Made by a program: the position numbers and the translations under genes. A DNA stretch of 64,000 nucleotides from the IMG/VR virus record IMGVR_UViG_3300037725_000018, positions 1 through 64,000 of that record, one strand, 5' to 3'. Under the pieces are notes generated by a model that made no database searches, was not told where the DNA came from, and saw only the letters and a program-made list of their open reading frames with translations. Positions within the stretch are counted from its first letter, which is position 1. The number at the start of each line of letters is the position of its first letter. The DNA comes from a virus. This document shows positions 1 through 64,000 of the stretch, piece by piece.

Positions 1-61
1 GTTTGTGTGTATTTGAAGAAGCATTTCTTGGTTAACTCAATAACCAGCTTGCCTGTAACAA

Positions 62-328
62 TTACTGCTCGTTTTCTGTAACTTCTCCAGTTTTAATGTC
101 TATTGAAACGTCACCATACTTTTTCATCAAGCTTTTTCGAAGGTCGTTTTCTTTTTCTTCGACCTCTTCTATGTCTTGGACGATCTCTTCTTTTTTTGCC
201 TTTAGGTCAACAATTTCTTCTTGAAGAGAATTAACTTGAAGCGTAATCCATCCAAGCTTGTAGATAAGCTCTTCTTGACTTGATTTTAAGTTTTGCAAAC
301 TGTTCAATTCGGATTTATCTAGCTTCAT
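62..328 (-). CDS. small coiled-coil phage protein
   Basis: An 88-residue acidic protein. Residues about 5-70 form heptad-like Leu/Ile/Glu/Lys repeats typical of a long coiled coil, followed by a short tail with YGD and IDIKTGE. Small coiled-coil proteins ending in a YG-D...I...TGE pattern recur in myoviruses, but no function is known to me. It is the last gene of the sheath cluster and has its own late-promoter-like motif about 25 nt upstream of the ATG, so it is probably expressed late. The gene is certain; the function is unknown. Confidence 0.75.
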   Translation of the reverse strand: MKLDKSELNSLQNLKSSQEELIYKLGWITLQVNSLQEEIVDLKAKKEEIVQDIEEVEEKENDLRKSLMKKYGDVSIDIKTGEVTENEQ

Positions 329-343
329 AGTATTTTTGTGTTG

Positions 344-362
344 TTTTCACTTTATATATAGG
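344..362 (-). promoter_or_regulatory. late-promoter-like motif
   Basis: The minus strand reads CCTATATATAAAGTGAAAAC about 25 nt upstream of the ATG at 328. It matches the TATATATAA-AGTGAA pattern repeated before other late genes in the window and resembles the T4 late promoter core TATAAATA. Confidence 0.55.
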
Positions 363-387
363 ATAAAACAATGCGAGTTTTCATATC

Positions 388-2514
388 TTATACAAATACA
401 TCCACTTCTCGAACCAAATCAAAGTTTACGTCAATAAACTCATTGGTTCCGGTAAATTGAAGCTGACCTGCTACCGATATTCGGTTCTGGTCGGGTTGTG
501 GAGTCAAGTCGAACGTGTAGTTCTCTAAAAGGCCGTTATTTTGAAAGCCCGAAAGCGTGTTTTCAATAAAGTCTCGGTATTCGGAAGTTAAGTCTTCATT
601 GATGTTTTCAAAAAGAAGTTCTCTTCCTCTTTGAGAAACCTCGTTTTTAATTTTGTTTAGCCCCCTACGGACCTTTAACTTCGTTTTCGGCCCGTCTCCA
701 GAGAGAAGCGTTCGGTTTCCTTGAAGAACAATCCCAAGTCTATTATCAGAAACGAAATTAATCCCGTTTTGAAGAAACTGTTCTTCTTCGTTTCTATAGT
801 AGTTCCGCTCTAAGTCCTCGACGGTAAGGTTTGTAGAGTCTCCTGCGGGAGCAGTTGAAATGCCAACAGAGTTGTCGTGTTTTGAATATCCGGCGGGAAC
901 AAAGTTTGAGATTGGATATGTTTTGCCTTCTACATTAGCCCATCCGTGATAAACGCTTGCGTAGCTGGATACAAGAGTTTCTTTTGGGTCCTCTAGAGAA
1001 GAGAAGTCTTCAATCGGAGGCAGATACCCGGCAACAAAGAGAACGGTTCCTGTGTCCCGTGCAAACGCCTCTGCGCTATTGCAAAGGTTTGTATGCACAT
1101 CAAGTAGGCAATCCGGAATCACAACAAGTTCAACGTCAAGTGTAAAGTCTTGATTTAAAATTTCAAAAGCCGTTTCAAACGTTGAAAGCTCGGTTATTCC
1201 ATACAGGTTATTCGAAGTAGCATCAATTCCGGTCTTTTTTTCATCTTCTAAGATTTGACCGTCGTAGCCTCCTTGAAACGCCACGGTAAACTTTTCTTCA
1301 ACAACGTCTGTGGCGTCTTCTAAATTAAAGTCAGGTGAAGACAAAGCCCCGTTGGGAATGGGTTTCAAGTATTGAATGTTGTCTTTTACATTTGCGTCAA
1401 ACCCAAGAAAAAGATCGTCTCTTTCACTTAACGGAAAATCGACGTAATCAGATATGTCTCCTAGGCTTTGAGTGGTTCTGTAAACCGGGTCTGGAAGGCT
1501 TTGGCTTGGCGCATATGGGGTTTTGTACCCTTCAAAACCCTTTGGCACTACTCCGGAAGGAAACGCCGTTTGTGCAACCTCTACAGACACGTAGTTAGAG
1601 CGCCCTTCGTATCTTCCGGTTGTTGCTATTCTACCATCACTAAAGAAGCTGTATTTGTCCCCGATTTCCTCGGCTATATAGTTCTCTGAATCTTCACCAT
1701 CATTTAAACTTAAAAGCTCAAATCTCTCTAAGACGGTGGGGTTGAAATCGCTATCTTCAAAATCCCGGACTTCAACGGTGAAGGTGCCTTCCTGCTCGTT
1801 GATTTCGCTAATAGACACCTTCACCCGCTTGTTTTCATCAGTTCCTTCACTGTTTAAAACGAACCGAAAAAGGCGTTCTCTTTGAAAATTTTCATTGAAA
1901 TCTCCAGACGTGATCCACGGAGTTTTAGGTCTACTTGGAGAAAGAGAGGAAAGGTCCAACCCTTTTCTAAAACTTGCGTCAACGGGCTCGTCTACGTCAA
2001 GGTCTTCAAGCTTTTCCGGAAAGAAAAGGTAAAGCTCAAAGTCTTCAATATCTTCTCTTTCTACATATCCTTCAAGTTGGTCATTTAAGCTCAAATCCAC
2101 TTCCTCAAAAACTGTGCCGGGTGGGTCTGACTCAATGGTAAGTGTAAAGTTTGTAACGTCTCCAGACGCTTCGACCGTTCGGCTGTCAACGCCACCCCTA
2201 TATATCCAAACTAAAAGCGCGTCTCCAGACGAGTCAGTAAGTTCAATCGTGTCGGGGGTTTCACTTTTCGAGTCCATGACCCGTTGAATTCGGGGAACGC
2301 CCCCGGCTTTGATTTGTTTTTCTGCCGCTTTTACAACTGGACTTTCAGTTCCATAAATCCGGTGAAGCTGTTCAACAGTTCCAACCGGGGTCTTTACAAA
2401 GGCAGGACCTCTTTCGGTGCCCCCAACAAAGAGGCTTCTTGTTTCGTCAGTTACTACCTGCTCTTCTTCAACAATTTCACCTTCAACCGATACGTCTGGA
2501 AAATTGACTTTCAT
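388..2514 (-). CDS. contractile tail sheath protein (T4 gp18-like)
   Basis: This 708-residue protein should polymerise around the tail tube and contract during injection. The N-terminal region has the sheath-type stretch FVGGTERGPAF (about residues 29-39) followed by TPVGTVEQ and IYG, as in gp18-family proteins. The C-terminal third carries the conserved subtilisin-like sheath domain pattern, ending in a beta-rich segment with FIDVNFDLVREVDVF. Length is close to T4 gp18 (about 660). It starts 4 nt after the stop of the gp15-like gene, so the two are probably co-translated. No Shine-Dalgarno is visible. The family call is from pattern recognition and is strong. Confidence 0.9.
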   Translation of the reverse strand: MKVNFPDVSVEGEIVEEEQVVTDETRSLFVGGTERGPAFVKTPVGTVEQLHRIYGTESPVVKAAEKQIKAGGVPRIQRVMDSKSETPDTIELTDSSGDALLVWIYRGGVDSRTVEASGDVTNFTLTIESDPPGTVFEEVDLSLNDQLEGYVEREDIEDFELYLFFPEKLEDLDVDEPVDASFRKGLDLSSLSPSRPKTPWITSGDFNENFQRERLFRFVLNSEGTDENKRVKVSISEINEQEGTFTVEVRDFEDSDFNPTVLERFELLSLNDGEDSENYIAEEIGDKYSFFSDGRIATTGRYEGRSNYVSVEVAQTAFPSGVVPKGFEGYKTPYAPSQSLPDPVYRTTQSLGDISDYVDFPLSERDDLFLGFDANVKDNIQYLKPIPNGALSSPDFNLEDATDVVEEKFTVAFQGGYDGQILEDEKKTGIDATSNNLYGITELSTFETAFEILNQDFTLDVELVVIPDCLLDVHTNLCNSAEAFARDTGTVLFVAGYLPPIEDFSSLEDPKETLVSSYASVYHGWANVEGKTYPISNFVPAGYSKHDNSVGISTAPAGDSTNLTVEDLERNYYRNEEEQFLQNGINFVSDNRLGIVLQGNRTLLSGDGPKTKLKVRRGLNKIKNEVSQRGRELLFENINEDLTSEYRDFIENTLSGFQNNGLLENYTFDLTPQPDQNRISVAGQLQFTGTNEFIDVNFDLVREVDVFV

Positions 2515-2517
2515 TTT

Positions 2518-3444
2518 CTAGCTTCTTCGTGAATTCGAGTTTATGCGATCTTTCATTTGATCGGGAGTTAACGTAGACTCGTTAAACGTCACTTTTGCTA
2601 CGCTGTGTAGCTTCTTCGTTGTAGCTTCATAGGTCATGTCTTCAGGAATGATGTATCCGTTAACCTCTGCGCTGAAGTTTGCCGTAACGTATCTACTATC
2701 GTCTTGGGTGTTTTCCGTCTCCGGGTTAATACTGTCTACAGACGTGTAAAACATATAGTCTTCGGGGTCGCCCCAATACTCTTGGCTGTAGTACGAAATT
2801 CGCTCGATAAGTTTGTTCATCTGTTGGATCTGCTCTGTAAACAGCCGTATGTTATAAGAAACTTGAAGATACTTTGGAACTTGAATCACGTACTTCGTTT
2901 CAACCGGGTCTCTGTCTTGAAGAGCATCAAAATTGTCAAATCTGTTTTGTGAAGAACGTGTACGTACTCCAGAATACACTCCCGGTTTCGGGGTCATGTT
3001 AAGACGAGTGTTTTGACCATCTAAGTTAGACCATCTTTGAACGCTACTTCTGTCTACGATAATAAGGGGGTAGATAACCCGATCTTGAAGACTTGTTAAG
3101 TTTTCTTCTTGGGCTTGCTTTTGTGCCCATGCCCAATCTTCAGGGGAATCCCAAATAACCGGGACCCGTTTCATTTCTCCGTTCTGTTTAACTTCAAAGT
3201 TGAACCTTTCTTTAAGCTGGAACATAATGTTCCGGTCAATGTCTTCAAGGCCAACTGTTAGATTTTCTACGTTATCGGTATCTCTTCTCTTTTCAAACGC
3301 TCGGTTTGAAGGGTCGGTGCTAACTCTTTCTTCCTTTTTGGACTTGTCTAACTGTTCTTGAAGTCTGTCTTTCTTGGACTTGTTGATATAGTTAATTTCA
3401 ACTTCGTGATCCCCACCTAAGTTGTCCGGTACATTTTTTGCCAT
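2518..3444 (-). CDS. tail sheath terminator / completion protein (T4 gp15-like)
   Basis: A 308-residue protein. The order of elements matches T4 gp15: a KRVPVIW strand, then a run of I-Y-P-L-I-I-V-D, then a central YVIQVPKYLQVSYNIRLFTE segment followed by QMN and ISYYSQEYWG, and a C-terminal R-x-V-T-A-N-F-S-A-E-V-N-G-Y-I-I-P-E motif like gp15's EVNGWMYPP. gp15 caps the tail and links it to the neck. Its position directly upstream of the sheath gene supports this. The first 80 residues are charged and not alignable by eye. Alternative: another neck or tail-tip protein. Confidence 0.7.
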   Translation of the reverse strand: MAKNVPDNLGGDHEVEINYINKSKKDRLQEQLDKSKKEERVSTDPSNRAFEKRRDTDNVENLTVGLEDIDRNIMFQLKERFNFEVKQNGEMKRVPVIWDSPEDWAWAQKQAQEENLTSLQDRVIYPLIIVDRSSVQRWSNLDGQNTRLNMTPKPGVYSGVRTRSSQNRFDNFDALQDRDPVETKYVIQVPKYLQVSYNIRLFTEQIQQMNKLIERISYYSQEYWGDPEDYMFYTSVDSINPETENTQDDSRYVTANFSAEVNGYIIPEDMTYEATTKKLHSVAKVTFNESTLTPDQMKDRINSNSRRS

Positions 3445-3463
3445 TGATTAAAAAACGCTTTCT

Positions 3464-4198
3464 CTATTCATACGTACTTAAAAACCTTTTTGGAATGTCG
3501 TTGTGAATAACCCGCGTTTCCGGCCAAACGTCTCTTGCTCTTGGCTCTAACCCATAATAGTTAAATCCATGCAAATTCAACTTGTGTGCGATATAGCTTT
3601 GGGCGTCGTATCTCATGTATTGAGGCTCTTTTTGGACCATCGGGGTGTATCCATCTTTTTTCATAGCTTCAACGTCAATTACTAAGATTGCATCCCCGTA
3701 ACTACCGTTAAGAAGCCGATCCGGGGTCGTCACGGTAAACACCGCATTTCCGATGGACCTATTTTTTAGACCTCTTGTTTGGTTTGTAGCGTTTAAACCT
3801 TCATCTAAAATCTTATCTACATACTTCGGTTGAGTAGCATGGAAAAGTTCATACTCGGTTCTTCCGACGTTTTCCCAAAAACGTCTGTTGTAGATTTCCT
3901 TCCAGTCTACTTCGGTTTCTTCGTAAATTTCACCCAAACTGTACATGTCGCGCATAAACCAGTCTTCAATCCCACTCACTTCGGGGTATGAAGAATCCGG
4001 GGCGGTTATGATTTTATCCTCTTCAGGAAGAACGACGAACTTGTGTCCATTTAAAGTTTCTTCGGTGTAATCTACGCCTTCTTCATCTAAAACACTTAAA
4101 GCTTCCCGGTAATCAAGATCCCAAAAAATGTCTTCAAGTTCAGCGTCAGACATTCCATTGGACCTTGCCTCACGAAGTAAATCATTAAATCGAATCAT
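3464..4198 (-). CDS. leader-bearing ADP-ribosyltransferase-like internal protein (Alt analogue?)
   Basis: A 244-residue protein. The first 11 residues, MIRFNDLLREA, resemble the capsid targeting leader of T4 internal proteins and contain an L-R-E/A prohead-protease-type site. Residues about 117-180 read YELFHATQP, then EGLNAT, NAVFTVTTPDRL, and GDAILVIDVEAM. That is the order of the H-x-T, G-L, hydrophobic-F-T and G-D...V-x-D elements of the ADP-ribosyltransferase/RNA 2'-phosphotransferase (H-Y-E-like) fold. T4 Alt is a packaged, injected ADP-ribosyltransferase that modifies host RNA polymerase, so leader plus ART fold suggests a functional analogue. The fold call is inference; it could be another small ART-like domain without activity. 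Confidence 0.55.
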   Translation of the reverse strand: MIRFNDLLREARSNGMSDAELEDIFWDLDYREALSVLDEEGVDYTEETLNGHKFVVLPEEDKIITAPDSSYPEVSGIEDWFMRDMYSLGEIYEETEVDWKEIYNRRFWENVGRTEYELFHATQPKYVDKILDEGLNATNQTRGLKNRSIGNAVFTVTTPDRLLNGSYGDAILVIDVEAMKKDGYTPMVQKEPQYMRYDAQSYIAHKLNLHGFNYYGLEPRARDVWPETRVIHNDIPKRFLSTYE

Positions 4199-4201
4199 AG
4201 T

Positions 4202-4300
4202 TCAAAGTTCAAATACTTGCTTTATTTTAGGTGGACGATTTGACTGGTTTTTACGGATTCTTTTGATAGCTTTTGAGATCCGTTTTTCGTTTTCAGTCAT
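4202..4300 (-). CDS. 32-residue basic micropeptide
   Basis: A short frame from ATG at 4300 to TGA at 4202 encodes 32 residues, strongly basic (KRISKAIKRIRKN). It fills the gap between two leader-bearing genes: its ATG is 4 nt past the stop region of the gene upstream, and its stop lies 3 nt before the next ATG. The spacing fits the operon, but the frame is short enough to be chance. The I-x-K-A-I-K-R-I-R-K helix resembles the basic half of the leader found in its neighbours. Confidence 0.4.
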   Translation of the reverse strand: MTENEKRISKAIKRIRKNQSNRPPKIKQVFEL

Positions 4301-4303
4301 AAC

Positions 4304-5053
4304 TTAAATGAAGTTTGGGTTATTTCGGACTCTAGCAACTTTCGAACGCCTACGTTTTTTGTATTCTTTTTCAGCGTCTTCACGGAGATCGTCCGGGTCG
4401 CTCATGTTTTCAACAACGTCTCCGGTTTCGTGTTCGGCATGAATCGCTCGGTTGATAAGATTGATTTTTTCTTTCTGTGGAAGCCTTCGTATGTTCTTTA
4501 AGTCTTTGTAAATTTCATATATGTCTTTGTGAACACCGTCTCCGAAAATTTGTTGAAGACGATCTACGTGTTCTTTCATCGCTTCAATCCAAACGTCTTC
4601 TTCTGTTGGGAAGGAGTACGGGTCGTCGGGGTCCATTTCATATTTGTCTGCCACCCGGTTATATATATCGGACCTTGAAACGTGATATCCCCATATCCGG
4701 TTATCAAGCTCTAACCTTTGTGGAATGGCTCTCCACTCTTCAAACGGGAGCTGGTAAACATCAATATTCATGCTTCTTAGACCCATTCCGATTCGTTCCA
4801 TATAGTCAGCATATGCTTCCCAACCTAAAAATCCGTGCTCCACGGACTTCCGGCGAAATGCTGGTTTAAGGATTTCAGCAATCCGTTCCCAATCGTAAGT
4901 GTCCCAATTGCCTGACATAGAACGGTAAAAATATTCCCGGACCATACCGTTTAAGTCGTCACGAAATATTCTTGAAGGGTCTTCTTTCTCCTGAAGGAGA
5001 AGGCTTACCTCTTCTCGAATTATTCTTCTAAGTCTTTGTTCGGAATTCATCAT
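4304..5053 (-). CDS. leader-bearing late protein, unknown function
   Basis: A 249-residue protein starting with MMNSEQRLRRIIREEVSLL, the clearest form of the basic leader shared by many late proteins here, with an I-R-E/E site. The remainder is rich in Trp, Tyr, Arg and acidic residues (WDTYDWERIAEIL, GYHVSRSDIYNRVADKYEM) and ends in a basic tail KKRRRSKVARVRNN. I recognise no domain. It lies between two other leader proteins and upstream of the ADP-ribosyltransferase-like gene. Inferred: a packaged internal protein. Confidence 0.7.
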   Translation of the reverse strand: MMNSEQRLRRIIREEVSLLLQEKEDPSRIFRDDLNGMVREYFYRSMSGNWDTYDWERIAEILKPAFRRKSVEHGFLGWEAYADYMERIGMGLRSMNIDVYQLPFEEWRAIPQRLELDNRIWGYHVSRSDIYNRVADKYEMDPDDPYSFPTEEDVWIEAMKEHVDRLQQIFGDGVHKDIYEIYKDLKNIRRLPQKEKINLINRAIHAEHETGDVVENMSDPDDLREDAEKEYKKRRRSKVARVRNNPNFI

Positions 5054-5065
5054 CTAACTAAATTT

Positions 5066-5596
5066 TTATCTCTGTTGAGGAGTAACCGTATAACCTACAG
5101 GATCTCGCTCTACACTTGCGTTAGGAAAGCGATTTTTTATGAATTTAAGATAAAGACGTTCTCTTTGCTCGCTCCCACCACTAGAAGAAAGGCCACCACT
5201 CTTAAATGAACCTGCAAATGTGTATTTGTTATATTTTTCAGGAAAAATGCCCCGTTTTTTCATAGAGCCATGAAACTCTTCAACAATATTCATTACCGTT
5301 GCCATGACTTTGAAGATTTCGTTTTCGTTTGTTACCGTAGAAAAACTTCCATCAACAGAAAAGCTAACGTCTAAACTAGATTCGTCTTCACCATACTTTT
5401 CAATGGTGACTTGGTAGGCATTTTCGGGTGTAGAGAACTCGTATTTAAAGTATATCGGGTCAAGCCTAGACAGTATGTTTCTGTAGTTGAAGCCAGACCG
5501 GGTTTCACCAAGTTCATGAATTACTTGACGAATATACTCCCGAATGATGGATTCTTCTTTGGATTTAGTATTAAGCGATTTTTTCTTGCGTTTCAT
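5066..5596 (-). CDS. leader-bearing late protein, unknown function
   Basis: A 176-residue protein. The N-terminus is very basic (MKRKKKSLNTKSKEE) followed by SIIREYIRQVIHELGE, a variant of the shared leader shifted about 15 residues inward, with I-R-E and I-H-E protease-type sites. The centre looks like an alpha/beta domain (FEFSTPENAYQVTIEKYG, SLDVSFSVDGS) and the end is basic. The same beta pattern (V-T-I/V-E-Y-F/K, then ISFS/VSFS) occurs in the leader protein at 31908-32309, so the two may be distant paralogues. The start codon overlaps the stop of the neck gene upstream. Confidence 0.65.
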   Translation of the reverse strand: MKRKKKSLNTKSKEESIIREYIRQVIHELGETRSGFNYRNILSRLDPIYFKYEFSTPENAYQVTIEKYGEDESSLDVSFSVDGSFSTVTNENEIFKVMATVMNIVEEFHGSMKKRGIFPEKYNKYTFAGSFKSGGLSSSGGSEQRERLYLKFIKNRFPNASVERDPVGYTVTPQQR

Positions 5597-6111
5597 TATC
5601 CTTCGTCGGGATCAATGACGTTGATTTTTGAAATTCTTGTCTGTTCAGTTCGCACCGTAACTGCGTGTCGAAGGTTAAACTTGTCACCAACAAGCGTGTT
5701 GTCAACCACTTCTTTTACCTCAAAGTAAAGATTTGACCATTGAATAACGTCTCCTTCTTCCGGGTAAATGTCAAACTTTTTCAAAACTTCACGTTGAATA
5801 CCAAACTGCATCGATTGTTTCTTCGTCGGACCTCCGGTGTTTTGCCTATCTGTTTGCTGATCTTCGGGGGTAATAAGCACTTTGATTTGAAAAGGAGGGC
5901 GGTACACTTCTCCTTCGGGGCTTTCCCCGTACAGATTTGTGACCGTCTCTTGTGGAAGGATTTTGTAGTAGATGATCGGAATGTCAATGATCTCGTCTAC
6001 ATATTCCTCATTAACGCCTTGAATAAAGGCCCAATCATTCCCCCCCACAAAAAACTGCTGCTGGTCGGGTTGATCTCTTCCGTAATCGTCGTTATTGTCA
6101 AGTTCTGCCAA
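5596..6111 (-). CDS. neck / head-closure protein (T4 gp14-like candidate)
   Basis: A 171-residue protein. After an acidic start it shows EEYVDEIIDIPIIYYKI, then NLYGES, PPFQIKVLI, and PEEGDVIQWSNLYFEVKEV. The D-I-I-D-x-P-I-I-Y-Y-K-I plus N-L-Y-G-E-S plus G-D-V-I...Y-F-E-V combination is the pattern I associate with neck/head-closure proteins of T4-like marine phages (gp14 class or SPP1-type stopper). It is the first gene after a late-promoter-like motif and precedes two leader proteins and the gp15-like gene. The exact T4 equivalent is uncertain. Confidence 0.6.
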   Translation of the reverse strand: MAELDNNDDYGRDQPDQQQFFVGGNDWAFIQGVNEEYVDEIIDIPIIYYKILPQETVTNLYGESPEGEVYRPPFQIKVLITPEDQQTDRQNTGGPTKKQSMQFGIQREVLKKFDIYPEEGDVIQWSNLYFEVKEVVDNTLVGDKFNLRHAVTVRTEQTRISKINVIDPDEG

Positions 6112-6130
6112 TCTTCACACAAAGTTTAAA

Positions 6131-6150
6131 TGGTTCACACTATATATAGA
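6131..6150 (-). promoter_or_regulatory. late-promoter-like motif (divergent region)
   Basis: The minus strand reads TCTATATATAGTGTGAACCA about 30 nt before the ATG at 6111, matching the TATATATA-GTGAAC pattern. The core is near-palindromic, so the same site could also serve the divergent plus-strand gene at 6188. Confidence 0.55.
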
Positions 6151-6187
6151 ACAGAATTAAACGAAAAGGTTTTATTGTAAGCTAAAC

Positions 6188-6961
6188 GTGGTTACTCCTA
6201 ATCTAAACAACCCACATTTGAACGTAAACGTCAAGCTCGCGGAGTTTGTTCTTCGGAACAACCTTTCCCGCGAGTTTTTGCTGTTTATGCACCTCAAGTC
6301 TCTTTGTGACGGTTATATTTCGATTACAAGCCGCGAAAGAGAATACTTGAAGGGGAAGATGAGGTGGACGTGTAACCGCTCTCTAAAGCGGAATCTAAGC
6401 CGCTTAGAGGACCTAGACTGGATTTATTACAGCGAAAGATGCTCGGCGTGGAAAATCAACGGATGGAAACACCTGTTGAACAAGTACAATATCACGTCGA
6501 GCACCGTTCGTCAACTCGCTGTAAAAAATATAGAAAACGTTAAGGAAGCAAAAGCCCACCTATTCTCGATGGTGGTTGCCAAAAGAGCAAACCAAAGGAA
6601 ATGGTACGTTCGCAAAACGAGTCGAGCGCATAAAGGCCACTCCTTCGATTTGCTTGAAGGTGAAAGCTTTTCTCCCTTAACGCTTTCGGTATCCTTTCTA
6701 GCCGAAGTTCTTGATTCGTGCAAAAGCGAAATTCATCGAATGAAGAAGCTGGCCGAAAGGTTCTGTCGAATCTCATTTATAAGTAGAAGGCATGACACAA
6801 GCGTTTCACTTTCGGGTCTAAAAGACCTAAAGAAAACGTTTCCCGATTATGCCCACCGAATGAGATGTGACATAGAAAACGACCGGGTGCTAATCCAGCT
6901 TACCGATACGATAAAACACAACATCAAGTTCAAAAAGAGCAGACAAGCTTACGCTTCCTAA
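6188..6961 (+). CDS. putative winged-helix DNA-binding protein
   Basis: 257 residues, starting at GTG. Residues about 30-90 (FLLFMHLKSL, ISITSREREYLKGKMRW, NRSLKRNLSRLEDLDWI) look like a helix-turn-helix: helix, turn with small residues, recognition helix, then the wing-like W-I-Y-Y-S-E-R. The protein is basic overall. Similar LKSL...L...L..LGW patterns occur in uncharacterised Bacteroidota proteins on plasmids and phages. It is the only plus-strand gene inside the left late block and shares a divergent promoter region with the neck gene, which suggests a recently inserted gene or a regulator. No nuclease motif is seen. Confidence 0.5.
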   Translation: MVTPNLNNPHLNVNVKLAEFVLRNNLSREFLLFMHLKSLCDGYISITSREREYLKGKMRWTCNRSLKRNLSRLEDLDWIYYSERCSAWKINGWKHLLNKYNITSSTVRQLAVKNIENVKEAKAHLFSMVVAKRANQRKWYVRKTSRAHKGHSFDLLEGESFSPLTLSVSFLAEVLDSCKSEIHRMKKLAERFCRISFISRRHDTSVSLSGLKDLKKTFPDYAHRMRCDIENDRVLIQLTDTIKHNIKFKKSRQAYAS

Positions 6962-7097
6962 GTAGGTGTTAAAATGAGCGTGTTTAAAGCGTCTTGCGTG
7001 TATATGACAAGCTTGGAACGATAATAACGAGTTCACTACACACTCGCTACACGTTACACACGGGGCACGCAAAACGGGGAAACTCAAAGCGAAAAGG

Positions 7098-7874
7098 TCA
7101 AGAAAGCTTTGGTTGAACGTAACTTTCCCAATACCCGTATAGCCTGTTAATCAACCGCTTTTCCTGCCGTTTTGACACCGCACGAAGAAGTTGATCGGGC
7201 AAAAACTCCCCGAACACCCAGTCTTTGAACTTCCGGAAGTCCCCATTCCAGTTTCTTTTGTTTAAAGAGTTAAGGAGGCTAGGTTCACCGACAAGTTCTT
7301 GAACCTGTGCAACTGCCGATTGAAAGTAAGCGTTCACTTCCAAAGGGTCGGAAAAGTATGTTCTCCACTCTTCGCTTGAAATCTCTTTTGAGTCATACGT
7401 TGCAATTTGGTCAAGCCCAAGGTCAGTTCTTTTATCGTCTAAGTAGTGGATGTATTCGTGAATAACAAGATCAAACACATTTCTTAGGTTTTGAGAAATT
7501 TCACGTCTTATTTCTTTTTCATCCTTTTTATGCGGGTTGTCTTCAAGAATATACAACACAATGGCAGGGCCACCTTTAAGCTCGTTTGTATACATTCCAT
7601 CTGTTCGAGACTGGCTTTTTTCACCAAACACGATTCGAAGCGGATTTTTAGCTTCCTTTTCGTATTCTGTAAACCAATCGATCCGGACATACGGGCTGTT
7701 GTATCTCCCGATGTATTGGATCATCCCACCACTTTTTATGTACTCTAAGAGGCTTTCAAACACGTCAACGGCTTGTTTTCGCATTAGCTTATCCGTTTCC
7801 GCGTCTTCGGTTAAGCGGTAAGATACTCTGTGTTCAACTCTTTCGATAAGGTCTTTTTTACCCACCATAGCCAA
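7098..7874 (-). CDS. HExxH zinc metalloprotease-like protein
   Basis: 258 residues. Residues 138-147 read I-H-E-Y-I-H-Y-L-D-D, a full HExxH zinc site (H139, E140, H143). A Glu at about 179 (S-D-P-L-E-V-N-A-Y-F) is placed as a third ligand in a following helix, as in gluzincin-like phage peptidases. The protein starts MAMVGKKDL and overlaps the end of the upstream neck-type gene by 17 nt. A metalloprotease inside the neck/tail operon could process virion or host envelope proteins; that role is inferred. The ligand spacing should be checked against a structure. Confidence 0.6.
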   Translation of the reverse strand: MAMVGKKDLIERVEHRVSYRLTEDAETDKLMRKQAVDVFESLLEYIKSGGMIQYIGRYNSPYVRIDWFTEYEKEAKNPLRIVFGEKSQSRTDGMYTNELKGGPAIVLYILEDNPHKKDEKEIRREISQNLRNVFDLVIHEYIHYLDDKRTDLGLDQIATYDSKEISSEEWRTYFSDPLEVNAYFQSAVAQVQELVGEPSLLNSLNKRNWNGDFRKFKDWVFGEFLPDQLLRAVSKRQEKRLINRLYGYWESYVQPKLS

Positions 7875-9120
7875 TGTAAATCTTTTTTGGAATCCGGTTC
7901 ATCATTTCTTGAAGATTTTGCTGCTGTTGGTTTTGCTCTTCAAGAAGATTTGTCCTAGAAAGCTGTTCAAGCTGTTCTCTTAGGTTGTTTTCAAGCTGTT
8001 CCATGTTCTGTTGCGCTTCCTGCTTTTGGCTTTCACCGTCAAGTTGAAGGTCAGCGCCGTTGGTTCCCGGAATAGAATTTCCGTACTTCGAGCGAACAGT
8101 TCCAAGCTTGTGTCTTGCAACTTCAAGTGCGTATTTGTAAATCCAACGCCTAGAAGGTTGGTTAATGTCTTCGTAGTGGTGAACGTCGTATGGAACATCT
8201 GAATAGTCGGAAACAACGTTTGCAATATCGGAGTCTACAACTTGAACGTTGTTTGCTTCGTCTTTGAACACATAGTCAAACCAGATCCTCCTTGGAAACG
8301 AGCGGTTTGGTTCTTCGTTGTCGTCGTTTTCCGGAATTGCGTCTCCACCAAAAAAGTCTTCTGTTCCCGGAATCGGCGTGATCGTAAGCACTCCGTTGGT
8401 AAGTCTGTACGTATATCCGGAGCGTCGAATCAAGTCGTTAAACTCAACCGCTTGCAAGCGAAGAAGATCATGGTACGCTGGCATCATAAGGTATTCAGAA
8501 GCCACGCCATAGTCGCTAAAGCCAAGTTCTCGAAGAACGTTTAGCGTTCCCACTCCCCCAACAGAGAATGGATCATAAAGCCTCTCAATGGCATGTGGAG
8601 GGTAGTAGTAAATCTTCTTGATGATGATCTCTCTGTCTTCAATTGGAACAGATCCGGACCTGTTTTTCTCTTTGAAAAGCTTTTTAATGTCGTAACGCTG
8701 TTTTCCGCGTTTGATGTTGATGAAATCTTTTCTCCAAGTTACACTTCCACCGTGTCCAACCTCGGACCCATAGGCTTTTGCAAGCCGAACCATTTCCCGG
8801 ACTGGAGATCCGGTGACGTGTTTCCCGGTTAAGTTTTCATATTCACCAATCTTTTCGTTTCCTTGAAGAATGATTAAGTTGTCTTTGATGTTAAGGTGGT
8901 TGACAAGCCTTGAAAATTCAAGAATCGCCTCTTCAATGGAGTTGTAAAGGTCTTTTTCATCGATCTCAATATCAACAGTCGGCCAACCAAGACGCCGCGC
9001 AATCCAATCTGCAATTTTGGGGGCGTCTTTAATGAAATCCGGATCTCCGTCAAAATAGCCAAATGAAGTTTTTCCAACGGGGTTTCCAAGCGTTCCGTCA
9101 AACTTTGTAGGTACAGCCAT
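7858..9120 (-). CDS. conserved neck / virion structural protein
   Basis: About 420 residues from the ATG at 9120 (MAVPTKFDGTLG). A GTG 33 nt further up, at 9153, would add 11 residues; I prefer the ATG because MAVPT is a typical structural start, although the promoter-like motif sits only about 20 nt before the GTG. The text contains WIARRLGWPTVDIEI, SIEEAILEFSRLVN, IYYYPPHAIERLYDP, and LLRLQAVEFNDLIRRSGYTY, a set conserved in T4-like marine myovirus proteins next to gp14/gp15 genes. It is probably a neck protein (gp13 position). The last 60 residues are Gln/Asn-rich and coiled-coil-like. Confidence 0.55.
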   Translation of the reverse strand: MAVPTKFDGTLGNPVGKTSFGYFDGDPDFIKDAPKIADWIARRLGWPTVDIEIDEKDLYNSIEEAILEFSRLVNHLNIKDNLIILQGNEKIGEYENLTGKHVTGSPVREMVRLAKAYGSEVGHGGSVTWRKDFINIKRGKQRYDIKKLFKEKNRSGSVPIEDREIIIKKIYYYPPHAIERLYDPFSVGGVGTLNVLRELGFSDYGVASEYLMMPAYHDLLRLQAVEFNDLIRRSGYTYRLTNGVLTITPIPGTEDFFGGDAIPENDDNEEPNRSFPRRIWFDYVFKDEANNVQVVDSDIANVVSDYSDVPYDVHHYEDINQPSRRWIYKYALEVARHKLGTVRSKYGNSIPGTNGADLQLDGESQKQEAQQNMEQLENNLREQLEQLSRTNLLEEQNQQQQNLQEMMNRIPKKIYIGYGG

Positions 9121-9170
9121 ATGAAGTCTCTTTGAATACGTCTGTGAAGTCACAACCTTTTATCTCTTAC

Positions 9171-9183
9171 AGTTATATATAGG
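9171..9183 (-). promoter_or_regulatory. late-promoter-like motif
   Basis: The minus strand reads CCTATATATAACTGTAAGAG upstream of the neck gene. It has the same TATATATAA core as the other late sites but lacks the GTGAA extension. Confidence 0.5.
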
Positions 9184-9274
9184 TGAATAAAATGCGGAAG
9201 TCGCGAGTCGTTCGGGCTTTAGAATGCCTCTTTTCGGGGTATGAAGCGATAGAAGCAAAACGTTCAACAAAATT

Positions 9275-10048
9275 ATGTACAAGACAAAATCATATACGTC
9301 ACACGAAAGTCAAAAGCCGGAAGCATGGATTACCGTAAATAAAGACCGACGCCCAACAGAAAACGGTCAAAACGTGTACCTTGAAGACGGCCAACAGTTT
9401 GAAATAGAACTTAACAACCCAACCGAAGATCCGGTCTTGGCTAAACTTAAAATTCAAGGAGAAACGTCTGATTCGGGTCTTGTTTTACGACCCGGAGAAC
9501 ACACGTTTCTAAAACGGTACATTGGAGAAGATAAAGCGTTTCGGTTCGGCACTTACGAAGTGCCGAAAAAAAATGAACGCTTCATTGAAAAAAACGGTGA
9601 AGTTGCGATTAAGTTTTACGAAAAAGAGGTCAACTTCTATAAGCAACATCAAATAACGTGGAATCCACCAAAGGACGATTATCCAGATAAAAAACCTATC
9701 AACCCGTATCCGTGGGAGCGAGATCCTTGGACTGCCCCAAATAGGCCAAGAATCTGGATGGATACTTCCAGCTTTAGTTCTATCAGCTTTAGCGGAGACG
9801 TGAGCATTTCCGGTTCTTCAAAAGACGGAGAAACGTTAAAAACCGGAAGAATTGAGCCGGGAGAGAAAACCGGACAAGACTTCAACGTAACAAACGAGAA
9901 ATTCAAAAACTTCTCGTTTCACACCGTTCGGTTTAAGCTTCTTCCTGCAAGTCAAAAGAACAGTTCCCGGAAGTATTGCACAGAGTGTGGGGCAAAACAA
10001 AAAAAGAATTGGAAGTTTTGTGCGTACTGTGGAACAGAGTTTGAGTAA
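9275..10048 (+). CDS. beta-rich protein with C-terminal zinc ribbon
   Basis: 257 residues. The N-terminal half (ENGQNVYLEDGQQFEIEL, NNPTEDPVLAKLKI, SGLVLRPGEHTFLKRYI, FRFGTYEV) is a beta-sandwich-like domain found in many large myoviruses. A proline-rich linker follows at about residues 125-160. The last 25 residues hold two Cys pairs, YCTECGAK and FCAYCGTEFE, a classic zinc ribbon. It is the first gene of the plus-strand block and is followed by a clear terminator, so it forms its own transcription unit. Function is unknown; the ribbon suggests nucleic-acid or protein binding. Confidence 0.65.
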   Translation: MYKTKSYTSHESQKPEAWITVNKDRRPTENGQNVYLEDGQQFEIELNNPTEDPVLAKLKIQGETSDSGLVLRPGEHTFLKRYIGEDKAFRFGTYEVPKKNERFIEKNGEVAIKFYEKEVNFYKQHQITWNPPKDDYPDKKPINPYPWERDPWTAPNRPRIWMDTSSFSSISFSGDVSISGSSKDGETLKTGRIEPGEKTGQDFNVTNEKFKNFSFHTVRFKLLPASQKNSSRKYCTECGAKQKKNWKFCAYCGTEFE

Positions 10049-10077
10049 ACAACTGTTTTGAATATTCTTTAAATCCG

Positions 10078-10114
10078 AAGGGAGGCTTAGTTGAAAGGCT
10101 GGCCTCCCTTTTGT
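10078..10114 (+). terminator. intrinsic terminator
   Basis: A perfect 9-bp stem (AAGGGAGGC at 10078-10086 with GCCTCCCTT at 10102-10110) with a 15-nt loop, followed by TTTTGTTATTTT. It ends the zinc-ribbon gene transcript before the SNF2 helicase. Confidence 0.85.
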
Positions 10115-10165
10115 TATTTTCTATCTATAAACAAAAAGGAAAGCATTCATTAAAAAGCAAAAGGT

Positions 10166-11929
10166 ATGCCGGATATAGATTTTAGAATTACATCTGCCGA
10201 TTATATTTATCTTGACTTCGATTACGACAAAGAGCTTGTCAACTACGTCAAGGAAAACATTCCCGGAAGGAAGTATGTCAAGCGAAGCAAAGAGTGGAAG
10301 TTTAAGCTTAACCGAAACTCGCTTCCTGACTTCTTGAAGTTTTTGCAAGATTGGGATTTAGATAAGTCAGACGTTCCCCGTTCCATTCAAAACCGGATGG
10401 AAAGCATCATTAAAGAAGCAAAGAAGGTAGAAAAACAGAAAGAGAAAAACAAGCGCCTTGCGGAAAAAGATGAAGTTGAAGACTTCAAGGTTTACGGCCT
10501 CGCACAAGGCATGAACCCGTATCCGTTTCAAGAGGTAGGAATCAAATACGCGGTTGAAAATAAAAACGTCATTATCGGAGACGAACCGGGCCTCGGAAAG
10601 ACTGTGGAGAGTATAGCGGCGATGCACAAGCAAGATGCATATCCGGTTCTTGTCGTATGTCCAGCTTCTTTAAAAGACAATTGGAAAAGAGAATGGAACA
10701 TGTGGCTCCCCCGAAAAACGGCAAAGGTCCAGCACTCTAGCGAAGGGCTTGACCTTCGGGCTAGAGTATGCATTATCAACTACGATATTCTATGGAAGTA
10801 CAGGAAAAAACTTCGAGAACACGATTGGGGTGGTCTTATACTTGACGAGAGCCACTACGTAAAAAACGGGTCTGCAAAACGTTCTAAGGCCGCAAGACAG
10901 ATTGCACGGAGAATAGACGGGCCAAAGATCCTTCTTTCCGGAACGGCTGTTGTGAACAGGCCAAAAGAGCTTATCAACCAACTCAAGATCATCGACCGCT
11001 TTGAAGAAGAGTTTGGTGGATTCTATCCTTTCGTTAAACGCTACTGCGATGCTGAACAAACTCGGTGGGGGCTAGACTACGACGGGGCCTCAAATGTAAA
11101 GGAGCTTCACGAACGTTTAAAGAAACTTTGCTATATTCGAAGAAACAAAAAAGAGGTTCTTGAAGACCTTCCAGATAAACAGCGTTCGTATATTGAATTT
11201 GATATTGACAACCGGAAAGAATACGACGTGGCAGAAGAGGACCTTGCCGCCCATCTTCGAAAACAAGAGATTACAGATGAAGACTTCCTTGAAAAAATAG
11301 AAAGTCTAGATGCCCTTGAACAACAGGAAAAAATTCGAAAGGAGTATGGAGCGAATGAAATTAGCGGATACGCCGAAAAATTGATGAAGCTTGCAGAGCT
11401 TCGAAAACTTGCAAGCAAAGGTAAGCTAAAGAAAGCGAAAAGGTGGATCAAGGACTTTTTGAAGTCCGGGGAGAAGCTGGTTCTTTTCGCCCACCACAAG
11501 TTTGTTATCCAAGAGATTGTAGATGAATTTGACGCTTTAAAAATTGACGGTTCCGTTCCGGTCGAAGACAGGCAAGACGTTGTAGACAAGTTTCAAAACG
11601 ACGATTCTGAAAAGGTGATTGTCTTGAACATACAAGCTGGAGGAACGGGGCTTACGTTAACAGAGTCTTCAAATGTCGTATTCCTTGAACTCCCTTGGAC
11701 CCCCGCAGAAGTAAGCCAAGCAGAAGACCGTTGCCACCGGATAGGACAAGAAGATTCTGTGAACGTTTACTTCCTTCTAGCAAAAGAAACGATAGACAAA
11801 GACATGTTTGAAGTCCTAAAAAAGAAAAGGATTGTCACGGAACAGATAAACGCCGGGAAAGATATAACAGACGAAGAAGGAAACGTCGTGAAAGGTGTTA
11901 TTAAGAAGATTACAGACAGACAGTCTTAA
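10166..11929 (+). CDS. SNF2/SMARCAL1-type DNA helicase-translocase (UvsW-like role)
   Basis: A 587-residue SF2 translocase. Motif I is GDEPGLGKT (138-146), motif II is DESH (227-230), motif III is the LSGTAVVNRP segment. The C-terminal RecA lobe carries motif V (NIQAGGTGLTLTE) and motif VI (QAEDRCHRIGQ, 518-528). The first 60 residues resemble the HARP-like region that precedes the motor in SMARCAL1-type annealing helicases. In T4, UvsW does the related job of fork regression and recombination. It heads a run of small genes: the next ATG is 7 nt after its stop. The E-P in motif I replaces the usual E-M. Confidence 0.92.
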   Translation: MPDIDFRITSADYIYLDFDYDKELVNYVKENIPGRKYVKRSKEWKFKLNRNSLPDFLKFLQDWDLDKSDVPRSIQNRMESIIKEAKKVEKQKEKNKRLAEKDEVEDFKVYGLAQGMNPYPFQEVGIKYAVENKNVIIGDEPGLGKTVESIAAMHKQDAYPVLVVCPASLKDNWKREWNMWLPRKTAKVQHSSEGLDLRARVCIINYDILWKYRKKLREHDWGGLILDESHYVKNGSAKRSKAARQIARRIDGPKILLSGTAVVNRPKELINQLKIIDRFEEEFGGFYPFVKRYCDAEQTRWGLDYDGASNVKELHERLKKLCYIRRNKKEVLEDLPDKQRSYIEFDIDNRKEYDVAEEDLAAHLRKQEITDEDFLEKIESLDALEQQEKIRKEYGANEISGYAEKLMKLAELRKLASKGKLKKAKRWIKDFLKSGEKLVLFAHHKFVIQEIVDEFDALKIDGSVPVEDRQDVVDKFQNDDSEKVIVLNIQAGGTGLTLTESSNVVFLELPWTPAEVSQAEDRCHRIGQEDSVNVYFLLAKETIDKDMFEVLKKKRIVTEQINAGKDITDEEGNVVKGVIKKITDRQS

Positions 11930-11935
11930 CAAAAA

Positions 11936-12148
11936 ATGGGTATAATTGTTTTAGATAACAAGGTCAACTCCAGCACCGAATGGGAGTACGGGGACTATGC
12001 AGTTTCCTCTTGGTCTTTTATGCGAGTTGTTCCGGTTGAAGAAAAAACGTGGATTCATAGAAATGGGGGACCTTGGAAAAAGACGGTAATGGGATATAAA
12101 AAGATCGACGTAGTTAAGGAAAACATAGAAAAAGTTCTTTCTCTTTAA
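11936..12148 (+). CDS. small hypothetical protein
   Basis: 70 residues, Trp- and Tyr-rich centre (WEYGDYAVSSWSFMRVV, WIHRNGGPWKK) with an amphipathic C-terminal helix. It starts 6 nt after the SNF2 stop with an A-run before the ATG. I do not recognise it. Confidence 0.55.
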   Translation: MGIIVLDNKVNSSTEWEYGDYAVSSWSFMRVVPVEEKTWIHRNGGPWKKTVMGYKKIDVVKENIEKVLSL

Positions 12149-12187
12149 GAGCACAACCTCAGATAAAACAAAATCCGTTAAAGACAA

Positions 12188-12595
12188 ATGAATCTTGTTG
12201 ATTACTTAAAGGCGTACGGGGTAAAAACTAACTTTACGTTTACAAGCTACCACCTAGACCGGGAAAGCGAACTTAACGAATTCAACCCCGGAGTTGGAAC
12301 CGAAGTTGGAACGGGTCCATTAAAGCTTCAAATGGGATTTTATAAAAATTCTCACGAAAAAGTGACAACCTTTGTTGGAACTTCTTATTGCCACAGCATA
12401 ACAAATTACCTTCACGTAGGCGTAATATTGGGAGCAGCAACTGGATACGATCACTTTGAACTTGGTATCCCCTTTACAGGGGCAATTGTTCCTTTTGTGT
12501 CGGTGGGAAGGAAAAACCGCGTTCAAATTGGTTTTGTGCCTTCGGAGGGAGGAGGCGTGTTCAGCGGAAGAATTGAAATCAATTTTGACTGTTAG
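12188..12595 (+). CDS. beta-rich hypothetical protein
   Basis: 135 residues, almost entirely beta-type, with FNPGVGTEVGTG, MGFYKNSHEKVTTFVGTSY, and GVILGAATGY followed by GAIVPFVSVG. The N-P-G-V-G, F-Y-K-N-S and G-x-x-T-G-Y order is seen in a family of short beta-barrel-like proteins in phages and bacteria. No signal peptide or membrane anchor is present, so an outer-membrane role is not supported. The following gene starts 8 nt later. Confidence 0.5.
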   Translation: MNLVDYLKAYGVKTNFTFTSYHLDRESELNEFNPGVGTEVGTGPLKLQMGFYKNSHEKVTTFVGTSYCHSITNYLHVGVILGAATGYDHFELGIPFTGAIVPFVSVGRKNRVQIGFVPSEGGGVFSGRIEINFDC

Positions 12596-12602
12596 CAATC
12601 CA

Positions 12603-12896
12603 ATGATTTTAACCAAAGAAGAGCAAGTCTTGTTCGCTAAAAGATTCTGTGAAGAAACTGTTGACGGGTTTAGTCCTACAAGAGAAGAAAACACAGTTAC
12701 ATATAGCTTAGACGAAATCAAGTGGAAATTCACGGTTACAAGATTTGGAAGCCTAAGTATTCAAATCAAAGAATCCGGCAAGACGATCTCTAAGTCTGCA
12801 TACGGTCTATACCCTCAATACAAACCCATAGGCGATTCGGTATCCCGGTGGAGACAGATCGTTGCCAGAAAAATGAATCTAGACTATAGAAAATGA
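12603..12896 (+). CDS. small hypothetical protein
   Basis: 97 residues from ATG at 12603. The frame is open further upstream but overlaps the previous gene heavily; the ATG 8 nt after that gene's stop is the sensible start. It has a KEEQVLFAKRFCEET helix, a beta-type centre (VTYSLDEIKWKFTVTRFG) and a basic end. Its stop overlaps the next start (ATGA). Not recognised. Confidence 0.55.
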   Translation: MILTKEEQVLFAKRFCEETVDGFSPTREENTVTYSLDEIKWKFTVTRFGSLSIQIKESGKTISKSAYGLYPQYKPIGDSVSRWRQIVARKMNLDYRK

Positions 12897-13114
12897 GAAG
12901 AAGCAAAACAAAAATGGAAGGAACAGTTAACGTGAAATGCTTGAATTTGATTGAGATTTTAGACCACAGGGGGAGTTTGGGGGTTCGGTTTTCAAAAGAA
13001 GAGGAACAAACAAAGAAACGGCTCGTTTCAATAGCTGAAGATAACGGGTACAAGGTAATCGAAGAAGAAAACTTTGTAGCTGTATTCAAACCAAACGAAA
13101 TCAAAGACGTATGA
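12893..13114 (+). CDS. small hypothetical protein
   Basis: 73 residues, basic start (MRRSKTKM) then LNLIEILDHRGSLGVRFSKEEE and a final FVAVFKPNEI strand. It overlaps both neighbours by 4 nt (ATGA at each junction), indicating translational coupling in the plus-strand operon. No known domain. Confidence 0.55.
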   Translation: MRRSKTKMEGTVNVKCLNLIEILDHRGSLGVRFSKEEEQTKKRLVSIAEDNGYKVIEEENFVAVFKPNEIKDV

Positions 13115-13719
13115 CAAGTCACGAAGAGGTTCCGAACAAGCTTCCAATTCGAAAAAACGATGAAGTGGCGATTTATGGCGATAAAAGAAAGAAAGGAACC
13201 GTAGAAAGAGTATGGGAAGAAAACGGCTATGCGGTTGTAGACTGTGGACACAGCAGTAGATACACTGGCTTTTGGTACTTCGAATCTCTTATCATCGTAG
13301 ACGAAAAAATCCGCTCGATTCGGGAAAAAGAGCTTCGAAGAAAGTCCGGATTTGAAGAAGCGAAGCCATTAACAGACGTAAAGGTTGGGGATCTTATTGT
13401 AACGTCGCAAGGTGAAACGGTCGTTGTTAAGTCCGTAAGTTCAAGACAGGTAAAAGCTGGTGGGTTGAAGTTTACCAAGTCCTCCGGTGAAGGTTGGGGA
13501 GATCAATCTGTTTCCGCACAACCGAAGCCAAAAGAAGAACCTGAAGCCGTTAAAGACTTGGATGAAATAAAGCCGGGTGATACCATTGAACTTTCAAACG
13601 GGGAGTTTGAAGAGGTCACGAAAGTTTCCACACGGCAAATCCGAACAGAAAGCCACAAGTTCAAGCGTTCAGATGGAACCGGGTGGTCTGACGAAACAGC
13701 GTCCATCGTTCTTGGTTAA
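13111..13719 (+). CDS. protein with tandem SH3-like / KOW-like repeats
   Basis: 202 residues. Residues about 88-140 (VKVGDLIVTSQGETVVVKSV, SRQVKAGGLKFTKSSGEGWGD) and 150-200 (IKPGDTIELSNGEFEEVTKV, TRQIRTESHKFKRSDGTGWSD) are two clear copies of one 45-residue beta-domain. An N-terminal region (IRKNDEVAIYG, GTVERVWEENGYAVVDC) looks like a further SH3-type fold. The repeat probably arose by internal duplication. Such domains usually bind nucleic acid or protein; the target is unknown. Confidence 0.6.
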   Translation: MTSHEEVPNKLPIRKNDEVAIYGDKRKKGTVERVWEENGYAVVDCGHSSRYTGFWYFESLIIVDEKIRSIREKELRRKSGFEEAKPLTDVKVGDLIVTSQGETVVVKSVSSRQVKAGGLKFTKSSGEGWGDQSVSAQPKPKEEPEAVKDLDEIKPGDTIELSNGEFEEVTKVSTRQIRTESHKFKRSDGTGWSDETASIVLG

Positions 13720-13747
13720 AGCAAATTGTAGGAAACAAACGGCGCGG

Positions 13748-13764
13748 TTTGCCTATATAATGTA
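13748..13764 (+). promoter_or_regulatory. possible early promoter
   Basis: In the 77-nt gap before the gene at 13796 the plus strand reads TTTGCCTATATAATG, an A/T-rich -10-like element about 35 nt upstream of the ATG. It is the only such element seen inside this part of the plus-strand block. Weak call. Confidence 0.3.
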
Positions 13765-13795
13765 TCCTACATGAATAAACCAAGAGGTATAACGT

Positions 13796-13996
13796 ATGGA
13801 AATCGAAGTTCGGTACAAAATAGATGGTGAAGAAAAAGAGGCCACCGTTTCAATCCCGGACAGACTTGCGGATATGGTCGATGAAAAAAGGCAATTTGAC
13901 ATTTTCTTAGAAGGCGCAATCAAAGAGCGGATTGAAACCGATTCTCAAAGCACCGTCGAAAGCATCATTTACACAAACGTAAAAAAAGGAAAGTGA
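13796..13996 (+). CDS. small acidic hypothetical protein
   Basis: 66 residues: EIEVRYKIDGEEKEATVSI strands, then a DRLADMVDEKRQFDIFLEGAIKERIE helix. It overlaps the next gene by 4 nt (GTGA). Not recognised. Confidence 0.55.
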   Translation: MEIEVRYKIDGEEKEATVSIPDRLADMVDEKRQFDIFLEGAIKERIETDSQSTVESIIYTNVKKGK

Positions 13997-14214
13997 TCGT
14001 ATACTCAGAAAATCAAGAGATTTTAGAAGAGATCACCGAAATAAACCATGACGTTCACGGATTGCGGCGAGTGGACCGTTCGACCTTCATGGTTTACTGG
14101 TTCATTAACACGTTTGAAATGAAAGCGGAAACAAGGCACAATGCTTTCAGCGTTAAGCTTGTGTCCACAGACGGGCTCACTCTTGATCTAGAACGAAAAG
14201 CAGACGCCTTTTAA
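13993..14214 (+). CDS. small hypothetical protein
   Basis: 73 residues, GTG start overlapping the upstream stop. It alternates helix (NQEILEEITEI) and beta segments (FMVYWFINTF, LTLDLERK). No motif recognised; the gene is supported mainly by its packing in the operon. Confidence 0.5.
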   Translation: MIVYSENQEILEEITEINHDVHGLRRVDRSTFMVYWFINTFEMKAETRHNAFSVKLVSTDGLTLDLERKADAF

Positions 14215-14231
14215 CTAAAACAAACTTTGTT

Positions 14232-14723
14232 ATGCTTTGGATTATCTCAGGCTCACTTTTGGGGGTTTTATATGGCATTTTTGTTGCGGAAGTAGAGTCT
14301 TTCGTTGAGGTAGTTTTCTTTGCCATTTTCTTTGCTGGTTTTGGTGCTATGTCTTCTGGCATGTTATCAATTGCATATCCGGTCGAAGAAGTTGTCACCA
14401 AAACGAAGTCAACGGAACAGATTTACAACCTGTATGACAACCACTCTACTTCCGGAAATTTGTATTTAGGCACCGGGTCCATTGAAGGAAGAAAGTATTA
14501 CTACTACATGACAAAACAGAGGCTTGGACACAGAAGCAAAAGAATTCCTGCGAGCCAGACATACATCAAAGAAATTAATCCGGCAAAAACAGACAGCTTT
14601 AGAGTAGAGGCTAGAACTAAAGTTCGAAAAGATATGTGGTATCGGCTTACATGGTCGCGGGAAAGGTTTTACGTTGTCTACATTCCGAAAAACTCAATTG
14701 ACCGATCTTTTAACGTGAAGTAA
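14232..14723 (+). CDS. two-TM membrane protein
   Basis: 163 residues. Two hydrophobic segments lie at about residues 1-20 (LWIISGSLLGVLYGIFVA) and 26-48 (VVFFAIFFAGFGAMSSGML). A soluble beta-rich domain follows, with NLYLGTGSIEGRKYYYYM and IPASQTYIKEI. The L-G-x-G-x-I...Y-Y-Y-Y...I-P-A order occurs in membrane proteins of many unrelated phages. It probably sits in the inner membrane with the domain in the cytoplasm; function unknown. Confidence 0.6.
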   Translation: MLWIISGSLLGVLYGIFVAEVESFVEVVFFAIFFAGFGAMSSGMLSIAYPVEEVVTKTKSTEQIYNLYDNHSTSGNLYLGTGSIEGRKYYYYMTKQRLGHRSKRIPASQTYIKEINPAKTDSFRVEARTKVRKDMWYRLTWSRERFYVVYIPKNSIDRSFNVK

Positions 14724-14819
14724 GTGTGAAGCCTAGGTCCTCTTTGAAACAAAAAGCCAGCACGCGCATGTAAAAGGGTGCCTAACAAGGAAGCCCCTTT
14801 ATCACAAAGCAAACAGGTT

Positions 14820-16274
14820 ATGTCTTTTGACTGGAGCGATTACCAGAAACGGATCTTCGATTGGGGAATCAACGGGTCCGGAAACGCGGTTGTGGACGCA
14901 AAGGCCGGAAGCGGAAAAACAACCACGCTTATTGAGCTTGCACGTCGAATCAAAGAAGAGCGTGGAGAGGGTGGAGTTTTTGTTGCGTTCAACAAACACA
15001 TCGAGCGCGAACTCTCTGACAAGCTTTCCGATACCGATTTCATTGCAAAGACCGTCCACTCTTGCGGTTTCGGTGCAATCCGCTACGCCGGGTACGACGT
15101 TGACGTAAACTCTGATAAAATCAAAGACATCGTCAACGCCGTTACGTCCGATATGGCGTTCAAGAAAAACAAAAAGACGGTAAAGGCCAACCTTCGAAAC
15201 ATCGTTGACCTTGTTCGGCTCAATCTTGCGGACCCGTCCGATAAAAGCGAAGTTTTGGACGTTGCCCGTCACCACGGAATTTCCATTGAAGAGATTTTCC
15301 CGCTTATCGAAACGGTGATTAACCGTTCAAACAAGATTGCAAAAGAAAACGGGGAAATTGACTTCACCGACATGATTTATCTTCCGGTGAAGTGGAACCT
15401 TTCGATGTACCAAAACAAGTGGGTCTTCGTGGATGAAGCACAGGACCTAAACACTTGCACGCGCCGGGTGATTGACAAGATGCTTCGTCGGGACGGTCGC
15501 GCAATTTTCGTGGGAGATCCCCGTCAAGCCATTTACGGTTTCGCGGGTGCGGATTCGGATTCTTTCGAGCAGATCAAAGAAGAGTTTGAAACAACCGAAC
15601 TTCCGCTAAACATCACCTACCGTTGCCCGAAAAGCCACGTTGAAAACGTGCAACGCATTGTTCCGGAAATCGAGCCCCGTGAAAACGCCCCGGAAGGTAA
15701 AATCATCGAAGACAAGATGGACAGCCTACCGAACATTGCCGAAAGTGGGGATTACGTTTTGTGCCGCACAAACGCTCCGCTTATCCGGAATTGCATCCGT
15801 CTAATCAAGAACGGACAGCCTGCTCACGTGGTCGGACGAAACATCAAGCGGGGCCTTCTTCAAATTGCAAACCGGATTGATTTTGATAACTTCAACGAAA
15901 GCGTTCGTTCTTACTACCAAAGCAAGCGAGAGAAGCTTCTAGAGAACGATACGTCCGAAGAAAAGCTTCGGGCCTTCCGGGATAAGGTAGACGCCATTAA
16001 AACCGTCTACGGCGAATATGACGTTTCCACAAAGCGGGGTCTAAAAAGCAAGATCAAGTCCCTGTTCAAAGAAACGCCCGATTCGGTGAAGCTTATGACC
16101 GCACACAAGGCGAAGGGCCTTGAAAACGACCGGATTATCATCATCCGAACCGATCTTATGCCGCTTCGTTGGAAGGGTCAAAAGAAGTGGCAGGCAGAGC
16201 AGGAGATGAACCTGAAATATACAGCCGAAACTCGCTCTACGGATACGTTAATCTTCCTTCACCCTGAAAACTAA
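14820..16274 (+). CDS. UvrD/PcrA-type SF1 DNA helicase
   Basis: 484 residues from the ATG at 14820 (MSFDWSDYQKRIFDW); a GTG at 14778 would add 14 residues and is less likely. Motif I is AGSGKTTT (about residues 29-36), motif II is FVDEAQDLN, motif III is GDPRQAIYGFAGAD, motif IV is LNITYRCP, motif V is LMTAHKAKGLEND, and motif VI is TAETRSTDTLIF at the extreme C-terminus. It is a short, accessory-domain-poor SF1A helicase, playing the role Dda-type helicases have in T4. Its 3' end abuts and overlaps by 4 nt a convergent homing endonuclease gene, and a second copy of the last codons lies beyond that gene. Confidence 0.9.
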   Translation: MSFDWSDYQKRIFDWGINGSGNAVVDAKAGSGKTTTLIELARRIKEERGEGGVFVAFNKHIERELSDKLSDTDFIAKTVHSCGFGAIRYAGYDVDVNSDKIKDIVNAVTSDMAFKKNKKTVKANLRNIVDLVRLNLADPSDKSEVLDVARHHGISIEEIFPLIETVINRSNKIAKENGEIDFTDMIYLPVKWNLSMYQNKWVFVDEAQDLNTCTRRVIDKMLRRDGRAIFVGDPRQAIYGFAGADSDSFEQIKEEFETTELPLNITYRCPKSHVENVQRIVPEIEPRENAPEGKIIEDKMDSLPNIAESGDYVLCRTNAPLIRNCIRLIKNGQPAHVVGRNIKRGLLQIANRIDFDNFNESVRSYYQSKREKLLENDTSEEKLRAFRDKVDAIKTVYGEYDVSTKRGLKSKIKSLFKETPDSVKLMTAHKAKGLENDRIIIIRTDLMPLRWKGQKKWQAEQEMNLKYTAETRSTDTLIFLHPEN

Positions 16275-17371
16275 TTACAAGTGTCAGCCGGGGTTGCGGG
16301 TACATCTTGATAGGTGTACCCGCAACTTATATTAGAGACGGTTTTACGTGATACGTCGAACCGCTCACCAATCTCAGATTGTGTCATATCGGATTCTTCA
16401 AGAAGGTACTTTATCTCCCCGGCTTCTTTTTTTGAAAGCGCAGGTGTCTTAGGTTTTTTCAAATCTGGAATGGGTTGGGGCTTGGAAGGTTTTACACCTT
16501 CATGAATCTTACCAACATTGATTTCAGAAATGGTTTGGCTTTTTACGTCGTAATGTTTAGCAACAGACTTTTGGGTAAACTTGGTATTATTCAAAAGCCA
16601 TTTGATTTCTGAAACTTGCTCTTTGGACAGCTTGTAGGTCTTCTTCGGATCTAAAAAAACTTCTTGGGGCTTACGTGGCTTCACATCCGTATATCTTTTC
16701 CCGGTCTTGATGCAGGATATGGTATAGCTTGTAACGTCGTAGAGATCACCTATGTCCTTTTGAGAAGCATCCGTATTTTCTATAAGCCATTTGGCTTCGG
16801 CAACCTGTTTCTTGGTCATTCCCAATTTATTTGGTTTTGGAATTGATTCGGGTTTTGATGGTTCAACACGTATCCAGTTTCTTTCTTTGATAATATCGCA
16901 AATAGCCTGTGCCGATACTCCGTATTTATTTGCAAGCTGTTTTTGGGTACATTCGGTGTTTTTAACGAGCCATTTGATTTCGGCTACACTCTCTTCATCT
17001 AACAAAGAAAGTGGTGAATCACTACCATAAGGTGTTTGTCCCCCATAGGCGGTTCGAATAATGTTAGTGAGTTGATCAAAAATATAATCATCATCTAGAA
17101 CAAGTTGTTCTAGCTCTTTTGCCTCTTCTAAGGTCAGGTCAGTTGCAAGTTTTCTGCCGTAACATTTCCAACCGTTTTGCTTGCACTTTTTAATCGTAGA
17201 CGATTTGTGTGGATTTACATCGTACCGTAAACTGCTTTCAGAAAAGTGTCTATTCATTCTTCTTCCGGTTCCGCGCCCTACATAAAACGTCTTCGGAACA
17301 AAGTTATTTCGGGGCCGTTCGTGTACTAGAGCATAAACGTAGTATCTTCTATTAGAATCATCCATAGTCAA
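16271..17371 (-). CDS. GIY-YIG homing endonuclease with four HTH repeats
   Basis: 366 residues. The nuclease domain is N-terminal: YYVYALVHE (10-18), FYVGRGTGRRMNRHF (29-43, the YIG-like part and catalytic Arg) and LEEAKELEQLVLD with the metal-binding Glu. From about residue 120 there are four tandem repeats of about 60 residues. Each reads approximately E-I-K-W-L-L-x-N-T-x-x-T-Q-K-x-I-A-x-x-Y-x-V-S then I-S-x-I...V-K-P-x-K-P, a helix-turn-helix array that should read a long DNA target. It lies opposite to the helicase, overlaps its stop by 4 nt, and carries its own late-type promoter. Confidence 0.88.
   Translation of the reverse strand: MTMDDSNRRYYVYALVHERPRNNFVPKTFYVGRGTGRRMNRHFSESSLRYDVNPHKSSTIKKCKQNGWKCYGRKLATDLTLEEAKELEQLVLDDDYIFDQLTNIIRTAYGGQTPYGSDSPLSLLDEESVAEIKWLVKNTECTQKQLANKYGVSAQAICDIIKERNWIRVEPSKPESIPKPNKLGMTKKQVAEAKWLIENTDASQKDIGDLYDVTSYTISCIKTGKRYTDVKPRKPQEVFLDPKKTYKLSKEQVSEIKWLLNNTKFTQKSVAKHYDVKSQTISEINVGKIHEGVKPSKPQPIPDLKKPKTPALSKKEAGEIKYLLEESDMTQSEIGERFDVSRKTVSNISCGYTYQDVPATPADTCN
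16293..16326. repeat. 12-bp inverted repeat at helicase 3' end (copy 1)
   Basis: GTTGCGGGTACA (16293-16304) pairs perfectly with TGTACCCGCAAC (16315-16326) around the loop TCTTGATAGG. It lies just past the helicase stop and inside the last codons of the homing endonuclease gene. It may act as a terminator or RNA-stabilising hairpin. A related copy with compensatory changes is at 17490-17521. Confidence 0.75.
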
Positions 17372-17391
17372 GTTCAGTTCTTGTTAATGTT

Positions 17392-17408
17392 CACATTTAT
17401 ATATAGTA
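17392..17408 (-). promoter_or_regulatory. late-promoter-like motif for the homing endonuclease
   Basis: The minus strand reads TACTATATATAAATGTGAAC, about 25 nt before the ATG at 17371. It keeps the TATATATAA...GTGAAC pattern of the structural genes although the endonuclease lies in the early block. Confidence 0.55.
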
Positions 17409-17410
17409 TG

Positions 17411-17473
17411 ATTGCCCGGTTTACTCACACAAGATCAACCGACACACTCATTCTTCTTCACCCCGAAAATTAA
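17411..17473 (+). pseudogene. duplicated 3' end of the UvrD-type helicase
   Basis: Twenty codons plus stop read IARFTHTRSTDTLILLHPEN, against the intact helicase end YTAETRSTDTLIFLHPEN. This is a detached second copy of helicase motif VI, separated from the gene body by the homing endonuclease gene. It has no start codon. Confidence 0.8.
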
Positions 17474-17561
17474 TCGGTATTGATTGAAGCTGTGGGCACA
17501 TCTTGATAGGTGTGCCCACAGTTTATATTAGAGACGGTTTTACGGGATACGCCGAGCCGCC
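17470..17561 (-). pseudogene. remnant of a second homing endonuclease C-terminus
   Basis: The minus strand encodes RLGVSRKTVSNINCGHTYQD and then VPTA...TD-stop, matching the end of the intact endonuclease (RFDVSRKTVSNISCGYTYQD, VPAT). Similarity stops abruptly at 17561. The rest of this second endonuclease gene is missing. Confidence 0.75.
17490..17521. repeat. inverted repeat (copy 2) with compensatory changes
   Basis: CTGTGGGCACA (17490-17500) pairs with TGTGCCCACAG (17511-17521) around the same loop TCTTGATAGG as copy 1. Three stem positions differ from copy 1 and all three are matched by a change on the other arm. Confidence 0.75.
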
Positions 17562-17594
17562 TTTTTTACATGCACGGATACGATTTACTCGAAA

Positions 17595-17984
17595 ATGGTC
17601 ATAATTCAAACAAAAGAAGACCTCTCAAAAGAAGAGGTATACCCCGAGCATCATGGGAAAAATGAAATTTGGTTTAAAGATTCGATTAATGGCAATCTTC
17701 GTTTAAGCCAAGGCAAGATTGACCTTTTAAAAGACACCTATATTCAAGTCGATGAAAGAAAAATTTGGGTTTCCGGATGTGACTTCACGTACAGACACAG
17801 GCTTTCAAAATACAAAGGCCAATGGGACCGTTGGGGCATGAGGGTACGAAGAAGCTTCCATAGAAAAGACAGAAGAAAAGCCTTGCCAATTTGCGAACGA
17901 CACTTTCGGCTTCGTCGGTTAGATAAGCAACATAAACAAGCGAAAAAATACGGAAATATTTTAAAGAGTTGGGGTGTCCACTAA
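17595..17984 (+). CDS. basic hypothetical protein
   Basis: 129 residues. A beta-type first half (NEIWFKDSINGNLRLSQG, DTYIQVDERKIWVSG) is followed by a very basic second half (RVRRSFHRKDRRKALPICER, RLRRLDKQHKQAKK). Nucleic-acid binding is plausible. It starts about 30 nt after the end of the duplicated helicase/endonuclease scar, and its stop overlaps the next ATG (TAATG). Confidence 0.55.
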   Translation: MVIIQTKEDLSKEEVYPEHHGKNEIWFKDSINGNLRLSQGKIDLLKDTYIQVDERKIWVSGCDFTYRHRLSKYKGQWDRWGMRVRRSFHRKDRRKALPICERHFRLRRLDKQHKQAKKYGNILKSWGVH

Positions 17985-18238
17985 TGCTTATATTTCTTGA
18001 AACAAATTCAGAGATTATAGAACTTACAAATGTTGGATTCGATTTTTCAAGCGCAGGCGTCTTTTCCTGTTGTAAAGACTATTCCGGAAGGTGTCATTAC
18101 ATGTTTGAACGCCCGATAGGAAATGGCACAATGACCTTCAAAGGAAGTAATATTTACGTGCGTTACCGGGTTAGAAAGTTTTGCAAAGAGGGCATGGGAA
18201 AGTCTGTGCCAATAAAATTTAAAGACTCTGTAAATTGA
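17984..18238 (+). CDS. small Cys-containing hypothetical protein
   Basis: 84 residues from the ATG at 17984, which overlaps the upstream stop; a TTG 15 nt earlier also opens the frame but is less likely. It contains FSCCKDYSGRCHYMFE, with three Cys and one His close together that could bind metal, then a beta-type end (NIYVRYRVRKF). Not recognised. Confidence 0.55.
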   Translation: MLIFLETNSEIIELTNVGFDFSSAGVFSCCKDYSGRCHYMFERPIGNGTMTFKGSNIYVRYRVRKFCKEGMGKSVPIKFKDSVN

Positions 18239-18314
18239 TTCTCTTACTTGGAACCAACCTCATGCACTTGCATTTAAGTATTGCGATTTTGAAAGAGAGA
18301 AACCTCCTGTTACG

Positions 18315-18629
18315 ATGGAAACTGAAGTTGACGGACTTTGCCACCTTCTTGCCCACGAGATCAACAAGCGGATTTCGGGGACTGTGATTGGAACCACCAC
18401 TCCTTCCGGTCGGACGTGGCACTACGCCTTTTTGACCGAAGATGGGTCCGTGGTTGACAAGCACGGTTTTCATGATTCGGTTGATTCATTTTTGGCAAAG
18501 GCCAAAGACAGTTTCGGTCGAGAAGATTTCTCAATTACCGAAGAATCCATTTCAAAAGAAATGGTGGATATATTTACCGAAGATGAAAAGCTTCGGGCTT
18601 CAACCTACGCAGAAAACCTTCTTAACTAA
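18315..18629 (+). CDS. hypothetical protein
   Basis: 104 residues, mixed alpha/beta: an N-terminal helix (LCHLLAHEINKRIS), a beta hairpin (GTVIGTTTPSGRTWHYAFLT) and an acidic helical C-terminus. It stands 76 nt after the previous gene. No motif recognised. Confidence 0.55.
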   Translation: METEVDGLCHLLAHEINKRISGTVIGTTTPSGRTWHYAFLTEDGSVVDKHGFHDSVDSFLAKAKDSFGREDFSITEESISKEMVDIFTEDEKLRASTYAENLLN

Positions 18630-18642
18630 GAAAAACACGTCC

Positions 18643-18858
18643 ATGTATCCAATTGGAAAAAAGGAAATTCAAAAGGCCGCAAGTCGGCTTGGAATTGAAA
18701 TTTCAAACGAGACGCCTTCCCCCGGAGACGCGTATCTTTGTGGAAGGAACACAAGCGTTCAAATGTTTACGTGCAATCGTGTTGAAAACGGCTGCGTGTT
18801 TCCGGAGGAAAGAGGATACCCATACAACACCGCAGAGTGCTATAAGGTAAAGACGTGA
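18643..18858 (+). CDS. small Cys-rich hypothetical protein
   Basis: 71 residues from ATG at 18643; the same frame is open upstream but only in overlap with the previous gene. It begins MYPIGKKEIQKAASRLGIEI and has four Cys (YLCGRN, FTCNRV, GCVF, AECY). Not recognised. Confidence 0.5.
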   Translation: MYPIGKKEIQKAASRLGIEISNETPSPGDAYLCGRNTSVQMFTCNRVENGCVFPEERGYPYNTAECYKVKT

Positions 18859-18949
18859 CCCAACACACTTGCTAAAAGAGATCGCCCGTCTTAGAGGCTG
18901 TAAGAGGCTTCTAAGGTTAATCTACATACATGAAGAAAATAAAAGAACA

Positions 18950-19522
18950 ATGACAATAGAAAGTGCAATTCAAGTACACAAGTTCTTAAAAGAGAATCCC
19001 GGTTTTCTTGACGGGAGAATTTCTTGCACCCTGTCTAAATCAAAACACAAAGACAGAGAAGACTCGTTTTTCAGTAGAGGATACACCGGAGCAATTTTAA
19101 AAGAAGAGATTGGTTTTCTTTTTTCTCAAACCGATGATTATTCTTCGGTTCACGGAGTTGCTGCAGAATTTGAAAACAGCGAAGTTTCTCGCACGATGAA
19201 GCACTCTGATTTTGATGAAATGATTAAAGAGGTTCATTTTTCCGGGACCGTAGAACACGTCTTGAACAAAATTTCTAGGTGGGAATCAAACGGCAAGTTC
19301 AAAAACGTAACGACAACCGAAAACTCTGTTCTCTTGTGGCCGAATGAAGACCGTTGGCCTGTAAAATATGATAACTATCCTATCAAATTTAAGGTTAAAT
19401 CAGTTGAAAAGGAGCGGAAGTTTCTGCTTTTCAAAAAGAAACCGTTTCGTTCTTACCACGTATTTCGGTTTATCTCTTCATGTATAGAAGACCGAATGTA
19501 TTCGCTTCCAAACCTTAACTAA
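18950..19522 (+). CDS. hypothetical protein
   Basis: 190 residues from the ATG at 18950 (MTIESAIQVHKFL); a TTG at 18869 in the same frame would add 27 residues with little support. It looks alpha/beta with several aromatic strands (SVLLWPNEDRW, YHVFRFISS). No domain recognised. Confidence 0.5.
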   Translation: MTIESAIQVHKFLKENPGFLDGRISCTLSKSKHKDREDSFFSRGYTGAILKEEIGFLFSQTDDYSSVHGVAAEFENSEVSRTMKHSDFDEMIKEVHFSGTVEHVLNKISRWESNGKFKNVTTTENSVLLWPNEDRWPVKYDNYPIKFKVKSVEKERKFLLFKKKPFRSYHVFRFISSCIEDRMYSLPNLN

Positions 19523-19530
19523 AAGACCGG

Positions 19531-19695
19531 ATGATAATTGTGGTCATTGAGCGGGAAGAACCGATAGAACATTGGTATGACGTAAGAGAACAAAATTTTG
19601 AAAATGTGGCACTTGTAAATCTTGTTAGAGGCGACAAAAAGCAAGTGCGAATATACGAAAACCTAATCAAGAAAGACTTCAACGAAAACTGGTAG
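19531..19695 (+). CDS. 54-residue hypothetical protein
   Basis: A short frame from ATG at 19531 to TAG at 19693, starting 8 nt after the previous stop. It reads MIIVVIEREEPIEHWYDVRE, then VALVNLVRGDKKQVRIYENL, with a hydrophobic beta start. Codon pattern and spacing match the neighbours. Confidence 0.5.
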   Translation: MIIVVIEREEPIEHWYDVREQNFENVALVNLVRGDKKQVRIYENLIKKDFNENW

Positions 19696-19732
19696 AAAGG
19701 TAAACGAACGAACTTCAAACAAAAACAAAAGA

Positions 19733-20293
19733 ATGGTAGATGAAAACGATGTAACAAACTTTAACAGGACCAAAAAAGAGCTTCAAGAGTTTCTTTTGTT
19801 TGGTATGTGTGTAGCCGGAAAAACCGCCAAGGTTCAATCAAAGAAGTTAGAAGAGTTTTTGAGTTTAGAAGAAGGCCAGACACCTTTTGAAAAAATTGAA
19901 TCTATGGTAGAAAAAGGCGTTCTTGAAAGCAACTTGAAGAAAGTAAAAATGGGAAAGTACACAACACTTGTCCCCGGATTTAAAAGCCTTGCAAAAGAAA
20001 AGCCGAATCTTGAAACAATTTCAAAGAAAGAGCTTGAAACCTATTCGGGAATTGGGCCAAAAACTTCAAGGTACTTTATTTTGCATTCAAGAGAAGAAGC
20101 AAACGTTGCGTGCTTGGACACACACATTTTAAAGTGGATGAAAAGTCTAGGGTATGAAGTTCCAAAGTCTACCCCGTCCGGAAACAGATACAAAAGAATT
20201 GAAACCCATTATCTTTCAGAGTGCCGGAAAAGAGGAAGGCACCCGGCTCATTTGGATTTAGAAATTTGGAAACGGTATAGCAAAAGCTCATGA
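19733..20293 (+). CDS. HhH-GPD DNA glycosylase (8-oxoG/EndoIII-like)
   Basis: 186 residues. The helix-hairpin-helix is TYSGIGPKTSRYFI (about 103-116) with the catalytic Lys at 110. The essential Asp follows in ACLDTHILKW (D129), with the usual spacing of about 19 residues between the two. The C-terminus (GRHPAHLDLEIWKRYS) matches small phage and archaeal members of the family. Having both Lys and Asp predicts a bifunctional glycosylase/lyase for base-excision repair. No iron-sulfur Cys cluster is present. The next gene overlaps it by 4 nt. Confidence 0.8.
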   Translation: MVDENDVTNFNRTKKELQEFLLFGMCVAGKTAKVQSKKLEEFLSLEEGQTPFEKIESMVEKGVLESNLKKVKMGKYTTLVPGFKSLAKEKPNLETISKKELETYSGIGPKTSRYFILHSREEANVACLDTHILKWMKSLGYEVPKSTPSGNRYKRIETHYLSECRKRGRHPAHLDLEIWKRYSKSS

Positions 20294-20424
20294 ACCCACT
20301 TGACCACTATTTGATTGTAACTCTTGTTTTGCTCTACATGCTTTTTGGCACAGGTTCACTTTTAATAACGCAAGGATATAAAATTTACAAGCAAATCAAA
20401 GAAGAAAATGAACACGACAACTGA
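20290..20424 (+). CDS. 44-residue single-TM protein
   Basis: From ATG at 20290 (overlapping the glycosylase stop) to TGA at 20422. Residues about 7-28 (YLIVTLVLLYMLFGTGSLLI) form one membrane helix, followed by a charged YKIYKQIKEENEHDN tail, so the C-terminus should face the cytoplasm. It overlaps the next gene by 17 nt. Small membrane proteins of this type are common in early phage regions; no function is assigned. Confidence 0.5.
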   Translation: MNPLDHYLIVTLVLLYMLFGTGSLLITQGYKIYKQIKEENEHDN

Positions 20425-20632
20425 TCACGTCATTAAAGTATACAGCGAAGAGCCGTACATCGACCATAGCTTCGAGCTTGAGGGAGAAACCTATTACGTA
20501 GCCGTTGTTGAAGTCCGGGTAAGCAACCACGGGCGGGAGACGGACAAGCCAATTACGTTTTTCTCAACGTCGAAAGAAGAGGCTCTTCAAGAAGCTTCAA
20601 AGGTAGAAGTTGGATACACTCGACAAGTATAA
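20408..20632 (+). CDS. small hypothetical protein
   Basis: 74 residues, beta-type with EGETYYVAVVEVRVSNHGRE and an STSKEEALQEASK helix. Not recognised; 21 nt before the next ATG. Confidence 0.5.
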   Translation: MNTTTDHVIKVYSEEPYIDHSFELEGETYYVAVVEVRVSNHGRETDKPITFFSTSKEEALQEASKVEVGYTRQV

Positions 20633-20652
20633 AGGAAAACCCAAAAACAAAT

Positions 20653-21081
20653 ATGAAAGACGTAAAACGAAACGTTCCAAAAAAAGGTGATAGAGTTCGG
20701 GTTCGAATGAACCTAAACAAAGGTCTTATCGTTGTGAAAGCCGCAAGTGGCCCAAACTACGGAAAAATGCTTTACATGACCGACGAAGTTGTAAAGGTAT
20801 CCGATCCGGAGTTTCGAGTCATGGACGGTTCTTACGAAAGGGTCGTAAACGAAGGCCAGAGAGACCTTTGCGCCTACGTTGTGGGGACGTACGAAGGCCA
20901 TTCAAGTGAAGAAAAAAATCCGAACGTGTTTTACAACCCGTTTCGGCAAAAGCATTTTCACTTCCGGGACTCAACCCCGGTGAAAGGAAAGGTTGAAGGA
21001 GAAGAGCTTTTCTTTTGGGCCGAAGACGGGAAAGGGCGAATGAAACTAACAACAGATCAAACAGAAAATGAATGCGATTGA
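20653..21081 (+). CDS. hypothetical beta-rich protein
   Basis: 142 residues. The start (VPKKGDRVRVRMNLNKGLIVVK) looks like a KOW/SH3 barrel, followed by a loop-rich segment with FRVMDGSYERV and a final FHFRDSTPVKGKVEGEELFFW. It overlaps the next gene by 14 nt. Function unknown. Confidence 0.5.
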   Translation: MKDVKRNVPKKGDRVRVRMNLNKGLIVVKAASGPNYGKMLYMTDEVVKVSDPEFRVMDGSYERVVNEGQRDLCAYVVGTYEGHSSEEKNPNVFYNPFRQKHFHFRDSTPVKGKVEGEELFFWAEDGKGRMKLTTDQTENECD

Positions 21082-21385
21082 AAAGGTTTTAAAGCGAGAG
21101 GATTGGGAATCAAAAGGAAAAGAAGAGATCAACCAAGGGTCATGTAAGTTGTTTGCAGAAGCCGTAAATCAAGAAGACAGCAGGTACAAGGTAAAGCGCG
21201 GCCCCCTCCACACGTTTCTTTACAGAGAGGACACGGGGCTTTATTACGACTCCGAGTGCCCGGAAGGTGTAGAGTACCCGGATTTTCTTCCGTTCTATTG
21301 CCGTTGCCATAGCATATACGACAGCTACTGGATGCATCTTGGATGGTCGAAGGTTGGTTCAAACAGACATGTCCAAAAAGTATGA
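21068..21385 (+). CDS. hypothetical protein
   Basis: 105 residues, helical start (MNAIEKVLKREDWESKGKEE) then an aromatic loop region with two close Cys (FYCRCHSIYDSYW). Overlaps both neighbours. Not recognised. Confidence 0.5.
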   Translation: MNAIEKVLKREDWESKGKEEINQGSCKLFAEAVNQEDSRYKVKRGPLHTFLYREDTGLYYDSECPEGVEYPDFLPFYCRCHSIYDSYWMHLGWSKVGSNRHVQKV

Positions 21386-21621
21386 TTGTATATTTGAAAG
21401 ACAAGACGGAAAGAAAAGAGTGGCGCAACTACGTAATGGAATATCCAGAGGACGGGGTACCTATGGAGTATCGAGAATTTTCAAAAGACCACATCCTTCA
21501 TCCGGTATATCATAAAGGATTAAAGGGGACAAAAAAGCAAATCAAACAGGCCATAAGTGTGCCTTCAAAGCAGTTTTACGAAAAGAGCAACGTATTCACG
21601 AAAAAAATAGAGATCAAATAA
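21382..21621 (+). CDS. hypothetical protein
   Basis: 79 residues from the ATG at 21382, which overlaps the upstream TGA; an ATG at 21343 in the same frame lies deep inside the previous gene and is unlikely. Basic, with KGTKKQIKQAISVPSKQFYE. No motif recognised. Confidence 0.5.
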   Translation: MIVYLKDKTERKEWRNYVMEYPEDGVPMEYREFSKDHILHPVYHKGLKGTKKQIKQAISVPSKQFYEKSNVFTKKIEIK

Positions 21622-21624
21622 CAC

Positions 21625-22146
21625 ATGTCCTTGGTAATTGGAGTTTCATATAACGAAAAGTCTATAATCGCAGCAGACTCCGGAGGGTTTAACAGTAGCA
21701 ACGGCAACTTTGAAGTTGTGAAAAGTCCAAGAAAAATTCAAAAAATTGAAGGGGTCTTATACGGTCTTGTAAACTCTTGGGAAGACATTCAAGTGTTAAA
21801 AGAGATAAAGACCGAAAGTAAAAAGTCTGTTAAACCATACCATATGAAAAAAGTTCTTCGGCGTTTTGAAGAAAAAAAGGGGGACAACGGAATGAAGGGA
21901 ATAGCCATAGACAGCCAGCACATCGTTCGGCTTTACAACTCGAAAGCCCCAAGACATTTGTCCCCCGATAAACACAAGTTTGCCGCCGTAGGCTGTGGGA
22001 AGGATTGGGTGGAAGGATATATGCACGCGAAAATCAAAGACTTTGAAGACCCGGAAGAGCTGGTTTCGTCTACGTTTTCTGCTATCCAAGACGTGAACAA
22101 GTTTGTTGAACCACCAATACGAAAGGTACTCAAAAACCACCAATGA
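21625..22146 (+). CDS. proteasome/HslV-like Ntn-fold protein
   Basis: 173 residues. The start SLVIGVSYNEKSIIAADSGG parallels the proteasome beta/HslV first strands (nucleophile, beta strand, A-A-D-S/R). KSPRKIQKIEGVLYGLV corresponds to the K-I-x-x-I segment, and FAAVGCGKDWVEGYMHAKI to the A-I-G-S-G...A helix. After Met removal the first residue would be Ser, a possible Ntn nucleophile, where HslV has Thr. The fold call is from pattern only and activity is unknown. No HslU-type ATPase is seen in the window. Confidence 0.5.
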   Translation: MSLVIGVSYNEKSIIAADSGGFNSSNGNFEVVKSPRKIQKIEGVLYGLVNSWEDIQVLKEIKTESKKSVKPYHMKKVLRRFEEKKGDNGMKGIAIDSQHIVRLYNSKAPRHLSPDKHKFAAVGCGKDWVEGYMHAKIKDFEDPEELVSSTFSAIQDVNKFVEPPIRKVLKNHQ

Positions 22147-22319
22147 TTGTTGTTTTTAAAACCAAAGAAGCCAAACGATTTTTGAAAAGGTACATTTCTC
22201 TTTGGGGGTCGTACAACGACGTTGCCGTAAACCCCGAAGTTTTCATACACAACCAAAAAACGCTTCAAAGAGCAAAAGAAAAAATTATCGAAGCTTCAAA
22301 ACACGGAAAGATAGTATGA
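22143..22319 (+). CDS. 58-residue basic hypothetical protein
   Basis: ATG at 22143 overlaps the stop of the Ntn-like gene and its TGA overlaps the next ATG. It reads MIVVFKTKEAKRFLKRYISL and later LQRAKEKIIEASKHGKIV: a short alpha/beta, basic protein. Its packing in both junctions supports translation. Confidence 0.55.
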   Translation: MIVVFKTKEAKRFLKRYISLWGSYNDVAVNPEVFIHNQKTLQRAKEKIIEASKHGKIV

Positions 22320-22705
22320 GTTCGGAGAAAGAAAAATTTGACCGGGTTAGCGTTAAATCCAAAGTTAAAACCGGAACAAAAAAAGAAGAAACATCTCGCC
22401 CCACAGAACCGTATGAAGTGCTTCTTGAATTTCGTGACGACTCCGGAGCACGGCACTTCATCAAATGGTTTTGGGGAAGGGGTGGACTCGAAAAGTTTCG
22501 GGTAGACAAGTGCCTTCCCGATTCAGTGCCGAAAGCCGCAGATCACGTGTTTGGGCTTCCCGAAGAAGGAATTATTACGAGAGACCGACGTAGGTATATA
22601 CACGAAATTCTTATTCTCTTCGAAACAAAAAAAGAGGCAACGTGTTTTAAGCAGTGGTGGGATTATCTTGGGTCTTCGGCTTTCAATGATTACGTCAACG
22701 AATAG
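22316..22705 (+). CDS. hypothetical protein
   Basis: 129 residues from the ATG at 22316; an upstream extension of the frame overlaps the previous gene. It has a charged N-terminal 30 residues, then EVLLEFRDDSGARHFIKWFWGRGG and HEILILFETKKEATCFKQWW. Beta-alpha pattern; not recognised. Confidence 0.5.
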   Translation: MSSEKEKFDRVSVKSKVKTGTKKEETSRPTEPYEVLLEFRDDSGARHFIKWFWGRGGLEKFRVDKCLPDSVPKAADHVFGLPEEGIITRDRRRYIHEILILFETKKEATCFKQWWDYLGSSAFNDYVNE

Positions 22706-22719
22706 TCTTTATTGAACCA

Positions 22720-22908
22720 ATGATTATACTAACGGCAAACTACAACACTTCAAAAATCGTTAACGAATGGGTCGAAGACGAACTTTACGAGAACGGGTGG
22801 CACAAACCGTTTCCAATTTCAATTCGAAACATAAAGGGGTGGAGAAAAAACCAAAGCGTTCAAGTTCTTAAAGAAAGACTCGTAAATGAAAATATAAAGA
22901 AATGGTAA
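22720..22908 (+). CDS. small hypothetical protein
   Basis: 62 residues, MIILTANYNTSKIVNEWVED then WHKPFPISIRNIKGWRKN. Its end overlaps the next ATG by 7 nt. Not recognised. Confidence 0.5.
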   Translation: MIILTANYNTSKIVNEWVEDELYENGWHKPFPISIRNIKGWRKNQSVQVLKERLVNENIKKW

Positions 22909-23051
22909 TTTTGTCAAGCACAAAAGAAAACCTAAATGGTTGGCTTACGTCAACAACTGCTATGAAAAAGCTTTCTTTATGTTTTCGAAGAATAGACATT
23001 TGGGAAGTTGAAAAATTAAAAAGGGATATCCGGAAGAACCTTTGCCACTAG
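22902..23051 (+). CDS. short hypothetical protein, possibly 5' half of a frameshifted gene
   Basis: 49 residues (MVILSSTKENLNGWL, then RRIDIWEVEKLKRDIRKN). It overlaps the previous gene by 7 nt. After the A5 run at 23018-23022 the -1 frame stays open for 41 more codons to a stop just before the homing endonuclease gene. The annotated stop may therefore be a frameshift artefact, a decayed gene or a recoding site. Confidence 0.4.
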   Translation: MVILSSTKENLNGWLTSTTAMKKLSLCFRRIDIWEVEKLKRDIRKNLCH

Positions 23052-23146
23052 TTCAATTAAAACGTAACTTTTTAGCCAAAATTAAACACACTCCCGAAGA
23101 CCCTGAAATTGTTTGTGAACTTTTAGAACCTGTATCTGTACTGTAG
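23021..23146 (+). pseudogene. -1 frame continuation before the homing endonuclease
   Basis: Reads KGYPEEPLPLVQLKRNFLAK then HTPEDPEIVCELLEPVSVL-stop with no good start codon of its own (a TTG at 23042 is the only candidate). The protein-like composition and its position directly after the short gene at 22902 suggest it was once joined to it. Confidence 0.35.
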
Positions 23147-23151
23147 AGGCG

Positions 23152-23985
23152 ATGAACTACATCTACGAAATTCGAAATACAAAAACCGAAAGGTCATACA
23201 TCGGGTCCACCGAAAATTTTCGGAGACGAATGGTTGAACACCGCTCGATGCTTCGAAAAGGTGTCCACTCTTCCCCGTACCTCCAACACTCTTGGAACCA
23301 GTACGGGGAAGAGGCTTTTGTATTTCGGGTATTAGAGCAAGTCCCGGAAACCGAACATCTTCTTCAAATTGAGCAGCAGTGGCTTGACGATGTAAAACCT
23401 TTTCCGTGGGAAAACCCAAAGGGATACAATATAAGCCCGGATGCTATTGGTGGTTACACTTGGGGACCAAAACACCCAAGATACAATGAAATCGTTGAAA
23501 AAATGAAAAAGATCAATTCTGGAGAAAACAACGGGATGTGGGGGAAAGAACATACCGAAGAAACTCTTCAGCTTATGAAAGACCGTGCTGAAGGTCGGTA
23601 TACTCTTGAATGGTTTATCGAACGATATGGTGAGGAAAAAGGAAAACAACGTTATAAAAGTCGTTGTAAACGTCTATCAAACCGTGAATACGACAACCCA
23701 ATGAATCATGAAAAACACAGAAAGAAAATTTCGGAAACACTTCAAGGAAGAAATGTTACTTGGAAAGATAAAATTAGTAAAGGTAGAAAAGGAAAAGGGA
23801 CTGGAAAGGCAAATGTGAACTACAAAGAAATTTCAAAGACAGAACTAAAACAAAAAGTTAAAGAAGAGTTAAAATCAAAAGAATTGGCTGAATATTTTGA
23901 TGTTTCACAAAACACAATTACCCGCAAACTCAAAAAACATTTCGGATGTGGTCTCCGTGAAGCTAGAAAACAGTTTAGACAATGA
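23152..23985 (+). CDS. GIY-YIG homing endonuclease with NUMOD-type region
   Basis: 277 residues. The GIY-YIG domain spans residues 1-90: YIYEIRNTKTERSYIGSTEN, then RRRMVEH with the catalytic Arg, SYGEE-like WNQYGEEAF and IEQQWLDDV with the Glu. Residues 100-140 hold a NUMOD3-like stretch (HPRYNEIVEKMKKINSGENN, GMWGKEHTEET). The C-terminus has a helix-turn-helix (KELAEYFDVSQNTITRKLKK). It is the last gene of the plus-strand block, next to the capsid operon, and is followed by a strong terminator. A free-standing mobile gene. Confidence 0.9.
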   Translation: MNYIYEIRNTKTERSYIGSTENFRRRMVEHRSMLRKGVHSSPYLQHSWNQYGEEAFVFRVLEQVPETEHLLQIEQQWLDDVKPFPWENPKGYNISPDAIGGYTWGPKHPRYNEIVEKMKKINSGENNGMWGKEHTEETLQLMKDRAEGRYTLEWFIERYGEEKGKQRYKSRCKRLSNREYDNPMNHEKHRKKISETLQGRNVTWKDKISKGRKGKGTGKANVNYKEISKTELKQKVKEELKSKELAEYFDVSQNTITRKLKKHFGCGLREARKQFRQ

Positions 23986-24021
23986 AAAAAGGGATGAGCC
24001 AAAAGCTCATCCCTTTTTTCT
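23985..24021. terminator. bidirectional intrinsic terminator
   Basis: AAAAAAGGGATGAGC pairs perfectly with GCTCATCCCTTTTTT around a 5-nt loop (stem about 15 bp including the A/T arms). It gives a T-run in both directions, so it can end both the plus-strand early block and the minus-strand capsid operon that meet here. Confidence 0.9.
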
Positions 24022-24047
24022 TTTTGTGATATGTAAGGTCCTAAACC

Positions 24048-25763
24048 TTATACGCGGCCCGGATTATCAACTACTACGATACCATAAAACTCGGGGCGAA
24101 CCATGCGCTTCGCATACCGTGTCATAACCCCTCTTCTTGGCGTGAAGTTGTTAGGGTCATACACGATAGGTGTCATAATGAGTGGGATATATGGAGCATA
24201 AACTGCACCAGTTTCAAGGAAGCTTTGTCCTCTATATCCAACAAGAATGATGTTTTCAAGCATGTATGGGTTCTTGTAAACTTGGAATCTGTTGTACAGA
24301 GTACCCACACGCTGAACACCCATAGCGAACTGCATCTCGTCTCCACCTGTGTCGGTTCTGAATCCTTCAATGGACTCAAGAATCGTTGCAACTTGCGGGG
24401 AGCAAACAAGGAAGTTTGCACCACCACGCATTGTCTTCTGGTGGATAGAGTTGGAAACGCTTTGGATCTTGTTTCCTAGCGTTTGGAACCAATCGTTCTT
24501 ACGGGCACCCGGTTGGGAACCTGCGTCAACGAACGAATCAGTTGCCGGATCATACTCAAATCCAACCTTCGTGCTCCAGTACTCTCGCGTTAGAGCGTTG
24601 GAAATGAGCATGTCAAGGATCTCAAGATCAATCTCCATTGAAATGTACTCAGAAAGCATACTTGTTAGTTCTGCCTCTGCGTCAATGGAGTGATAAGCGT
24701 TAAGGTCCTGTGCAAGCTCCGGAGTCCAGACAGCCTTCAATTTACGTGTCTTTGCCGCAATCGGCTCGGAACGCAAGTCGAAGTCAATTTCCGGAATGTC
24801 AAGGATTTCATATCCGCTTGACGGGTTGGTTGTGGAAGGGTAGTCTCCGTTATCACCCGGACCAGCAACGTCAGGGTTCGGGGAACGATCCTCGAAGTCA
24901 CCACGGTCGAACGTTTCTGGCTGAACTTGATACTCAACCGTTACGTTATCGGAATCGAAGTCTCCAGCCGTTTCAACAGCACCGGAAGTTGTCGGAAGAA
25001 CAACGAACTCAACTCGCTGCTTGCCACCAAACTGTCCAATGTGCTCGATGTGTGCCGGATAAAATTGGTCAATAATTGCAGACGCAATCGTGAATCCGCG
25101 AACACCGTTTGGATCAGCCGTCTCCGGAAGGTCAACCGTAACGGCCCTTAGAAGGTCGTCACCGTCAACAGTAAGGTCTGCTCCATTTACTCCAACAAGA
25201 TCCGGATCGAAGTCAACTCGGCTCTTAGAAACGGTGTCAACGGATACAACACGTTCGGTTCCGCTTCCACCTGTAGAGTCAAGTCCTTCAACCGTTTGGT
25301 CGTTCATAGAGTACGTGAAGCGACCTTCACCGTAAAATCCTCCGGTTGGGTCTCCTTCAACTTCGGTGTCACCGTGGATTAGATCATCCTCGTTGAATCC
25401 CGGCTGCGTGGAGCCATACTTGAAGTCAAGGAAGAAGATCAATCCAGAAGGAAGGTTCATCGGCTGAACCGAAACAAATTCCTTCGCAACGATTTCACCA
25501 AAAACTCTTCGTACCAATGGGAGAGCAACACCCGCCCATTCTTCGGAACCCTCTGAGGTTCCGGTTCGATTTGCTTCGTTAACAAGCTGTTGATACTGGT
25601 TTTCAAGAAGGATTGCAAGACCGTGTGTTTCTTCTTCACGGTCAAGTCCTTCAAGAAGACCTGTCTTTTCCCACTTGTTAACAAGCCCACGGGATTTTTC
25701 TTTCAGGGTCTGCTGTGGGCTTTTACCCTGATTAAATTTATTAAGGTCTACAGAAGTTCTCAT
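24048..25763 (-). CDS. major capsid protein (T4 gp23-like)
   Basis: 571 residues. The gp23 signature lies at about residues 50-110: LAILLENQYQQLVNEA, then WAGVALPLVRRVFGEIVAKE and VSVQPMNLPSGLIFFLDFKY. The N-terminal 50 residues contain L-K-E and L-L-E sites, suitable for cleavage by the gp21-like protease as in T4, where 65 residues are removed. A later region (FLVCSPQVATILE, GYRGQSFLETGAVYAPYIPL) matches the gp23 C-terminal half. The gene lies directly after the scaffold gene. No Shine-Dalgarno; the ATG follows AAAAATCAA. Confidence 0.95.
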   Translation of the reverse strand: MRTSVDLNKFNQGKSPQQTLKEKSRGLVNKWEKTGLLEGLDREEETHGLAILLENQYQQLVNEANRTGTSEGSEEWAGVALPLVRRVFGEIVAKEFVSVQPMNLPSGLIFFLDFKYGSTQPGFNEDDLIHGDTEVEGDPTGGFYGEGRFTYSMNDQTVEGLDSTGGSGTERVVSVDTVSKSRVDFDPDLVGVNGADLTVDGDDLLRAVTVDLPETADPNGVRGFTIASAIIDQFYPAHIEHIGQFGGKQRVEFVVLPTTSGAVETAGDFDSDNVTVEYQVQPETFDRGDFEDRSPNPDVAGPGDNGDYPSTTNPSSGYEILDIPEIDFDLRSEPIAAKTRKLKAVWTPELAQDLNAYHSIDAEAELTSMLSEYISMEIDLEILDMLISNALTREYWSTKVGFEYDPATDSFVDAGSQPGARKNDWFQTLGNKIQSVSNSIHQKTMRGGANFLVCSPQVATILESIEGFRTDTGGDEMQFAMGVQRVGTLYNRFQVYKNPYMLENIILVGYRGQSFLETGAVYAPYIPLIMTPIVYDPNNFTPRRGVMTRYAKRMVRPEFYGIVVVDNPGRV

Positions 25764-25840
25764 TTGATTTTTATGAAATTCTGATTAAGTTATGTAAATG
25801 ATGTAACTTATGATAAATCTTTTTTCCTGCGAGTTATTGT

Positions 25841-27256
25841 TTACCGATTCTCAATTCCGGCAAGCTTCTTCATTCTTTCAGGGAAGCTTGCGTCTTCGTT
25901 GAGAATCTGTTTTGTCTCATTTGAAGAAGGACGTGTAGAGCCTTGTTGTCTAGAGGAACTTAGGTTAATTTGCTCTGTTAGACTCTCGGCTTGGTCCTTC
26001 TTGGTCCGTTGACTAGACTGACTTGCGGAGTCGGTAAGGTTCTCTGCAAGGTTTGTGTATGTCAACTTGACCTCACGAATATTTTGTGCTCGATCAAAGG
26101 AATCGATAACACGTTTCTTTTGGCGTTCGTTAAGGTCGAACGCATTGGTAAGCTTATTCGTGTAGAGCAGTTTGCTATTAATGAGATTAACCTCATTCAT
26201 TTCTTCTCGCAGGATTTTGAAAGCCTGTCGAAATTCGTCTAGCTGCTCTTTAAGCTTTTCGTTTTCACGACGAAGACTTCGGTAAGACTCTTCCATTTCG
26301 TCTTCGTCTTCCATTTCGTCGTAATCCATTTCTTCCATGTCGTCTTCCTCTTCAAGAAGAAGATCGCCATAGCTTACGTAAGATTCGCCAATGGTAGAAT
26401 CCGGCATGTCCTCTGCTTCGTAGTCCATCTCTCCGTATCCGTAGCCATAATCAAACTCTACGTAGTCGTCAGACGTGTCCATAAGATCGTCTACAACTTG
26501 GTCGTATGGACCGGAAACTGCGCTTGGCTCTTGCATTGGCTCGTCTCGGTCAACAGACGTTACGCCGTATTCACGAAGCGTACTTTCGAGTTCATCCACG
26601 TCGATTTCGTACATTACGTCGTCACCGCCGCTTCTGGAACGACCATTTTCAAGATCGTTAAGAAACTCGTCAATTTGTCGGTCTAGATCCCTTTCTTCAA
26701 TGTCCTCTTCAAGTTCGGATACAACTCGGTCTAGATCCAACTTCTCGTGAACGTCGTCCATTGCCATTGCTCCGTATCCGTCTTCGTGGTCGTCCACGTC
26801 AAGCATTGGAGCATCTTCGTGGCCTCCGTCGTGTTGAACCTCGTCGTAAGAAAGCTCGTCTGCAAGATCCGGGTCGCGGTGGCGCTCGCCTCCCGCAACC
26901 TCTTCATCGAGTTCAGAGAGGAAGTTTGCGATATTGTCCCAATCGCGCTCGGAAAGTCCAAAGGACTCTTCCATATCTTCTTCTTCCTCGTCCTCTTCTT
27001 CGTCTTCTTCGTCTTCATCGTCAAGGTCCATTTCGACCTCTTCTTCATCTTCCATGTCTTCCATGTCTTCTTCGTCGTAGTCACCTTCCATTTCTTCTTC
27101 GGCTTCCCGTTGAAGTTGGTCGGCTACAACTTGACGAATCTTTGGCGTGAAAGCTTCACGAAGATAGTCAAAAGCGTTTTCTTTTGCTACTTCTCGAAGC
27201 GTTTTGGCGTCAGCCATCGCTTCTTTGAGCATTTCACTATCTGTTTGATCTTTCAT
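25841..27256 (-). CDS. prohead core scaffold protein (T4 gp22-like)
   Basis: 471 residues, extremely acidic: about residues 55-105 are almost pure Glu/Asp with Met. The conserved scaffold element is at about 350-415 (REEMNEVNLINSKLLYTNKL, RQKKRVIDSFDRAQNIREVK). It occurs in gp22 relatives and should direct shell assembly before digestion. Several L-x-E sites (e.g. L-K-E/A near residue 12) fit removal by the protease. The end, FPERMKKLAGIENR, shares an M/F-K-x-L-A-G-I/L motif with the 73-residue protein at 33581. It is about twice the length of T4 gp22 because of the acidic middle. Confidence 0.85.
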   Translation of the reverse strand: MKDQTDSEMLKEAMADAKTLREVAKENAFDYLREAFTPKIRQVVADQLQREAEEEMEGDYDEEDMEDMEDEEEVEMDLDDEDEEDEEEDEEEEDMEESFGLSERDWDNIANFLSELDEEVAGGERHRDPDLADELSYDEVQHDGGHEDAPMLDVDDHEDGYGAMAMDDVHEKLDLDRVVSELEEDIEERDLDRQIDEFLNDLENGRSRSGGDDVMYEIDVDELESTLREYGVTSVDRDEPMQEPSAVSGPYDQVVDDLMDTSDDYVEFDYGYGYGEMDYEAEDMPDSTIGESYVSYGDLLLEEEDDMEEMDYDEMEDEDEMEESYRSLRRENEKLKEQLDEFRQAFKILREEMNEVNLINSKLLYTNKLTNAFDLNERQKKRVIDSFDRAQNIREVKLTYTNLAENLTDSASQSSQRTKKDQAESLTEQINLSSSRQQGSTRPSSNETKQILNEDASFPERMKKLAGIENR

Positions 27257-27410
27257 GATAGTAGTTTATATGATTTATTGTTGATCTCTGCCTCTATTGA
27301 GAGAGACAATTGAGAACTTATGTTAAAATGCTAAATTTCGATACGGCGTATATGAACGCCGTTTTCGACATTTGAATAACTCTTTGCAAGGTGTGTGTAA
27401 CTTATATGTT

Positions 27411-27427
27411 CACACTTATATATAGTG
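27411..27427 (-). promoter_or_regulatory. late-promoter-like motif for scaffold-capsid operon
   Basis: The minus strand reads CACTATATATAAGTGTGAAC, 155 nt upstream of the scaffold ATG. It is the best full match to the TATATATAA-GTGAAC pattern. The roughly 200-nt gap between 27256 and 27455 holds this site and nothing else that I recognise; the long leader is unusual for this window. Confidence 0.6.
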
Positions 27428-27454
27428 TTTGTATGAATTTTTTTTAAAATCCAT

Positions 27455-27784
27455 TTATCCGGAGAAAAAGCGGCGTGCTTTGCTCCACATCTTTGCGGCT
27501 TTGCTGCCGCCCTCAATAGCGTCGTACATAGCTTTTCGGATGTGCCTACCCTCTCCTTTCGACGTAATATCAATCCAACGCTCTACTTCTCTTCTTGGGC
27601 CTTTCACAATCCATGTAGTATCGGGGTAGTCTTCGTCTTTTTTAACTTCAACGTCGGCTTCTCGGTACGCTTTACTTGCTCGTTTAAAGTCAACCGCTGA
27701 CGTATATTTCATCACCGCTTCTTCGGTGAGGTGTTGAACCTCTTCACGGATAGTCCGCTTTAGTTTTCGCTGTGAAATCTTCAT
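27455..27784 (-). CDS. leader-bearing late protein
   Basis: 109 residues beginning MKISQRKLKRTIREEVQHLT, with I-R-E/E and L-T-E/E sites inside the first 22 residues. The body is basic and mixed (FKRASKAYREADVEVKK, TTWIVKGPRREVERWIDIT) and ends SKARRFFSG. No domain recognised. Immediately downstream of the bS21 gene (5-nt gap). Confidence 0.7.
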   Translation of the reverse strand: MKISQRKLKRTIREEVQHLTEEAVMKYTSAVDFKRASKAYREADVEVKKDEDYPDTTWIVKGPRREVERWIDITSKGEGRHIRKAMYDAIEGGSKAAKMWSKARRFFSG

Positions 27785-27789
27785 ATTGT

Positions 27790-27996
27790 TTAATACCTGT
27801 TACTTCTATTTTTGCGTTTAATCCGGCGCTCTTTTTGTTTTCGAGCATCCCTTCTTTCTTTTGAAGGTTTTGTAAACTGCTGGTTTTGAATGTGCTCGTA
27901 TAGAATACCGGACTTTTTAACTCTCCGGTTGAAAACTGAAAGCGCCTTTTCAACGTCGTTGTCTCGAACTTCAACTCCTACTCTTGCTCTTTGCAT
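27790..27996 (-). CDS. rpsU: phage-encoded ribosomal protein bS21
   Basis: 68 residues from the internal ATG at 27996 (MQRARVGVEVRDNDVEKALS); the frame is open to 28074 but would overlap the next gene. The order V-E-V-R-D-N-D-x-x-x-x-A-L-x-x-F-N-R-R-V-x-K-S-G, then QQFTKPSKERRDARKQKER and a basic tail, is that of bS21. F-T-K-P-S-x-x-R-R is closest to the Bacteroidota form. bS21 sits at the mRNA exit of the 30S subunit near the anti-Shine-Dalgarno. It lies in the head operon, so expression is expected late. It could exchange into host ribosomes and favour the phage's leader-poor messages; that role is inferred. Confidence 0.88.
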   Translation of the reverse strand: MQRARVGVEVRDNDVEKALSVFNRRVKKSGILYEHIQNQQFTKPSKERRDARKQKERRIKRKNRSNRY

Positions 27997-28027
27997 ATAA
28001 CTCTGTGTGTTTTGATTGATTAGTATT

Positions 28028-28588
28028 TTATTGTGTTTTCTCTCTTGTTTCGCTAACAACATCGGGAACAGCACTCCTTATTGTTCGTCCCCATTTTTTG
28101 CTATCTTTCATCCTGCTGCGTCTTACGTTTCCTCTAAAAAGTCTTGTTCCGGACTGTTCTTTAGGAATAACATACATCGCAACACAGTTTCCTTCTCTTG
28201 GGTGGCCTTCAAATCCGGCTATGCCTGAAGATTGCGGGTCAACAAAACCAATAACACTCATTCCGTCTTCATAAACTCCAGCAGCTAGTTTTGTGCTAAC
28301 AACTTGGCCTCTGTCGGTATCTTCAATATCTCTTCTTCTTTTGAAGCTCTCTCTGATCCTGTCTTCAACTGGATTAATAATGTTTTCAACTAGTGCCCTT
28401 TCTGGAATATCTGTCAAATCTTGATTTCTTAGTGTCTCCCAAAGATCATTTCCCATATATGGGTCTAGTTCATAAAGATTTGAAACACTTTCAGTAACTC
28501 TTCGTCTTGATCTTCTTGAATTACTGTTCAGGGTCTTTCGAACTTCCTCACGAATGATGCGTTTAAGTTTGCGTTTTGATAGTCTCAT
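28028..28588 (-). CDS. leader-bearing late protein
   Basis: 186 residues beginning MRLSKRKLKRIIREEVRKTL, the consensus form of the leader with an I-R-E/E site, followed by an Arg/Ser-rich patch (RRSRRRVTESV). The body includes VVSTKLAAGVYEDGMSVIGF and CVAMYVIPKEQSGTRLF, suggesting an alpha/beta domain I cannot name. Its first 60 nt are nearly identical to those of the next gene (28633-28923), as if the leader had been copied between genes. Confidence 0.7.
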   Translation of the reverse strand: MRLSKRKLKRIIREEVRKTLNSNSRRSRRRVTESVSNLYELDPYMGNDLWETLRNQDLTDIPERALVENIINPVEDRIRESFKRRRDIEDTDRGQVVSTKLAAGVYEDGMSVIGFVDPQSSGIAGFEGHPREGNCVAMYVIPKEQSGTRLFRGNVRRSRMKDSKKWGRTIRSAVPDVVSETREKTQ

Positions 28589-28632
28589 TATACTGATTTT
28601 TTATTTTAGTAAATGTATATGCGTGTATAGCT

Positions 28633-28923
28633 TTACTTGCGAGTTACATTAAATCCTGCACCATCAAGGACTCGAAATACTTCTTGGGCGAGTCCCCTAC
28701 GCATTCCGTCTCCACTTACGACGTATGTTCTAGATCCATAATTGTAAGTGACGGTGGCAAGATCCGGGCCGTCTTCAATTTCCAATCTTTTTCCCATGTC
28801 AAAGATTGAGTCATATGAAGGAAGCCTCCGTCTAAGAACATTTGAAGGCTTGTTAAAAAGCCCTTTAGCTTCTTTAAGTTCTTCACGGATCATGCGGCGC
28901 AGTTTACGTCTTGAAAGTCTCAT
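28633..28923 (-). CDS. leader-bearing late protein
   Basis: 96 residues beginning MRLSRRKLRRMIREELKEAK, with an I-R-E/E site. The body (LEIEDGPDLATVTYNYG, SRTYVVSGDGMRRGLAQEVF) looks like a small beta-alpha domain. No function recognised. Confidence 0.7.
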   Translation of the reverse strand: MRLSRRKLRRMIREELKEAKGLFNKPSNVLRRRLPSYDSIFDMGKRLEIEDGPDLATVTYNYGSRTYVVSGDGMRRGLAQEVFRVLDGAGFNVTRK

Positions 28924-28981
28924 TGTGTTTTAATTCTTCCTATTAACTTAACGTTAAATGTAATCGTTTGTAGTTGTTTGT

Positions 28982-29332
28982 TTACTTGGACATGATTCCA
29001 CCTACTTGCGGATCTCTTTTGTCTCCACCTGCAAACTTGCTTGCAGCGTTAGAAACAGAATAGACCCCATAAACGGCAAGGTTAAACTGTGTCCAGTTCA
29101 CCGGGTCAATAAATCCTGTAAGAAGAAGAGCAATGCTAATCACGTGAAGAGCAACCCCCGCAAGAAACTTCCTTGACGTAAACCGTTCTTTTAGGTCTTG
29201 AGGAAGCCCAACGTCAAGTTTCTTTTTGCTTTTTGGGGGATTTTCACTCTTCTCTTTATCTTCCCCGTCCCCAACTTGCTCTGGAGGTTTGGGGGGCATT
29301 GGGGCTTGTGTATTTGCTTTGTCGGTTGTCAT
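28982..29332 (-). CDS. holin-like membrane protein
   Basis: 116 residues. The first 45 are Pro- and charge-rich and soluble. RFTSRKFLAGV introduces two hydrophobic stretches (about 58-76, VALHVISIALLLTGFI, and 82-102, FNLAVYGVYSVSNAASKF). T-S-R-K-F-x-x-x-x followed by W...Y-x-x-Y-S/G-x-x-N-A-A-x-K is a pattern I know from phage holins and holin-like proteins. A role in lysis is likely but not shown; the lysin gene is not in this window. Confidence 0.5.
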   Translation of the reverse strand: MTTDKANTQAPMPPKPPEQVGDGEDKEKSENPPKSKKKLDVGLPQDLKERFTSRKFLAGVALHVISIALLLTGFIDPVNWTQFNLAVYGVYSVSNAASKFAGGDKRDPQVGGIMSK

Positions 29333-29431
29333 TGTCAGTTACTTTGTTTTTCAAAACATGAATATTTAACATAACCTTTATTGAAAACAAGCGGTAACTG
29401 ATTTGCAACCGTTTTATTTAACTTATATTTT

Positions 29432-29827
29432 TTACAGGTCTTCAATCATAAACCGAAGTCCGCGAATTACTTTCGGCTTGATAGATGTTGGCATATCGTC
29501 TTTTGTGACCGTTTCAAGGTCAAGCTCGACCTCTTTGCTTAAAAGATTGTTTAGGTCTTCGACAAGTTGACCTTTATCTTCGAACTTCGGGTCAACCTGT
29601 TCGTTGTCAGGGTCAACGCCTTCCGGGTATACCGGATCACCGTTTTCGTCACGAACGATTTGGTCATTAACGTGGCGCTGGTATGCCTTTTGATAACGTT
29701 CGTGAGCCTGTTCGAGTTCTTCAGCGTTAATGACGACCGCCCAAACTAGGTCGCCTTCGATTTCCATGTCTTCTAGAACTTGAATTGCTTGTCGTGCTTG
29801 AATAACTTCTCGGTTTGTAAGCTTCAT
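29432..29827 (-). CDS. acidic hypothetical late protein
   Basis: 131 residues from the ATG at 29827 (MKLTNREVIQARQAIQVLED), which follows TATACAAAAA; an ATG at 29854 would add 9 residues. Helical and acidic, with a central D-P-x-N-E-Q loop and the end KPKVIRGLRFMIEDL. Not recognised. It has no protease-type leader in the first 15 residues. Confidence 0.6.
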   Translation of the reverse strand: MKLTNREVIQARQAIQVLEDMEIEGDLVWAVVINAEELEQAHERYQKAYQRHVNDQIVRDENGDPVYPEGVDPDNEQVDPKFEDKGQLVEDLNNLLSKEVELDLETVTKDDMPTSIKPKVIRGLRFMIEDL

Positions 29828-29877
29828 TTTTTGTATAATGGTTTTATTGTTCATTCATCTGACGTGTCAGGTTTGAT

Positions 29878-30294
29878 TTATTCTTGGCCGCTTGACACGT
29901 CGAAGTAGCGGTCAAGAATCATTGCAATATCTTCATATAGGGCAGAAAGACGTTCTCGGTTCTTTTGCGTCTTTTCTGCCGTTTTTTCAAACTTGTTTAA
30001 ATATTTTTTGAGTTCTCTCATATTGCGGTTAACCGTTACGTTGTCAAACGGCGTGTTCTTTTCGTTTAAATACCGCTTGGCGTACTTAGCAACCGCATGA
30101 AGTTTCTTTGAAAGCTTGTTTAAATTTCCTTCATTATATATATACTTGTCGTTTTCGTGAAAATTTTTTAGCTCACGAAAGAGGATTTTCTTTTGGTCTT
30201 CGGAAAGATTGCCTTCCGATTCAAACCAGTTTTCGTTTGAAGACTCTTTTTTCTGTTCTTCGACCAAAAGTGAAACAAGCTTATCAAATTTCAT
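29878..30294 (-). CDS. leader-bearing (type B) helical protein
   Basis: 138 residues, start MKFDKLVSLLVEEQKKESSN with an L-V-E/E site. The remainder is helical and strongly charged (LSKKLHAVAKYAKRYLNEK, MRELKKYLNKFEKTAEKTQK). No domain recognised. Probably a core or internal protein from its leader and position. Confidence 0.65.
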   Translation of the reverse strand: MKFDKLVSLLVEEQKKESSNENWFESEGNLSEDQKKILFRELKNFHENDKYIYNEGNLNKLSKKLHAVAKYAKRYLNEKNTPFDNVTVNRNMRELKKYLNKFEKTAEKTQKNRERLSALYEDIAMILDRYFDVSSGQE

Positions 30295-30316
30295 GAGATT
30301 TTCTTTTTACTTCAGT

Positions 30317-30328
30317 CTTATATATCTA
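30317..30328 (-). promoter_or_regulatory. possible late-promoter-like motif
   Basis: The minus strand reads GATATATAAGACTG about 25 nt before the ATG at 30294, overlapping the last codons of the upstream gene. It matches the core only. Confidence 0.35.
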
Positions 30329-30575
30329 CCACTCTTTCCTTGTTGCCATTCTTGACAAATCTGTAGTCGTATATGCTTTCTTCCCCGGCCTGTGGCCTTT
30401 CGATTTCGTACCCGTTGTTTTTAGCCCACATCTTCATCTTCTCAAAAGCGTGGGTTAAATTAGACCCTCTTGTTATGTGCTCGATTTCATAGTCTTTTTC
30501 TTTTGGAGCAGTAAGCCCAAGCCTCACAACGTCAGAAAAAAGCTTTTCGCGTAAGATATCCTTAAAAGTAATCAT
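30318..30575 (-). CDS. leader-bearing (type B) small protein
   Basis: 85 residues, start MITFKDILREKLFSDVVRLG with an L-R-E site. The rest (HAFEKMKMWAKNNGYEIERP, ESIYDYRFVKNGNKERV) is a small alpha/beta domain. It overlaps the previous stop by one base. No function recognised. Confidence 0.65.
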   Translation of the reverse strand: MITFKDILREKLFSDVVRLGLTAPKEKDYEIEHITRGSNLTHAFEKMKMWAKNNGYEIERPQAGEESIYDYRFVKNGNKERVVDI

Positions 30576-30904
30576 TATCCATCAAACCATAATTCAGCAA
30601 CTTGACCGTCAAATCTAACTTTATTTAAGTCACTTCTTTTAGCAATGGAAGAAAGCATATTCGGATTCAAGGTTAGACCACCGGGAAGAGTCGAAGGGTT
30701 AATCTCTACTATATAAATAGGTTCGCCCATTCGCATATCTTCCTTATAAACTTTGTAGCGAGAGGTATCACCTAAACCCATAGTTTGAAGAGCAGAGTCT
30801 ATCTTCCGGGGAACACTAGGCCCGGACACTGTTTCTTGTTCAGACAAAACCTTTTTTGTTTCTTCACGAACTATTTTCTGAAGTTTTTGGTTACTAATTT
30901 TCAT
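30575..30904 (-). CDS. leader-bearing late protein
   Basis: 109 residues from the ATG at 30904 (MKISNQKLQKIVREETKKVL); the frame opens 66 nt earlier but that would overlap the previous gene. The leader has an L-S-E/Q site at residues 21-23. The body (YKVYKEDMRMGEPIYIVEIN, LNKVRFDGQVAELWFDG) is a small beta-rich domain. Function unknown. Confidence 0.65.
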   Translation of the reverse strand: MKISNQKLQKIVREETKKVLSEQETVSGPSVPRKIDSALQTMGLGDTSRYKVYKEDMRMGEPIYIVEINPSTLPGGLTLNPNMLSSIAKRSDLNKVRFDGQVAELWFDG

Positions 30905-30929
30905 TTGTCTTTTTGGTTTAGTGTTTTTT

Positions 30930-31901
30930 TTAATCATTCTCCCCGTTTGGGCCTGTTCTCCAATCTTCACGGCCCAAATACTCGTCTTTTAGCGAAGCGC
31001 AAAATGCTTCCGGGTCGTCAAGCTCGTCTTCCATTTTGTCCATACAATTTGAGAAAAACCCTTCTGTGTCGTCTTTTGTTTTTCCTGTAAGGCTTCTAGC
31101 AAAGCTTTGAAGGCTTTCTTCGTCCCATCCGGGGGGAAGGTTTTCCCATCCTATGTACGGATTCTCTTCCGCTAACAAATGTTCTTTAATATACGCTCTT
31201 GCTTTTCTTCGAAAAGCCTCTTCTTTTACTTCCGGGGGAATGTCGTCGTGACCAGTTTCGGCAAAATCTTTTGCATCTTCCATCGAAATGTCGTCAGCGA
31301 TAGACTTGATCTTTTCTGCCAAGTCGTCGTCAAGCTCGCCCAAGTCAAGTTCTCCTTGCTTGTAAGCGTAAACCATTCCGAAAAGCCTCTGTTGGGTTTC
31401 AGACTTTGATTTTTCGTTTACAACAGATTCATCAAGCCGTTCTCTTGATTTTGGGTGCATCCCAATCCTACCAAAGTATTCCCGGTTAAGCTCTCGGATT
31501 GCCTTTTTTGGGTTTTGAAGAAGCATGTCTACCTCTTCTTCGTTGATGTAGTAAGATCCGGCCCCTTCAATACCTTTATCAATGAACCTGTAGTCCTTGT
31601 GATAACCTCTAGCGGCCTTTAGCCCAAAGATAGTATATGGACCTTCAAACTCGCTTTCCTCTAGAGGAACGGCCACTAAAACGTTCATCGGCTCGCTGTA
31701 GTGAACTTCTTCGAATGCATCTTCTTGGTGAAGCATCCGATACGTCGTGTTGTACAAGTCGGTAATTTCTTGGAAGGTGTCCGTATACGGCCTGCCGGGG
31801 TTATACTCTCTGTAGTGGCTAAACGGAGAACGCACAGGTCGTCCACGATTTGCATAATACGCCTCGTGAATCAAACTTCTAATGAAATCTTTACTGTTCA
31901 T
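30930..31901 (-). CDS. leader-bearing large internal-protein candidate
   Basis: 323 residues, start MNSKDFIRSLIHEAYYANRG with an I-H-E/A site in the classic T4 position. The first half (FEEVHYSEPMNVLVAVPLEE, SYYINEEEVDMLLQNPKKAI) is an alpha/beta region of unknown type. The second half is acidic and helical and ends EDWRTGPNGEND. It is the longest of the simple leader proteins and lies two genes from the protease. No catalytic motif recognised. Confidence 0.65.
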   Translation of the reverse strand: MNSKDFIRSLIHEAYYANRGRPVRSPFSHYREYNPGRPYTDTFQEITDLYNTTYRMLHQEDAFEEVHYSEPMNVLVAVPLEESEFEGPYTIFGLKAARGYHKDYRFIDKGIEGAGSYYINEEEVDMLLQNPKKAIRELNREYFGRIGMHPKSRERLDESVVNEKSKSETQQRLFGMVYAYKQGELDLGELDDDLAEKIKSIADDISMEDAKDFAETGHDDIPPEVKEEAFRRKARAYIKEHLLAEENPYIGWENLPPGWDEESLQSFARSLTGKTKDDTEGFFSNCMDKMEDELDDPEAFCASLKDEYLGREDWRTGPNGEND

Positions 31902-31907
31902 ATCTTT

Positions 31908-32309
31908 TTACTGGTTTTCTAAAGTTCCTTCGGCTGTTGACTTCATTTCTTCGATGAACTGCTCTACGGATTCAACGTCAAACTCTCCTGCCGCGTCGGA
32001 AACGTCGTTAACAATTTCTTCAATTGAAACGGTTGGAAAACTTGACGTGGTTGTTTTGAACCGAAGAATTTGCTTGCCCCGAAGGTCGGGGTTTTGAAGA
32101 GAAAAAGAAATTTGAAGAACGCTTCTAGATCGGCCAAAGTATTCTACGGTAACGTCAAACCCTTCATACGTTCCGTTATAGGTGAAATACGTTCCGGCCC
32201 TCCCTGAACGATATAGGTCCATTTCTTCACCTAGGTTTTCCCCAAGCGTTCGAAGCTCTTTTTCAAGTTCGGAAAACGCCTCTTTAAGTAAACTGTTGAG
32301 CCGAATCAT
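31908..32309 (-). CDS. leader-bearing (type B) protein next to the protease
   Basis: 133 residues, start MIRLNSLLKEAFSELEKELR with an L-K-E/A site, nearly the same leader as the ADP-ribosyltransferase-like protein (MIRFNDLLREA). The body has FDVTVEYFGRSRSVLQISFS, resembling the leader protein at 5066-5596. Its start overlaps the protease stop by one base, so the two are coupled. Confidence 0.7.
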   Translation of the reverse strand: MIRLNSLLKEAFSELEKELRTLGENLGEEMDLYRSGRAGTYFTYNGTYEGFDVTVEYFGRSRSVLQISFSLQNPDLRGKQILRFKTTTSSFPTVSIEEIVNDVSDAAGEFDVESVEQFIEEMKSTAEGTLENQ

Positions 32310-33007
32310 TATTCAATTTCGTATTCTTCAGACATTTCTTCAATAAGCTCGCTTGCAAAACTGTTTACGTCTTTCCACCTATCCATTTCTTTCTTTGCCT
32401 CCCGGCTTTCGGTAATAAGACCCTCTTGCACGACCCCTTCGTTTACTTCGTCCATGAACGCGCCGTGTGTTGAAGGGTTTGAAACAAAGTCCCAAGCGAT
32501 AAGATCAAAGTCATTTCCAACTCGAAGCGTTCCGTCTGTTTGTTCTTTCACGCTTCCCATTCCACGGCTTGAAATTCCGATATTCACGTTGTCGTTAAGA
32601 AGACTTTTTAGAATTCGACCGTTGGGCGTGTCAAGAACTTTTACTTCCCCCATAAGATCGTTTCCTTTCCACCACACATCCGTAACCATGTGTGAAACGT
32701 TTTTTAGGTTCACAACGGAACTGTCCGGGTGGTCAAGTTCGCCTAATGCTCTGCGTTCATTAATGAGCTTCTTATAATCTTCAACTTCCCGTTTAAGCAC
32801 TTTTTTAGGATATATCCGACCGTTCTGGTTTTGGGCATTGGCCCGTTGAAGAATACCTTTTACAACAAGGGGCTCGTCAGAGTCCCCCGCAGCCTCGTCA
32901 AGTCGAGTCTTTTTCTTTTCGTACCTGAAAGGCCGAACATCAACAATGTCCGCTTTTTCTTTTTCCGGCTTTGTATCAAGCTGTTGTTTTGTTTCTACTT
33001 CTGCCAT
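32309..33007 (-). CDS. prohead maturation protease (T4 gp21-like)
   Basis: 232 residues of the herpesvirus-assemblin/gp21 serine protease group. After an exposed N-terminal tail there is a core with NGRIYPKKVL (62-71), the catalytic His in GELDHPDSS (H93) and the nucleophile Ser in IGISSRGMG (S146 or S147). A L-D-E/A-A site at about 36-39 could be self-cleavage. In T4 this enzyme cuts capsid, scaffold and internal proteins after (L/I)-x-E. It is surrounded here by proteins that carry such a site in their leaders. No Shine-Dalgarno. Confidence 0.9.
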   Translation of the reverse strand: MAEVETKQQLDTKPEKEKADIVDVRPFRYEKKKTRLDEAAGDSDEPLVVKGILQRANAQNQNGRIYPKKVLKREVEDYKKLINERRALGELDHPDSSVVNLKNVSHMVTDVWWKGNDLMGEVKVLDTPNGRILKSLLNDNVNIGISSRGMGSVKEQTDGTLRVGNDFDLIAWDFVSNPSTHGAFMDEVNEGVVQEGLITESREAKKEMDRWKDVNSFASELIEEMSEEYEIE

Positions 33008-33037
33008 GTTTGAAAGCTTAGTTTTGATAATTGATTA

Positions 33038-33337
33038 CTAAAACAGTTCCGTAACACTTGAAATCATTCGAGAAACTTTGTCTGCGTCGTTTGCTCCAAT
33101 GATAATACCGTTTGTTTCTCCGTACTCAACGATGTATACTCCAACGTCCATTGTCCGCTGGTCTTCAACGGCATAAATTTCAATGTCTCCACCCATTGTT
33201 CGAAGACTTCCGATCTCTTCCCGGATTTCAATTGGACCTACACCTTTGCCAACAACCTCTCCGGGAGACAGGTGGGATTCGGAGATAAGATTTGAAACTT
33301 CTTCTCGAATAATACGTTTAAGTTTTTGTGGAGACAT
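33038..33337 (-). CDS. leader-bearing late protein
   Basis: 99 residues, start MSPQKLKRIIREEVSNLISE with I-R-E/E and I-S-E sites. The body (IEIREEIGSLRTMGGDIEIY, VGVYIVEYGETNGIIIGAND) is a compact beta-alpha domain. No function recognised. 31 nt upstream of the protease gene. Confidence 0.7.
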   Translation of the reverse strand: MSPQKLKRIIREEVSNLISESHLSPGEVVGKGVGPIEIREEIGSLRTMGGDIEIYAVEDQRTMDVGVYIVEYGETNGIIIGANDADKVSRMISSVTELF

Positions 33338-33355
33338 GGATCTTTTGGTTTCAAA

Positions 33356-33532
33356 TTAGTCAATCCAAAAAGACCTGCGCCTAAACAGGTCGTAAAAGAC
33401 TTCTGAAATTTCCGAACGAATGATTCGCCGGATCTCTTCTTCTTCGTCTTTGGAAAATTCTTCTTTGATAAGGGTGCGACGCACCTCGTCTTGAATTATG
33501 CGCCGCAACTTCGTACCCTCTTTATCTTTCAT
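33356..33532 (-). CDS. 58-residue protein consisting almost only of leader repeats
   Basis: From ATG at 33532 to TAA at 33356. It reads MKDKEGTKLRRIIQDEVRRT, then a second copy EEEIRRIIRSEISEVF, then YDLFRRRSFWID. Two copies of the leader motif make up nearly the whole protein, with I-K-E and related sites. It may be a core peptide whose only job is to bind scaffold or shell. Confidence 0.65.
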   Translation of the reverse strand: MKDKEGTKLRRIIQDEVRRTLIKEEFSKDEEEEIRRIIRSEISEVFYDLFRRRSFWID

Positions 33533-33580
33533 TTAAAATTGAAGTTATCTTCTATTTCACCTACCAAGTACCAAAGGTCG

Positions 33581-33802
33581 TTACTGGACCCGGTAGTTCT
33601 CGTTGATGTATGAAAGCTTCTCTTCAAGCTCGTCGTTGCTTAGGCTTTCAAGAAGGGCTTGGGTAAAGGAAACCTCTCCCATAAGTTGCCTCATCTTGTC
33701 TGCCTGTTCGTTAAGCCTTTGCCGTTGGGACTGTTTGTTTTCGTTTAGTCCTGCAAGCTCTTTGAATCGTGACTTCTTTTGTCCGTTAATAAGATTTCCC
33801 AT
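33581..33802 (-). CDS. small core-like protein
   Basis: 73 residues, helical (RQRLNEQADKMRQLMGEV, LLESLSNDELEEKLSYI). It contains RFKELAGLNE, similar to the scaffold C-terminus (MKKLAGIE), and several L-x-E sites. Size and position near the protease suggest a gp67/gp68-like minor core protein, but this is inference. Confidence 0.6.
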   Translation of the reverse strand: MGNLINGQKKSRFKELAGLNENKQSQRQRLNEQADKMRQLMGEVSFTQALLESLSNDELEEKLSYINENYRVQ

Positions 33803-33879
33803 TGTACGTTTTATAAATTGTGTAAAGTGAATGAATCTTTAGATACACGTAAACTTTTAATGAATCTTCGTATGTGAAC

Positions 33880-34437
33880 TTATCGCTCAACGTCAATAAA
33901 GTTTCGGATGTTCTTTGCAATCTTACCCGGTTCTGCGTCTGCTCCAAGCTTATCTTTTATTTCGTCTTCTCCGATTTCGCCGTCTTCAAGCCTTCCTTGA
34001 AGCCCCTCAAGATCGTCAGCAACGTCTTCAAGCTCATCGGTTTCATAGTCGTCAAAAGCCTTCCTAAAGTCTTCAGCGGTGTTTCCGCTAAGGTCTTTAT
34101 CTGCAACCCCAAGGTCTTCAAGCTCTTTTCCTATATCTTTTGTTTTCTTTTCGGTTTCGCCGCTAGAGTCGTCGCCTCCACCGCCGAACTTCTCTTTTGC
34201 TTTCTTCTCTATTTTTTTAGCTTTCTTGAAGGCAGGGTGTCCACTTCCATAACTTAGAGCGGTTTTTAGCTTGATTTCTTTTCCCGTTTTTGGGTTTTCA
34301 ATCTTGGTGTTATACACCTTTTTCATTTTCTTATTTTTCTCTTCTCTAACCACTTGACGGACCATCTTTCTAATACCGCGAATGGCCTTTTGCTTTTTTA
34401 CTTCTTCGTTTATAATTTGTCTTAGTCGTTTTCTCAT
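33880..34437 (-). CDS. leader-bearing basic/acidic protein
   Basis: 185 residues, start MRKRLRQIINEEVKKQKAIR followed by a second leader-like copy (IRKMVRQVVREEKNKK), both with protease-type sites. Residues 35-85 are Lys-rich (FKKAKKIEKKAKEKFGGGG) and the last 90 residues are acidic and helical. Probably a core/internal protein with a DNA-binding middle. Not recognised otherwise. Confidence 0.65.
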   Translation of the reverse strand: MRKRLRQIINEEVKKQKAIRGIRKMVRQVVREEKNKKMKKVYNTKIENPKTGKEIKLKTALSYGSGHPAFKKAKKIEKKAKEKFGGGGDDSSGETEKKTKDIGKELEDLGVADKDLSGNTAEDFRKAFDDYETDELEDVADDLEGLQGRLEDGEIGEDEIKDKLGADAEPGKIAKNIRNFIDVER

Positions 34438-34499
34438 TTTAACGTTTGAATAGTTTTATGTGTGTGTTTGTGTTTAAAACTTATTGAGTAATGAATTTA

Positions 34500-34871
34500 T
34501 TATGTAATGAGTTTTTTGACCTCTCTTCGAATGCGCTCGTCTTTTTTTGCAAGTGGGCCAAAAAACGCAAGAAAGTCTTGAATAGCCTCCGGGCTTGTAA
34601 CGTCTTGAACAAGCGTATATCCGTATTGCTTGTTAATCTTTTTTAGCTTTTTCTTTCTTTTTTCTTCATCTTCTTCGGAGTCCCCAGAAAACGCATACGG
34701 GGTATCATATCCCGGAACGTTCAACGTGGTCGTGGCCTCGTCTGTCGTTTCTTCGTTTTCCTCTCTGTCAGAGTCAACAATAATTGTTTTAATGTACTCT
34801 CTTAGCTTGCCTTTCGGGTATTTAAGAGAGGAACCCTTGCAACCGCAGTCTTCGTTAATTTTTTTTCTCAT
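34500..34871 (-). CDS. conserved small head-region protein
   Basis: 123 residues. The start KKINEDCGCKGSSLKYPKGK with a Cys-x-Cys, then LREYIKTIIV and VPGYDTPYAFSGD, is a layout I associate with small proteins near the portal in marine T4-like phages. KLREYIKTI also resembles the shared leader, placed internally with an L-R-E site. Overlaps the upstream gene by 4 nt. Function unknown. Confidence 0.6.
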   Translation of the reverse strand: MRKKINEDCGCKGSSLKYPKGKLREYIKTIIVDSDREENEETTDEATTTLNVPGYDTPYAFSGDSEEDEEKRKKKLKKINKQYGYTLVQDVTSPEAIQDFLAFFGPLAKKDERIRREVKKLIT

Positions 34872-35758
34872 TGGCTTTGAAGCTGGTTTTCAATTTTTTC
34901 TTGAAGCTGGTAATACATAAGAAGTTTCGTCACTTGATCTTCGCTAACGTGCTGGCCATTTTTCACGTTACCGATAAGCTCGGAAGCTTCTTTAACCTTC
35001 GTTTTTGTAACTGTGTCTTCAATTTCACTTTGAAGAGAAGAAAGGGTTTCTTTCAACTCTTCTGCTTCAGAGTCCACATATTCCCGGAGGTTGTTCGTAT
35101 TTGAAATGTTGTTGATGTACTTGCGAAGAAGTTTCTTTTGCTTGCCATTTAAGCCGTTATAGCGGTCATTAAACCGCTCGATCATAAGCTTTTGTGCATA
35201 AAGGCGAAGGTCTTTACTTTGGTTTTTATACTCTTCAATCTCTTTTGACCGGGCCTCTCTTAACTTCTCTTCTTTGGTTGGCTCGGACGTATCACTTGTA
35301 ATGTGCTCGACAAGCGTGTCTTCAGATCGAACAACATCTGCAGGGTTGTATATTTCTTTGTCGTCTTTTTCCGCTTCAAAGATTTTGTAAACACTCGCAT
35401 ACTCTTTGTAGTTGTCAACTCTTGACTTGAAAAACTCTTCAAGTGGGTAATGCTCTTTGATCTCTCCAATCAAGTCGTATCTTTGATTATAAAGCTTCTG
35501 GTCGTCAAGCTTCTTACGGGCTTCAACAACTCGATCAATAAGCTCTTTTGCTTTGCTTGGGTCGGAGAAATCTTCACTCATTAAAACGTTGTACAAAGAA
35601 TACTCTTTGGCAAGCTCGGTATCTTTGTAGTATTCGCGGATAATTCGAGCCGCCTCGCTTTTTGTTTCTCCATTTAGGGCGTCAACGGTAATTTGACGCA
35701 CCAGCATTTCAAAAATCAAGCCAGTATTTTTGTATTTCGAGTGTTTTATCTTTTTCAT
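34868..35758 (-). CDS. conserved helical head-region protein
   Basis: 296 residues. It starts MKKIKHSKYKNTGLIFEMLV, then RQITVDALNGETKSEAARII and YNVLMSEDFSDPSKAKELID; the rest is helical and charged. A K-Y-K-N-T-G-L-I-F-E-L-L-V-R-Q-I-T start is common in proteins beside the portal gene of distant T4-like phages. A core or portal-associated role is guessed from position. It has its own late-type promoter motif. Confidence 0.6.
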   Translation of the reverse strand: MKKIKHSKYKNTGLIFEMLVRQITVDALNGETKSEAARIIREYYKDTELAKEYSLYNVLMSEDFSDPSKAKELIDRVVEARKKLDDQKLYNQRYDLIGEIKEHYPLEEFFKSRVDNYKEYASVYKIFEAEKDDKEIYNPADVVRSEDTLVEHITSDTSEPTKEEKLREARSKEIEEYKNQSKDLRLYAQKLMIERFNDRYNGLNGKQKKLLRKYINNISNTNNLREYVDSEAEELKETLSSLQSEIEDTVTKTKVKEASELIGNVKNGQHVSEDQVTKLLMYYQLQEKIENQLQSQ

Positions 35759-35780
35759 CTTAGGTTTTTGTTAAATCTTC

Positions 35781-35797
35781 TTCACTTTATATATAGA
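35781..35797 (-). promoter_or_regulatory. late-promoter-like motif
   Basis: The minus strand reads CTATATATAAAGTGAAG about 25 nt before the ATG at 35758, a full match to the extended motif. Confidence 0.55.
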
Positions 35798-35826
35798 AAA
35801 GTTACGTGCTCCTTTGTAAAAGAGTG

Positions 35827-37731
35827 TTACAAGGTTTCATCTAGCAATTCTTTGAGTCTATCATTTTTTTCTTCAAGGGCTGACTCGTCCATATATGTAT
35901 CTTTCATATGATCTTCGTTTCCTTCGTCTTCTTTGTCTTCGTCTTCGGTGTATGTTTCATGAATGAGCCGTCTTTTTCTGTTGAAATGTTTCTCTAAACT
36001 TGAAGAAAGAGCCATTGGGCTTCCTCCTTGGTAGTTGTGAGTTATATCCGAAGACTTGTTTCTAAGTTGATTTGAAAGGTCTTTCATTCCTGAAACATCA
36101 TCGTCTCCGCCTCCAAGATCATTTCCACCTTCATCTTTATCTAAGTCTTCTAGTTCGTCTTCGGTGTTGTCAATGTCGAAGTTCTGGATTTGTGAGCTTC
36201 CACTCATTGCCAAATCACTTGGCGTCCCGTAACTCATTCCCGTCTTTACGGGATCGTTGCCTTCACGTTCGATTTGATCCTTTCGGAAGTTTCTCTTCCA
36301 GTCCCGAACCTTCTCTTTGTATTCTTCATCGATTTCGTCTTCGGACATGTTAAACACTTCCTTTGCAATCTTTTCATCCGATAGGAAAGGCATTTCTCGC
36401 ATGTCACGCGCAAGACTAACCTTCCGGCTAAGAAACTCAATCCGTTCTTGTTCTGCAACAATGCTTGGGTTTGTAAACGAGAAGTTAAAGTCAATAAGAT
36501 CACTTCCCCTGTACCCTCGGACATACAGGTGAACAACGGCGATTTTTTTCAACTCTCTTGCAATAGACCGTTGAAGGTTTTCTACGGCGTTAGAAAACTT
36601 AATGGACTCTTGGGCAAGAGTGGCTTTTCCTTGAATTTCTTGTTCGTATCCTAAGAAAGCATTTGGAATCTTTAAAGCCGACATAAGCTTCTTCCGAAGA
36701 TACTCAACGTCTTCCATCGCTTGATATTGAAGGCCCTGAAGACTTTGAATTTCCGTTCCGGATTGGTTTCCCCGAACCGGAAGAAAAAAGTCTTCAAGCA
36801 TATTCTGCATGTTGAATTCCAAGTTGTATTGTCCCGTTTCCGGGTCAACAAGCGGGGTTTGCTGAATGTCGTTCATTACGTCGTTCATATAGCTTTCAAT
36901 TGCGTCAGGTTCGATGTTCCCAACGTCAATTTTGAAAACCCGCTTCTCCGGTGCCCTCATGATCCGGTGAATCAACATAGCCTCTTCCATCAAAGAAAGC
37001 TGTTGCCAAATCTTTCGGCCATTTTCAATGATGCTCTTCCCGTACGGAAAAAAGTTCCCGTCATTTATGAATCGAAAGTGTGCAACTTCCCATTCTTCAA
37101 AAGCAACTTGCCCTTGCGTGCTGCTTGTGTATGCGGACCCGTGGGCATTCCCTTGATAGACAAATTTAATCTCGTCTCCGTGGGTATCTTCTTGTCTTAC
37201 AATTTCATACGGGGAAAGTGGGGTAACTTTTGTCACTCCAACGTCTTCGTTGATCGTCATGTGAAGAAACAAGTCCCCATACTTTGCAATTGAGCGTGCC
37301 CACCACCGGGCGTTAAAATTCACATCCAGAATATTGAAAACTAAATTTTCAAGAACAGACTTGATTTCCCCATTTTCACACTTTACATCCAAAATCTGTC
37401 CATATGCGTCTTTAGTTGCAACTTCGTTTGCGTAAATATCAAGAGCAGATGCAATAATCGGGTCTTGGTCCATATCTTCATAGGTTTGAAAAAGCTCAAA
37501 CCTGTTTGCATGAAGAGCCTGTGAAGACGAGTATCCGCTTGAAGAGTAATGGCTTTGCCCGGACCCATAAAGCTTTTTGAAACGCCCGTCCGCAAGGTCT
37601 TGTGAAATAGATTGGCTACTACGTAAGTCTGCCGTTGTCACGTCCTCTCCATCCGAAGAGCGGACAATCACCTCGCTGGAAAAGAGACGTGAGAGGGCAT
37701 TTCTAATACTTCCTCTTGACTTTTCTGCCAT
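35827..37731 (-). CDS. portal vertex protein (T4 gp20-like)
   Basis: 634 residues. The portal pattern is clear: FELFQTYEDMDQDPIIASAL (about 80-100), YANEVATKDAYG, ARWWARSIAKYGDLFLHM, VAHFRFINDGNFFPYGKSII, EEAMLIHRIMRAPEKRVFKI and LRKKLMSALKIPNAFLGYE. Portals form the dodecameric DNA gate at the head vertex and nucleate prohead assembly in T4. The last 110 residues are acidic and of low complexity (EDELEDLDKDEGGNDLGGGD), longer than in T4 gp20. It is placed between the terminase and the protease, in the standard order. Confidence 0.92.
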   Translation of the reverse strand: MAEKSRGSIRNALSRLFSSEVIVRSSDGEDVTTADLRSSQSISQDLADGRFKKLYGSGQSHYSSSGYSSSQALHANRFELFQTYEDMDQDPIIASALDIYANEVATKDAYGQILDVKCENGEIKSVLENLVFNILDVNFNARWWARSIAKYGDLFLHMTINEDVGVTKVTPLSPYEIVRQEDTHGDEIKFVYQGNAHGSAYTSSTQGQVAFEEWEVAHFRFINDGNFFPYGKSIIENGRKIWQQLSLMEEAMLIHRIMRAPEKRVFKIDVGNIEPDAIESYMNDVMNDIQQTPLVDPETGQYNLEFNMQNMLEDFFLPVRGNQSGTEIQSLQGLQYQAMEDVEYLRKKLMSALKIPNAFLGYEQEIQGKATLAQESIKFSNAVENLQRSIARELKKIAVVHLYVRGYRGSDLIDFNFSFTNPSIVAEQERIEFLSRKVSLARDMREMPFLSDEKIAKEVFNMSEDEIDEEYKEKVRDWKRNFRKDQIEREGNDPVKTGMSYGTPSDLAMSGSSQIQNFDIDNTEDELEDLDKDEGGNDLGGGDDDVSGMKDLSNQLRNKSSDITHNYQGGSPMALSSSLEKHFNRKRRLIHETYTEDEDKEDEGNEDHMKDTYMDESALEEKNDRLKELLDETL

Positions 37732-37778
37732 TCTGTGTATTTATACTCTTTAAATTTATAACTTACTCGCTTCTATTC

Positions 37779-37791
37779 ATTCATATATAGC
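37779..37791 (-). promoter_or_regulatory. late-promoter-like motif for portal
   Basis: The minus strand reads GCTATATATGAATGAATAG about 50 nt before the portal ATG. Core match only; the AA after the core is replaced by GA. Confidence 0.45.
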
Positions 37792-37797
37792 TTTAGG

Positions 37798-38757
37798 CTA
37801 CACAAGCCTTACAATCTTGTTTTCGTCGGTAATTTGGTCGTATCCTTTTCCCCAATCTGCCACGTAGTTTCTTCCGACGTAACCACCGTAAACCTCTCCG
37901 TGTCCAGTCTGAGAATCGTATTCTGCTTGGTTGACGATGTAAAATTCATATGAAGACGGGTTAAAAGAACTCGTTCCAAGTTCGTCTCGAAGCTGGCGAA
38001 CAAGTTCGCTGTACTGTGGGCTTCTCGGGTGAACCAAAATCATATCCGGGTCGTCAATAACGTCCCCAACCGTAGACTCTTCCCGGTTTTCTTGCTCTTG
38101 TAGGCGTCGAAGTTCTTCAACGAAAATTTGCTGTTTTCCTTCTTTTGAATTGATTCTCATATTAGTTGACTCTTTATATTTATCGGATTTTCTTTTTTCT
38201 CCGTCTGATCGTTCGATGTATCCTTGTGCCTTGCAACTTGCTCTTTGGGTAAATCCCATGTCTTCCGGATCGGTGTTTTTGCAATACTCTTCACTTGCTT
38301 TTTCTAAAATGCGATTTCTAGTAGCGGAGCGAACGTATTCTTCAATTTTCCATTCTTCGCCTTCACTTAAAAGGTCGGACACGGACTTGTCTTTTCTCCA
38401 AAACACACAACTCCAAAACTTTGCGGTGTGCTTATCGGATTGATCAAGTTCCCCACAGCTAAATCTAGACCGGAAAGATTTAAGCCGTGCCGGATCGTCT
38501 CTTTTGATTTCCATCGTGTCAGACCCGAACTTAACTTTGTTCACGTTTCCAGAATCGGGGTTCCGGACGTAAACGGCAAACTTCTTTTCATCGTCTTCAA
38601 TCCGAAACGGGTCGTAAAGCGTAACTTCCCGACCATCATACTCTGCATCTTCTTGGTCCGGAAGCTCGGGAGTATCATAGTCGGGAAGATCGTCCATTGT
38701 AAGCTCTTCGTCTTCGTCTTCGGTCAATATGTGGGCGATCTGTTTTTTTGTAATCAT
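37798..38757 (-). CDS. two-part head-region protein with an internal leader
   Basis: 319 residues, start MITKKQIAHILTEDEDEELT with an L-T-E/D site. Residues 57-150 hold a domain (KKFAVYVRNPDSGNVNKVKF, MEIKRDDPARLKSFRSRFSC, WSCVFW) that I recall from head-region proteins of marine T4-like phages. Residue 200 begins NMRINSKEGKQQIFVEELRR, a second leader-like stretch with an L-Q-E site, followed by an unrelated 95-residue domain. The second part can be read as a separate protein starting at the ATG at 38160, with a promoter-like element just before it. Function unknown. Confidence 0.65.
   Translation of the reverse strand: MITKKQIAHILTEDEDEELTMDDLPDYDTPELPDQEDAEYDGREVTLYDPFRIEDDEKKFAVYVRNPDSGNVNKVKFGSDTMEIKRDDPARLKSFRSRFSCGELDQSDKHTAKFWSCVFWRKDKSVSDLLSEGEEWKIEEYVRSATRNRILEKASEEYCKNTDPEDMGFTQRASCKAQGYIERSDGEKRKSDKYKESTNMRINSKEGKQQIFVEELRRLQEQENREESTVGDVIDDPDMILVHPRSPQYSELVRQLRDELGTSSFNPSSYEFYIVNQAEYDSQTGHGEVYGGYVGRNYVADWGKGYDQITDENKIVRLV
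38160..38186 (-). promoter_or_regulatory. possible internal late promoter and start
   Basis: Inside the gene above, the minus strand reads GATAAATATAAAGAGTCAAC and then, 2 nt later, an in-frame ATG at 38160 that starts MRINSKEG. The spacing and the TATAAAG-AG core resemble the late sites before other leader genes. It would give a nested 120-residue product. Confidence 0.35.
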
Positions 38758-38800
38758 GATACAATTGTTTGCCTGTATTTTGATAAAATTTTAACTCTTA

Positions 38801-39103
38801 CTAACCAATCCGAACTTGAAAGTAAAACTGGTTGCCATACATTGCAACTTTCAAAATATCCATTCTTGCTCCATAAGAAAGGTCGTCGATGTTTAACTCA
38901 AAGTCTCGAACACCCGGCTTTAAGTACACCTCCCATGTGTCGTCTAGAAGCTGTGAAATTTGATCTACTTCGCGCCCTTCTACTCCGATTGCGCGTGTAA
39001 TAAGACGTTTAAGAGGTTCTGGATACTGCTCAAGGTTCTCTTGTTCTTTGATTACACGTCTTGTTTCTTTTTGAATAATTCTTCTAAGTTTTCTTTTGTT
39101 CAT
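38801..39103 (-). CDS. leader-bearing late protein
   Basis: 100 residues, start MNKRKLRRIIQKETRRVIKE with an I-K-E/Q site. The body (LKRLITRAIGVEGREVDQIS, DTWEVYLKPGVRDFELNIDD) ends in a beta strand FYFQVRIG. Not recognised. Late-type promoter motif about 50 nt upstream. Confidence 0.7.
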   Translation of the reverse strand: MNKRKLRRIIQKETRRVIKEQENLEQYPEPLKRLITRAIGVEGREVDQISQLLDDTWEVYLKPGVRDFELNIDDLSYGARMDILKVAMYGNQFYFQVRIG

Positions 39104-39152
39104 TGTTTTCTATTTTTTTTATTAGTTTATGTAACGGTATTCAAACAACTCG

Positions 39153-39167
39153 TGTTTATATATCTTT
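39153..39167 (-). promoter_or_regulatory. late-promoter-like motif
   Basis: The minus strand reads AAAAGATATATAAACACG upstream of the gene at 38801-39103, overlapping the stop region of the preceding gene. Core TATATAA matches; the GTG extension is absent. Confidence 0.4.
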
Positions 39168-39562
39168 TAGTAAATGTCAATAACAATGTCGCCAGACTTC
39201 GGCTTAAAGTTTTCTTTTCTCATAACCGTAATTACGGTAAGAGCAAGAACCGAAGGATCTCTTGTTCGTTCTAAAACTCCAACCAAGTTTAAATCATAGG
39301 TATTATCTCGAATTACGAATTCGTCGCCCACGTCCATCCGGTTATTGATTAGATACTGAAGAATCTTGTCGGACGCCTCTTCTGCCGTTGCAATAATTTC
39401 TTCCTCGTCAATTTCGTTTCCCTGTCCGTGGCGAAACCTTCGTTCATCTGCATGTCTAGACAAATCAACATTGACTTCAATTGTAACGCTCTCCAAAAAT
39501 TTGCCAATTGAACGCTCGGCAATTTTTTTAGTAAGCTCTTCAAGCATATCGTTTAACTTCAT
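39167..39562 (-). CDS. leader-bearing DUF4258/RelE-like protein
   Basis: 131 residues, start MKLNDMLEELTKKIAERSIG with an L-E-E site. Residues 34-50 read LSRHADERRFRHGQGNEI followed by DEEEIIATAEEASDKI. The H-A-x-E-R...R-H-G...I-x-x-E-E-I order plus the late strands (DLNLVGVL, LALTVITVMRK) is like the DUF4258/RelE-type fold of small RNase-like proteins. If packaged and injected it could act early on host RNA; activity is not shown. Overlaps the next gene by 4 nt. Confidence 0.55.
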   Translation of the reverse strand: MKLNDMLEELTKKIAERSIGKFLESVTIEVNVDLSRHADERRFRHGQGNEIDEEEIIATAEEASDKILQYLINNRMDVGDEFVIRDNTYDLNLVGVLERTRDPSVLALTVITVMRKENFKPKSGDIVIDIY

Positions 39563-39825
39563 GACTTTTTACGTTTGGTTTTCTTTCTTTTTCTAGAACC
39601 TTTTTTGTAGCTACTTTTTTTCCGGTGAGCTTTTTTGGCTGCCTTCGAACGCCTTCTTTTTTCTTTACTTGACATTCGGACGCACCGACCATCTTTTGCT
39701 TTCTTACCCTTTGGGCAGTCAAGCTTACGGACTTTCTTCCCGTTTCTATAAACGGTTTTGTACCGCGCTTCTTCAATTTCTTTTCGAATAAGTTTTCTTA
39801 GTCGTTCCCTTGTTAATTTTTTCAT
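39559..39825 (-). CDS. leader-bearing, very basic DNA-binding protein
   Basis: 88 residues. The leader is MKKLTRERLRKLIRKEIEEA with an I-E-E/A site. The rest is almost only Lys, Arg and Ser, with a short YRNGKKVRKLDCPKGKK and C-V-R segment holding two Cys. It resembles a histone-like or internal-protein composition and could neutralise packaged DNA. It overlaps both neighbours by 4 nt (ATGA junctions), directly after the terminase pair. Confidence 0.7.
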   Translation of the reverse strand: MKKLTRERLRKLIRKEIEEARYKTVYRNGKKVRKLDCPKGKKAKDGRCVRMSSKEKRRRSKAAKKAHRKKSSYKKGSRKRKKTKRKKS

Positions 39826-40031
39826 ACTACCATCATAAGTTCTTCGATAAGTTCATCTAAAAGTAACTCCACCTCTGCAGGATCTTTGTTAAGGCGATCT
39901 GAAAGCTTTTGAATAAGACGAGTTGAAGTCCTTACTCCTTTCATGTGGGAAAGAAGGTCGTTTAGGTCACAATACAGGTCGCCTTTTGTGATCTTTTCTT
40001 GAAGTTTGTTTCTTTGTTTTCGGTATTTCAT
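39822..40031 (-). CDS. small helical protein next to the terminase
   Basis: 69 residues, helical: QRNKLQEKITKGDLYCDLND, TSTRLIQKLSDRLNKDPAEV and an acidic end. Coupled to the basic protein by an ATGA overlap. Size and position could suit a small terminase-related or adaptor protein, but nothing in the sequence decides this. Confidence 0.55.
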   Translation of the reverse strand: MKYRKQRNKLQEKITKGDLYCDLNDLLSHMKGVRTSTRLIQKLSDRLNKDPAEVELLLDELIEELMMVV

Positions 40032-40044
40032 AGCACTTATTTAC

Positions 40045-41703
40045 TTAGTTGAAAAGCCAAGAAATGTCTTCTCCACTCGAAGGGTCTCGATACGGATTCC
40101 CCCTGTTTTTTCCAGAGGAGATTCCGGAACTTGGAATTTGCTTGCTTGGTGAGTTTTTGTTTTTGATTCCCTTCACCATGCCTTTGTTCATTTCTTTTTC
40201 GTTGCCAAAGACTCGGATAGCTGTATCCCGGCTCCAAAACGCAAACATCGTAGCAAATATCAAGTCGTCGTAAAACCCGTCAAGGTGTTCTGCCCGTTTT
40301 GAAGTTTTCCACACAAACGTTTTAAGCTCGTCTACAAGTCTAGACGAGCGAATCGTGGCGTAGTCTTTTCGGATAAACTCTTCAAGCTTCGATACAAGAA
40401 GCGGTCTTGTTTTTCTTGTTGTTTTAAGTCCCGGATACACCTTCTTTTTAGAAGAAACGTTTGCGTTCACCTCAACAATTTTAAAGTCGCTTGACGTATA
40501 AAGAAGATTCTTGTAATCCATGTCAATGAGCCGTTGAAGGGTTGTAAACCCATAATTGTTTCTCTCGACAACGGCTAGAGCTTGATTGTAAATGTTTCCA
40601 ACTTTGTATATTTGTTCACCAAGCTGGTCTGGAGCGATTCTTGCTCTGTATTCTGCAACTTGTTCTATCTGTTTGGTTGTGAACACCTGAAAAGTCGAAA
40701 AGTCGCCTTCATCGTCCCCCCTTGCAACATCTGCGGATATGATATAATTTGTGTTCGGTTGTGGCTCTTCCCAAACCCAGAGGCTTGTTCCCGCAAGAAT
40801 TGGAACCTTATACTTTGGCTTTGAAACCGTGTGTTCTTCGATGGATTCGATCCGGTCCATTTCAATTACAGTTGTACCGGAACTGGAGAAATCGCAATCA
40901 TATTCTCGTTTTGCTTCCTTTTCCGGAAGCTTTTCCCCCTGCTCTTTTCTCCACTGCGCGTCTCTATCGGGGTGGAGGCTCCAATGAAGTTTGATCGGGT
41001 GAAAACCGTTTTCTCCTTCTCCAACCCACTTTTCTTTGTTCGGTGTGTCGTCTACCATTTCTGCTCCGTTCACCGCCTTTTGCCATACTTCATGAAACCA
41101 ATTCCCGATGTTCTCAGGCGTTGAAAGCACGACAGAACTTCCCCCGGACTGTGAAAGCGTAGCTTGAACGCTAGCCCAAAGGTCACGGGCACCGTCGATA
41201 AACGCGGCTTCGTCAATAATTAAAAGAGAAAGAGACTCGGATCGGCCCGCATTTTCTGTTGTGGTTTCAGCGGAGATTTGACTTTGATTGTCAAGCTCCA
41301 TCGAAAGCCTGTTATCACGCACTTTTTTTCTTCGAAAAAACGAAGGCAAGTTGTCGTGCATGATTTTGGTTTTTTTCACCAAGTTGGCTGCAACGCTTTG
41401 TTTTAAGGCCACAACCAAAATGTTTTTATCGGTGTTGAATACCATAAGCCAAAGCGCGTACGCCGCCATAAGCGTCGATATACCCATTTGACGGGCTTTT
41501 AAAATAACGTTGAAGCGGTTATTTTCAATCTCTTCAAGCGTCCTTTCTTGAAACGGGTAAAGATCAAACGGAATCTTTCCCTTCTGTTGATCTTGAATCA
41601 TGCAGTACTTCCGCATGAAATACTCGGGATTAGTTGCACACTTTAGGTACTCTTCCCGCTGGTTTTGAAGGATTTCTTTCCGTTTGTTTGACTGATTTGA
41701 CAT
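40045..41703 (-). CDS. terminase large subunit (T4 gp17-like)
   Basis: 552 residues. ATPase: deviant Walker A KARQMGIST (69-77), in which the usual late Lys is replaced and a Lys stands at the start of the loop, and Walker B SLLIIDEAAF (159-168, D164/E165). LSTPENIGNWF follows as the coupling motif region. Nuclease domain from about 320: IISADVARGDDEGDFSTFQV with D325, VVERNNYG, and HLDGFYDDLIFATMFAFW with late Asp residues. It pumps DNA into the prohead and cuts concatemers. Followed by the small coupled genes above; no small terminase subunit is identified. Confidence 0.93.
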   Translation of the reverse strand: MSNQSNKRKEILQNQREEYLKCATNPEYFMRKYCMIQDQQKGKIPFDLYPFQERTLEEIENNRFNVILKARQMGISTLMAAYALWLMVFNTDKNILVVALKQSVAANLVKKTKIMHDNLPSFFRRKKVRDNRLSMELDNQSQISAETTTENAGRSESLSLLIIDEAAFIDGARDLWASVQATLSQSGGSSVVLSTPENIGNWFHEVWQKAVNGAEMVDDTPNKEKWVGEGENGFHPIKLHWSLHPDRDAQWRKEQGEKLPEKEAKREYDCDFSSSGTTVIEMDRIESIEEHTVSKPKYKVPILAGTSLWVWEEPQPNTNYIISADVARGDDEGDFSTFQVFTTKQIEQVAEYRARIAPDQLGEQIYKVGNIYNQALAVVERNNYGFTTLQRLIDMDYKNLLYTSSDFKIVEVNANVSSKKKVYPGLKTTRKTRPLLVSKLEEFIRKDYATIRSSRLVDELKTFVWKTSKRAEHLDGFYDDLIFATMFAFWSRDTAIRVFGNEKEMNKGMVKGIKNKNSPSKQIPSSGISSGKNRGNPYRDPSSGEDISWLFN

Positions 41704-41723
41704 GCTACTGCTTAGTTGATAGT

Positions 41724-41978
41724 TTACCCGTGAAGAAGCTTTCTTTCACTTTCTCGGATCGTGCTATTCCAAAAAGATTCTCCTTCATCTTTTTCGAGAG
41801 GACTATCCGGACGTGCTCTTTTTTTCTTTGTTGAAAGGTCTTTGTCCGGGTCAAAAGCCGTAGAGGGGCCACCGCTTACGACAACCCCTCCACCGTTTAC
41901 GTCAAGTTTTTTCCGGAGATTTTTAGCCTTCTGTGGGCGAGCCTCTTTTTCTACGTCTCCAAAAAAGTCGTTTGACAT
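41724..41978 (-). CDS. hypothetical protein upstream of terminase
   Basis: 84 residues, low-complexity and charged (EARPQKAKNLRKKLDVNGGG, STAFDPDKDLSTKKKRARPD), ending FWNSTIRESERKLLHG. It is 20 nt before the terminase start. Not recognisable as a small terminase subunit. Confidence 0.55.
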   Translation of the reverse strand: MSNDFFGDVEKEARPQKAKNLRKKLDVNGGGVVVSGGPSTAFDPDKDLSTKKKRARPDSPLEKDEGESFWNSTIRESERKLLHG

Positions 41979-41996
41979 GACACTTCGATTGTTTGT

Positions 41997-42320
41997 TTAA
42001 AGATTTTCAATATCTTCTCGAATCTCTCCAAGACGCTTGACAATTCTTGAAATTTTGTCGTTGTTTGAACCGTCTGCAGCTTCCCGGAGAAGAGAAACAG
42101 TTTCGTCAATGCTTTCGGTAACAATGTCGAGTTGGCCTCTCTTCATGTCTTCAAGACCTCTGTACGTAAAGTCGTCTTGTCTTGAAGGAGAACTCATGTC
42201 GTGAATTGGTTGAAGCCCAACCATTCCACCTACGGCCTCGTCAATTTGTCTTTTTGAAGAAGTTTGTCTGCGAATCTCGCGTTCTACAAGTCTGCGAATT
42301 TTTCGTCTATTGATTTTCAT
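41997..42320 (-). CDS. leader-bearing late protein
   Basis: 107 residues, start MKINRRKIRRLVEREIRRQT with an L-V-E/R site. The remainder is helical (DEAVGGMVGLQPIHDM, IDETVSLLREAADGS, KISRIVKRLGEIREDIENL). No domain recognised. Confidence 0.7.
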   Translation of the reverse strand: MKINRRKIRRLVEREIRRQTSSKRQIDEAVGGMVGLQPIHDMSSPSRQDDFTYRGLEDMKRGQLDIVTESIDETVSLLREAADGSNNDKISRIVKRLGEIREDIENL

Positions 42321-42406
42321 ATTATCAGTTGTTAAGTTGATGAAAGATTAATGAATGTAGTAAATAATGTTGCCATGCTAGTGTAGACGTTTGGTGTTTG
42401 GCGTTG

Positions 42407-42832
42407 TTAATTTGTTTGTCCGACGACATATGCCGAACCGATAACTGCAGCCGCTCCACCGACAAAGTAAAGCCACTTTCTCCGGTTTGCGGAATTTAGC
42501 TGTTCTCTTAGGCCCTCTATTTCGTTGTTTTTTTCTTCAAGAAGCTCGTTTCGGTTTTTTATTCTCCGGTCTTTGATTCCAATAAGAAGGCTATCTTTTT
42601 GCCGAAGGGCTTTAAGCGTCCGGACTTGTGACTCCAAATTTCGTTTTAACCTTTGAAGATCTTGAATCTTCTTCTGTTTCTTTTGAATATCGTCTCTTAC
42701 CCGTTCAAGCTGCTTGACAGGAACACAAACGCTATCTTGTGACGCAGAAGAAGACGAAGAAGATTGCCCAAAGGCAACTGTAGGGGACAACAGCAAAAAT
42801 GCTATAAGTAACGTAACAGACTTTTTAATCAT
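42407..42832 (-). CDS. signal-peptide/coiled-coil/C-terminal TM protein (spanin candidate)
   Basis: 141 residues from the ATG at 42832 (MIKKSVTLLIAFLLLSPTVA); an ATG at 42844 would add 4 residues. Residues 1-22 are a cleavable-type signal peptide ending V-A-F-G-Q with no lipobox Cys, followed by a Ser run. Residues 40-115 are coiled coil, and the last 20 (WLYFVGGAAAVIGSAYVVGQ) are a membrane helix. It overlaps the N-terminally anchored coiled-coil gene upstream. The pair has the look of a spanin-type lysis cassette, but both partners would be anchored in the inner membrane, so the role is uncertain. Confidence 0.5.
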   Translation of the reverse strand: MIKKSVTLLIAFLLLSPTVAFGQSSSSSSASQDSVCVPVKQLERVRDDIQKKQKKIQDLQRLKRNLESQVRTLKALRQKDSLLIGIKDRRIKNRNELLEEKNNEIEGLREQLNSANRRKWLYFVGGAAAVIGSAYVVGQTN

Positions 42833-43187
42833 TTTTGTCACCATAATTGTTTTGAAGCCAATCTCTTACATTTTCTTCATTTTCTTTCGGTTTGGGGTCT
42901 TCCCGGAGGTCTTCTCTTATCTTTTTCTCTTCTTCTTCAAGATTGTTTAAGTCTTTTTCAAGACCCTCTTTCTCCTTTTCAACTTCACGTTCTTTTTCTT
43001 GAAGTTTTTGGTCTTCGTTTTGAAGCTTGTTTTGCCTCCGGAGGCTCTTTTCGATTTTTTCTTGTGCGGAGTCGTCAAAAAACACAAGATAGCCCAAGAT
43101 AATTGACAACCCAAGGGCTATGTACTCCCAAGATTTCTTCAAGAAAGACAAAATAGCTTCTCCAATACGTATAAATGTTTCAATCAT
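42825..43187 (-). CDS. N-anchored coiled-coil protein (i-spanin-like)
   Basis: 120 residues. A membrane helix at about 20-38 (YIALGLSIILGYLVFF) follows a short amphipathic start. A long Glu/Lys coiled coil comes next (KLQEKEREVEKEKEGLEK) and then a polar end. This is the topology of i-spanins (Rz-like), and it overlaps the next gene as Rz/Rz1 pairs do. Its ATG overlaps the stop of the frameshift extension upstream. Confidence 0.5.
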   Translation of the reverse strand: MIETFIRIGEAILSFLKKSWEYIALGLSIILGYLVFFDDSAQEKIEKSLRRQNKLQNEDQKLQEKEREVEKEKEGLEKDLNNLEEEEKKIREDLREDPKPKENEENVRDWLQNNYGDKND

Positions 43188-43369
43188 GGCCTTATGTTTT
43201 TAGCGATTTTTCTTCCGTCTATATCCCCACCTTGAAGCTGGATTTTCTCGATAGCTTTGTTTACAATTCCGGTTATGTGTTGCTCTGCATTCATAGGAGA
43301 AGAAATTGCAACATCATAAATCGCGTCAACCGCTCTTTCATACTCTGCTTGGCCGACGTTTTCATCTAC
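43184..43369 (-). CDS. -1 frame extension of the leader protein at 43366-43734
   Basis: 61 codons reading VDENVGQAEYERAVDAIYDV, then AISSPMNAEQHITGIVNKAI and EKIQLQGGDIDGRKIAKNIR-P, ending at TGA 43184, which overlaps the next ATG. It has no initiation codon until an internal ATG 25 codons in. Its first codon directly follows the A-AAA-AAG-TAG end of the upstream gene in the -1 frame. It is best explained as the C-terminal part of a fusion made by -1 frameshifting (183 residues in all). Confidence 0.65.
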   Translation of the reverse strand, partial: VDENVGQAEYERAVDAIYDVAISSPMNAEQHITGIVNKAIEKIQLQGGDIDGRKIAKNIRP

Positions 43370-43734
43370 TTTTTTTTTGCTCTTTTCACCACTTCTCGAA
43401 CGGCTTTTTCTTTGCTTACTCCCCGTTCCATAAGCTGACGAACCGCCCGTTTGAACGATTCAAGCTTTTTTGAAGATTCGTTTAAGCCATCTTTTCTTTG
43501 AACGTAGTCTTTAGCTTGCTCGATAGCTTCTTGGTCTTTTGTATCCGTGTCTTCGTTCCATCCTAGGCTAACAAAGTCGAAGAACTTTTTCTTCTCTTTA
43601 TCATTTAATTCTTGTGGAGAATCAATTCCAAACACGTCCATCATCTGTTTGAAATATTTTTGGTACTCCGTCTCTTCATTTAAAATTTTTGAAACCTCTT
43701 CTTGAATGAAGCTTCTAATTTGATCTTTATTCAT
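43366..43734 (-). CDS. leader-bearing head-region protein with slippery 3' end
   Basis: 122 residues, start MNKDQIRSFIQEEVSKILNE with I-Q-E/E and L-N-E/E sites. Residues 22-60 (EYQKYFKQMMDVFGIDSPQE, LNDKEKKKFFDFVSLGWNED) form a small domain that I recall from marine T4-like head-region proteins. Residues 95-118 are a basic helix. The last codons are GCA AAA AAA AAG TAG: the heptamer A-AAA-AAG sits in the zero frame right before the stop, a textbook -1 slip site. The reading continues in the -1 frame to 43184. Confidence 0.75.
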   Translation of the reverse strand: MNKDQIRSFIQEEVSKILNEETEYQKYFKQMMDVFGIDSPQELNDKEKKKFFDFVSLGWNEDTDTKDQEAIEQAKDYVQRKDGLNESSKKLESFKRAVRQLMERGVSKEKAVREVVKRAKKK

Positions 43735-43813
43735 GGTATTCTTATTTGACTTTTATTATGATTGTAAAGAATGTTTTGCCGATTCGATAACTCGTTGCTA
43801 CTCGTCTAAGATA

Positions 43814-44236
43814 TTAGTTGTTGTCTTCTACGTTTACACCGATAGGTGGCTCGTAAATCACAAGCATTTTTGACCCGGCCTCGGACACGTCCTCGACAGA
43901 GTGTTCAACCCCACACGGAACGTATATGCTATCTCCAGAGGATAGGATCTTTGTCTTGTCTTTAATTTCATACTTTAGCTCGCCTGAAATAACAATTGAA
44001 AGTTCAGACTTGTTGGGATGGGAGTGGTCAGGTAGGCTACCGCCCGGATCTACATTTTCAATCCATCCGTCAATATCTTCTCTTTCGATAACGGACTTTA
44101 TCTTCCACCCGTCTTGAATTTCTATGGGCTCGGTTGTATACGGAATATTACTTACAAACCCTTCTCTATATTTCGTTTCAAGTCGGGTCGAAAGTTCCGA
44201 TTGTAAGCTAAGTATTTTTTCGTGTTTTTCACTCAT
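43814..44236 (-). CDS. cupin-fold protein
   Basis: 140 residues. The cupin metal site is complete: DHSHPNKSE (H71, H73, E78) and GVEHSV (H112), with G-D-S-I-Y-V-P between them, giving a single-domain Cupin_2 barrel. Cupins bind a metal and small molecules or sugars; here the substrate is unknown. Being in the late head/lysis region it may be a virion decoration or a metabolic gene acquired from a host. Confidence 0.75.
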   Translation of the reverse strand: MSEKHEKILSLQSELSTRLETKYREGFVSNIPYTTEPIEIQDGWKIKSVIEREDIDGWIENVDPGGSLPDHSHPNKSELSIVISGELKYEIKDKTKILSSGDSIYVPCGVEHSVEDVSEAGSKMLVIYEPPIGVNVEDNN

Positions 44237-44293
44237 GATACCATTTCAATTGTTACATGAATTTCATGTTTCTTTTATAGTAAAATTCTGTTG

Positions 44294-44521
44294 TTAATCT
44301 TTGTTGGCTTCTTCTAAGAGTTTTTGCAAAACTTCGATTGTATTCTCTTGTTCAATTTTACGTTCTCTGCTTTCTTTATCTCGTTGGTCTCTCAAAGAAA
44401 GATACTTGTCCCGCCAATAGTCTCTGCGATCCATAGTTTTTTTAAGCCAATAAGCCACGACAGCAGCAACCGCTGGCCCTGTACCCAACTTTAGGATTTC
44501 CAGTAGAATGGAAATTTCCAT
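44294..44521 (-). CDS. small TM plus coiled-coil protein
   Basis: 75 residues. A hydrophobic helix at about 4-25 (ILLEILKLGTGPAVAAVVAY) is followed by a charged helix (KTMDRRDYWRDKYLSLRDQR). The layout resembles small holin/antiholin or spanin accessory proteins of lysis regions. No firm assignment. Confidence 0.5.
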   Translation of the reverse strand: MEISILLEILKLGTGPAVAAVVAYWLKKTMDRRDYWRDKYLSLRDQRDKESRERKIEQENTIEVLQKLLEEANKD

Positions 44522-44589
44522 TGCAAAATATGATGTTTCTTTGAAATTTAAAAAATAACCAGCGCAGGTGTCGGTTTCATTGTTACCGC

Positions 44590-45243
44590 TTACTGTTCTT
44601 CGTTTTCTTCCTCAAGTTGTGCAACTTCTTCTTTTAGGTTTTCAATTTTTTCTTCATACAAAGAAACAAATTCCTCAAAATCTTCTTCTAGTTGATTTAT
44701 ATCCGGCCCACCAGACCAAACTTCCATTCTTCCTTGAGGATTTTGAACGTACTCGTCGTCCCCTTTTTGGCTTTCTAGAAACTCTTGAAACTCTTTCTTT
44801 TGGTCTTCAAGCCAAGACTCGATGTTTTTGATGGTACGCTTTTTGTGGTAAAGCTCATATTCTCCGCGAGCCCGGAGCGTAGATTCAAACTCAATCTGGC
44901 AGTCAAAACAATGTCCGTGAATCTTATATGCTTTTTTGTCGTTTCTGTGATTCATAATTGATCCACATTCAGGGCAAAAAAGCGGCGTGCCAAGAGACTC
45001 GGTTGACTTTCCGTGACGGATCGAGTACCCTTTCTTCCGCTCCCAAAGGTCGCCTTTATCGTCTCTCCATGTGTCTCCGGGCTCGACGCCTTCAGGAACA
45101 ACTTCCTTCACTCTTACGTTTGTAGAAGAATCTTCGTCAAATCCAATTTGAAGCTCTTCGTCTGCGGGGTTTTCCCCTTTAAGAATTTCGTAAAGCGCAT
45201 CCCGCTCTTGCGGGGTTGTAATCATGTCTTTTTTATCTGGCAT
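44590..45243 (-). CDS. zinc-ribbon late protein
   Basis: 217 residues. A central zinc ribbon reads LFCPECGSIMNHRNDKKAYK then HGHCFDCQIEFE (Cys pairs at about 89/92 and 110/113). It is preceded by EPGDTWRDDKGDLWERKKGY and followed by a charged coiled coil (FEEFVSLYEEKIENLKEEVA). The ribbon plus R-x-x-G-x-Y-E-x-Y-x-x-x-x-x-x-x-N pattern occurs in marine myovirus late proteins. Function unknown. Confidence 0.65.
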   Translation of the reverse strand: MPDKKDMITTPQERDALYEILKGENPADEELQIGFDEDSSTNVRVKEVVPEGVEPGDTWRDDKGDLWERKKGYSIRHGKSTESLGTPLFCPECGSIMNHRNDKKAYKIHGHCFDCQIEFESTLRARGEYELYHKKRTIKNIESWLEDQKKEFQEFLESQKGDDEYVQNPQGRMEVWSGGPDINQLEEDFEEFVSLYEEKIENLKEEVAQLEEENEEQ

Positions 45244-45267
45244 AACAGTTGTGTTTTTGAATTTATC

Positions 45268-45286
45268 TTCACTTTATAAATAGCGA
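45268..45286 (-). promoter_or_regulatory. late-promoter-like motif
   Basis: The minus strand reads CGCTATTTATAAAGTGAAG about 30 nt before the ATG at 45243. The core is TATTTATAA here, close to T4 TATAAATA on the other phase, with the AGTGAAG extension intact. Confidence 0.5.
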
Positions 45287-45312
45287 AAAAAGGTAGTAGG
45301 CTGTGTTTTATG

Positions 45313-47238
45313 TTAAATCAAGTCGTTTTCGTTAAGAACGTATCGTTTTTCTGAAATTGGCTCTTTAACGCCTTTAGATTTATACGGCGCAAACGCTTTC
45401 TTTTGATTTAGCTTTTGCTCTCCGCTTTCATCGGTCACATAAACAATCGAATCTTTGTCGGCATTTTGTTTTTTAAGGACATTTTGAATCCCGTTTTTAA
45501 GGTTTTGCCGCTCGATAAGATGAACGTTCCTGTTTCCGAACTCTTCATGAAGTGCCTCGCGGATAATCTTTTCTTTCATTGTCGGCCCGTGGTTAGAAAT
45601 CGGGTACACAACAACTTCTTCTCCGGTAGCCACTTTTTTCATGTGCCCACGCCGGATGGACTCTCCAAGCACGTTTGCTACTTCGGTGTCGCTTTCTCCG
45701 TGCCAGCGAATCGTTTCAACCCGATCAGATGGAGAGTTCACCGTTTCAACAGCCCCGGCTTGTCCTTTAAGTTGTGCAAGTCTCCCACTCTCTACTTCAA
45801 CTTCATCTCTAGGATCTGTGGACGGTTCATAATTCGGGGCGATCTCGCTTCCTAGGTAGTCGATAATCTCAAATCCAAGTCCGCTTGCCAAAGCGTCAAC
45901 AAACGGATAGTAAATTGTCTCCGGGTTTTCAACGGGTGTAGATCCGGTTGCCCCTGTAGGGTAGAAGGAGTCAAATGGAAGTCCATCGGTCTTTAACTCT
46001 TGATCTTCATCTGCCTTTCCAATATCGTCAAGAAACTCCCAACCGATTTTATTTGCAAATTCTTCATGGTATTCCTCATATACCCCTTGATTGTGCCACC
46101 AAGTTGTAGGCCCGTCGTCAACAGGCACGAGAGAGGTCGTAGAGGCTTCAGAAAGCATTTTCTTTGTTTTCTTGACCACTCCCCCGATGTTACCTTTCGT
46201 CTCTTTTAAATACTTCTCAAACACTTGGTCTTGAACAATCTTTGAATCAAAACGGTCGTTGATAAGAGAGAACACCGTCTCGTCAAATGATCCAAATAGC
46301 TCTTTGAAGACTTGCTTCTTTGTTTTTTCTTCAACGTCGGAACTTGAAAATATCTTTGAAATTTTCGATTCTTCAACAGATGTTTCTTTGATTGTTACAC
46401 TTGCGTCTTCTACTTCGTAATAGTAAGACTGCTCTTTATACGGTTTTAGATCTGAAGAATCGTATTCTTCAAACAGATCAGAGACGTCTTCGGACTCTTT
46501 TAGTTTTTCAACGTCGCTTTCTCCAAGTGCTGCAACAAATACCGTTTCTTCTTCGTCGTGTCCTTCTAAAACTTCTGTGGGGTTCCAGCTATTTTCAACT
46601 TCGTGAATTTGTTGTTCTGGAATTGGATACATCCGGGTCATTACTTTTCTCTTATCGCTAAACGACAAAGGATTTGACTCGTTGGTTCTATCGCTTGTCG
46701 CAAGATAAACGTTGTGAACCCCAAACTTCTCAACAAGATTTTCGTAGATGTTGTAGTGCTCTTTGTGAAACGGCTGAAAAACGCCAGAGTATACAACAAC
46801 GTGGTTTAGGTCGTCTGTGTTTTCGTTGACCTTATTTACAGCATCCCGGACCTGTTCAACGGCACTTTCTCCCGAAAGGTGGACCCGAACAATAGGAAGG
46901 CGAACGTTTACTTCGTCTTCTTCGGAAATTTGAGTAGCGGCGATTGCTCGGTGGTGCCCGTCAACTACTTTGTAATCTTCGGAGACAAAAACTGTCCGGA
47001 CTTTACCCTCTTTCCGGATCTTTTCTTTTAGAGAGTCTACCTTATCGGAACTATAATCGTCTTGAAAGCTTTCAAGTTCGGTGGGAGATATCTTTTCTCT
47101 TGTTACCAAGACGCCGTTGTTTTCCAAGACGTTTACAACGTCTTGGGTTTTTCCACCGTCCACTTGAGGCATATCCTCTCGCTTAATTTCACTTAGAACT
47201 TGCGCTGCAATTCGTTTTGAAAAATCCTCTAAACTCAC
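45313..47238 (-). CDS. ParB-like / nucleotidyltransferase-like fusion protein
   Basis: 641 residues. Residues 40-120 resemble a ParB/sulfiredoxin domain: the key segment VFVSEDYKVVDGHHRAIAAT (84-103) has the G-H-H-R signature. Residues 147-230 resemble a cytidylyltransferase: VVYSGVFQPFHKEHYNIYEN (148-167) matches G-x-F-x-P-x-H-x-G-H except that Gly is Glu (HKEH). SFSDKRKVMTRMYPIP stands where the substrate loop lies. The start (FSKRIAAQVLSEIKRED) has an L-S-E site like the leaders. The last 300 residues are unknown, and two stretches (VVYPISNHGPTMKEKII, EALHEEFGN) suggest a second P-loop-free alpha/beta domain. Likely a virion or head-associated protein. Confidence 0.6.
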   Translation of the reverse strand: MSLEDFSKRIAAQVLSEIKREDMPQVDGGKTQDVVNVLENNGVLVTREKISPTELESFQDDYSSDKVDSLKEKIRKEGKVRTVFVSEDYKVVDGHHRAIAATQISEEDEVNVRLPIVRVHLSGESAVEQVRDAVNKVNENTDDLNHVVVYSGVFQPFHKEHYNIYENLVEKFGVHNVYLATSDRTNESNPLSFSDKRKVMTRMYPIPEQQIHEVENSWNPTEVLEGHDEEETVFVAALGESDVEKLKESEDVSDLFEEYDSSDLKPYKEQSYYYEVEDASVTIKETSVEESKISKIFSSSDVEEKTKKQVFKELFGSFDETVFSLINDRFDSKIVQDQVFEKYLKETKGNIGGVVKKTKKMLSEASTTSLVPVDDGPTTWWHNQGVYEEYHEEFANKIGWEFLDDIGKADEDQELKTDGLPFDSFYPTGATGSTPVENPETIYYPFVDALASGLGFEIIDYLGSEIAPNYEPSTDPRDEVEVESGRLAQLKGQAGAVETVNSPSDRVETIRWHGESDTEVANVLGESIRRGHMKKVATGEEVVVYPISNHGPTMKEKIIREALHEEFGNRNVHLIERQNLKNGIQNVLKKQNADKDSIVYVTDESGEQKLNQKKAFAPYKSKGVKEPISEKRYVLNENDLI

Positions 47239-47290
47239 AGTATTTCTTCTTGTTTTTGATATTTATTAAATACAAACTTACAATCCATCC

Positions 47291-47309
47291 GTTTATAAAT
47301 ATATAGAAG
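47291..47309. promoter_or_regulatory. late-promoter-like motif, possibly divergent
   Basis: TTTATAAATATATAG on the plus strand, CTATATATTTATAAAC on the minus strand. It stands 53 nt before the ATG at 47238 on the minus strand and about 12 nt before the plus-strand DUF1289 ATG at 47321, so it could serve either or both. Confidence 0.45.
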
Positions 47310-47320
47310 TTAAAGCTATT

Positions 47321-47476
47321 ATGAAGTCTCCGTGTATAAATGTATGTGACATAGACAAAAAGACCGGAACCTGCAAAGGCTGCGGTCGAACAATCGAAGA
47401 AATAACAAATTGGTCAAGCCTAACCGAAAAAGAAAGAGAAAGGGTTATGAAAAGGCTCGAAAACGATTCTAACTAG
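47321..47476 (+). CDS. DUF1289-family small Cys protein
   Basis: 51 residues from ATG at 47321. S-P-C-I-N-V-C-D-I-D-x-x-T-G-T-C-K-G-C-G-R-T-x-E-E-I-x-x-W, then L-T-E-K-E-R, is the full DUF1289 signature with four Cys, thought to bind a metal or iron-sulfur centre. The family is common in bacteria and its function is unknown. It is an isolated plus-strand gene between two minus-strand genes. Its TAG shares the palindrome CTAG with the stop of the convergent gene at 47473. Confidence 0.8.
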   Translation: MKSPCINVCDIDKKTGTCKGCGRTIEEITNWSSLTEKERERVMKRLENDSN

Positions 47477-49284
47477 CTTTCAAGAAACACCCCTGCCTTG
47501 TTTCCATCAATGTCAAATAGGTCAACTTTGTATTGAAGGTTTTCGATTTCACGAAGATTGTATGTGTCTGTATCTACTTCCACTTTCAAGATTGTGTAGT
47601 CGGGACTAAACCCGGCTTCTTGTGCAGGGCGAAGGCGAACGTCTCTTATAAACCAGCTCCAGTCTACGTCTTCTGTATCCTCGACCCGAAACGTAATCCG
47701 GAAAGACTGATCTTCATTTACAGAGTCAGGGGGTTGACGAACATTTGCGTTTCGAAGCGGGAAAAAGTTTGCGCTTACTTCTTCGTAGTGATACGTCTCG
47801 TTTTTAAGGTTAATTGAATCAATCTCTTTTTCTGTATTTTCAAATGCGGCACCGGAAAGAACCGTCTTTAGCGTCGTATCTTTAGGTGAGTTGGATTTGA
47901 ACTGTGTTTGAAACGAAAGCGTGTACTCTGAATAATTGAAAAACTGAAATTGTTGGAGGTCCGGGTTTGAAAAATCAATGAACAATTCATACTCGTTTGA
48001 TCCAGAAGACTGTGGAGAAAGCCGCGCAGAGTTCTTAAATTCGTCTTCGTCAAAAGAGAGAGTTGAATCCGGGCCAGAATCAAAAAACTCGTTAAGCTCA
48101 AACTCAGAGTCTAACACGCCAACGGGTTCAACAAGTTTTTGTCTGTCTTCTCTTGAATCACTTAAAAGTTCAATCGGTTCAATTTCGAAATCTCCAACAA
48201 ACGAGTAGTTTTCGTTTTCACCACGAAGCCTATTATACACTTTTGCCCGGTATGCTGCACCTGTTAATGTTTGAATGAAGCCAAGTTGAAGATTTTTAAA
48301 GTATCCTCGCTTTGTGTCCTCAAAGAACTGCGCTTCTCTTTGGTAGAGCATAAAATATCTCCGGGTGTCCACTTCAAACTTTGTTTGAAAATCTTCGTAC
48401 GCCTCGTTTACAACGCTAACGCGAGCTAGCGTATTGTTTATCACTTCTTCAATTTGAAGCACAAGGTCTTCATCTTTTGGAAGCTGGCGCTCTAAGGTGA
48501 CTTCTCCAGTGCTTTCATTTACAGATTGAATTCCGTCTTTAGAAATGTAAAACTGTTCCCCTTCCATTGTCGTCTCCCAATCAAACCCATTTGCAACTAA
48601 GTTGTAATAATCATATGACCATTGTGGGGGATAATATTTAAAACTTACCGATGGAACGCTTATATCATCAGCAACGAGAAGTGGAAATGTTGTGTTATCT
48701 TCAAACTCCGGGCTAAATTCAACACCGCTTGGCACGTACTCGGTATTTCCAAGACGCTCCGTTGCCGCTTCTGGTGAAGCAAAGTTTGGGTTCTTCTTTA
48801 TGTATTCTTCATCATTTACAATGATTTCAGGTGGCCGAACAAAACGAATAACGTCGGTGTTAAACTCGTTTGGGTTAACATTTATGTTTTTGGTCCACTT
48901 TAGGTTAACTGTTCCTCTTTGATCTTCAGGGACGGGGTTTCCGTTTTTTTGTCGAATTGCTTCCGACAAAATTGTTATCTGTCCTTGACCAACCGGGGTG
49001 TCTTCGTACACGTAAACCCCAACAACGCGGGAAACTCCTTCTGTATACGGGCGAATTTCATGGTAGATAACGTCCCCTCTAGAATCAGTAATTTCGATTT
49101 GAACGTCCGCTCCAGAGGCTAAATTTTGGCTTCCGTTAATGATGAAGCCATTTTTTCCCAAGTTGAACTCTTCTCCTAGTTTCGTTACGTTGAAATAAAA
49201 CGGAGAGTTTTCCGATTCATCTTCGATAAACGTCCTGCGTGAAGCGAGACCCCGTTTTTGTCTAGATTTTTTAATTTTTGGCAT
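47473..49284 (-). CDS. large virion structural protein (tail/fibre region)
   Basis: 603 residues, basic start (MPKIKKSRQKRGLASRRTFI) then beta-rich throughout, with FYFNVTKLGEEFNLGKNGF and several jelly-roll-like strands in the last 250 residues (FQFFNYSEYTLSFQTQFKS). It lies at the head of the fibre cluster. It is probably a baseplate-fibre connector or fibre protein; no specific family is recognised. Its stop overlaps the convergent DUF1289 gene. Confidence 0.6.
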   Translation of the reverse strand: MPKIKKSRQKRGLASRRTFIEDESENSPFYFNVTKLGEEFNLGKNGFIINGSQNLASGADVQIEITDSRGDVIYHEIRPYTEGVSRVVGVYVYEDTPVGQGQITILSEAIRQKNGNPVPEDQRGTVNLKWTKNINVNPNEFNTDVIRFVRPPEIIVNDEEYIKKNPNFASPEAATERLGNTEYVPSGVEFSPEFEDNTTFPLLVADDISVPSVSFKYYPPQWSYDYYNLVANGFDWETTMEGEQFYISKDGIQSVNESTGEVTLERQLPKDEDLVLQIEEVINNTLARVSVVNEAYEDFQTKFEVDTRRYFMLYQREAQFFEDTKRGYFKNLQLGFIQTLTGAAYRAKVYNRLRGENENYSFVGDFEIEPIELLSDSREDRQKLVEPVGVLDSEFELNEFFDSGPDSTLSFDEDEFKNSARLSPQSSGSNEYELFIDFSNPDLQQFQFFNYSEYTLSFQTQFKSNSPKDTTLKTVLSGAAFENTEKEIDSINLKNETYHYEEVSANFFPLRNANVRQPPDSVNEDQSFRITFRVEDTEDVDWSWFIRDVRLRPAQEAGFSPDYTILKVEVDTDTYNLREIENLQYKVDLFDIDGNKAGVFLES

Positions 49285-49320
49285 ACCGTTTGTTTCGTAA
49301 ACTCTTTATATTCTTTTTCA

Positions 49321-50847
49321 TTACACGCCGTCTTCATTTCCTTGATCGTCAACATGTGAAAGAATAAGGCCACCATCATCTTGAAACACAAGTGAAGCGT
49401 GCCCGTCTGGCGGCTGGTGTCCACCGTTTTTAACCTTTTTACCTGTAGTTCCTGCAGTAGTGTCTTCAATAGCACCGTTTTTAAACACAGGCATTACAAT
49501 AGCTCCGGACCTAGCAATTTGTATATAGTGGGGAATATTTTCTGTTTGATAAGCGTTTGAATCTGGAGATCCGCTTGTGTTTGAGTCGTATTGAACTGGA
49601 ATAGTATTTGCTTGAATATAGTCTTGAGTAATTTCGTACGCCGTAGTTCCGTTATATGATACTTCAATATCCCCCCCACCTCCAATGTTAACCGTAACAC
49701 TTGGATTTACAGTATTGTTAACGAAAATTTCAACAGAAGACCCTTGAACATCTACAGTAGTAGAAGAGGCTTTTAGCTGTATTCTTGGAGTGAGAAGTGT
49801 AGACTCGATAAGGTCAGAAGAAAGCCCAACTCCTCCACTATCTTTTTTGATTTCTAGTCCCCCACCCGCTTTAAATGTTCCTATGTCAGTAACAGTTAAA
49901 TTGCTATCAAATTCATAAGTAACACCACCGCCTGTTGACTGAAAGGTTCCAGATGCAATATCTGAAGCGTCAAGGTCAAGGTCTTGTGAAACTGCATTTA
50001 GATCCGTGGCTTGAAGTCCACCACCCGTATTTGCAAGAAATTGGCCGCTTGTTATTTCTTCGGACTTCAAGTCTCCACCATCTCGAATAAGAACAGAGTT
50101 TGTCCCAATTTGAAACCCGGATAAATCGCTTCCTCCTTCACGAAGAATGAGGCTGTTTTGGTCCACAGAAACGTCTTGAAGCTCGTTTGAAGAATCTGTA
50201 GCGAGAACCGTATTTGCCCCGAAAGTAAGAGAACCCAAGTCAGAATTGTTTCTTACCAAAAGAGAGTTTGAAGGAACGGTAAACGAGTCTAAATCCGATC
50301 CAGTTCTAGCCAAAATTGAGTTTTGGTCAACTTCAATAGAGTCAAAATCTCTTGAATCCCCCGACCCGGAACTGTTATTTAAAAGAACTTCATTTTGGTT
50401 TCCATCAAGGGCAACTCCCGCTTTTACAACACCTGAAATGAAAGACCCCGGATTTAAGTTTGAAAAAGTAGATCCAAAAGCAATTGTTTCATCTGACTCG
50501 ATATTGAATATAACACCCGCACCACCTCCAGCTCCACTTGCCAAAATGTTTAAGTCGATTACGTTTTGCGAAGGATCTCCTTGGTCGTCAACAAAATCAA
50601 CGCCCGGAAGAAACGCCCCGTTCATAATCACAACATACGCATTTGACGGGACCTCAATTTGCCCACTCGCGGTGTACGTCCCCTGTTGGAATGTAATTTG
50701 CGTTTGACCTCCAAGAGACGTTTCGTCAATAAATGTTTGAATGTCAGACAAAGAAGCGTTTACCCCAAGTGGAGATTGAATCGTTTGACTTACAGAACGG
50801 ACCTCTGTATTGGGCTGAACACTTGATATCTGCGGTACAATTGCCAT
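49321..50847 (-). CDS. tail fibre with beta-helix-like repeats
   Basis: 508 residues, Gly/Ser/Asn/Asp-rich. Residues about 150-300 are degenerate repeats of roughly 22-25 residues built on V-x-x-N-S-x-L-x-R-x-x-x-D-L-x-S-F (e.g. VDQNSILARTGSDLDSF, VPSNSLLVRNNSDLGSL, IGTNSVLIRDGGDLKSE), typical of beta-helical fibre shafts. The start (MAIVPQISSVQPNTEVRSVS) is a probable attachment segment. The C-terminal 100 residues, with GHQPPDGHASLVFQDDGGLI, look like a distinct tip domain. Host-range fibre by context. Confidence 0.7.
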   Translation of the reverse strand: MAIVPQISSVQPNTEVRSVSQTIQSPLGVNASLSDIQTFIDETSLGGQTQITFQQGTYTASGQIEVPSNAYVVIMNGAFLPGVDFVDDQGDPSQNVIDLNILASGAGGGAGVIFNIESDETIAFGSTFSNLNPGSFISGVVKAGVALDGNQNEVLLNNSSGSGDSRDFDSIEVDQNSILARTGSDLDSFTVPSNSLLVRNNSDLGSLTFGANTVLATDSSNELQDVSVDQNSLILREGGSDLSGFQIGTNSVLIRDGGDLKSEEITSGQFLANTGGGLQATDLNAVSQDLDLDASDIASGTFQSTGGGVTYEFDSNLTVTDIGTFKAGGGLEIKKDSGGVGLSSDLIESTLLTPRIQLKASSTTVDVQGSSVEIFVNNTVNPSVTVNIGGGGDIEVSYNGTTAYEITQDYIQANTIPVQYDSNTSGSPDSNAYQTENIPHYIQIARSGAIVMPVFKNGAIEDTTAGTTGKKVKNGGHQPPDGHASLVFQDDGGLILSHVDDQGNEDGV

Positions 50848-50900
50848 TATGTTTTCTTATTCAATATGAATTGCTAAAAGCGTGTAACATATTTTCGTCT

Positions 50901-51848
50901 CTATCCGGTAAACTCTATGGTTCCACCGCCAGCATTTGAATCTATAGGAGCTGAAAATGAAAAGCTCGTTATTTCATTGTATATGGGCTGTTCATTTTCC
51001 GGGATTCCAGTTTGAAATGTACTGCTAATACTTTCTCCCGAAGATGAAATTGAACCAGTAACGGTATTTAAAGGTGGTGCGGGGAACGAGTTTGGATTTG
51101 TATTATTTACAATAGCGGTTACAGTTATGTTATCAAGAGGGCTTGATTCTACCAAATCTTCAAAATTAAAAGACACAGAAACATTAACGGTTATTTCCAC
51201 GTCTTTAAATCCAGTGCCTCCCCCAAGTCCACCATTACCTCCGGGATTAAGTTCGATTAAATTGGAATTTGCGCCCATTCCTATATTCGCAAACAAAATC
51301 TCTTTTGACACTTCAATCGGGGAAGAACTCTTAACGCCATATTCATCGCTATATTCTACAACAAGGTCGTCTCTAGACATTTCCCCTTCTCTTGGTTTTA
51401 ACCTAAAGAAGTAGCTAGCAACAGAGATTGGAGATCCAAATCCTGAAGCAGTATGGTCTAAGCTATTTGTGTCCCAATCAAAATTATTATCAACTGTCAC
51501 AAACCCATTCCCAAATTTCATGTTTTCAACCGCCTGTTTGCCGAAGGAAAGCGTTTGAGTCGTTCTTCCGTTAATGGGTTCTACAAATGATCCGTTATTT
51601 CCCGTTATACTAACATTTCCAACGGTTCCATCAATTTCTGGAACTGCGGCGATATAGTCCGGCCCGGACATGGTTATTGAAGAGTCAGACATGTCGTAGT
51701 CTTCAAAGGTTCTTGTCGTTGGGGTGGACGTTAAACCTTCAAGCTCGACAGCTAGGTCTTCTCTAAATTCAATATTTGTTTGAGAGGGGTTGAACCCATA
51801 TGCATATTCTAAAAGTGTATCTAAGCTTAAATCTTCACCGTTTGCCAT
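50901..51848 (-). CDS. tail fibre-associated protein
   Basis: 315 residues, Gly/Asn/Ser/Thr-rich with beta character (NVSITGNNGSFVEPINGRTT, DVEITVNVSVSFNFEDLVES). It is 7 nt downstream of the S74 fibre gene. No domain recognised; composition and position suggest a fibre or adhesin subunit. Confidence 0.6.
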   Translation of the reverse strand: MANGEDLSLDTLLEYAYGFNPSQTNIEFREDLAVELEGLTSTPTTRTFEDYDMSDSSITMSGPDYIAAVPEIDGTVGNVSITGNNGSFVEPINGRTTQTLSFGKQAVENMKFGNGFVTVDNNFDWDTNSLDHTASGFGSPISVASYFFRLKPREGEMSRDDLVVEYSDEYGVKSSSPIEVSKEILFANIGMGANSNLIELNPGGNGGLGGGTGFKDVEITVNVSVSFNFEDLVESSPLDNITVTAIVNNTNPNSFPAPPLNTVTGSISSSGESISSTFQTGIPENEQPIYNEITSFSFSAPIDSNAGGGTIEFTG

Positions 51849-51855
51849 TTCAACG

Positions 51856-52908
51856 CTATATTCTATTTTTTAATTTGTTTTTCAAATTTTGAATCTCTTC
51901 TCTTTGAGACTTAACTTCTTCGATAAGAACAGGGATAAGCGCATTGTAAGATACTCCCTTCTCCCCGTTTGGTCGCTCAACAACCGCATCCGGCATAACC
52001 TTTTCGACCTCTTGTGCTACAACTCCATAGTCATAACCGCTTTTCGAAAGGGTTTGGCTCTCGTCTTTCCATTTGAAGTGATACCCGGATATTTGAGATA
52101 GAATGTCTGTAGAGTTGTCAATTCGAGTGATATCTTCCTTCATTCGAATATCCGATGAAGGGTTTGCAATGATGTTTCCGGTAACTTTCAAGTCGTAAGC
52201 AGTAGATCCAATTTCCCCCACAATAACTTCGTTGGCCCCGGAATCAAACGTTGTCATGATTTCAGTTCCATCCTTTATCTCCACAGAATTCCCGGAATCG
52301 GGAAGAATCTGCGACGTTGAAAGCTGATTTCCAACGGTCGCGTTTGTTACGGAAATATCGTTTTCTAAAGAAACAGTATAGTCGCCTCCAGATTGTGAAA
52401 CATTAATGTCGCTACCTTCCGAAACGGTTACTTGATCCGGAATGTTAAGGGCAGATTCATTTACTTCTAAGTCTGACCCGTTCCAGTCAATTGTGGAAGA
52501 ACCGTCTGCCAAGTCTGTTCCAACATCCCCGATATCCACTTCAAGCGTTCCACCGTTAAACTCAAGACCAAAACCTTGATCTACAGATATGGTTGTGGGG
52601 TTGGACCCGGAAAAAGAAATACCGTCCCCTGCTGATCCAGAAAATCCACTACTTACAGTTCCAGCAATCGCTTCAATAGCTTGGCGAAATTCAGAACCTA
52701 CATGATTGTTTGGGTTCCCGGTATAATTTGGAATTTCAAAAGTTTCGGATCTCGTTTCGTTGTTAACAAGAATTGAACCGTCAATGTTAACTTCAAACAT
52801 GCTTTCAGGCGCACGCGACCCGGTAAGAACTTCGTAGAGCCGAAACACGTGGTTTGCTTCAATTGTCTTTCCGGTCTGTACTTCCGATAAGTTAAGTCCA
52901 AAAGGCAT
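51856..52908 (-). CDS. tail fibre with C-terminal S74 intramolecular chaperone
   Basis: 350 residues. The last 99 residues are a peptidase S74 chaperone: SDIRMKEDI at 252-260 with the Ser and Lys of the self-cleavage site, then YDYGVVAQEVEKVMPDAV, then VSYNALIPVLIEEVKSQREE with the terminal coiled coil. This domain trimerises the fibre and cuts itself off before the Ser. The first 45 residues (LSEVQTGKTIEANHVFRLYE) look like an attachment segment, and the middle is a beta-rich fibre shaft. Confidence 0.88.
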   Translation of the reverse strand: MPFGLNLSEVQTGKTIEANHVFRLYEVLTGSRAPESMFEVNIDGSILVNNETRSETFEIPNYTGNPNNHVGSEFRQAIEAIAGTVSSGFSGSAGDGISFSGSNPTTISVDQGFGLEFNGGTLEVDIGDVGTDLADGSSTIDWNGSDLEVNESALNIPDQVTVSEGSDINVSQSGGDYTVSLENDISVTNATVGNQLSTSQILPDSGNSVEIKDGTEIMTTFDSGANEVIVGEIGSTAYDLKVTGNIIANPSSDIRMKEDITRIDNSTDILSQISGYHFKWKDESQTLSKSGYDYGVVAQEVEKVMPDAVVERPNGEKGVSYNALIPVLIEEVKSQREEIQNLKNKLKNRI

Positions 52909-52930
52909 ATGAATTTTTGGTTAAAGTGAC

Positions 52931-52945
52931 TGTTTATATATAGGT
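52931..52945 (-). promoter_or_regulatory. late-promoter-like motif over the upstream stop codon
   Basis: The minus strand reads AACCTATATATAAACAG. The core coincides with the last codons and TAA stop of the Mre11-Rad50 gene and lies about 25 nt before the fibre ATG at 52908. Confidence 0.5.
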
Positions 52946-55900
52946 TACTTTGCTCTTTTCGCTTCCCGAAGACCGGATCTCCATAAGGTCGTCAACCATA
53001 TCCCTCATCATATCCACGTGAGAAATCACAACCGCAAATTGAAATTGAGTCTTCAAGTAGTCAAAAAGAAGTCCCATGTTGTTTAGGTTCGTCCGGTCTG
53101 CCGACGAAAAGCCCTCGTCAATTGCAAGAAAGTTTGGGCTTGGAAGGTTTGCAATATTGATAAGAGCAATCCGAATGGCAAGGCTTGAAATGAACCTTTC
53201 GAAATTTGAAGCGATCTCTAACGGCCACGTGTCTTCTTCGTTATAGCTGATGAATGCGTCTACGTTTTTTCCGTCAAGCTCCATTGAAACGGTAAATTCG
53301 ACCATGCTTGAAAGAATAGAGTTCACCTCGCTTTCAATCGTTGGCATAGCTCGACCGATAAGCTCGTACGGAACGCCGTCTCTTTTTGTGGCTTCAAGAT
53401 AGTATTCGTAGGCGCGGTTTTCTTTCTTTAGCTTCCGGTATTTCTTTAACTTCCGGGTCGCTTCTTTTTTGTCTCTCTCTGCCACCTTCATATCGGAGTG
53501 CTTTTCACGAGCCTCTTTTGAAACTTTCTTTTTTTCTTGCTCAAGATTGGAAATTTCCTCCTTTACTGGATCGATTTTTGTTCGGATCTTCCGGTTATGT
53601 TTTAAGTCTTCTTTCTTCTTTTCATACTCTTCAATCCGGGACTGGACAGTTGAAAGCTCACCCTTCACTTTTGACAGTTTTACCTCTTTTTCGTTGGCTT
53701 TTGATTTGAATTTTTCTACTTTACCCCCAATAGACTCGATTTTATCTTGAATCTCTTTTACCCGCTCGAAGTTTTCTTTGGGGCTTTCGTCTTCTACCTC
53801 TTGTTTAAGCGTTTTCGATTCGGACATGACGGTTTGGAATTCCGATTCGACCGACCGAAGGTCTTCTTGGTATTCTTCAAGCTTCTTTGCATCCTTTTCG
53901 TTCCTCCGGACGCAATACTTACAGTCCGGGTCAAACTCCGAATGAGACTTAATGTGCTCGATAGAGTCTTTAAGCTGCCTTCTTCTTTCTTTTAGGTTTT
54001 TGGCACGAGACTTGTTGCTGGATAGCTTCTCTTTTTTGTCTTTCCACTTTTCGTAGCGGTTTTTGACCTCTTCTACGTCAAAAGAGTTTTCAAGAAGCTC
54101 TTTATACCCTTCAAGCGGCTGTTGGAGTTCCCTCTTTTTGATGTGAAAATACTTAACGTCTTCGGCCACAGATTCTTTTTTGTCTTCGAGTCGGGATTTC
54201 TTTTCTTTAAGGGAAGAAATGTCCACATCTTCGACCGAAACGTCTTTTAACTTCTGGTTTAAGGAAACCAGCTTTTCGTTTTTAGCCTCGATCTTTTCTT
54301 CAAGGGCCTCTTCTTTGCTTGAAAGCTTTTCGTAGGCGTTTAGAGCCGCTTCATGGCGCTTCTCTGCCGAAGATATGTCTTGGGATAGGCTATCCCCTTC
54401 GTACTCTTTAAGAAGCGTTGTGGCCTCTCTACGACGGTCTTTGGCCTTACTATGGAGCTTGTCAAACACGTCAATTCCGATGAACCTCGAAAGCATGTCC
54501 TTCCGCTCCGCTTGGGTCTTTTCCACAAACACCGTTCCGTCTGTCTGTGTAGAAAGAGCCGTTGTAATAAATTCTTCGTATTCCCCGATATATTCCCGGA
54601 TGTTCTTGTTCGTTTTTCTTCTTCTCTCTCCGTTCAAAGACGTTGTATTACCCCCATCTTCTTTCACGTAGAAGTTTACGTCAACAGGAACACGGCCTTG
54701 GTGCCCCTTCTTTTCTCCGCTTCTTTCAATTACGTACTCTTTCCCATTGATTTCAAGAACGGCTTTAGAGGAAAACCAGTCGGAGTCGTTGTTTAAGACC
54801 TTCTTTGATTTCCTTGTTCTAGAACACCTGTCAAACAGGCAGTAGCTAATCGCGTCAAGAATTGAAGACTTCCCGCTTGCGTTATCTGCAAAGATTCCGA
54901 TGATCCCGTCTGCTTGGGTAAAGTCAATTGTGTTGCCCTCCCCATAAGAGAACATATTCGAAAATTCAAACCGCTTTAACTTCCAATTCAAGCTTCGGTT
55001 TTCCCACTTTTTGACCTCTGAATTTAAGTCTCTATTAATTGAACGGATATTTTGAAGAATCTCTTCGCTTACGTTTTGAGATTCAGTTAAGTAGCTTTCA
55101 ATAAGTTCGTTTTGGCGCTCTACGTCTTGAACGTTTCCGATTTCAAGGGAAGAGTCTCCGCTTTCGTTTTCTAAACTCGAAGAAATCCCGGACCTATTCA
55201 CGGAAACCTCCTGCACGTCATACATTTTGCGAAGGTCTGCAACGATCCGTTTCGTTTCTACCGGGTCTGTGTTTTGCACCCGAAGCCGAAGCCTTGGCTT
55301 TTTTGGAACGTCTTCTGGAACCGGATACGCGCCGTTTTCTACATCTAAGGTGTAGAACCCATATTCGTTTTCAACCGGAATAAACTCTACGTCTTCGCTT
55401 TCAACCGCCCACAAATTTGTTCCGTGACCGGAAACAGGCTCCCCGTGGTTCTGTTGAATCAAGCTACCGGAGTACAAGACCTTTTCGTTTGAGTCCAAGA
55501 ATTGTCGTTTATGAATGTCTCCCAGAAGAGCCATGTCGTATCCTTCAAACATCCCGACGTTTACCTCTTCAGAACTTAACGTCCATCCGGTATCTGTCGT
55601 TGCGCCATTTACAACCCCGTGATAAAGCGCAACTTTCGGTTTCAAGTCCGGAATAGAGTCTGCCTTTGGGTAGTTTTTTGGCTTGTCAAGTTGGCTCATG
55701 TGAGCAAAAGCCACACCACCTACCTCAAACGTTTCTGTCTCTCTACTGTAGTAGATCCGGGACGTATCAATGTTTTTAACAATCGGAGTGAGACTGTCCA
55801 TCCGGTCGTGGTTAACTAAATTTTCGTCATGGTTTCCCGGAATCAAAACCGTTGGGGCAACAGAAGAAAGACGCCTCAAAAAGTTCGACGCCACATCCAC

Positions 55901-56107
55901 AAGCTCGGGCGTAAGATCCGTTTTGGCGTGAACCACGTCCCCTAAAACGGCAACAATGGTTCCTTCGGTTTTTCTTTTTTCAATTTCTTCATACAGATTT
56001 TCAAAAACCTTTTTGTACTCGTCGTGCCTTTTTAGCGTCCGGATGTGAACGTCTGCGATTTGAAATATCTCTGTTACGTTTTCGATTCCAATGTCAACCT
56101 TTTTCAT
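52934..56107 (-). CDS. fused Mre11-Rad50 (gp47-gp46 / SbcD-SbcC) recombination nuclease
   Basis: 1057 residues combining both subunits. Residues 1-360 are the Mre11/SbcD part: I-A-D-V-H (17-21), GDVVH (56-60), GNHDEN (91-96), Y-H-G (162-164) and GDIHKR (196-201), the five metallophosphatase motifs. Residues 375-1057 are the Rad50/SbcC part: Walker A GIFADNASGKSS (404-415), two long coiled coils, a Zn-hook C-K-Y-C (729-732) and Walker B LAIDEGFSS (994-1002) with the His-loop VISHVD. It processes DNA ends for recombination. In T4 gp47 and gp46 are separate proteins. Confidence 0.93.
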   Translation of the reverse strand: MKKVDIGIENVTEIFQIADVHIRTLKRHDEYKKVFENLYEEIEKRKTEGTIVAVLGDVVHAKTDLTPELVDVASNFLRRLSSVAPTVLIPGNHDENLVNHDRMDSLTPIVKNIDTSRIYYSRETETFEVGGVAFAHMSQLDKPKNYPKADSIPDLKPKVALYHGVVNGATTDTGWTLSSEEVNVGMFEGYDMALLGDIHKRQFLDSNEKVLYSGSLIQQNHGEPVSGHGTNLWAVESEDVEFIPVENEYGFYTLDVENGAYPVPEDVPKKPRLRLRVQNTDPVETKRIVADLRKMYDVQEVSVNRSGISSSLENESGDSSLEIGNVQDVERQNELIESYLTESQNVSEEILQNIRSINRDLNSEVKKWENRSLNWKLKRFEFSNMFSYGEGNTIDFTQADGIIGIFADNASGKSSILDAISYCLFDRCSRTRKSKKVLNNDSDWFSSKAVLEINGKEYVIERSGEKKGHQGRVPVDVNFYVKEDGGNTTSLNGERRRKTNKNIREYIGEYEEFITTALSTQTDGTVFVEKTQAERKDMLSRFIGIDVFDKLHSKAKDRRREATTLLKEYEGDSLSQDISSAEKRHEAALNAYEKLSSKEEALEEKIEAKNEKLVSLNQKLKDVSVEDVDISSLKEKKSRLEDKKESVAEDVKYFHIKKRELQQPLEGYKELLENSFDVEEVKNRYEKWKDKKEKLSSNKSRAKNLKERRRQLKDSIEHIKSHSEFDPDCKYCVRRNEKDAKKLEEYQEDLRSVESEFQTVMSESKTLKQEVEDESPKENFERVKEIQDKIESIGGKVEKFKSKANEKEVKLSKVKGELSTVQSRIEEYEKKKEDLKHNRKIRTKIDPVKEEISNLEQEKKKVSKEAREKHSDMKVAERDKKEATRKLKKYRKLKKENRAYEYYLEATKRDGVPYELIGRAMPTIESEVNSILSSMVEFTVSMELDGKNVDAFISYNEEDTWPLEIASNFERFISSLAIRIALINIANLPSPNFLAIDEGFSSADRTNLNNMGLLFDYLKTQFQFAVVISHVDMMRDMVDDLMEIRSSGSEKSKVTYI

Positions 56108-56166
56108 ACTGGCAAGAAATTTGTGGTGAATGTGTTCAACCCATAGATACAGTTTCAGGCGTGAAG

Positions 56167-57111
56167 CTAAAGTGAAACCTTGTGTTTGATAAGTTCTTCA
56201 AACCCAAGAGTGGGTTCGTTTTTCATCCGTTTCCAACTTCCGGAAAACCCAAGGTCTGCCGGGTCTTCATCTTCAAGTCGAACAAGCCGAACGTCTTGGC
56301 CTTGGTTCATAAGCTTCTCGGAGATTTCAACTCCCGCCTCAAATGCGTCCCCGTCAAGCATCAAATTGATGTGTGGTGGGTTGGTAAGCAAAATCTTGTT
56401 GAAGAGTCTAGAGTGAATCTTTTTGCTCATAAGGCAGGTAGCGTTTCGCCTACACGCCATAGCGTCAAATACCCCCTCCACGATTGTAAGCGGCTCTGAC
56501 CAATCGATAAGGCTATCAAATATAATGACGTTTCTTGACGTTTTCGGGTTAAGATACTTCAAAGACGAACTTCCAAAAAAGTCCCTTCCGGTGAAATAGT
56601 TTAAGTCCCCGTCTTCGTCGTAACTTGGAATGATGATTCGGTGTTGATACTTTCCCTCTTTGCACCATCCAATTTTGTATTTAATCATATCTCCACGAGT
56701 GATTCCGCGCCTTTGGAGATAGTTGTACGCATAGTTCCATTCGTAGCCGGGGTGCTCTTTCCACATCGGCTTATATTCTTCTGGAAGGGAGAGAACGTCA
56801 ACGCTAGAAGAGGGTTTGTCCTTCTTCCCCCCATAGGAAGGCCGATCCAAAGCCTCTGAAAGCTTCTTGAAAAGATGTGACGGGGCATTTAGTTTCTTTA
56901 AAAGAGTAAACAGACTCTTCCCACTTTCTTTACATACCCAACACTTATAGAACCCAAACTCTTGTTTTGACGGGTCTAAGTTCACCGAAAGCTTCTTTTT
57001 GTGGTGCCCACAGAACTTGCAGTGAAACAGGTGTTCTCCTTTGTTTACCTCCCGGTAATCGTTTCCTAAAACGGTTGTGAGAACGTCTAAAACCTTTTTC
57101 TTTTTGTTCAT
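56167..57111 (-). CDS. DnaG-like primase
   Basis: 314 residues. An N-terminal zinc finger (FHCKFCGHH with C31, C34; FYKCWVCKESG with C57, C60) precedes a TOPRIM-type catalytic core. The core has LTIVEGVFDAMA (E213) and NLMLDGDAFEAG (D254, D256). It synthesises RNA primers for lagging-strand replication. A central RIIIPSYDEDGDLNYFTGRD matches the primase core of phage enzymes in the gp61/T7 gp4N class. The helicase partner is not in this window. Confidence 0.9.
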   Translation of the reverse strand: MNKKKKVLDVLTTVLGNDYREVNKGEHLFHCKFCGHHKKKLSVNLDPSKQEFGFYKCWVCKESGKSLFTLLKKLNAPSHLFKKLSEALDRPSYGGKKDKPSSSVDVLSLPEEYKPMWKEHPGYEWNYAYNYLQRRGITRGDMIKYKIGWCKEGKYQHRIIIPSYDEDGDLNYFTGRDFFGSSSLKYLNPKTSRNVIIFDSLIDWSEPLTIVEGVFDAMACRRNATCLMSKKIHSRLFNKILLTNPPHINLMLDGDAFEAGVEISEKLMNQGQDVRLVRLEDEDPADLGFSGSWKRMKNEPTLGFEELIKHKVSL

Positions 57112-57157
57112 AGTGTTACCTGTATAACTTGTTAATTCGTTTTTAGATGGAAATAGA

Positions 57158-57195
57158 AGAGCCTCTACCCACGTCTGCTTATAGGTAGAGGCTCT
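57158..57195 (-). terminator. hairpin between resolvase and primase genes
   Basis: AGAGCCTCTACC (57158-57169) pairs perfectly with GGTAGAGGCTCT (57184-57195), 14-nt loop. On the minus strand it is followed by TCTATTT, on the plus strand by TTTGTTTG. It ends or attenuates the resolvase transcript upstream of the primase gene. Confidence 0.75.
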
Positions 57196-57227
57196 TTGTT
57201 TGCCGTATGTTAAGAAGGCTTCAAGCT

Positions 57228-57779
57228 TTATTGAAGATTGTGTTCAACGTAACTGCTTGCCAATACGATGCTATCAGCGGCGTCGTCTGTGCCCGGACGC
57301 GGGTTTCCAGACCGGGTAAGTTCCCACTCAATATTGTACCTATTGGAAGCTTCTTCGATAACCCAACCTTTTGAGTCTTTGTACGTAGACCACGGGCTAT
57401 TGTAAGAAGACGGTACCCTTCCACGATCTAGAAAACTTCTCTTTTTGGCCGTGGATGGATGAACCTTCATGACAGCATCTTTTCCAAGACGCTTGACAAG
57501 CTCGTATTCGATGATTGCGTTAAATTGAAGCAAAACCGAAATCGACGTTGTTGTTGTCATTCCACCATAGTTTTTCAAGGCGTCTTCTAAAACAACCACG
57601 TCTGCGTCTTTAATTTCCGGCCATACGTGCTTGTCAAACTGTTCGACCAAATCTATAAGGTCGTAGTCGCTGTCTTTTTTGAATTTGTGCCAGTCGTAAG
57701 AAATAAGTTCTCCGTCCCCAGACATTAAAGCAAATCCGGCGACGGTTGTTGATAGGTCAAGTCCTGCAACTGTTTTCAT
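57228..57779 (-). CDS. RuvC-like Holliday junction resolvase
   Basis: 183 residues of the RNase H/RuvC fold. Acidic catalytic set: AGLDLSTTVAGFAL (D8), VVLEDALKNYGG (E65), and TDDAADSIVLAS (D165/D166, D169). HPSTAKKRSF in the middle is the usual K/R-bearing loop. Resolves recombination junctions before packaging, the task of T4 gp49, which has a different fold. Lies next to the primase and Mre11-Rad50 genes. Confidence 0.85.
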   Translation of the reverse strand: MKTVAGLDLSTTVAGFALMSGDGELISYDWHKFKKDSDYDLIDLVEQFDKHVWPEIKDADVVVLEDALKNYGGMTTTTSISVLLQFNAIIEYELVKRLGKDAVMKVHPSTAKKRSFLDRGRVPSSYNSPWSTYKDSKGWVIEEASNRYNIEWELTRSGNPRPGTDDAADSIVLASSYVEHNLQ

Positions 57780-57820
57780 ATTAACATAACTTTAAAGGTG
57801 AATTCAACAATAGATATGAA

Positions 57821-58723
57821 CTATGTGTCAAACCGAACAACAATCGTGAACGGACTGTTTTTTGGCTTTTGCACAGGTTGAGACAGTTTCCCAACCGCAA
57901 TCAAATTCAAAAAGTCGTCATAAAGCCCAACAGTTGTGATAAAAGGTTGGAAGTCCTCGCTTTCAAAATAATCAATGAACCCGCCTTCTCCATCTCGAAC
58001 TGACGGGTTGCTTACCCCGTTGAATTCGTGTTGCTCGATTACGCACCGGACTTCGTGCTCGTAAAGGTCAACGGTGTTGTCAAACTCAAAAGTAAATTCT
58101 TTGAAGCTTTGAAAGTCAAACTGGTCTGCCGAAAAATCAGCGTAGTGTGGAAAGAACGTATAAACATCTGACTCGTTTGTGTTTGCTGTCCTTCGGGTGA
58201 ACACAATTGTTCCGTTTGCGTAAAAGACGTTTCCAACTTGAACGCCGTTTTCGGCAAACAGATTTCCGTTCCCGTCGTCTACAACTACGAAGTTTCCTTC
58301 AAGAAGGCTCGTCGAACCGGGGCCTCCTTCAAACGTAAACTTGACAGACCCCGGAACGATTTTTCTTCCATACTCGTTTGGAGAAACTTTCACGACCCAA
58401 ATCCGGTCTTGGCCTTCACCAAACGTTGAAAGGTCCACTTCCGAATAGTTTTCGATCCCGTGTTTATCGTACGGGTCTTTTTGTTTGTAATAGAAATGGT
58501 TGATCAGGTCAAAAACGTGCTTTTTGTACGTCCCGTTTGGATTTATATTTGACGGGTTTTCATAATAGGACTGAAGGGTTGGTCTTTGCGCTCGAACCCC
58601 CTCAACAAAGTCAATTTCCGGAGAAAGCTCCGGTGTGGAGCGATTAAAATCGACCGTAATCGTTTTACTTACCGTGTAAGGGGTTACGCTATAGTCGTCC
58701 GGTCTTAGGTTCTTAAAAGCCAT
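57821..58723 (-). CDS. virion structural protein (tail/baseplate region), paralogue A
   Basis: 300 residues, beta-rich. The last 45 residues (DFQPFITTVGLYDDFLNLIA, then VGKLSQPVQKP and IVVRFDT) match the end of the gene at 58835-60355. The G-x-Y-x-D/N...L-x-A-x-x-K-L-S-x-P-x-x-K tail is conserved in structural proteins of large myoviruses. The middle has PNEYGRKIVPGSVKFTFEGG. Role in the virion not known. Confidence 0.6.
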   Translation of the reverse strand: MAFKNLRPDDYSVTPYTVSKTITVDFNRSTPELSPEIDFVEGVRAQRPTLQSYYENPSNINPNGTYKKHVFDLINHFYYKQKDPYDKHGIENYSEVDLSTFGEGQDRIWVVKVSPNEYGRKIVPGSVKFTFEGGPGSTSLLEGNFVVVDDGNGNLFAENGVQVGNVFYANGTIVFTRRTANTNESDVYTFFPHYADFSADQFDFQSFKEFTFEFDNTVDLYEHEVRCVIEQHEFNGVSNPSVRDGEGGFIDYFESEDFQPFITTVGLYDDFLNLIAVGKLSQPVQKPKNSPFTIVVRFDT

Positions 58724-58834
58724 TATAAACGTTTGTGAAGCTTTTTATGAGTGAAATGGATTATATCAACTCTTTTTACAACTATCTTACAACATCATTG
58801 CCAAGAGAATCCACTTAATCATGAAGAGAACTAA

Positions 58835-60355
58835 TCAATAATCGAGCTTTATCTTTATAAGCTGCTCGGATTGAAAGTCTTTTTGAACTGGATTTGAAAG
58901 CTTTGCGGTTGCAACCAAGTTGTTATCGTCGTCGTAAAGACCAACGGTCGTAATAAACGTCTTTGGGTCCCCTTCGAACTCTTCAATTGCCAAGGTCCCG
59001 TCTTCATTTGTGAACGTCGGGTTATTCGAGAAGTTAAAGTCTGTGTTTCGGACCCGGACAAAGTAGTTTGTGGAAACAATTTCCTCGGCAGACCTTCCGA
59101 CAAAGTATCCCCCGTTTTTCATGACGTTAAACAGCTTCTCTTGGTTTTTATAGTTATCGTCTTTATCCGTCTCCGGTCGAATACTGTCAACAATAACGTC
59201 TATTAATTGAAGATCAGAAGGGCTAGCTCCGCTAACGTCGCTCGGTCCCGTAATGATGTTGTAATTTGTGGAGTCGTCGCTAAATGTGACAAGATTTGTA
59301 AAGCCTTCATATTGGCCTGTAGACGAGTTAAAGTTTCTGTCCGGGCCTTGCCCTCCAAACACAGCCGCGTGGCGTTGAAGCATGTTCGGGTCAAGCACGA
59401 TGATTCCAAGGTCCGGGTAAAACTCCCCATACGGCTTTGCGGGAAGATACTCAGAAAGTTCGGCGTAGTCTTCTGGTTGGATTACATCTGGATTCGAAGT
59501 TACAGGATTATCCAGATTCAAAGATCCTTGATAGACTTCGTATCTGTTCCCAATGTTCCCGGCATTTAGCTGTTGGTTGTTGAAGTCTGTGTCTGCGGTT
59601 TCGTCAACAAGGGTAAGAACAGAATACTCCGAATTGTTTGCAAAGTCTGGATACGTTCCATTTTGTTCTGGCCCGTCAAATCCAGAGGGGGTCCCGGCAG
59701 AAAAAAGAAGTCGAAGTTCCCAATTTCCCGGATCAACTTTTTGTTTATACTGTGCTCTTGCTATGTTAATAACGTAAAGGTCTTCACTTTTTGTGAAATC
59801 AACCTTTCCGGGTCCTCCATTGTCAATCTCCCCGCCTTCTGAATCAAAAAAGCTATCCCTTGTTTCATTTACGTCAAACAAAACGTTTTTGTGTTGTGCG
59901 TATACGCCTGCAGTAGATTCTAAGGCTTCAACGTTTCCAGTGTCAATTTCTTCGCTTCCACCGCCGTCTTCGTTTCCGTATGCTACGGCAAACTGGATTC
60001 GCGCTGCTTCAAGGTCAATGTTCGGGTCTTTATCGTAAACTTCAAAGAAGTATTTTCCGTTTTCGGAATCTTTTTGGCCTTGAAGCGTAAACATCGAGTC
60101 ATAACCAAGACGACCGACACCCTCGGACCAAAGACCTTGAGTTACGATTTGCCTTCGATTCCGAACAATGTCGTTCCGGTCAAATCGCTGGAAGAAACTC
60201 GTTACGCTTTCTTCAACGTCAAGTGTAGAACGGCGAACAAAGTCGTCTTCACCGTTTTCTGAATTTAGAAGCGCAACGATTTCTTCCTCGGTCAGATCCT
60301 CTTCATTTTGAATCTGTTGTAAAAGTTGCGCCCTCAAATCTTCTGACAGAGCCAT
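58835..60355 (-). CDS. virion structural protein (tail/baseplate region), paralogue B
   Basis: 506 residues. N-terminal 50 residues helical and acidic (QLLQQIQNEEDLTEEEIVAL), then beta-rich. The C-terminus (DPKTFITTVGLYDDDNNLVA, then TAKLSNPVQKDF) is clearly homologous to the protein at 57821-58723. LYVINIARAQYKQKVDPGNW and LGIIVLDPNMLQRHA are further conserved-looking segments. The two genes probably arose by duplication. Confidence 0.6.
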   Translation of the reverse strand: MALSEDLRAQLLQQIQNEEDLTEEEIVALLNSENGEDDFVRRSTLDVEESVTSFFQRFDRNDIVRNRRQIVTQGLWSEGVGRLGYDSMFTLQGQKDSENGKYFFEVYDKDPNIDLEAARIQFAVAYGNEDGGGSEEIDTGNVEALESTAGVYAQHKNVLFDVNETRDSFFDSEGGEIDNGGPGKVDFTKSEDLYVINIARAQYKQKVDPGNWELRLLFSAGTPSGFDGPEQNGTYPDFANNSEYSVLTLVDETADTDFNNQQLNAGNIGNRYEVYQGSLNLDNPVTSNPDVIQPEDYAELSEYLPAKPYGEFYPDLGIIVLDPNMLQRHAAVFGGQGPDRNFNSSTGQYEGFTNLVTFSDDSTNYNIITGPSDVSGASPSDLQLIDVIVDSIRPETDKDDNYKNQEKLFNVMKNGGYFVGRSAEEIVSTNYFVRVRNTDFNFSNNPTFTNEDGTLAIEEFEGDPKTFITTVGLYDDDNNLVATAKLSNPVQKDFQSEQLIKIKLDY

Positions 60356-60426
60356 TTTACGTGTTTTTATCTATTGATGTGTGCTTATAACTTAATTTAA
60401 GTAGTATGTTTTAACGAATGTTTGCT

Positions 60427-61062
60427 TTACTCGTCCGGGCCTTCAACGGTGACTTCAACTGTAGCGGAGCCACCTGTTTCATTTCCAATAATCGTAATCG
60501 TTGTAGAGCGAGATCGTCCCGGCCTAACTGTTTGTGCGGTAATCAAAAACTTCCGGCCAACAGCCGTTTGAGTTCGAAGGTCGTCGTTATCGGAAAGAAA
60601 GTTTGGAACTGTTCCGGTGTTTGTGGACACTTGACCTCCTGCAGCTACTCCAATTGTCACAACGCTGTTATCTTGAACAACAGCCGTGTATCCAAGCGTG
60701 TCGTTCGAGCCGTTTCTCGTGAACGGAACAATTTCGTCTTGTTGTCCCGGTTGCAAAGTAGAGCTTTCACTTGGAACCGAAACAATTGGAACGCGAACGG
60801 TGCCTCTAGGAAGTGTAATAAGTTTGTACCGAAGCGATTGGCTTTCCTCGGTGAACGCTTCAAACATCGGAATGTTTGAAATAACGTTTCCGGAAAATTC
60901 GCTTCCTGCAGGGTGTGAACTTTCCCACAAGCTATAGTCTACTTCGTCGTCTGAAAGCGCAAACTTTGTAATTCCAAGGCTTTCCCCATTGGCAAGCTTT
61001 TCTCTTCCTCTGGAAGTTAAAACCGCCTCTACAGTTACCTCTTCTGAATTTAAGTATCCCAT
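60427..61062 (-). CDS. conserved virion structural protein
   Basis: 211 residues. The start MGYLNSEEVTVEAVLTSRGR, then EKLANGESLGITKFALSDDE and YSLWESSHPAG, followed by YKLITLPRGTVRVPI, is a strongly conserved N-terminal module of structural proteins in marine T4-like phages. A C-terminal Ig-like beta domain follows (VVTIGVAAGGQV, TTITIIGNETGGSATVEVTV). Probably virion-exposed. Confidence 0.65.
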   Translation of the reverse strand: MGYLNSEEVTVEAVLTSRGREKLANGESLGITKFALSDDEVDYSLWESSHPAGSEFSGNVISNIPMFEAFTEESQSLRYKLITLPRGTVRVPIVSVPSESSTLQPGQQDEIVPFTRNGSNDTLGYTAVVQDNSVVTIGVAAGGQVSTNTGTVPNFLSDNDDLRTQTAVGRKFLITAQTVRPGRSRSTTITIIGNETGGSATVEVTVEGPDE

Positions 61063-61103
61063 ATTTTATTAAGTTTAAAGTGCTTTAAGTAATTTCTTCT
61101 TCA

Positions 61104-61119
61104 TTTAATATATAGTGAA
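61104..61119 (-). promoter_or_regulatory. late-promoter-like motif
   Basis: The minus strand reads TTCACTATATATTAAATGAAG about 45 nt before the ATG at 61062. It keeps CTATATAT-TAA and a GAA downstream. Confidence 0.45.
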
Positions 61120-61126
61120 CCGAAAT

Positions 61127-64000
61127 CTATTCAACGTCAAGAACCGGACCTTCACCACTTTCTCTATCGCTCGGTGAAACAATAAGCCTGTCACTTGTCG
61201 TCTCGGTAACTTCAACCGCTGGCCCGTCAACATCGGTATTCCACTTGACGCCTTCATATTTCATTCTTTTCGTAGACGTTCGGAACTCTCGGTTGAATAT
61301 GTAGTGTCTATAAAGTTTATACGGGCGAACCGGAGGCTGAATTTCCCCAAACGGAGTTTGAACAAGATTTTGCTGGTTTACGGTGCTGTAAATAGCCGAT
61401 CCGTACGTGGATCTCTGGTCCCCGTAAGCAAACCCAAATCCAAACACTTGAAAATAATTCAAATGTGAATACTCGAACGGATTTGTAATCGGGTTGATAA
61501 ATTGAATTGTCTGTTTGAACGGGACTCTACGGAATCTCTTTAAAGACTTCCAGTTTCTGTATCCCGGAAGGTCTGCGATAACGTCGTCAAAACCGTCGAT
61601 GATTAAGTTAAAAAGGCTGTATGAAGTTTCAAAACTTGGGATTTCGCTATTTGGAAATATTTCAACTGTTGTTGAGTCTACGGTCGAGTACGTCCCGAAT
61701 AAACTTCCATTTCTAAGAACGTCTCCGTTATTTTCAATTCGAAGCGTTACGTTGTCTTCTGGTGGAATCTCCCAAAATTCGTCTTCGGTATAAAGGCTTT
61801 CATCTTGTCTAGTTCTCCCCTTTGTCGAGTCAAGAAGCGTTCCGGCAAATCGGTAGTCTCTTTGAGATTTCTTTAAAACTCGACCGCTTGTTCCTTTTGT
61901 GTAGGTCGGGTAAAACCCTGTGGCCTCGATTTCTTCGACCACGTTTGCAAACGTTTCTTCTGTTAAGTAGTTAGAATCCGGAAGAGCAACGTCGTCTGTA
62001 ACGTTTATGTCTGTTTCTTTTTGAAGGTCTTCTTTTTCAATGCCTGTGTTCTTTGCCCGATATCTTTCTAAAAAGTGTGGTTCGAGAAGTGAGCCGTATG
62101 TTAAGCTGCTTCTAGCGGGAATGATGTTTTGAAGCTGCTTAAAGAACGCTCGGTTAAACTGGTCAATGTAACGAAAATACGTGTTCCAGTCAATATCGTC
62201 CGGGTACTTCTCCCAATATTTTTTGTTTAGAGATTCAAGTTCTTTGTATCTTTCGCGCCGAAGATTTTCCGGGTCTGCAAGAAGATCGTTTAGATCGTCG
62301 TATCCAACCAAAGCGTTTATGTCTCTGTTGACCGCTTCATTTGGAGAGAAGTAGACTCCAATCTTGTTGCTGTCCTTTCTGTTTAGGTCAAACTCTCCAC
62401 GCTCTCTTTTCTCTGTTGGGCTAAGAGATCCAAGAAGGTTAGACTCTTCGATTCGAACCTTCGTTGAAGAGTTTGATAGGCTCCCAATCTTTAAAGGCGT
62501 TACGTAGTTTAACCTGTTGTAGTTAACGAAGTCTTCACTTATGTCAATGTAGCCGTTTTCGGTGATTGTTCCAAGGTACGGGTTCGTTTGATTTGGGCTT
62601 TCATTTTGAAGATCGTTTTCAGAAAAGTCTAAGTTCACGTAAAGAAAGCGGTTTAAACCAACGCTAAGGTCTTTTCTTTCCGGCCCAAGAATAGACTCTT
62701 TGTTATCGTAGTCGTACTTGTATGGGGCCAACACGTGCTCTTTGAACTTCGATTCGTTCAACTGCCGCCTCCATATCTTCACGTTATCTACCTCTCCACG
62801 GAAAGACTCTCCAACAAAAAGCACGTCTCCGGAAGAAAGGTCAAAACTTGGGTCAAACGTAAAGTCTTCGAAGTACCAAGTTACGCCCTCGGAAGCTGTT
62901 TTCGGGTCGTCAAACTCGTATGGCCCAAGTTCCCCAACCTTTCCAAGTCTTAAAGAAATAAAGTCTTCATCCGGGTTGTAATTAACGTTTAGAGAGTTGA
63001 AGTTTCCATCAAAAATGGGAACCTTGTCTACCCCTGTCCCCACAGAAAGAGTATCCCCACCAATGTTCATCTCGACGTAGCCAAACTCTTCTTTAACAGC
63101 CGGGGATGAAAACTTCTTTAAGTCTACGGTAAGAACGTCTCCACCTCCAGATTCAAGACGCAAAATTCGAAGATCCGAAGACCCTTTGTACTCTGTCCGG
63201 AAGCGAGCCTCGATGCTTTGAACTTTGTCGTCGGGGAACGTCCAATCGATTTCTACGTTTTGACTCCCCATAAATTCCAAAGCCGAAGTTTCGTCTTCGT
63301 ACTCGAAAAACCCCGGATCTGCCTCGGAACTTCCACCCCCATACTCTCGGATTGTAAGGCCGATCTTTGGAACCCCATACATCGAAAGAAGAGCTTGAAC
63401 AGACCTCCGTGTTCCCTTTGTTTTTCCAATGTACGGAACGTTATTTAGAACGCGCCTCCAAATTTGTTTTTGAACGTCTTCTGCCTCGTTTTCTCCACCA
63501 AGAAGAACTTTTTGAAGGTCTTGTTCGCTAAATCCGTTGTAAACTTCAAACCCGAAGCTGTTTGTGATAAACTGCGTCAAGTCTTTAGAAAGACTTTCTA
63601 CTTCATCTATGTCTTCGGAACGGTCTTTGATGTACTGGACATGTTTGATGTATGTGTAGATAATATCAAAGTAGTGGCCGATCATTGAAATGAAAAGCTC
63701 AAAGTTTTCATTTCTCTGGTCGGTCTTGATGTACTCCGGAAGGTTTGTTTGAAGGCTTGAATCGTTATTTCTGTCGTATAGGTCAGCCTCTTTTTTATAC
63801 TCTTCAAGGAAGTTTTGAACGGCTGTGTCACTTGTTGGAAGAAGGTCCCCATTTCCATCCCGGATCTCTTCAGACTCGAAAAGAAACGTTTCAAATCCGT
63901 CTAAGCCTTCAATAAGTGTTGATTTTCGGTCTTGAAGCCGTTGAAGTTTGTTTTGCTCGATAGGGTTGCTTGGGTTGGCTACAGACCCGGAAAAAACCAA
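61127..64000 (-). CDS. large virion/baseplate-region protein (partial at window end)
   Basis: 957 residues inside the window; the frame is open at base 64000 with only a TTG there, so the true start is outside. Residues about 160-215 include QIWRRVLNNVPYIGKTKGTR and RSVQALLSMYGVPKIGLTIR, resembling a baseplate/tail module. Residues 250-440 look like a LamG-type concanavalin fold (SGDVLFVGESFRGEVDNVKI, then WRRQLNESKF). The C-terminal 120 residues (RTSTKRMKYEGVKWNTDVDG) are basic-aromatic. Probably a large baseplate or fibre-anchor protein. Confidence 0.65.
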   Translation of the reverse strand: MVFSGSVANPSNPIEQNKLQRLQDRKSTLIEGLDGFETFLFESEEIRDGNGDLLPTSDTAVQNFLEEYKKEADLYDRNNDSSLQTNLPEYIKTDQRNENFELFISMIGHYFDIIYTYIKHVQYIKDRSEDIDEVESLSKDLTQFITNSFGFEVYNGFSEQDLQKVLLGGENEAEDVQKQIWRRVLNNVPYIGKTKGTRRSVQALLSMYGVPKIGLTIREYGGGSSEADPGFFEYEDETSALEFMGSQNVEIDWTFPDDKVQSIEARFRTEYKGSSDLRILRLESGGGDVLTVDLKKFSSPAVKEEFGYVEMNIGGDTLSVGTGVDKVPIFDGNFNSLNVNYNPDEDFISLRLGKVGELGPYEFDDPKTASEGVTWYFEDFTFDPSFDLSSGDVLFVGESFRGEVDNVKIWRRQLNESKFKEHVLAPYKYDYDNKESILGPERKDLSVGLNRFLYVNLDFSENDLQNESPNQTNPYLGTITENGYIDISEDFVNYNRLNYVTPLKIGSLSNSSTKVRIEESNLLGSLSPTEKRERGEFDLNRKDSNKIGVYFSPNEAVNRDINALVGYDDLNDLLADPENLRRERYKELESLNKKYWEKYPDDIDWNTYFRYIDQFNRAFFKQLQNIIPARSSLTYGSLLEPHFLERYRAKNTGIEKEDLQKETDINVTDDVALPDSNYLTEETFANVVEEIEATGFYPTYTKGTSGRVLKKSQRDYRFAGTLLDSTKGRTRQDESLYTEDEFWEIPPEDNVTLRIENNGDVLRNGSLFGTYSTVDSTTVEIFPNSEIPSFETSYSLFNLIIDGFDDVIADLPGYRNWKSLKRFRRVPFKQTIQFINPITNPFEYSHLNYFQVFGFGFAYGDQRSTYGSAIYSTVNQQNLVQTPFGEIQPPVRPYKLYRHYIFNREFRTSTKRMKYEGVKWNTDVDGPAVEVTETTSDRLIVSPSDRESGEGPVLDVE

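Follow-up and report, generated by a model that had tools for sequence, protein, structure and literature searches.

The window analysed here comprises bases 1–64,000 of a 223,357-base IMG/VR virus record. It encodes a gp23-type capsid protein, a gp20-type portal, a T4-type terminase and an S77 prohead protease, and we therefore place the phage in the T4 superfamily (Table 1). The translated protease contains the motifs GELDHP and ISSRGMG, as well as TRLDE/AAG near its own N terminus, a candidate self-processing site; the best-ranked annotated record for this protein is Microcystis phage Mel-JY01 (56% identity). The capsid protein has a predicted maturation site, QLVNE/A, which aligns with ELLRE/[AST] of its relatives at the gp23 maturation position, the site cut in T4 gp23. 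A bS21 gene (27790–28074) and a weak match of the capsid protein to Flavobacterium phages together hint at a Bacteroidetes host. In bS21-encoding Bacteroidetes phages, bS21 likewise lies near the capsid, protease, portal and terminase genes, a region with variable hypothetical proteins, but there it and the capsid genes are on opposite strands, whereas in the window they share a strand; the sections of that paper covered here make no mention of leaders (PMC9723584).

Twenty genes in the window, all on the strand of the capsid genes, encode proteins whose translations carry one of two types of leader. Thirteen have the K type, a basic leader of 15–22 residues with the pattern KLxxIIxEE, and seven have a short, T4-like leader of the form M-I-x-F-N-D-L-L-x-E. 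A sequence-only reading of this DNA had listed these genes, and each was recovered on the minus strand at the position it gave. Its central claim, that a shared N-terminal leader precedes otherwise unrelated proteins, was confirmed, with K-type matches to a position-specific scoring matrix (PSSM) and short-leader counts both above shuffled expectation. One assignment was corrected: the gene at 30930, previously taken as K type, encodes a protein that begins MNSKDFIRSLIHEA and belongs to the short type. The gene at 30575 probably spans 30575–30904, its start moved from 30970, because the K leader begins at an internal ATG.

Table 1 Leader genes and head genes of the window (slashes mark candidate cleavage points; bits, K-leader PSSM score)
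Feature	Leader type	Coordinates	Strand	Evidence
Leader MIRFNDLLRE/A + possible ADP-ribosyltransferase cargo	short	3464..4198	(-)	T4-CTS spacing; Tox-ART-HYD1 E 8e-4, below cut-off
Leader SEQRLRRIIREEVSLLLQE + cargo	K	4304..5053	(-)	37.6 bits
Divergent leader EESIIREYIRQVIHE/LG after N-terminal extension + cargo	K	5066..5596	(-)	22.5 bits
gp23-type major capsid protein		24048..25763	(-)	PF07068 E 3e-79
Putative scaffold/core protein, gp22-like by position, many L-x-E		25841..27256	(-)	translation and position
Leader MKISQRKLKRTIREEVQHLTEE/A + cargo	K	27455..27784	(-)	35.9 bits
Leader MRLSKRKLKRIIREEVRKTL + cargo	K	28028..28588	(-)	41.2 bits
Leader MRLSRRKLRRMIREELKEA + cargo	K	28633..28923	(-)	37.9 bits
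Leader MKFDKLVSLLVE/E + cargo	short	29878..30294	(-)	translation, hydrophobic-hydrophobic-x-E count
Leader MITFKDILRE/K + cargo	short	30318..30575	(-)	homologue in LR756508
Leader MKISNQKLQKIVREETKKVLSE/QE + cargo	K	30575..30904	(-)	32.6 bits; match 30833-30904
Leader MNSKDFIRSLIHE/A + cargo	short	30930..31901	(-)	homologue in LR756508
Leader MIRLNSLLKE/A + cargo, adjoins protease	short	31908..32309	(-)	translation, hydrophobic-hydrophobic-x-E count
gp21-family (S77) prohead protease		32309..33007	(-)	PF03420, 107 bits, E 1e-30
Leader MSPQKLKRIIREEVSNLISE/S + cargo, opposite side of protease from 31908	K	33038..33337	(-)	37.6 bits
58-aa protein, almost nothing but two K motifs	K	33356..33532	(-)	33.3 bits; LR756508 relative E 1.5e-11
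Leader MRKRLRQIINEEVKKQ + second K-like motif + cargo	K	33880..34437	(-)	34.2 bits
gp20-type portal protein		35827..37731	(-)	PF07230 E 3e-74
Leader MITKKQIAHILTE/DE + cargo	short	37798..38757	(-)	translation, hydrophobic-hydrophobic-x-E count
Leader MNKRKLRRIIQKETRRVIKE/Q + cargo	K	38801..39103	(-)	37.9 bits training score; motif scan
Leader MKLNDMLEE/L + cargo	short	39167..39562	(-)	translation, hydrophobic-hydrophobic-x-E count
Leader MKKLTRERLRKLIRKEIEEA + very basic cargo	K	39559..39825	(-)	29.2 bits
Leader MKINRRKIRRLVEREIRRQ + cargo	K	41997..42320	(-)	32.1 bits
Leader MNKDQIRSFIQEEVSKILNE/E + cargo	K	43366..43734	(-)	29.8 bits

The K-leader PSSM (16 columns) was trained on 13 window leaders and gave 14 N-terminal matches of at least 15 bits among the record's 401 ORFs, training sequences included, compared with 0.25 expected from shuffled proteins. 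The matches at 66728 and 133582 lie outside the window and were not in the training set. Hydrophobic-hydrophobic-x-E within residues 1–17 was found in 9 of 21 other genes of the late block at 24–44 kb (2.5 expected, with a maximum of 8 in 200 shuffles). Beyond the window, the record holds 8 or 9 further leader genes, for about 29 in the whole 223-kb record: six short leaders (65289, 71359, 71826, 129959, 134005 and 198910), two K leaders (66728 and 133582) and one uncertain case (139985). The claim that no leader gene falls in the early block stands for the window; in the whole record, however, 133582 and 134005 are adjacent leader genes on the plus strand. In two neighbouring genes, 207462 and 208193, the K motif is C-terminal; as a class, C-terminal K motifs were not clearly above chance (8, compared with 55 internal).

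The leaders closely resemble the capsid targeting sequence of T4. Incorporation of the T4 internal protein IPIII requires its first ten residues, with targeting dependent on residues 4 and 7 and processing on residues 8 and 10; gp21 cleaves after L/I-x-E, and the leader is sufficient to package a foreign protein (PMC9026906). By sequence, T4 ipII and ipIII both start MKTYQEFIAE/A, and short leaders such as MIRFNDLLRE/A agree with this start position by position. The K core, L8-x-x-I11-I12-x-E14, follows a basic N-terminal extension and has the same spacing as Y4-x-x-F7-I8-x-E10 of IPIII, and both leader types have hydrophobic residues at T4 positions 4, 7 and 8 and Glu at position 10. A second (L/I)-x-E, clustering at positions 21–22, lies at leader positions 18–27 in 60.6% of 226 non-redundant K-leader proteins and is absent in 39% of K leaders; the motif occurs in 9–11% of the proteins in later stretches of equal purpose and in 22% after shuffling (maximum 30.5%), and E21 and E22 fall outside the matrix used to pick K leaders. 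In an alignment of K-leader proteins from other contigs, conservation was confined to the leader. The proposed link to a T4 gp21-type system is upheld by the S77 protease, which lies amid the leader cluster, the matching capsid site, the exact IPIII spacing (PMC9026906) and the co-occurrence with S77 in other phages. (L/I)-x-E is itself a short motif, which counts against a targeting reading.

To place the leaders in a wider context, we analysed their distribution. Across 958 genes from 58 viral loci around protease relatives and the Mel-JY01 region, the PSSM had 67 N-terminal matches and 9 elsewhere, compared with 2 in shuffled N termini; matches to terminases at two loci (L014 and L015) were taken as false positives. 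An exact degenerate DNA pattern for the K leader found at least 120 stretches in IMG/VR, where a permuted control pattern found 0, and 12 stretches in 257 Gb of cellular genomes. Several of these 12 lay on contigs of metagenome-assembled genomes (MAGs) with tens of leaders, and in the four MAGs followed up the leaders were confined to a few contigs, with S77 found in 3 of those assemblies. The K leader occurs commonly among uncultivated phages that encode S77 and hardly at all in cellular genomes. S77 was encoded by 16 of 24 leader contigs compared with 3 of 14 random contigs (Fisher p = 0.017). The 8 leader contigs in which S77 was not found likewise show no T4-type portal, so these records are missing the T4 head module; alternatively, these phages could have a non-T4 head. 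Genomes carry up to 34 K leaders, in arrays of up to 15 consecutive leader genes (L387). The uncultured LR756508 (484 kb) has 34 leaders on one strand only, several of which flank its S77 gene.

The expectation that profile matches would fall mainly near gp21-like proteases held for contigs of up to 200 kb, in which 56 of the 68 leaders listed lie within 20 kb of the protease (27.6 expected), but not for longer contigs (9 of the 59 leaders listed, with 9.0 expected). Leader genes in phages above 200 kb are thus often far from the protease, an observation that, like the two plus-strand leader genes of the record, counts against a targeting reading of the leaders. Strand agreement (119 of 127 leaders listed) is weak evidence because several contigs carry most of their genes on one strand. 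No clear K-type leader was found in the cultured T4-superfamily phages examined: T4, KVP40, P-SSM2, HTVC008M, AF3, OC, JS98 and Mel-JY01 (eight phages) had no match, Syn9 had one very weak match (E = 0.26) and immuto and phiM7 had weak ones. A DNA pattern for the short leader, with CGN arginine codons included, found 56 stretches; S77 was present in 6 of 11 long contigs with this pattern (p = 0.12, not significant), and a stricter M-K-F variant had almost no matches in cultured phages. Searches by tblastn with 23-residue leader peptides against a phage collection were too insensitive, although they did point to LR756508.

Cargo differed between strains at one locus, and homologous cargo stood behind both leader types. 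At locus 28028, the closely related strain L011 retains the first 64 bases and encodes a different cargo between syntenic flanks. The K-leader cargo at 5066 has paralogues behind short leaders at 71826, 71359 and 198910 (E = 2e-23 to 8e-8). Conversely, the cargo at 30318 (short leader) and 30930 (short-type leader) have LR756508 homologues with K leaders, the former with 45% identity over 73 aa (E = 2e-17) and the latter with 37% over 134 aa (E = 2e-20, via the L011 orthologue). Judged from these comparisons, the cargo is modular and swappable.

Collectively, the leaders, their spacing, the protease, the candidate sites, the modularity of the cargo and the near-restriction to phages, all read from sequence, make it likely that the leaders act as T4-like capsid targeting sequences. 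Late in infection, the N-terminal leader would bring each precursor to the prohead core, and the S77 (gp21-type) protease would cut after hydrophobic-x-E, either in the leader core (IIxE) or at the second site just downstream (LxE, around residue 22). Mature cargo would stay in the head and enter the next host together with the DNA, the short T4-like and basic K types being two leaders with one job. By analogy with T4, we infer that the cargo is injected into the host. This phage probably has a large and interchangeable repertoire of proteins to deliver there.

The leader may instead be a docking helix on the prohead scaffold or shell that is not removed, in which case the proteins would serve in the core or in head assembly and would not be injected. 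We regard this as unlikely. Some leader genes beside the protease are conserved among close strains, 33356 encodes little beyond its two motifs and head assembly in T4 is also influenced by IPIII (PMC9026906), but conservation extends to the site Glu and to the second LxE immediately after the core, cargo differs between strains and hypervariable runs of 15 genes are ill suited to assembly factors. It is highly improbable that the shared start is a nucleic-acid signal, for translation initiation or as a recombination seed for gene shuffling, with an incidental protein sequence: leader DNA is kept at the swapped 28028 locus (84% identity over 64 bp), but within one array the same leader residues are encoded by freely varying synonymous codons, so that the conserved level is the protein sequence, which largely refutes such a signal, and some proteins have the motif at the C terminus. 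Convergence of common basic amphipathic helices with no common function, which the short, compositionally biased leader and the frequency of (L/I)-x-E in helices might favour, has similarly little chance of being correct and is already refuted by the counts (14 matches against 0.25 expected; 0 for the permuted pattern against at least 120) and the near-absence from cells.

Most cargo had no match, with 6 Pfam families found in 122 cargo proteins. Matches over the cut-off were to Zeta_toxin (129959) and HiPIP, an iron-sulfur protein (66728), and the Tox-ART-HYD1 match of 3464 was sub-threshold. T4 Alt is an ADP-ribosyltransferase that enters the host by ejection and acts on the host RNA polymerase, which it modifies (PMC9026906), a possible parallel to the cargo at 3464. 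That activity is a lead only, because the fold model was unusable (AlphaFold, two sequences; mean pLDDT 34, set aside). Suggestive matches in the cargo of relatives included Zeta/AAA_33 kinases, a SET domain, an exonuclease, LysM, a TseH-like domain and RMF. Some cargo proteins are candidate host-modifying enzymes.

That diverse injected proteins can have a leader in common, with variable cargo, is known from T-even phages (PMC3012670, PMC12373910, PMC9026906). This phage shares its leader spacing, L/I-x-E site and S77 protease with the T4 system of IPI, IPII, IPIII and Alt (CTS, gp21), and in both, unrelated cargo, which in T4 includes an ADP-ribosyltransferase (Alt), stands behind one leader; none of the cargo showed homology to the internal proteins of T4. 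The phage differs in its second, basic leader type, in the frequent second downstream LxE, in the K motif at two C termini and in repertoire: T4 has a handful of such genes, whereas the window has 20 and the record about 29. As far as they are described, SPN3US and phiKZ-type phages are also similar, with many head proteins processed by the prohead protease and a large ejected protein load (PMC5694885, PMC10052503).

The K-type leader, the repertoire size and the spread among uncultivated phages appear to be new within the searchable papers, and a search of literature text for the leader letters found no description in phages. We somewhat favour the view that the K leader is a hitherto undescribed signal for capsid targeting in uncultivated T4-like and huge phages, marking (N-terminally and sometimes C-terminally) rapidly evolving sets of 15 to >30 injected proteins in each phage. 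If so, the tag would read out from metagenomes many uncharacterised host-takeover and anti-defence proteins. Beyond a few model phages, little is known of which proteins are injected. If the leader is a packaging tag, one short motif would mark such proteins, most of them without a family match, across uncultivated T4-like and huge phages, supplying ready candidates for counter-defence and host-takeover assays and an independent tag for loading foreign proteins into phage heads.

The T4 late box TATAAATA was not generally found upstream of leader genes. The motif CTATATAT precedes several structural genes and the leader gene 129959.

The sequence CTATATAT occurs 31 times in the whole record, with 26 of these copies on the minus strand, and often lies 30-80 bases upstream of structural genes, as it does of leader gene 129959, a short-leader gene outside the window. 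It is a possible late promoter. The gene for ribosomal protein bS21 adjoins the capsid genes and shares their strand, whereas in the clades described in PMC9723584 it lies on the opposite strand.

The family match of the prohead (S77) protease of LR756508, an uncultured huge phage, is split into two halves inside one frame, as if an intein or some other in-frame insertion interrupted it. Part of the second protein of the pair carrying the K motif (KLxxIIxEE type) at the C-terminus weakly resembles this insertion region (E 5e-4); the first has two similar halves. The 58-aa protein has a relative in LR756508.

The HEYIHYLDD motif is typical of zinc metallopeptidases, and Pfam gave no significant family for the protein bearing it. 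The SNF2-type helicase has a sub-threshold match to the polyvalent-protein domain LPD3.

Coordinates of the features (L392, stretch of LR756508; L009, stretch of the record beyond the window)
Feature	Location	Strand	Detail
S77 protease, LR756508	L392:6481-8205 (156.5-158.2 kb of LR756508)		single 576-aa frame
HEYIHYLDD protein	window 7098-7874	-	
SNF2-type helicase	window 10166-11929	+	
CTATATAT, example sites	window 35796, 37790, 9182, 52943; record 130947		
bS21 gene	window 27790-28074	-	PF01165, E 2e-12
Two adjacent proteins	L009:11462-12187 and 12193-12981 (record 207462-208981)		K motif at C-terminus of both
58-aa protein	window 33356-33532	-	composed of two K motifs
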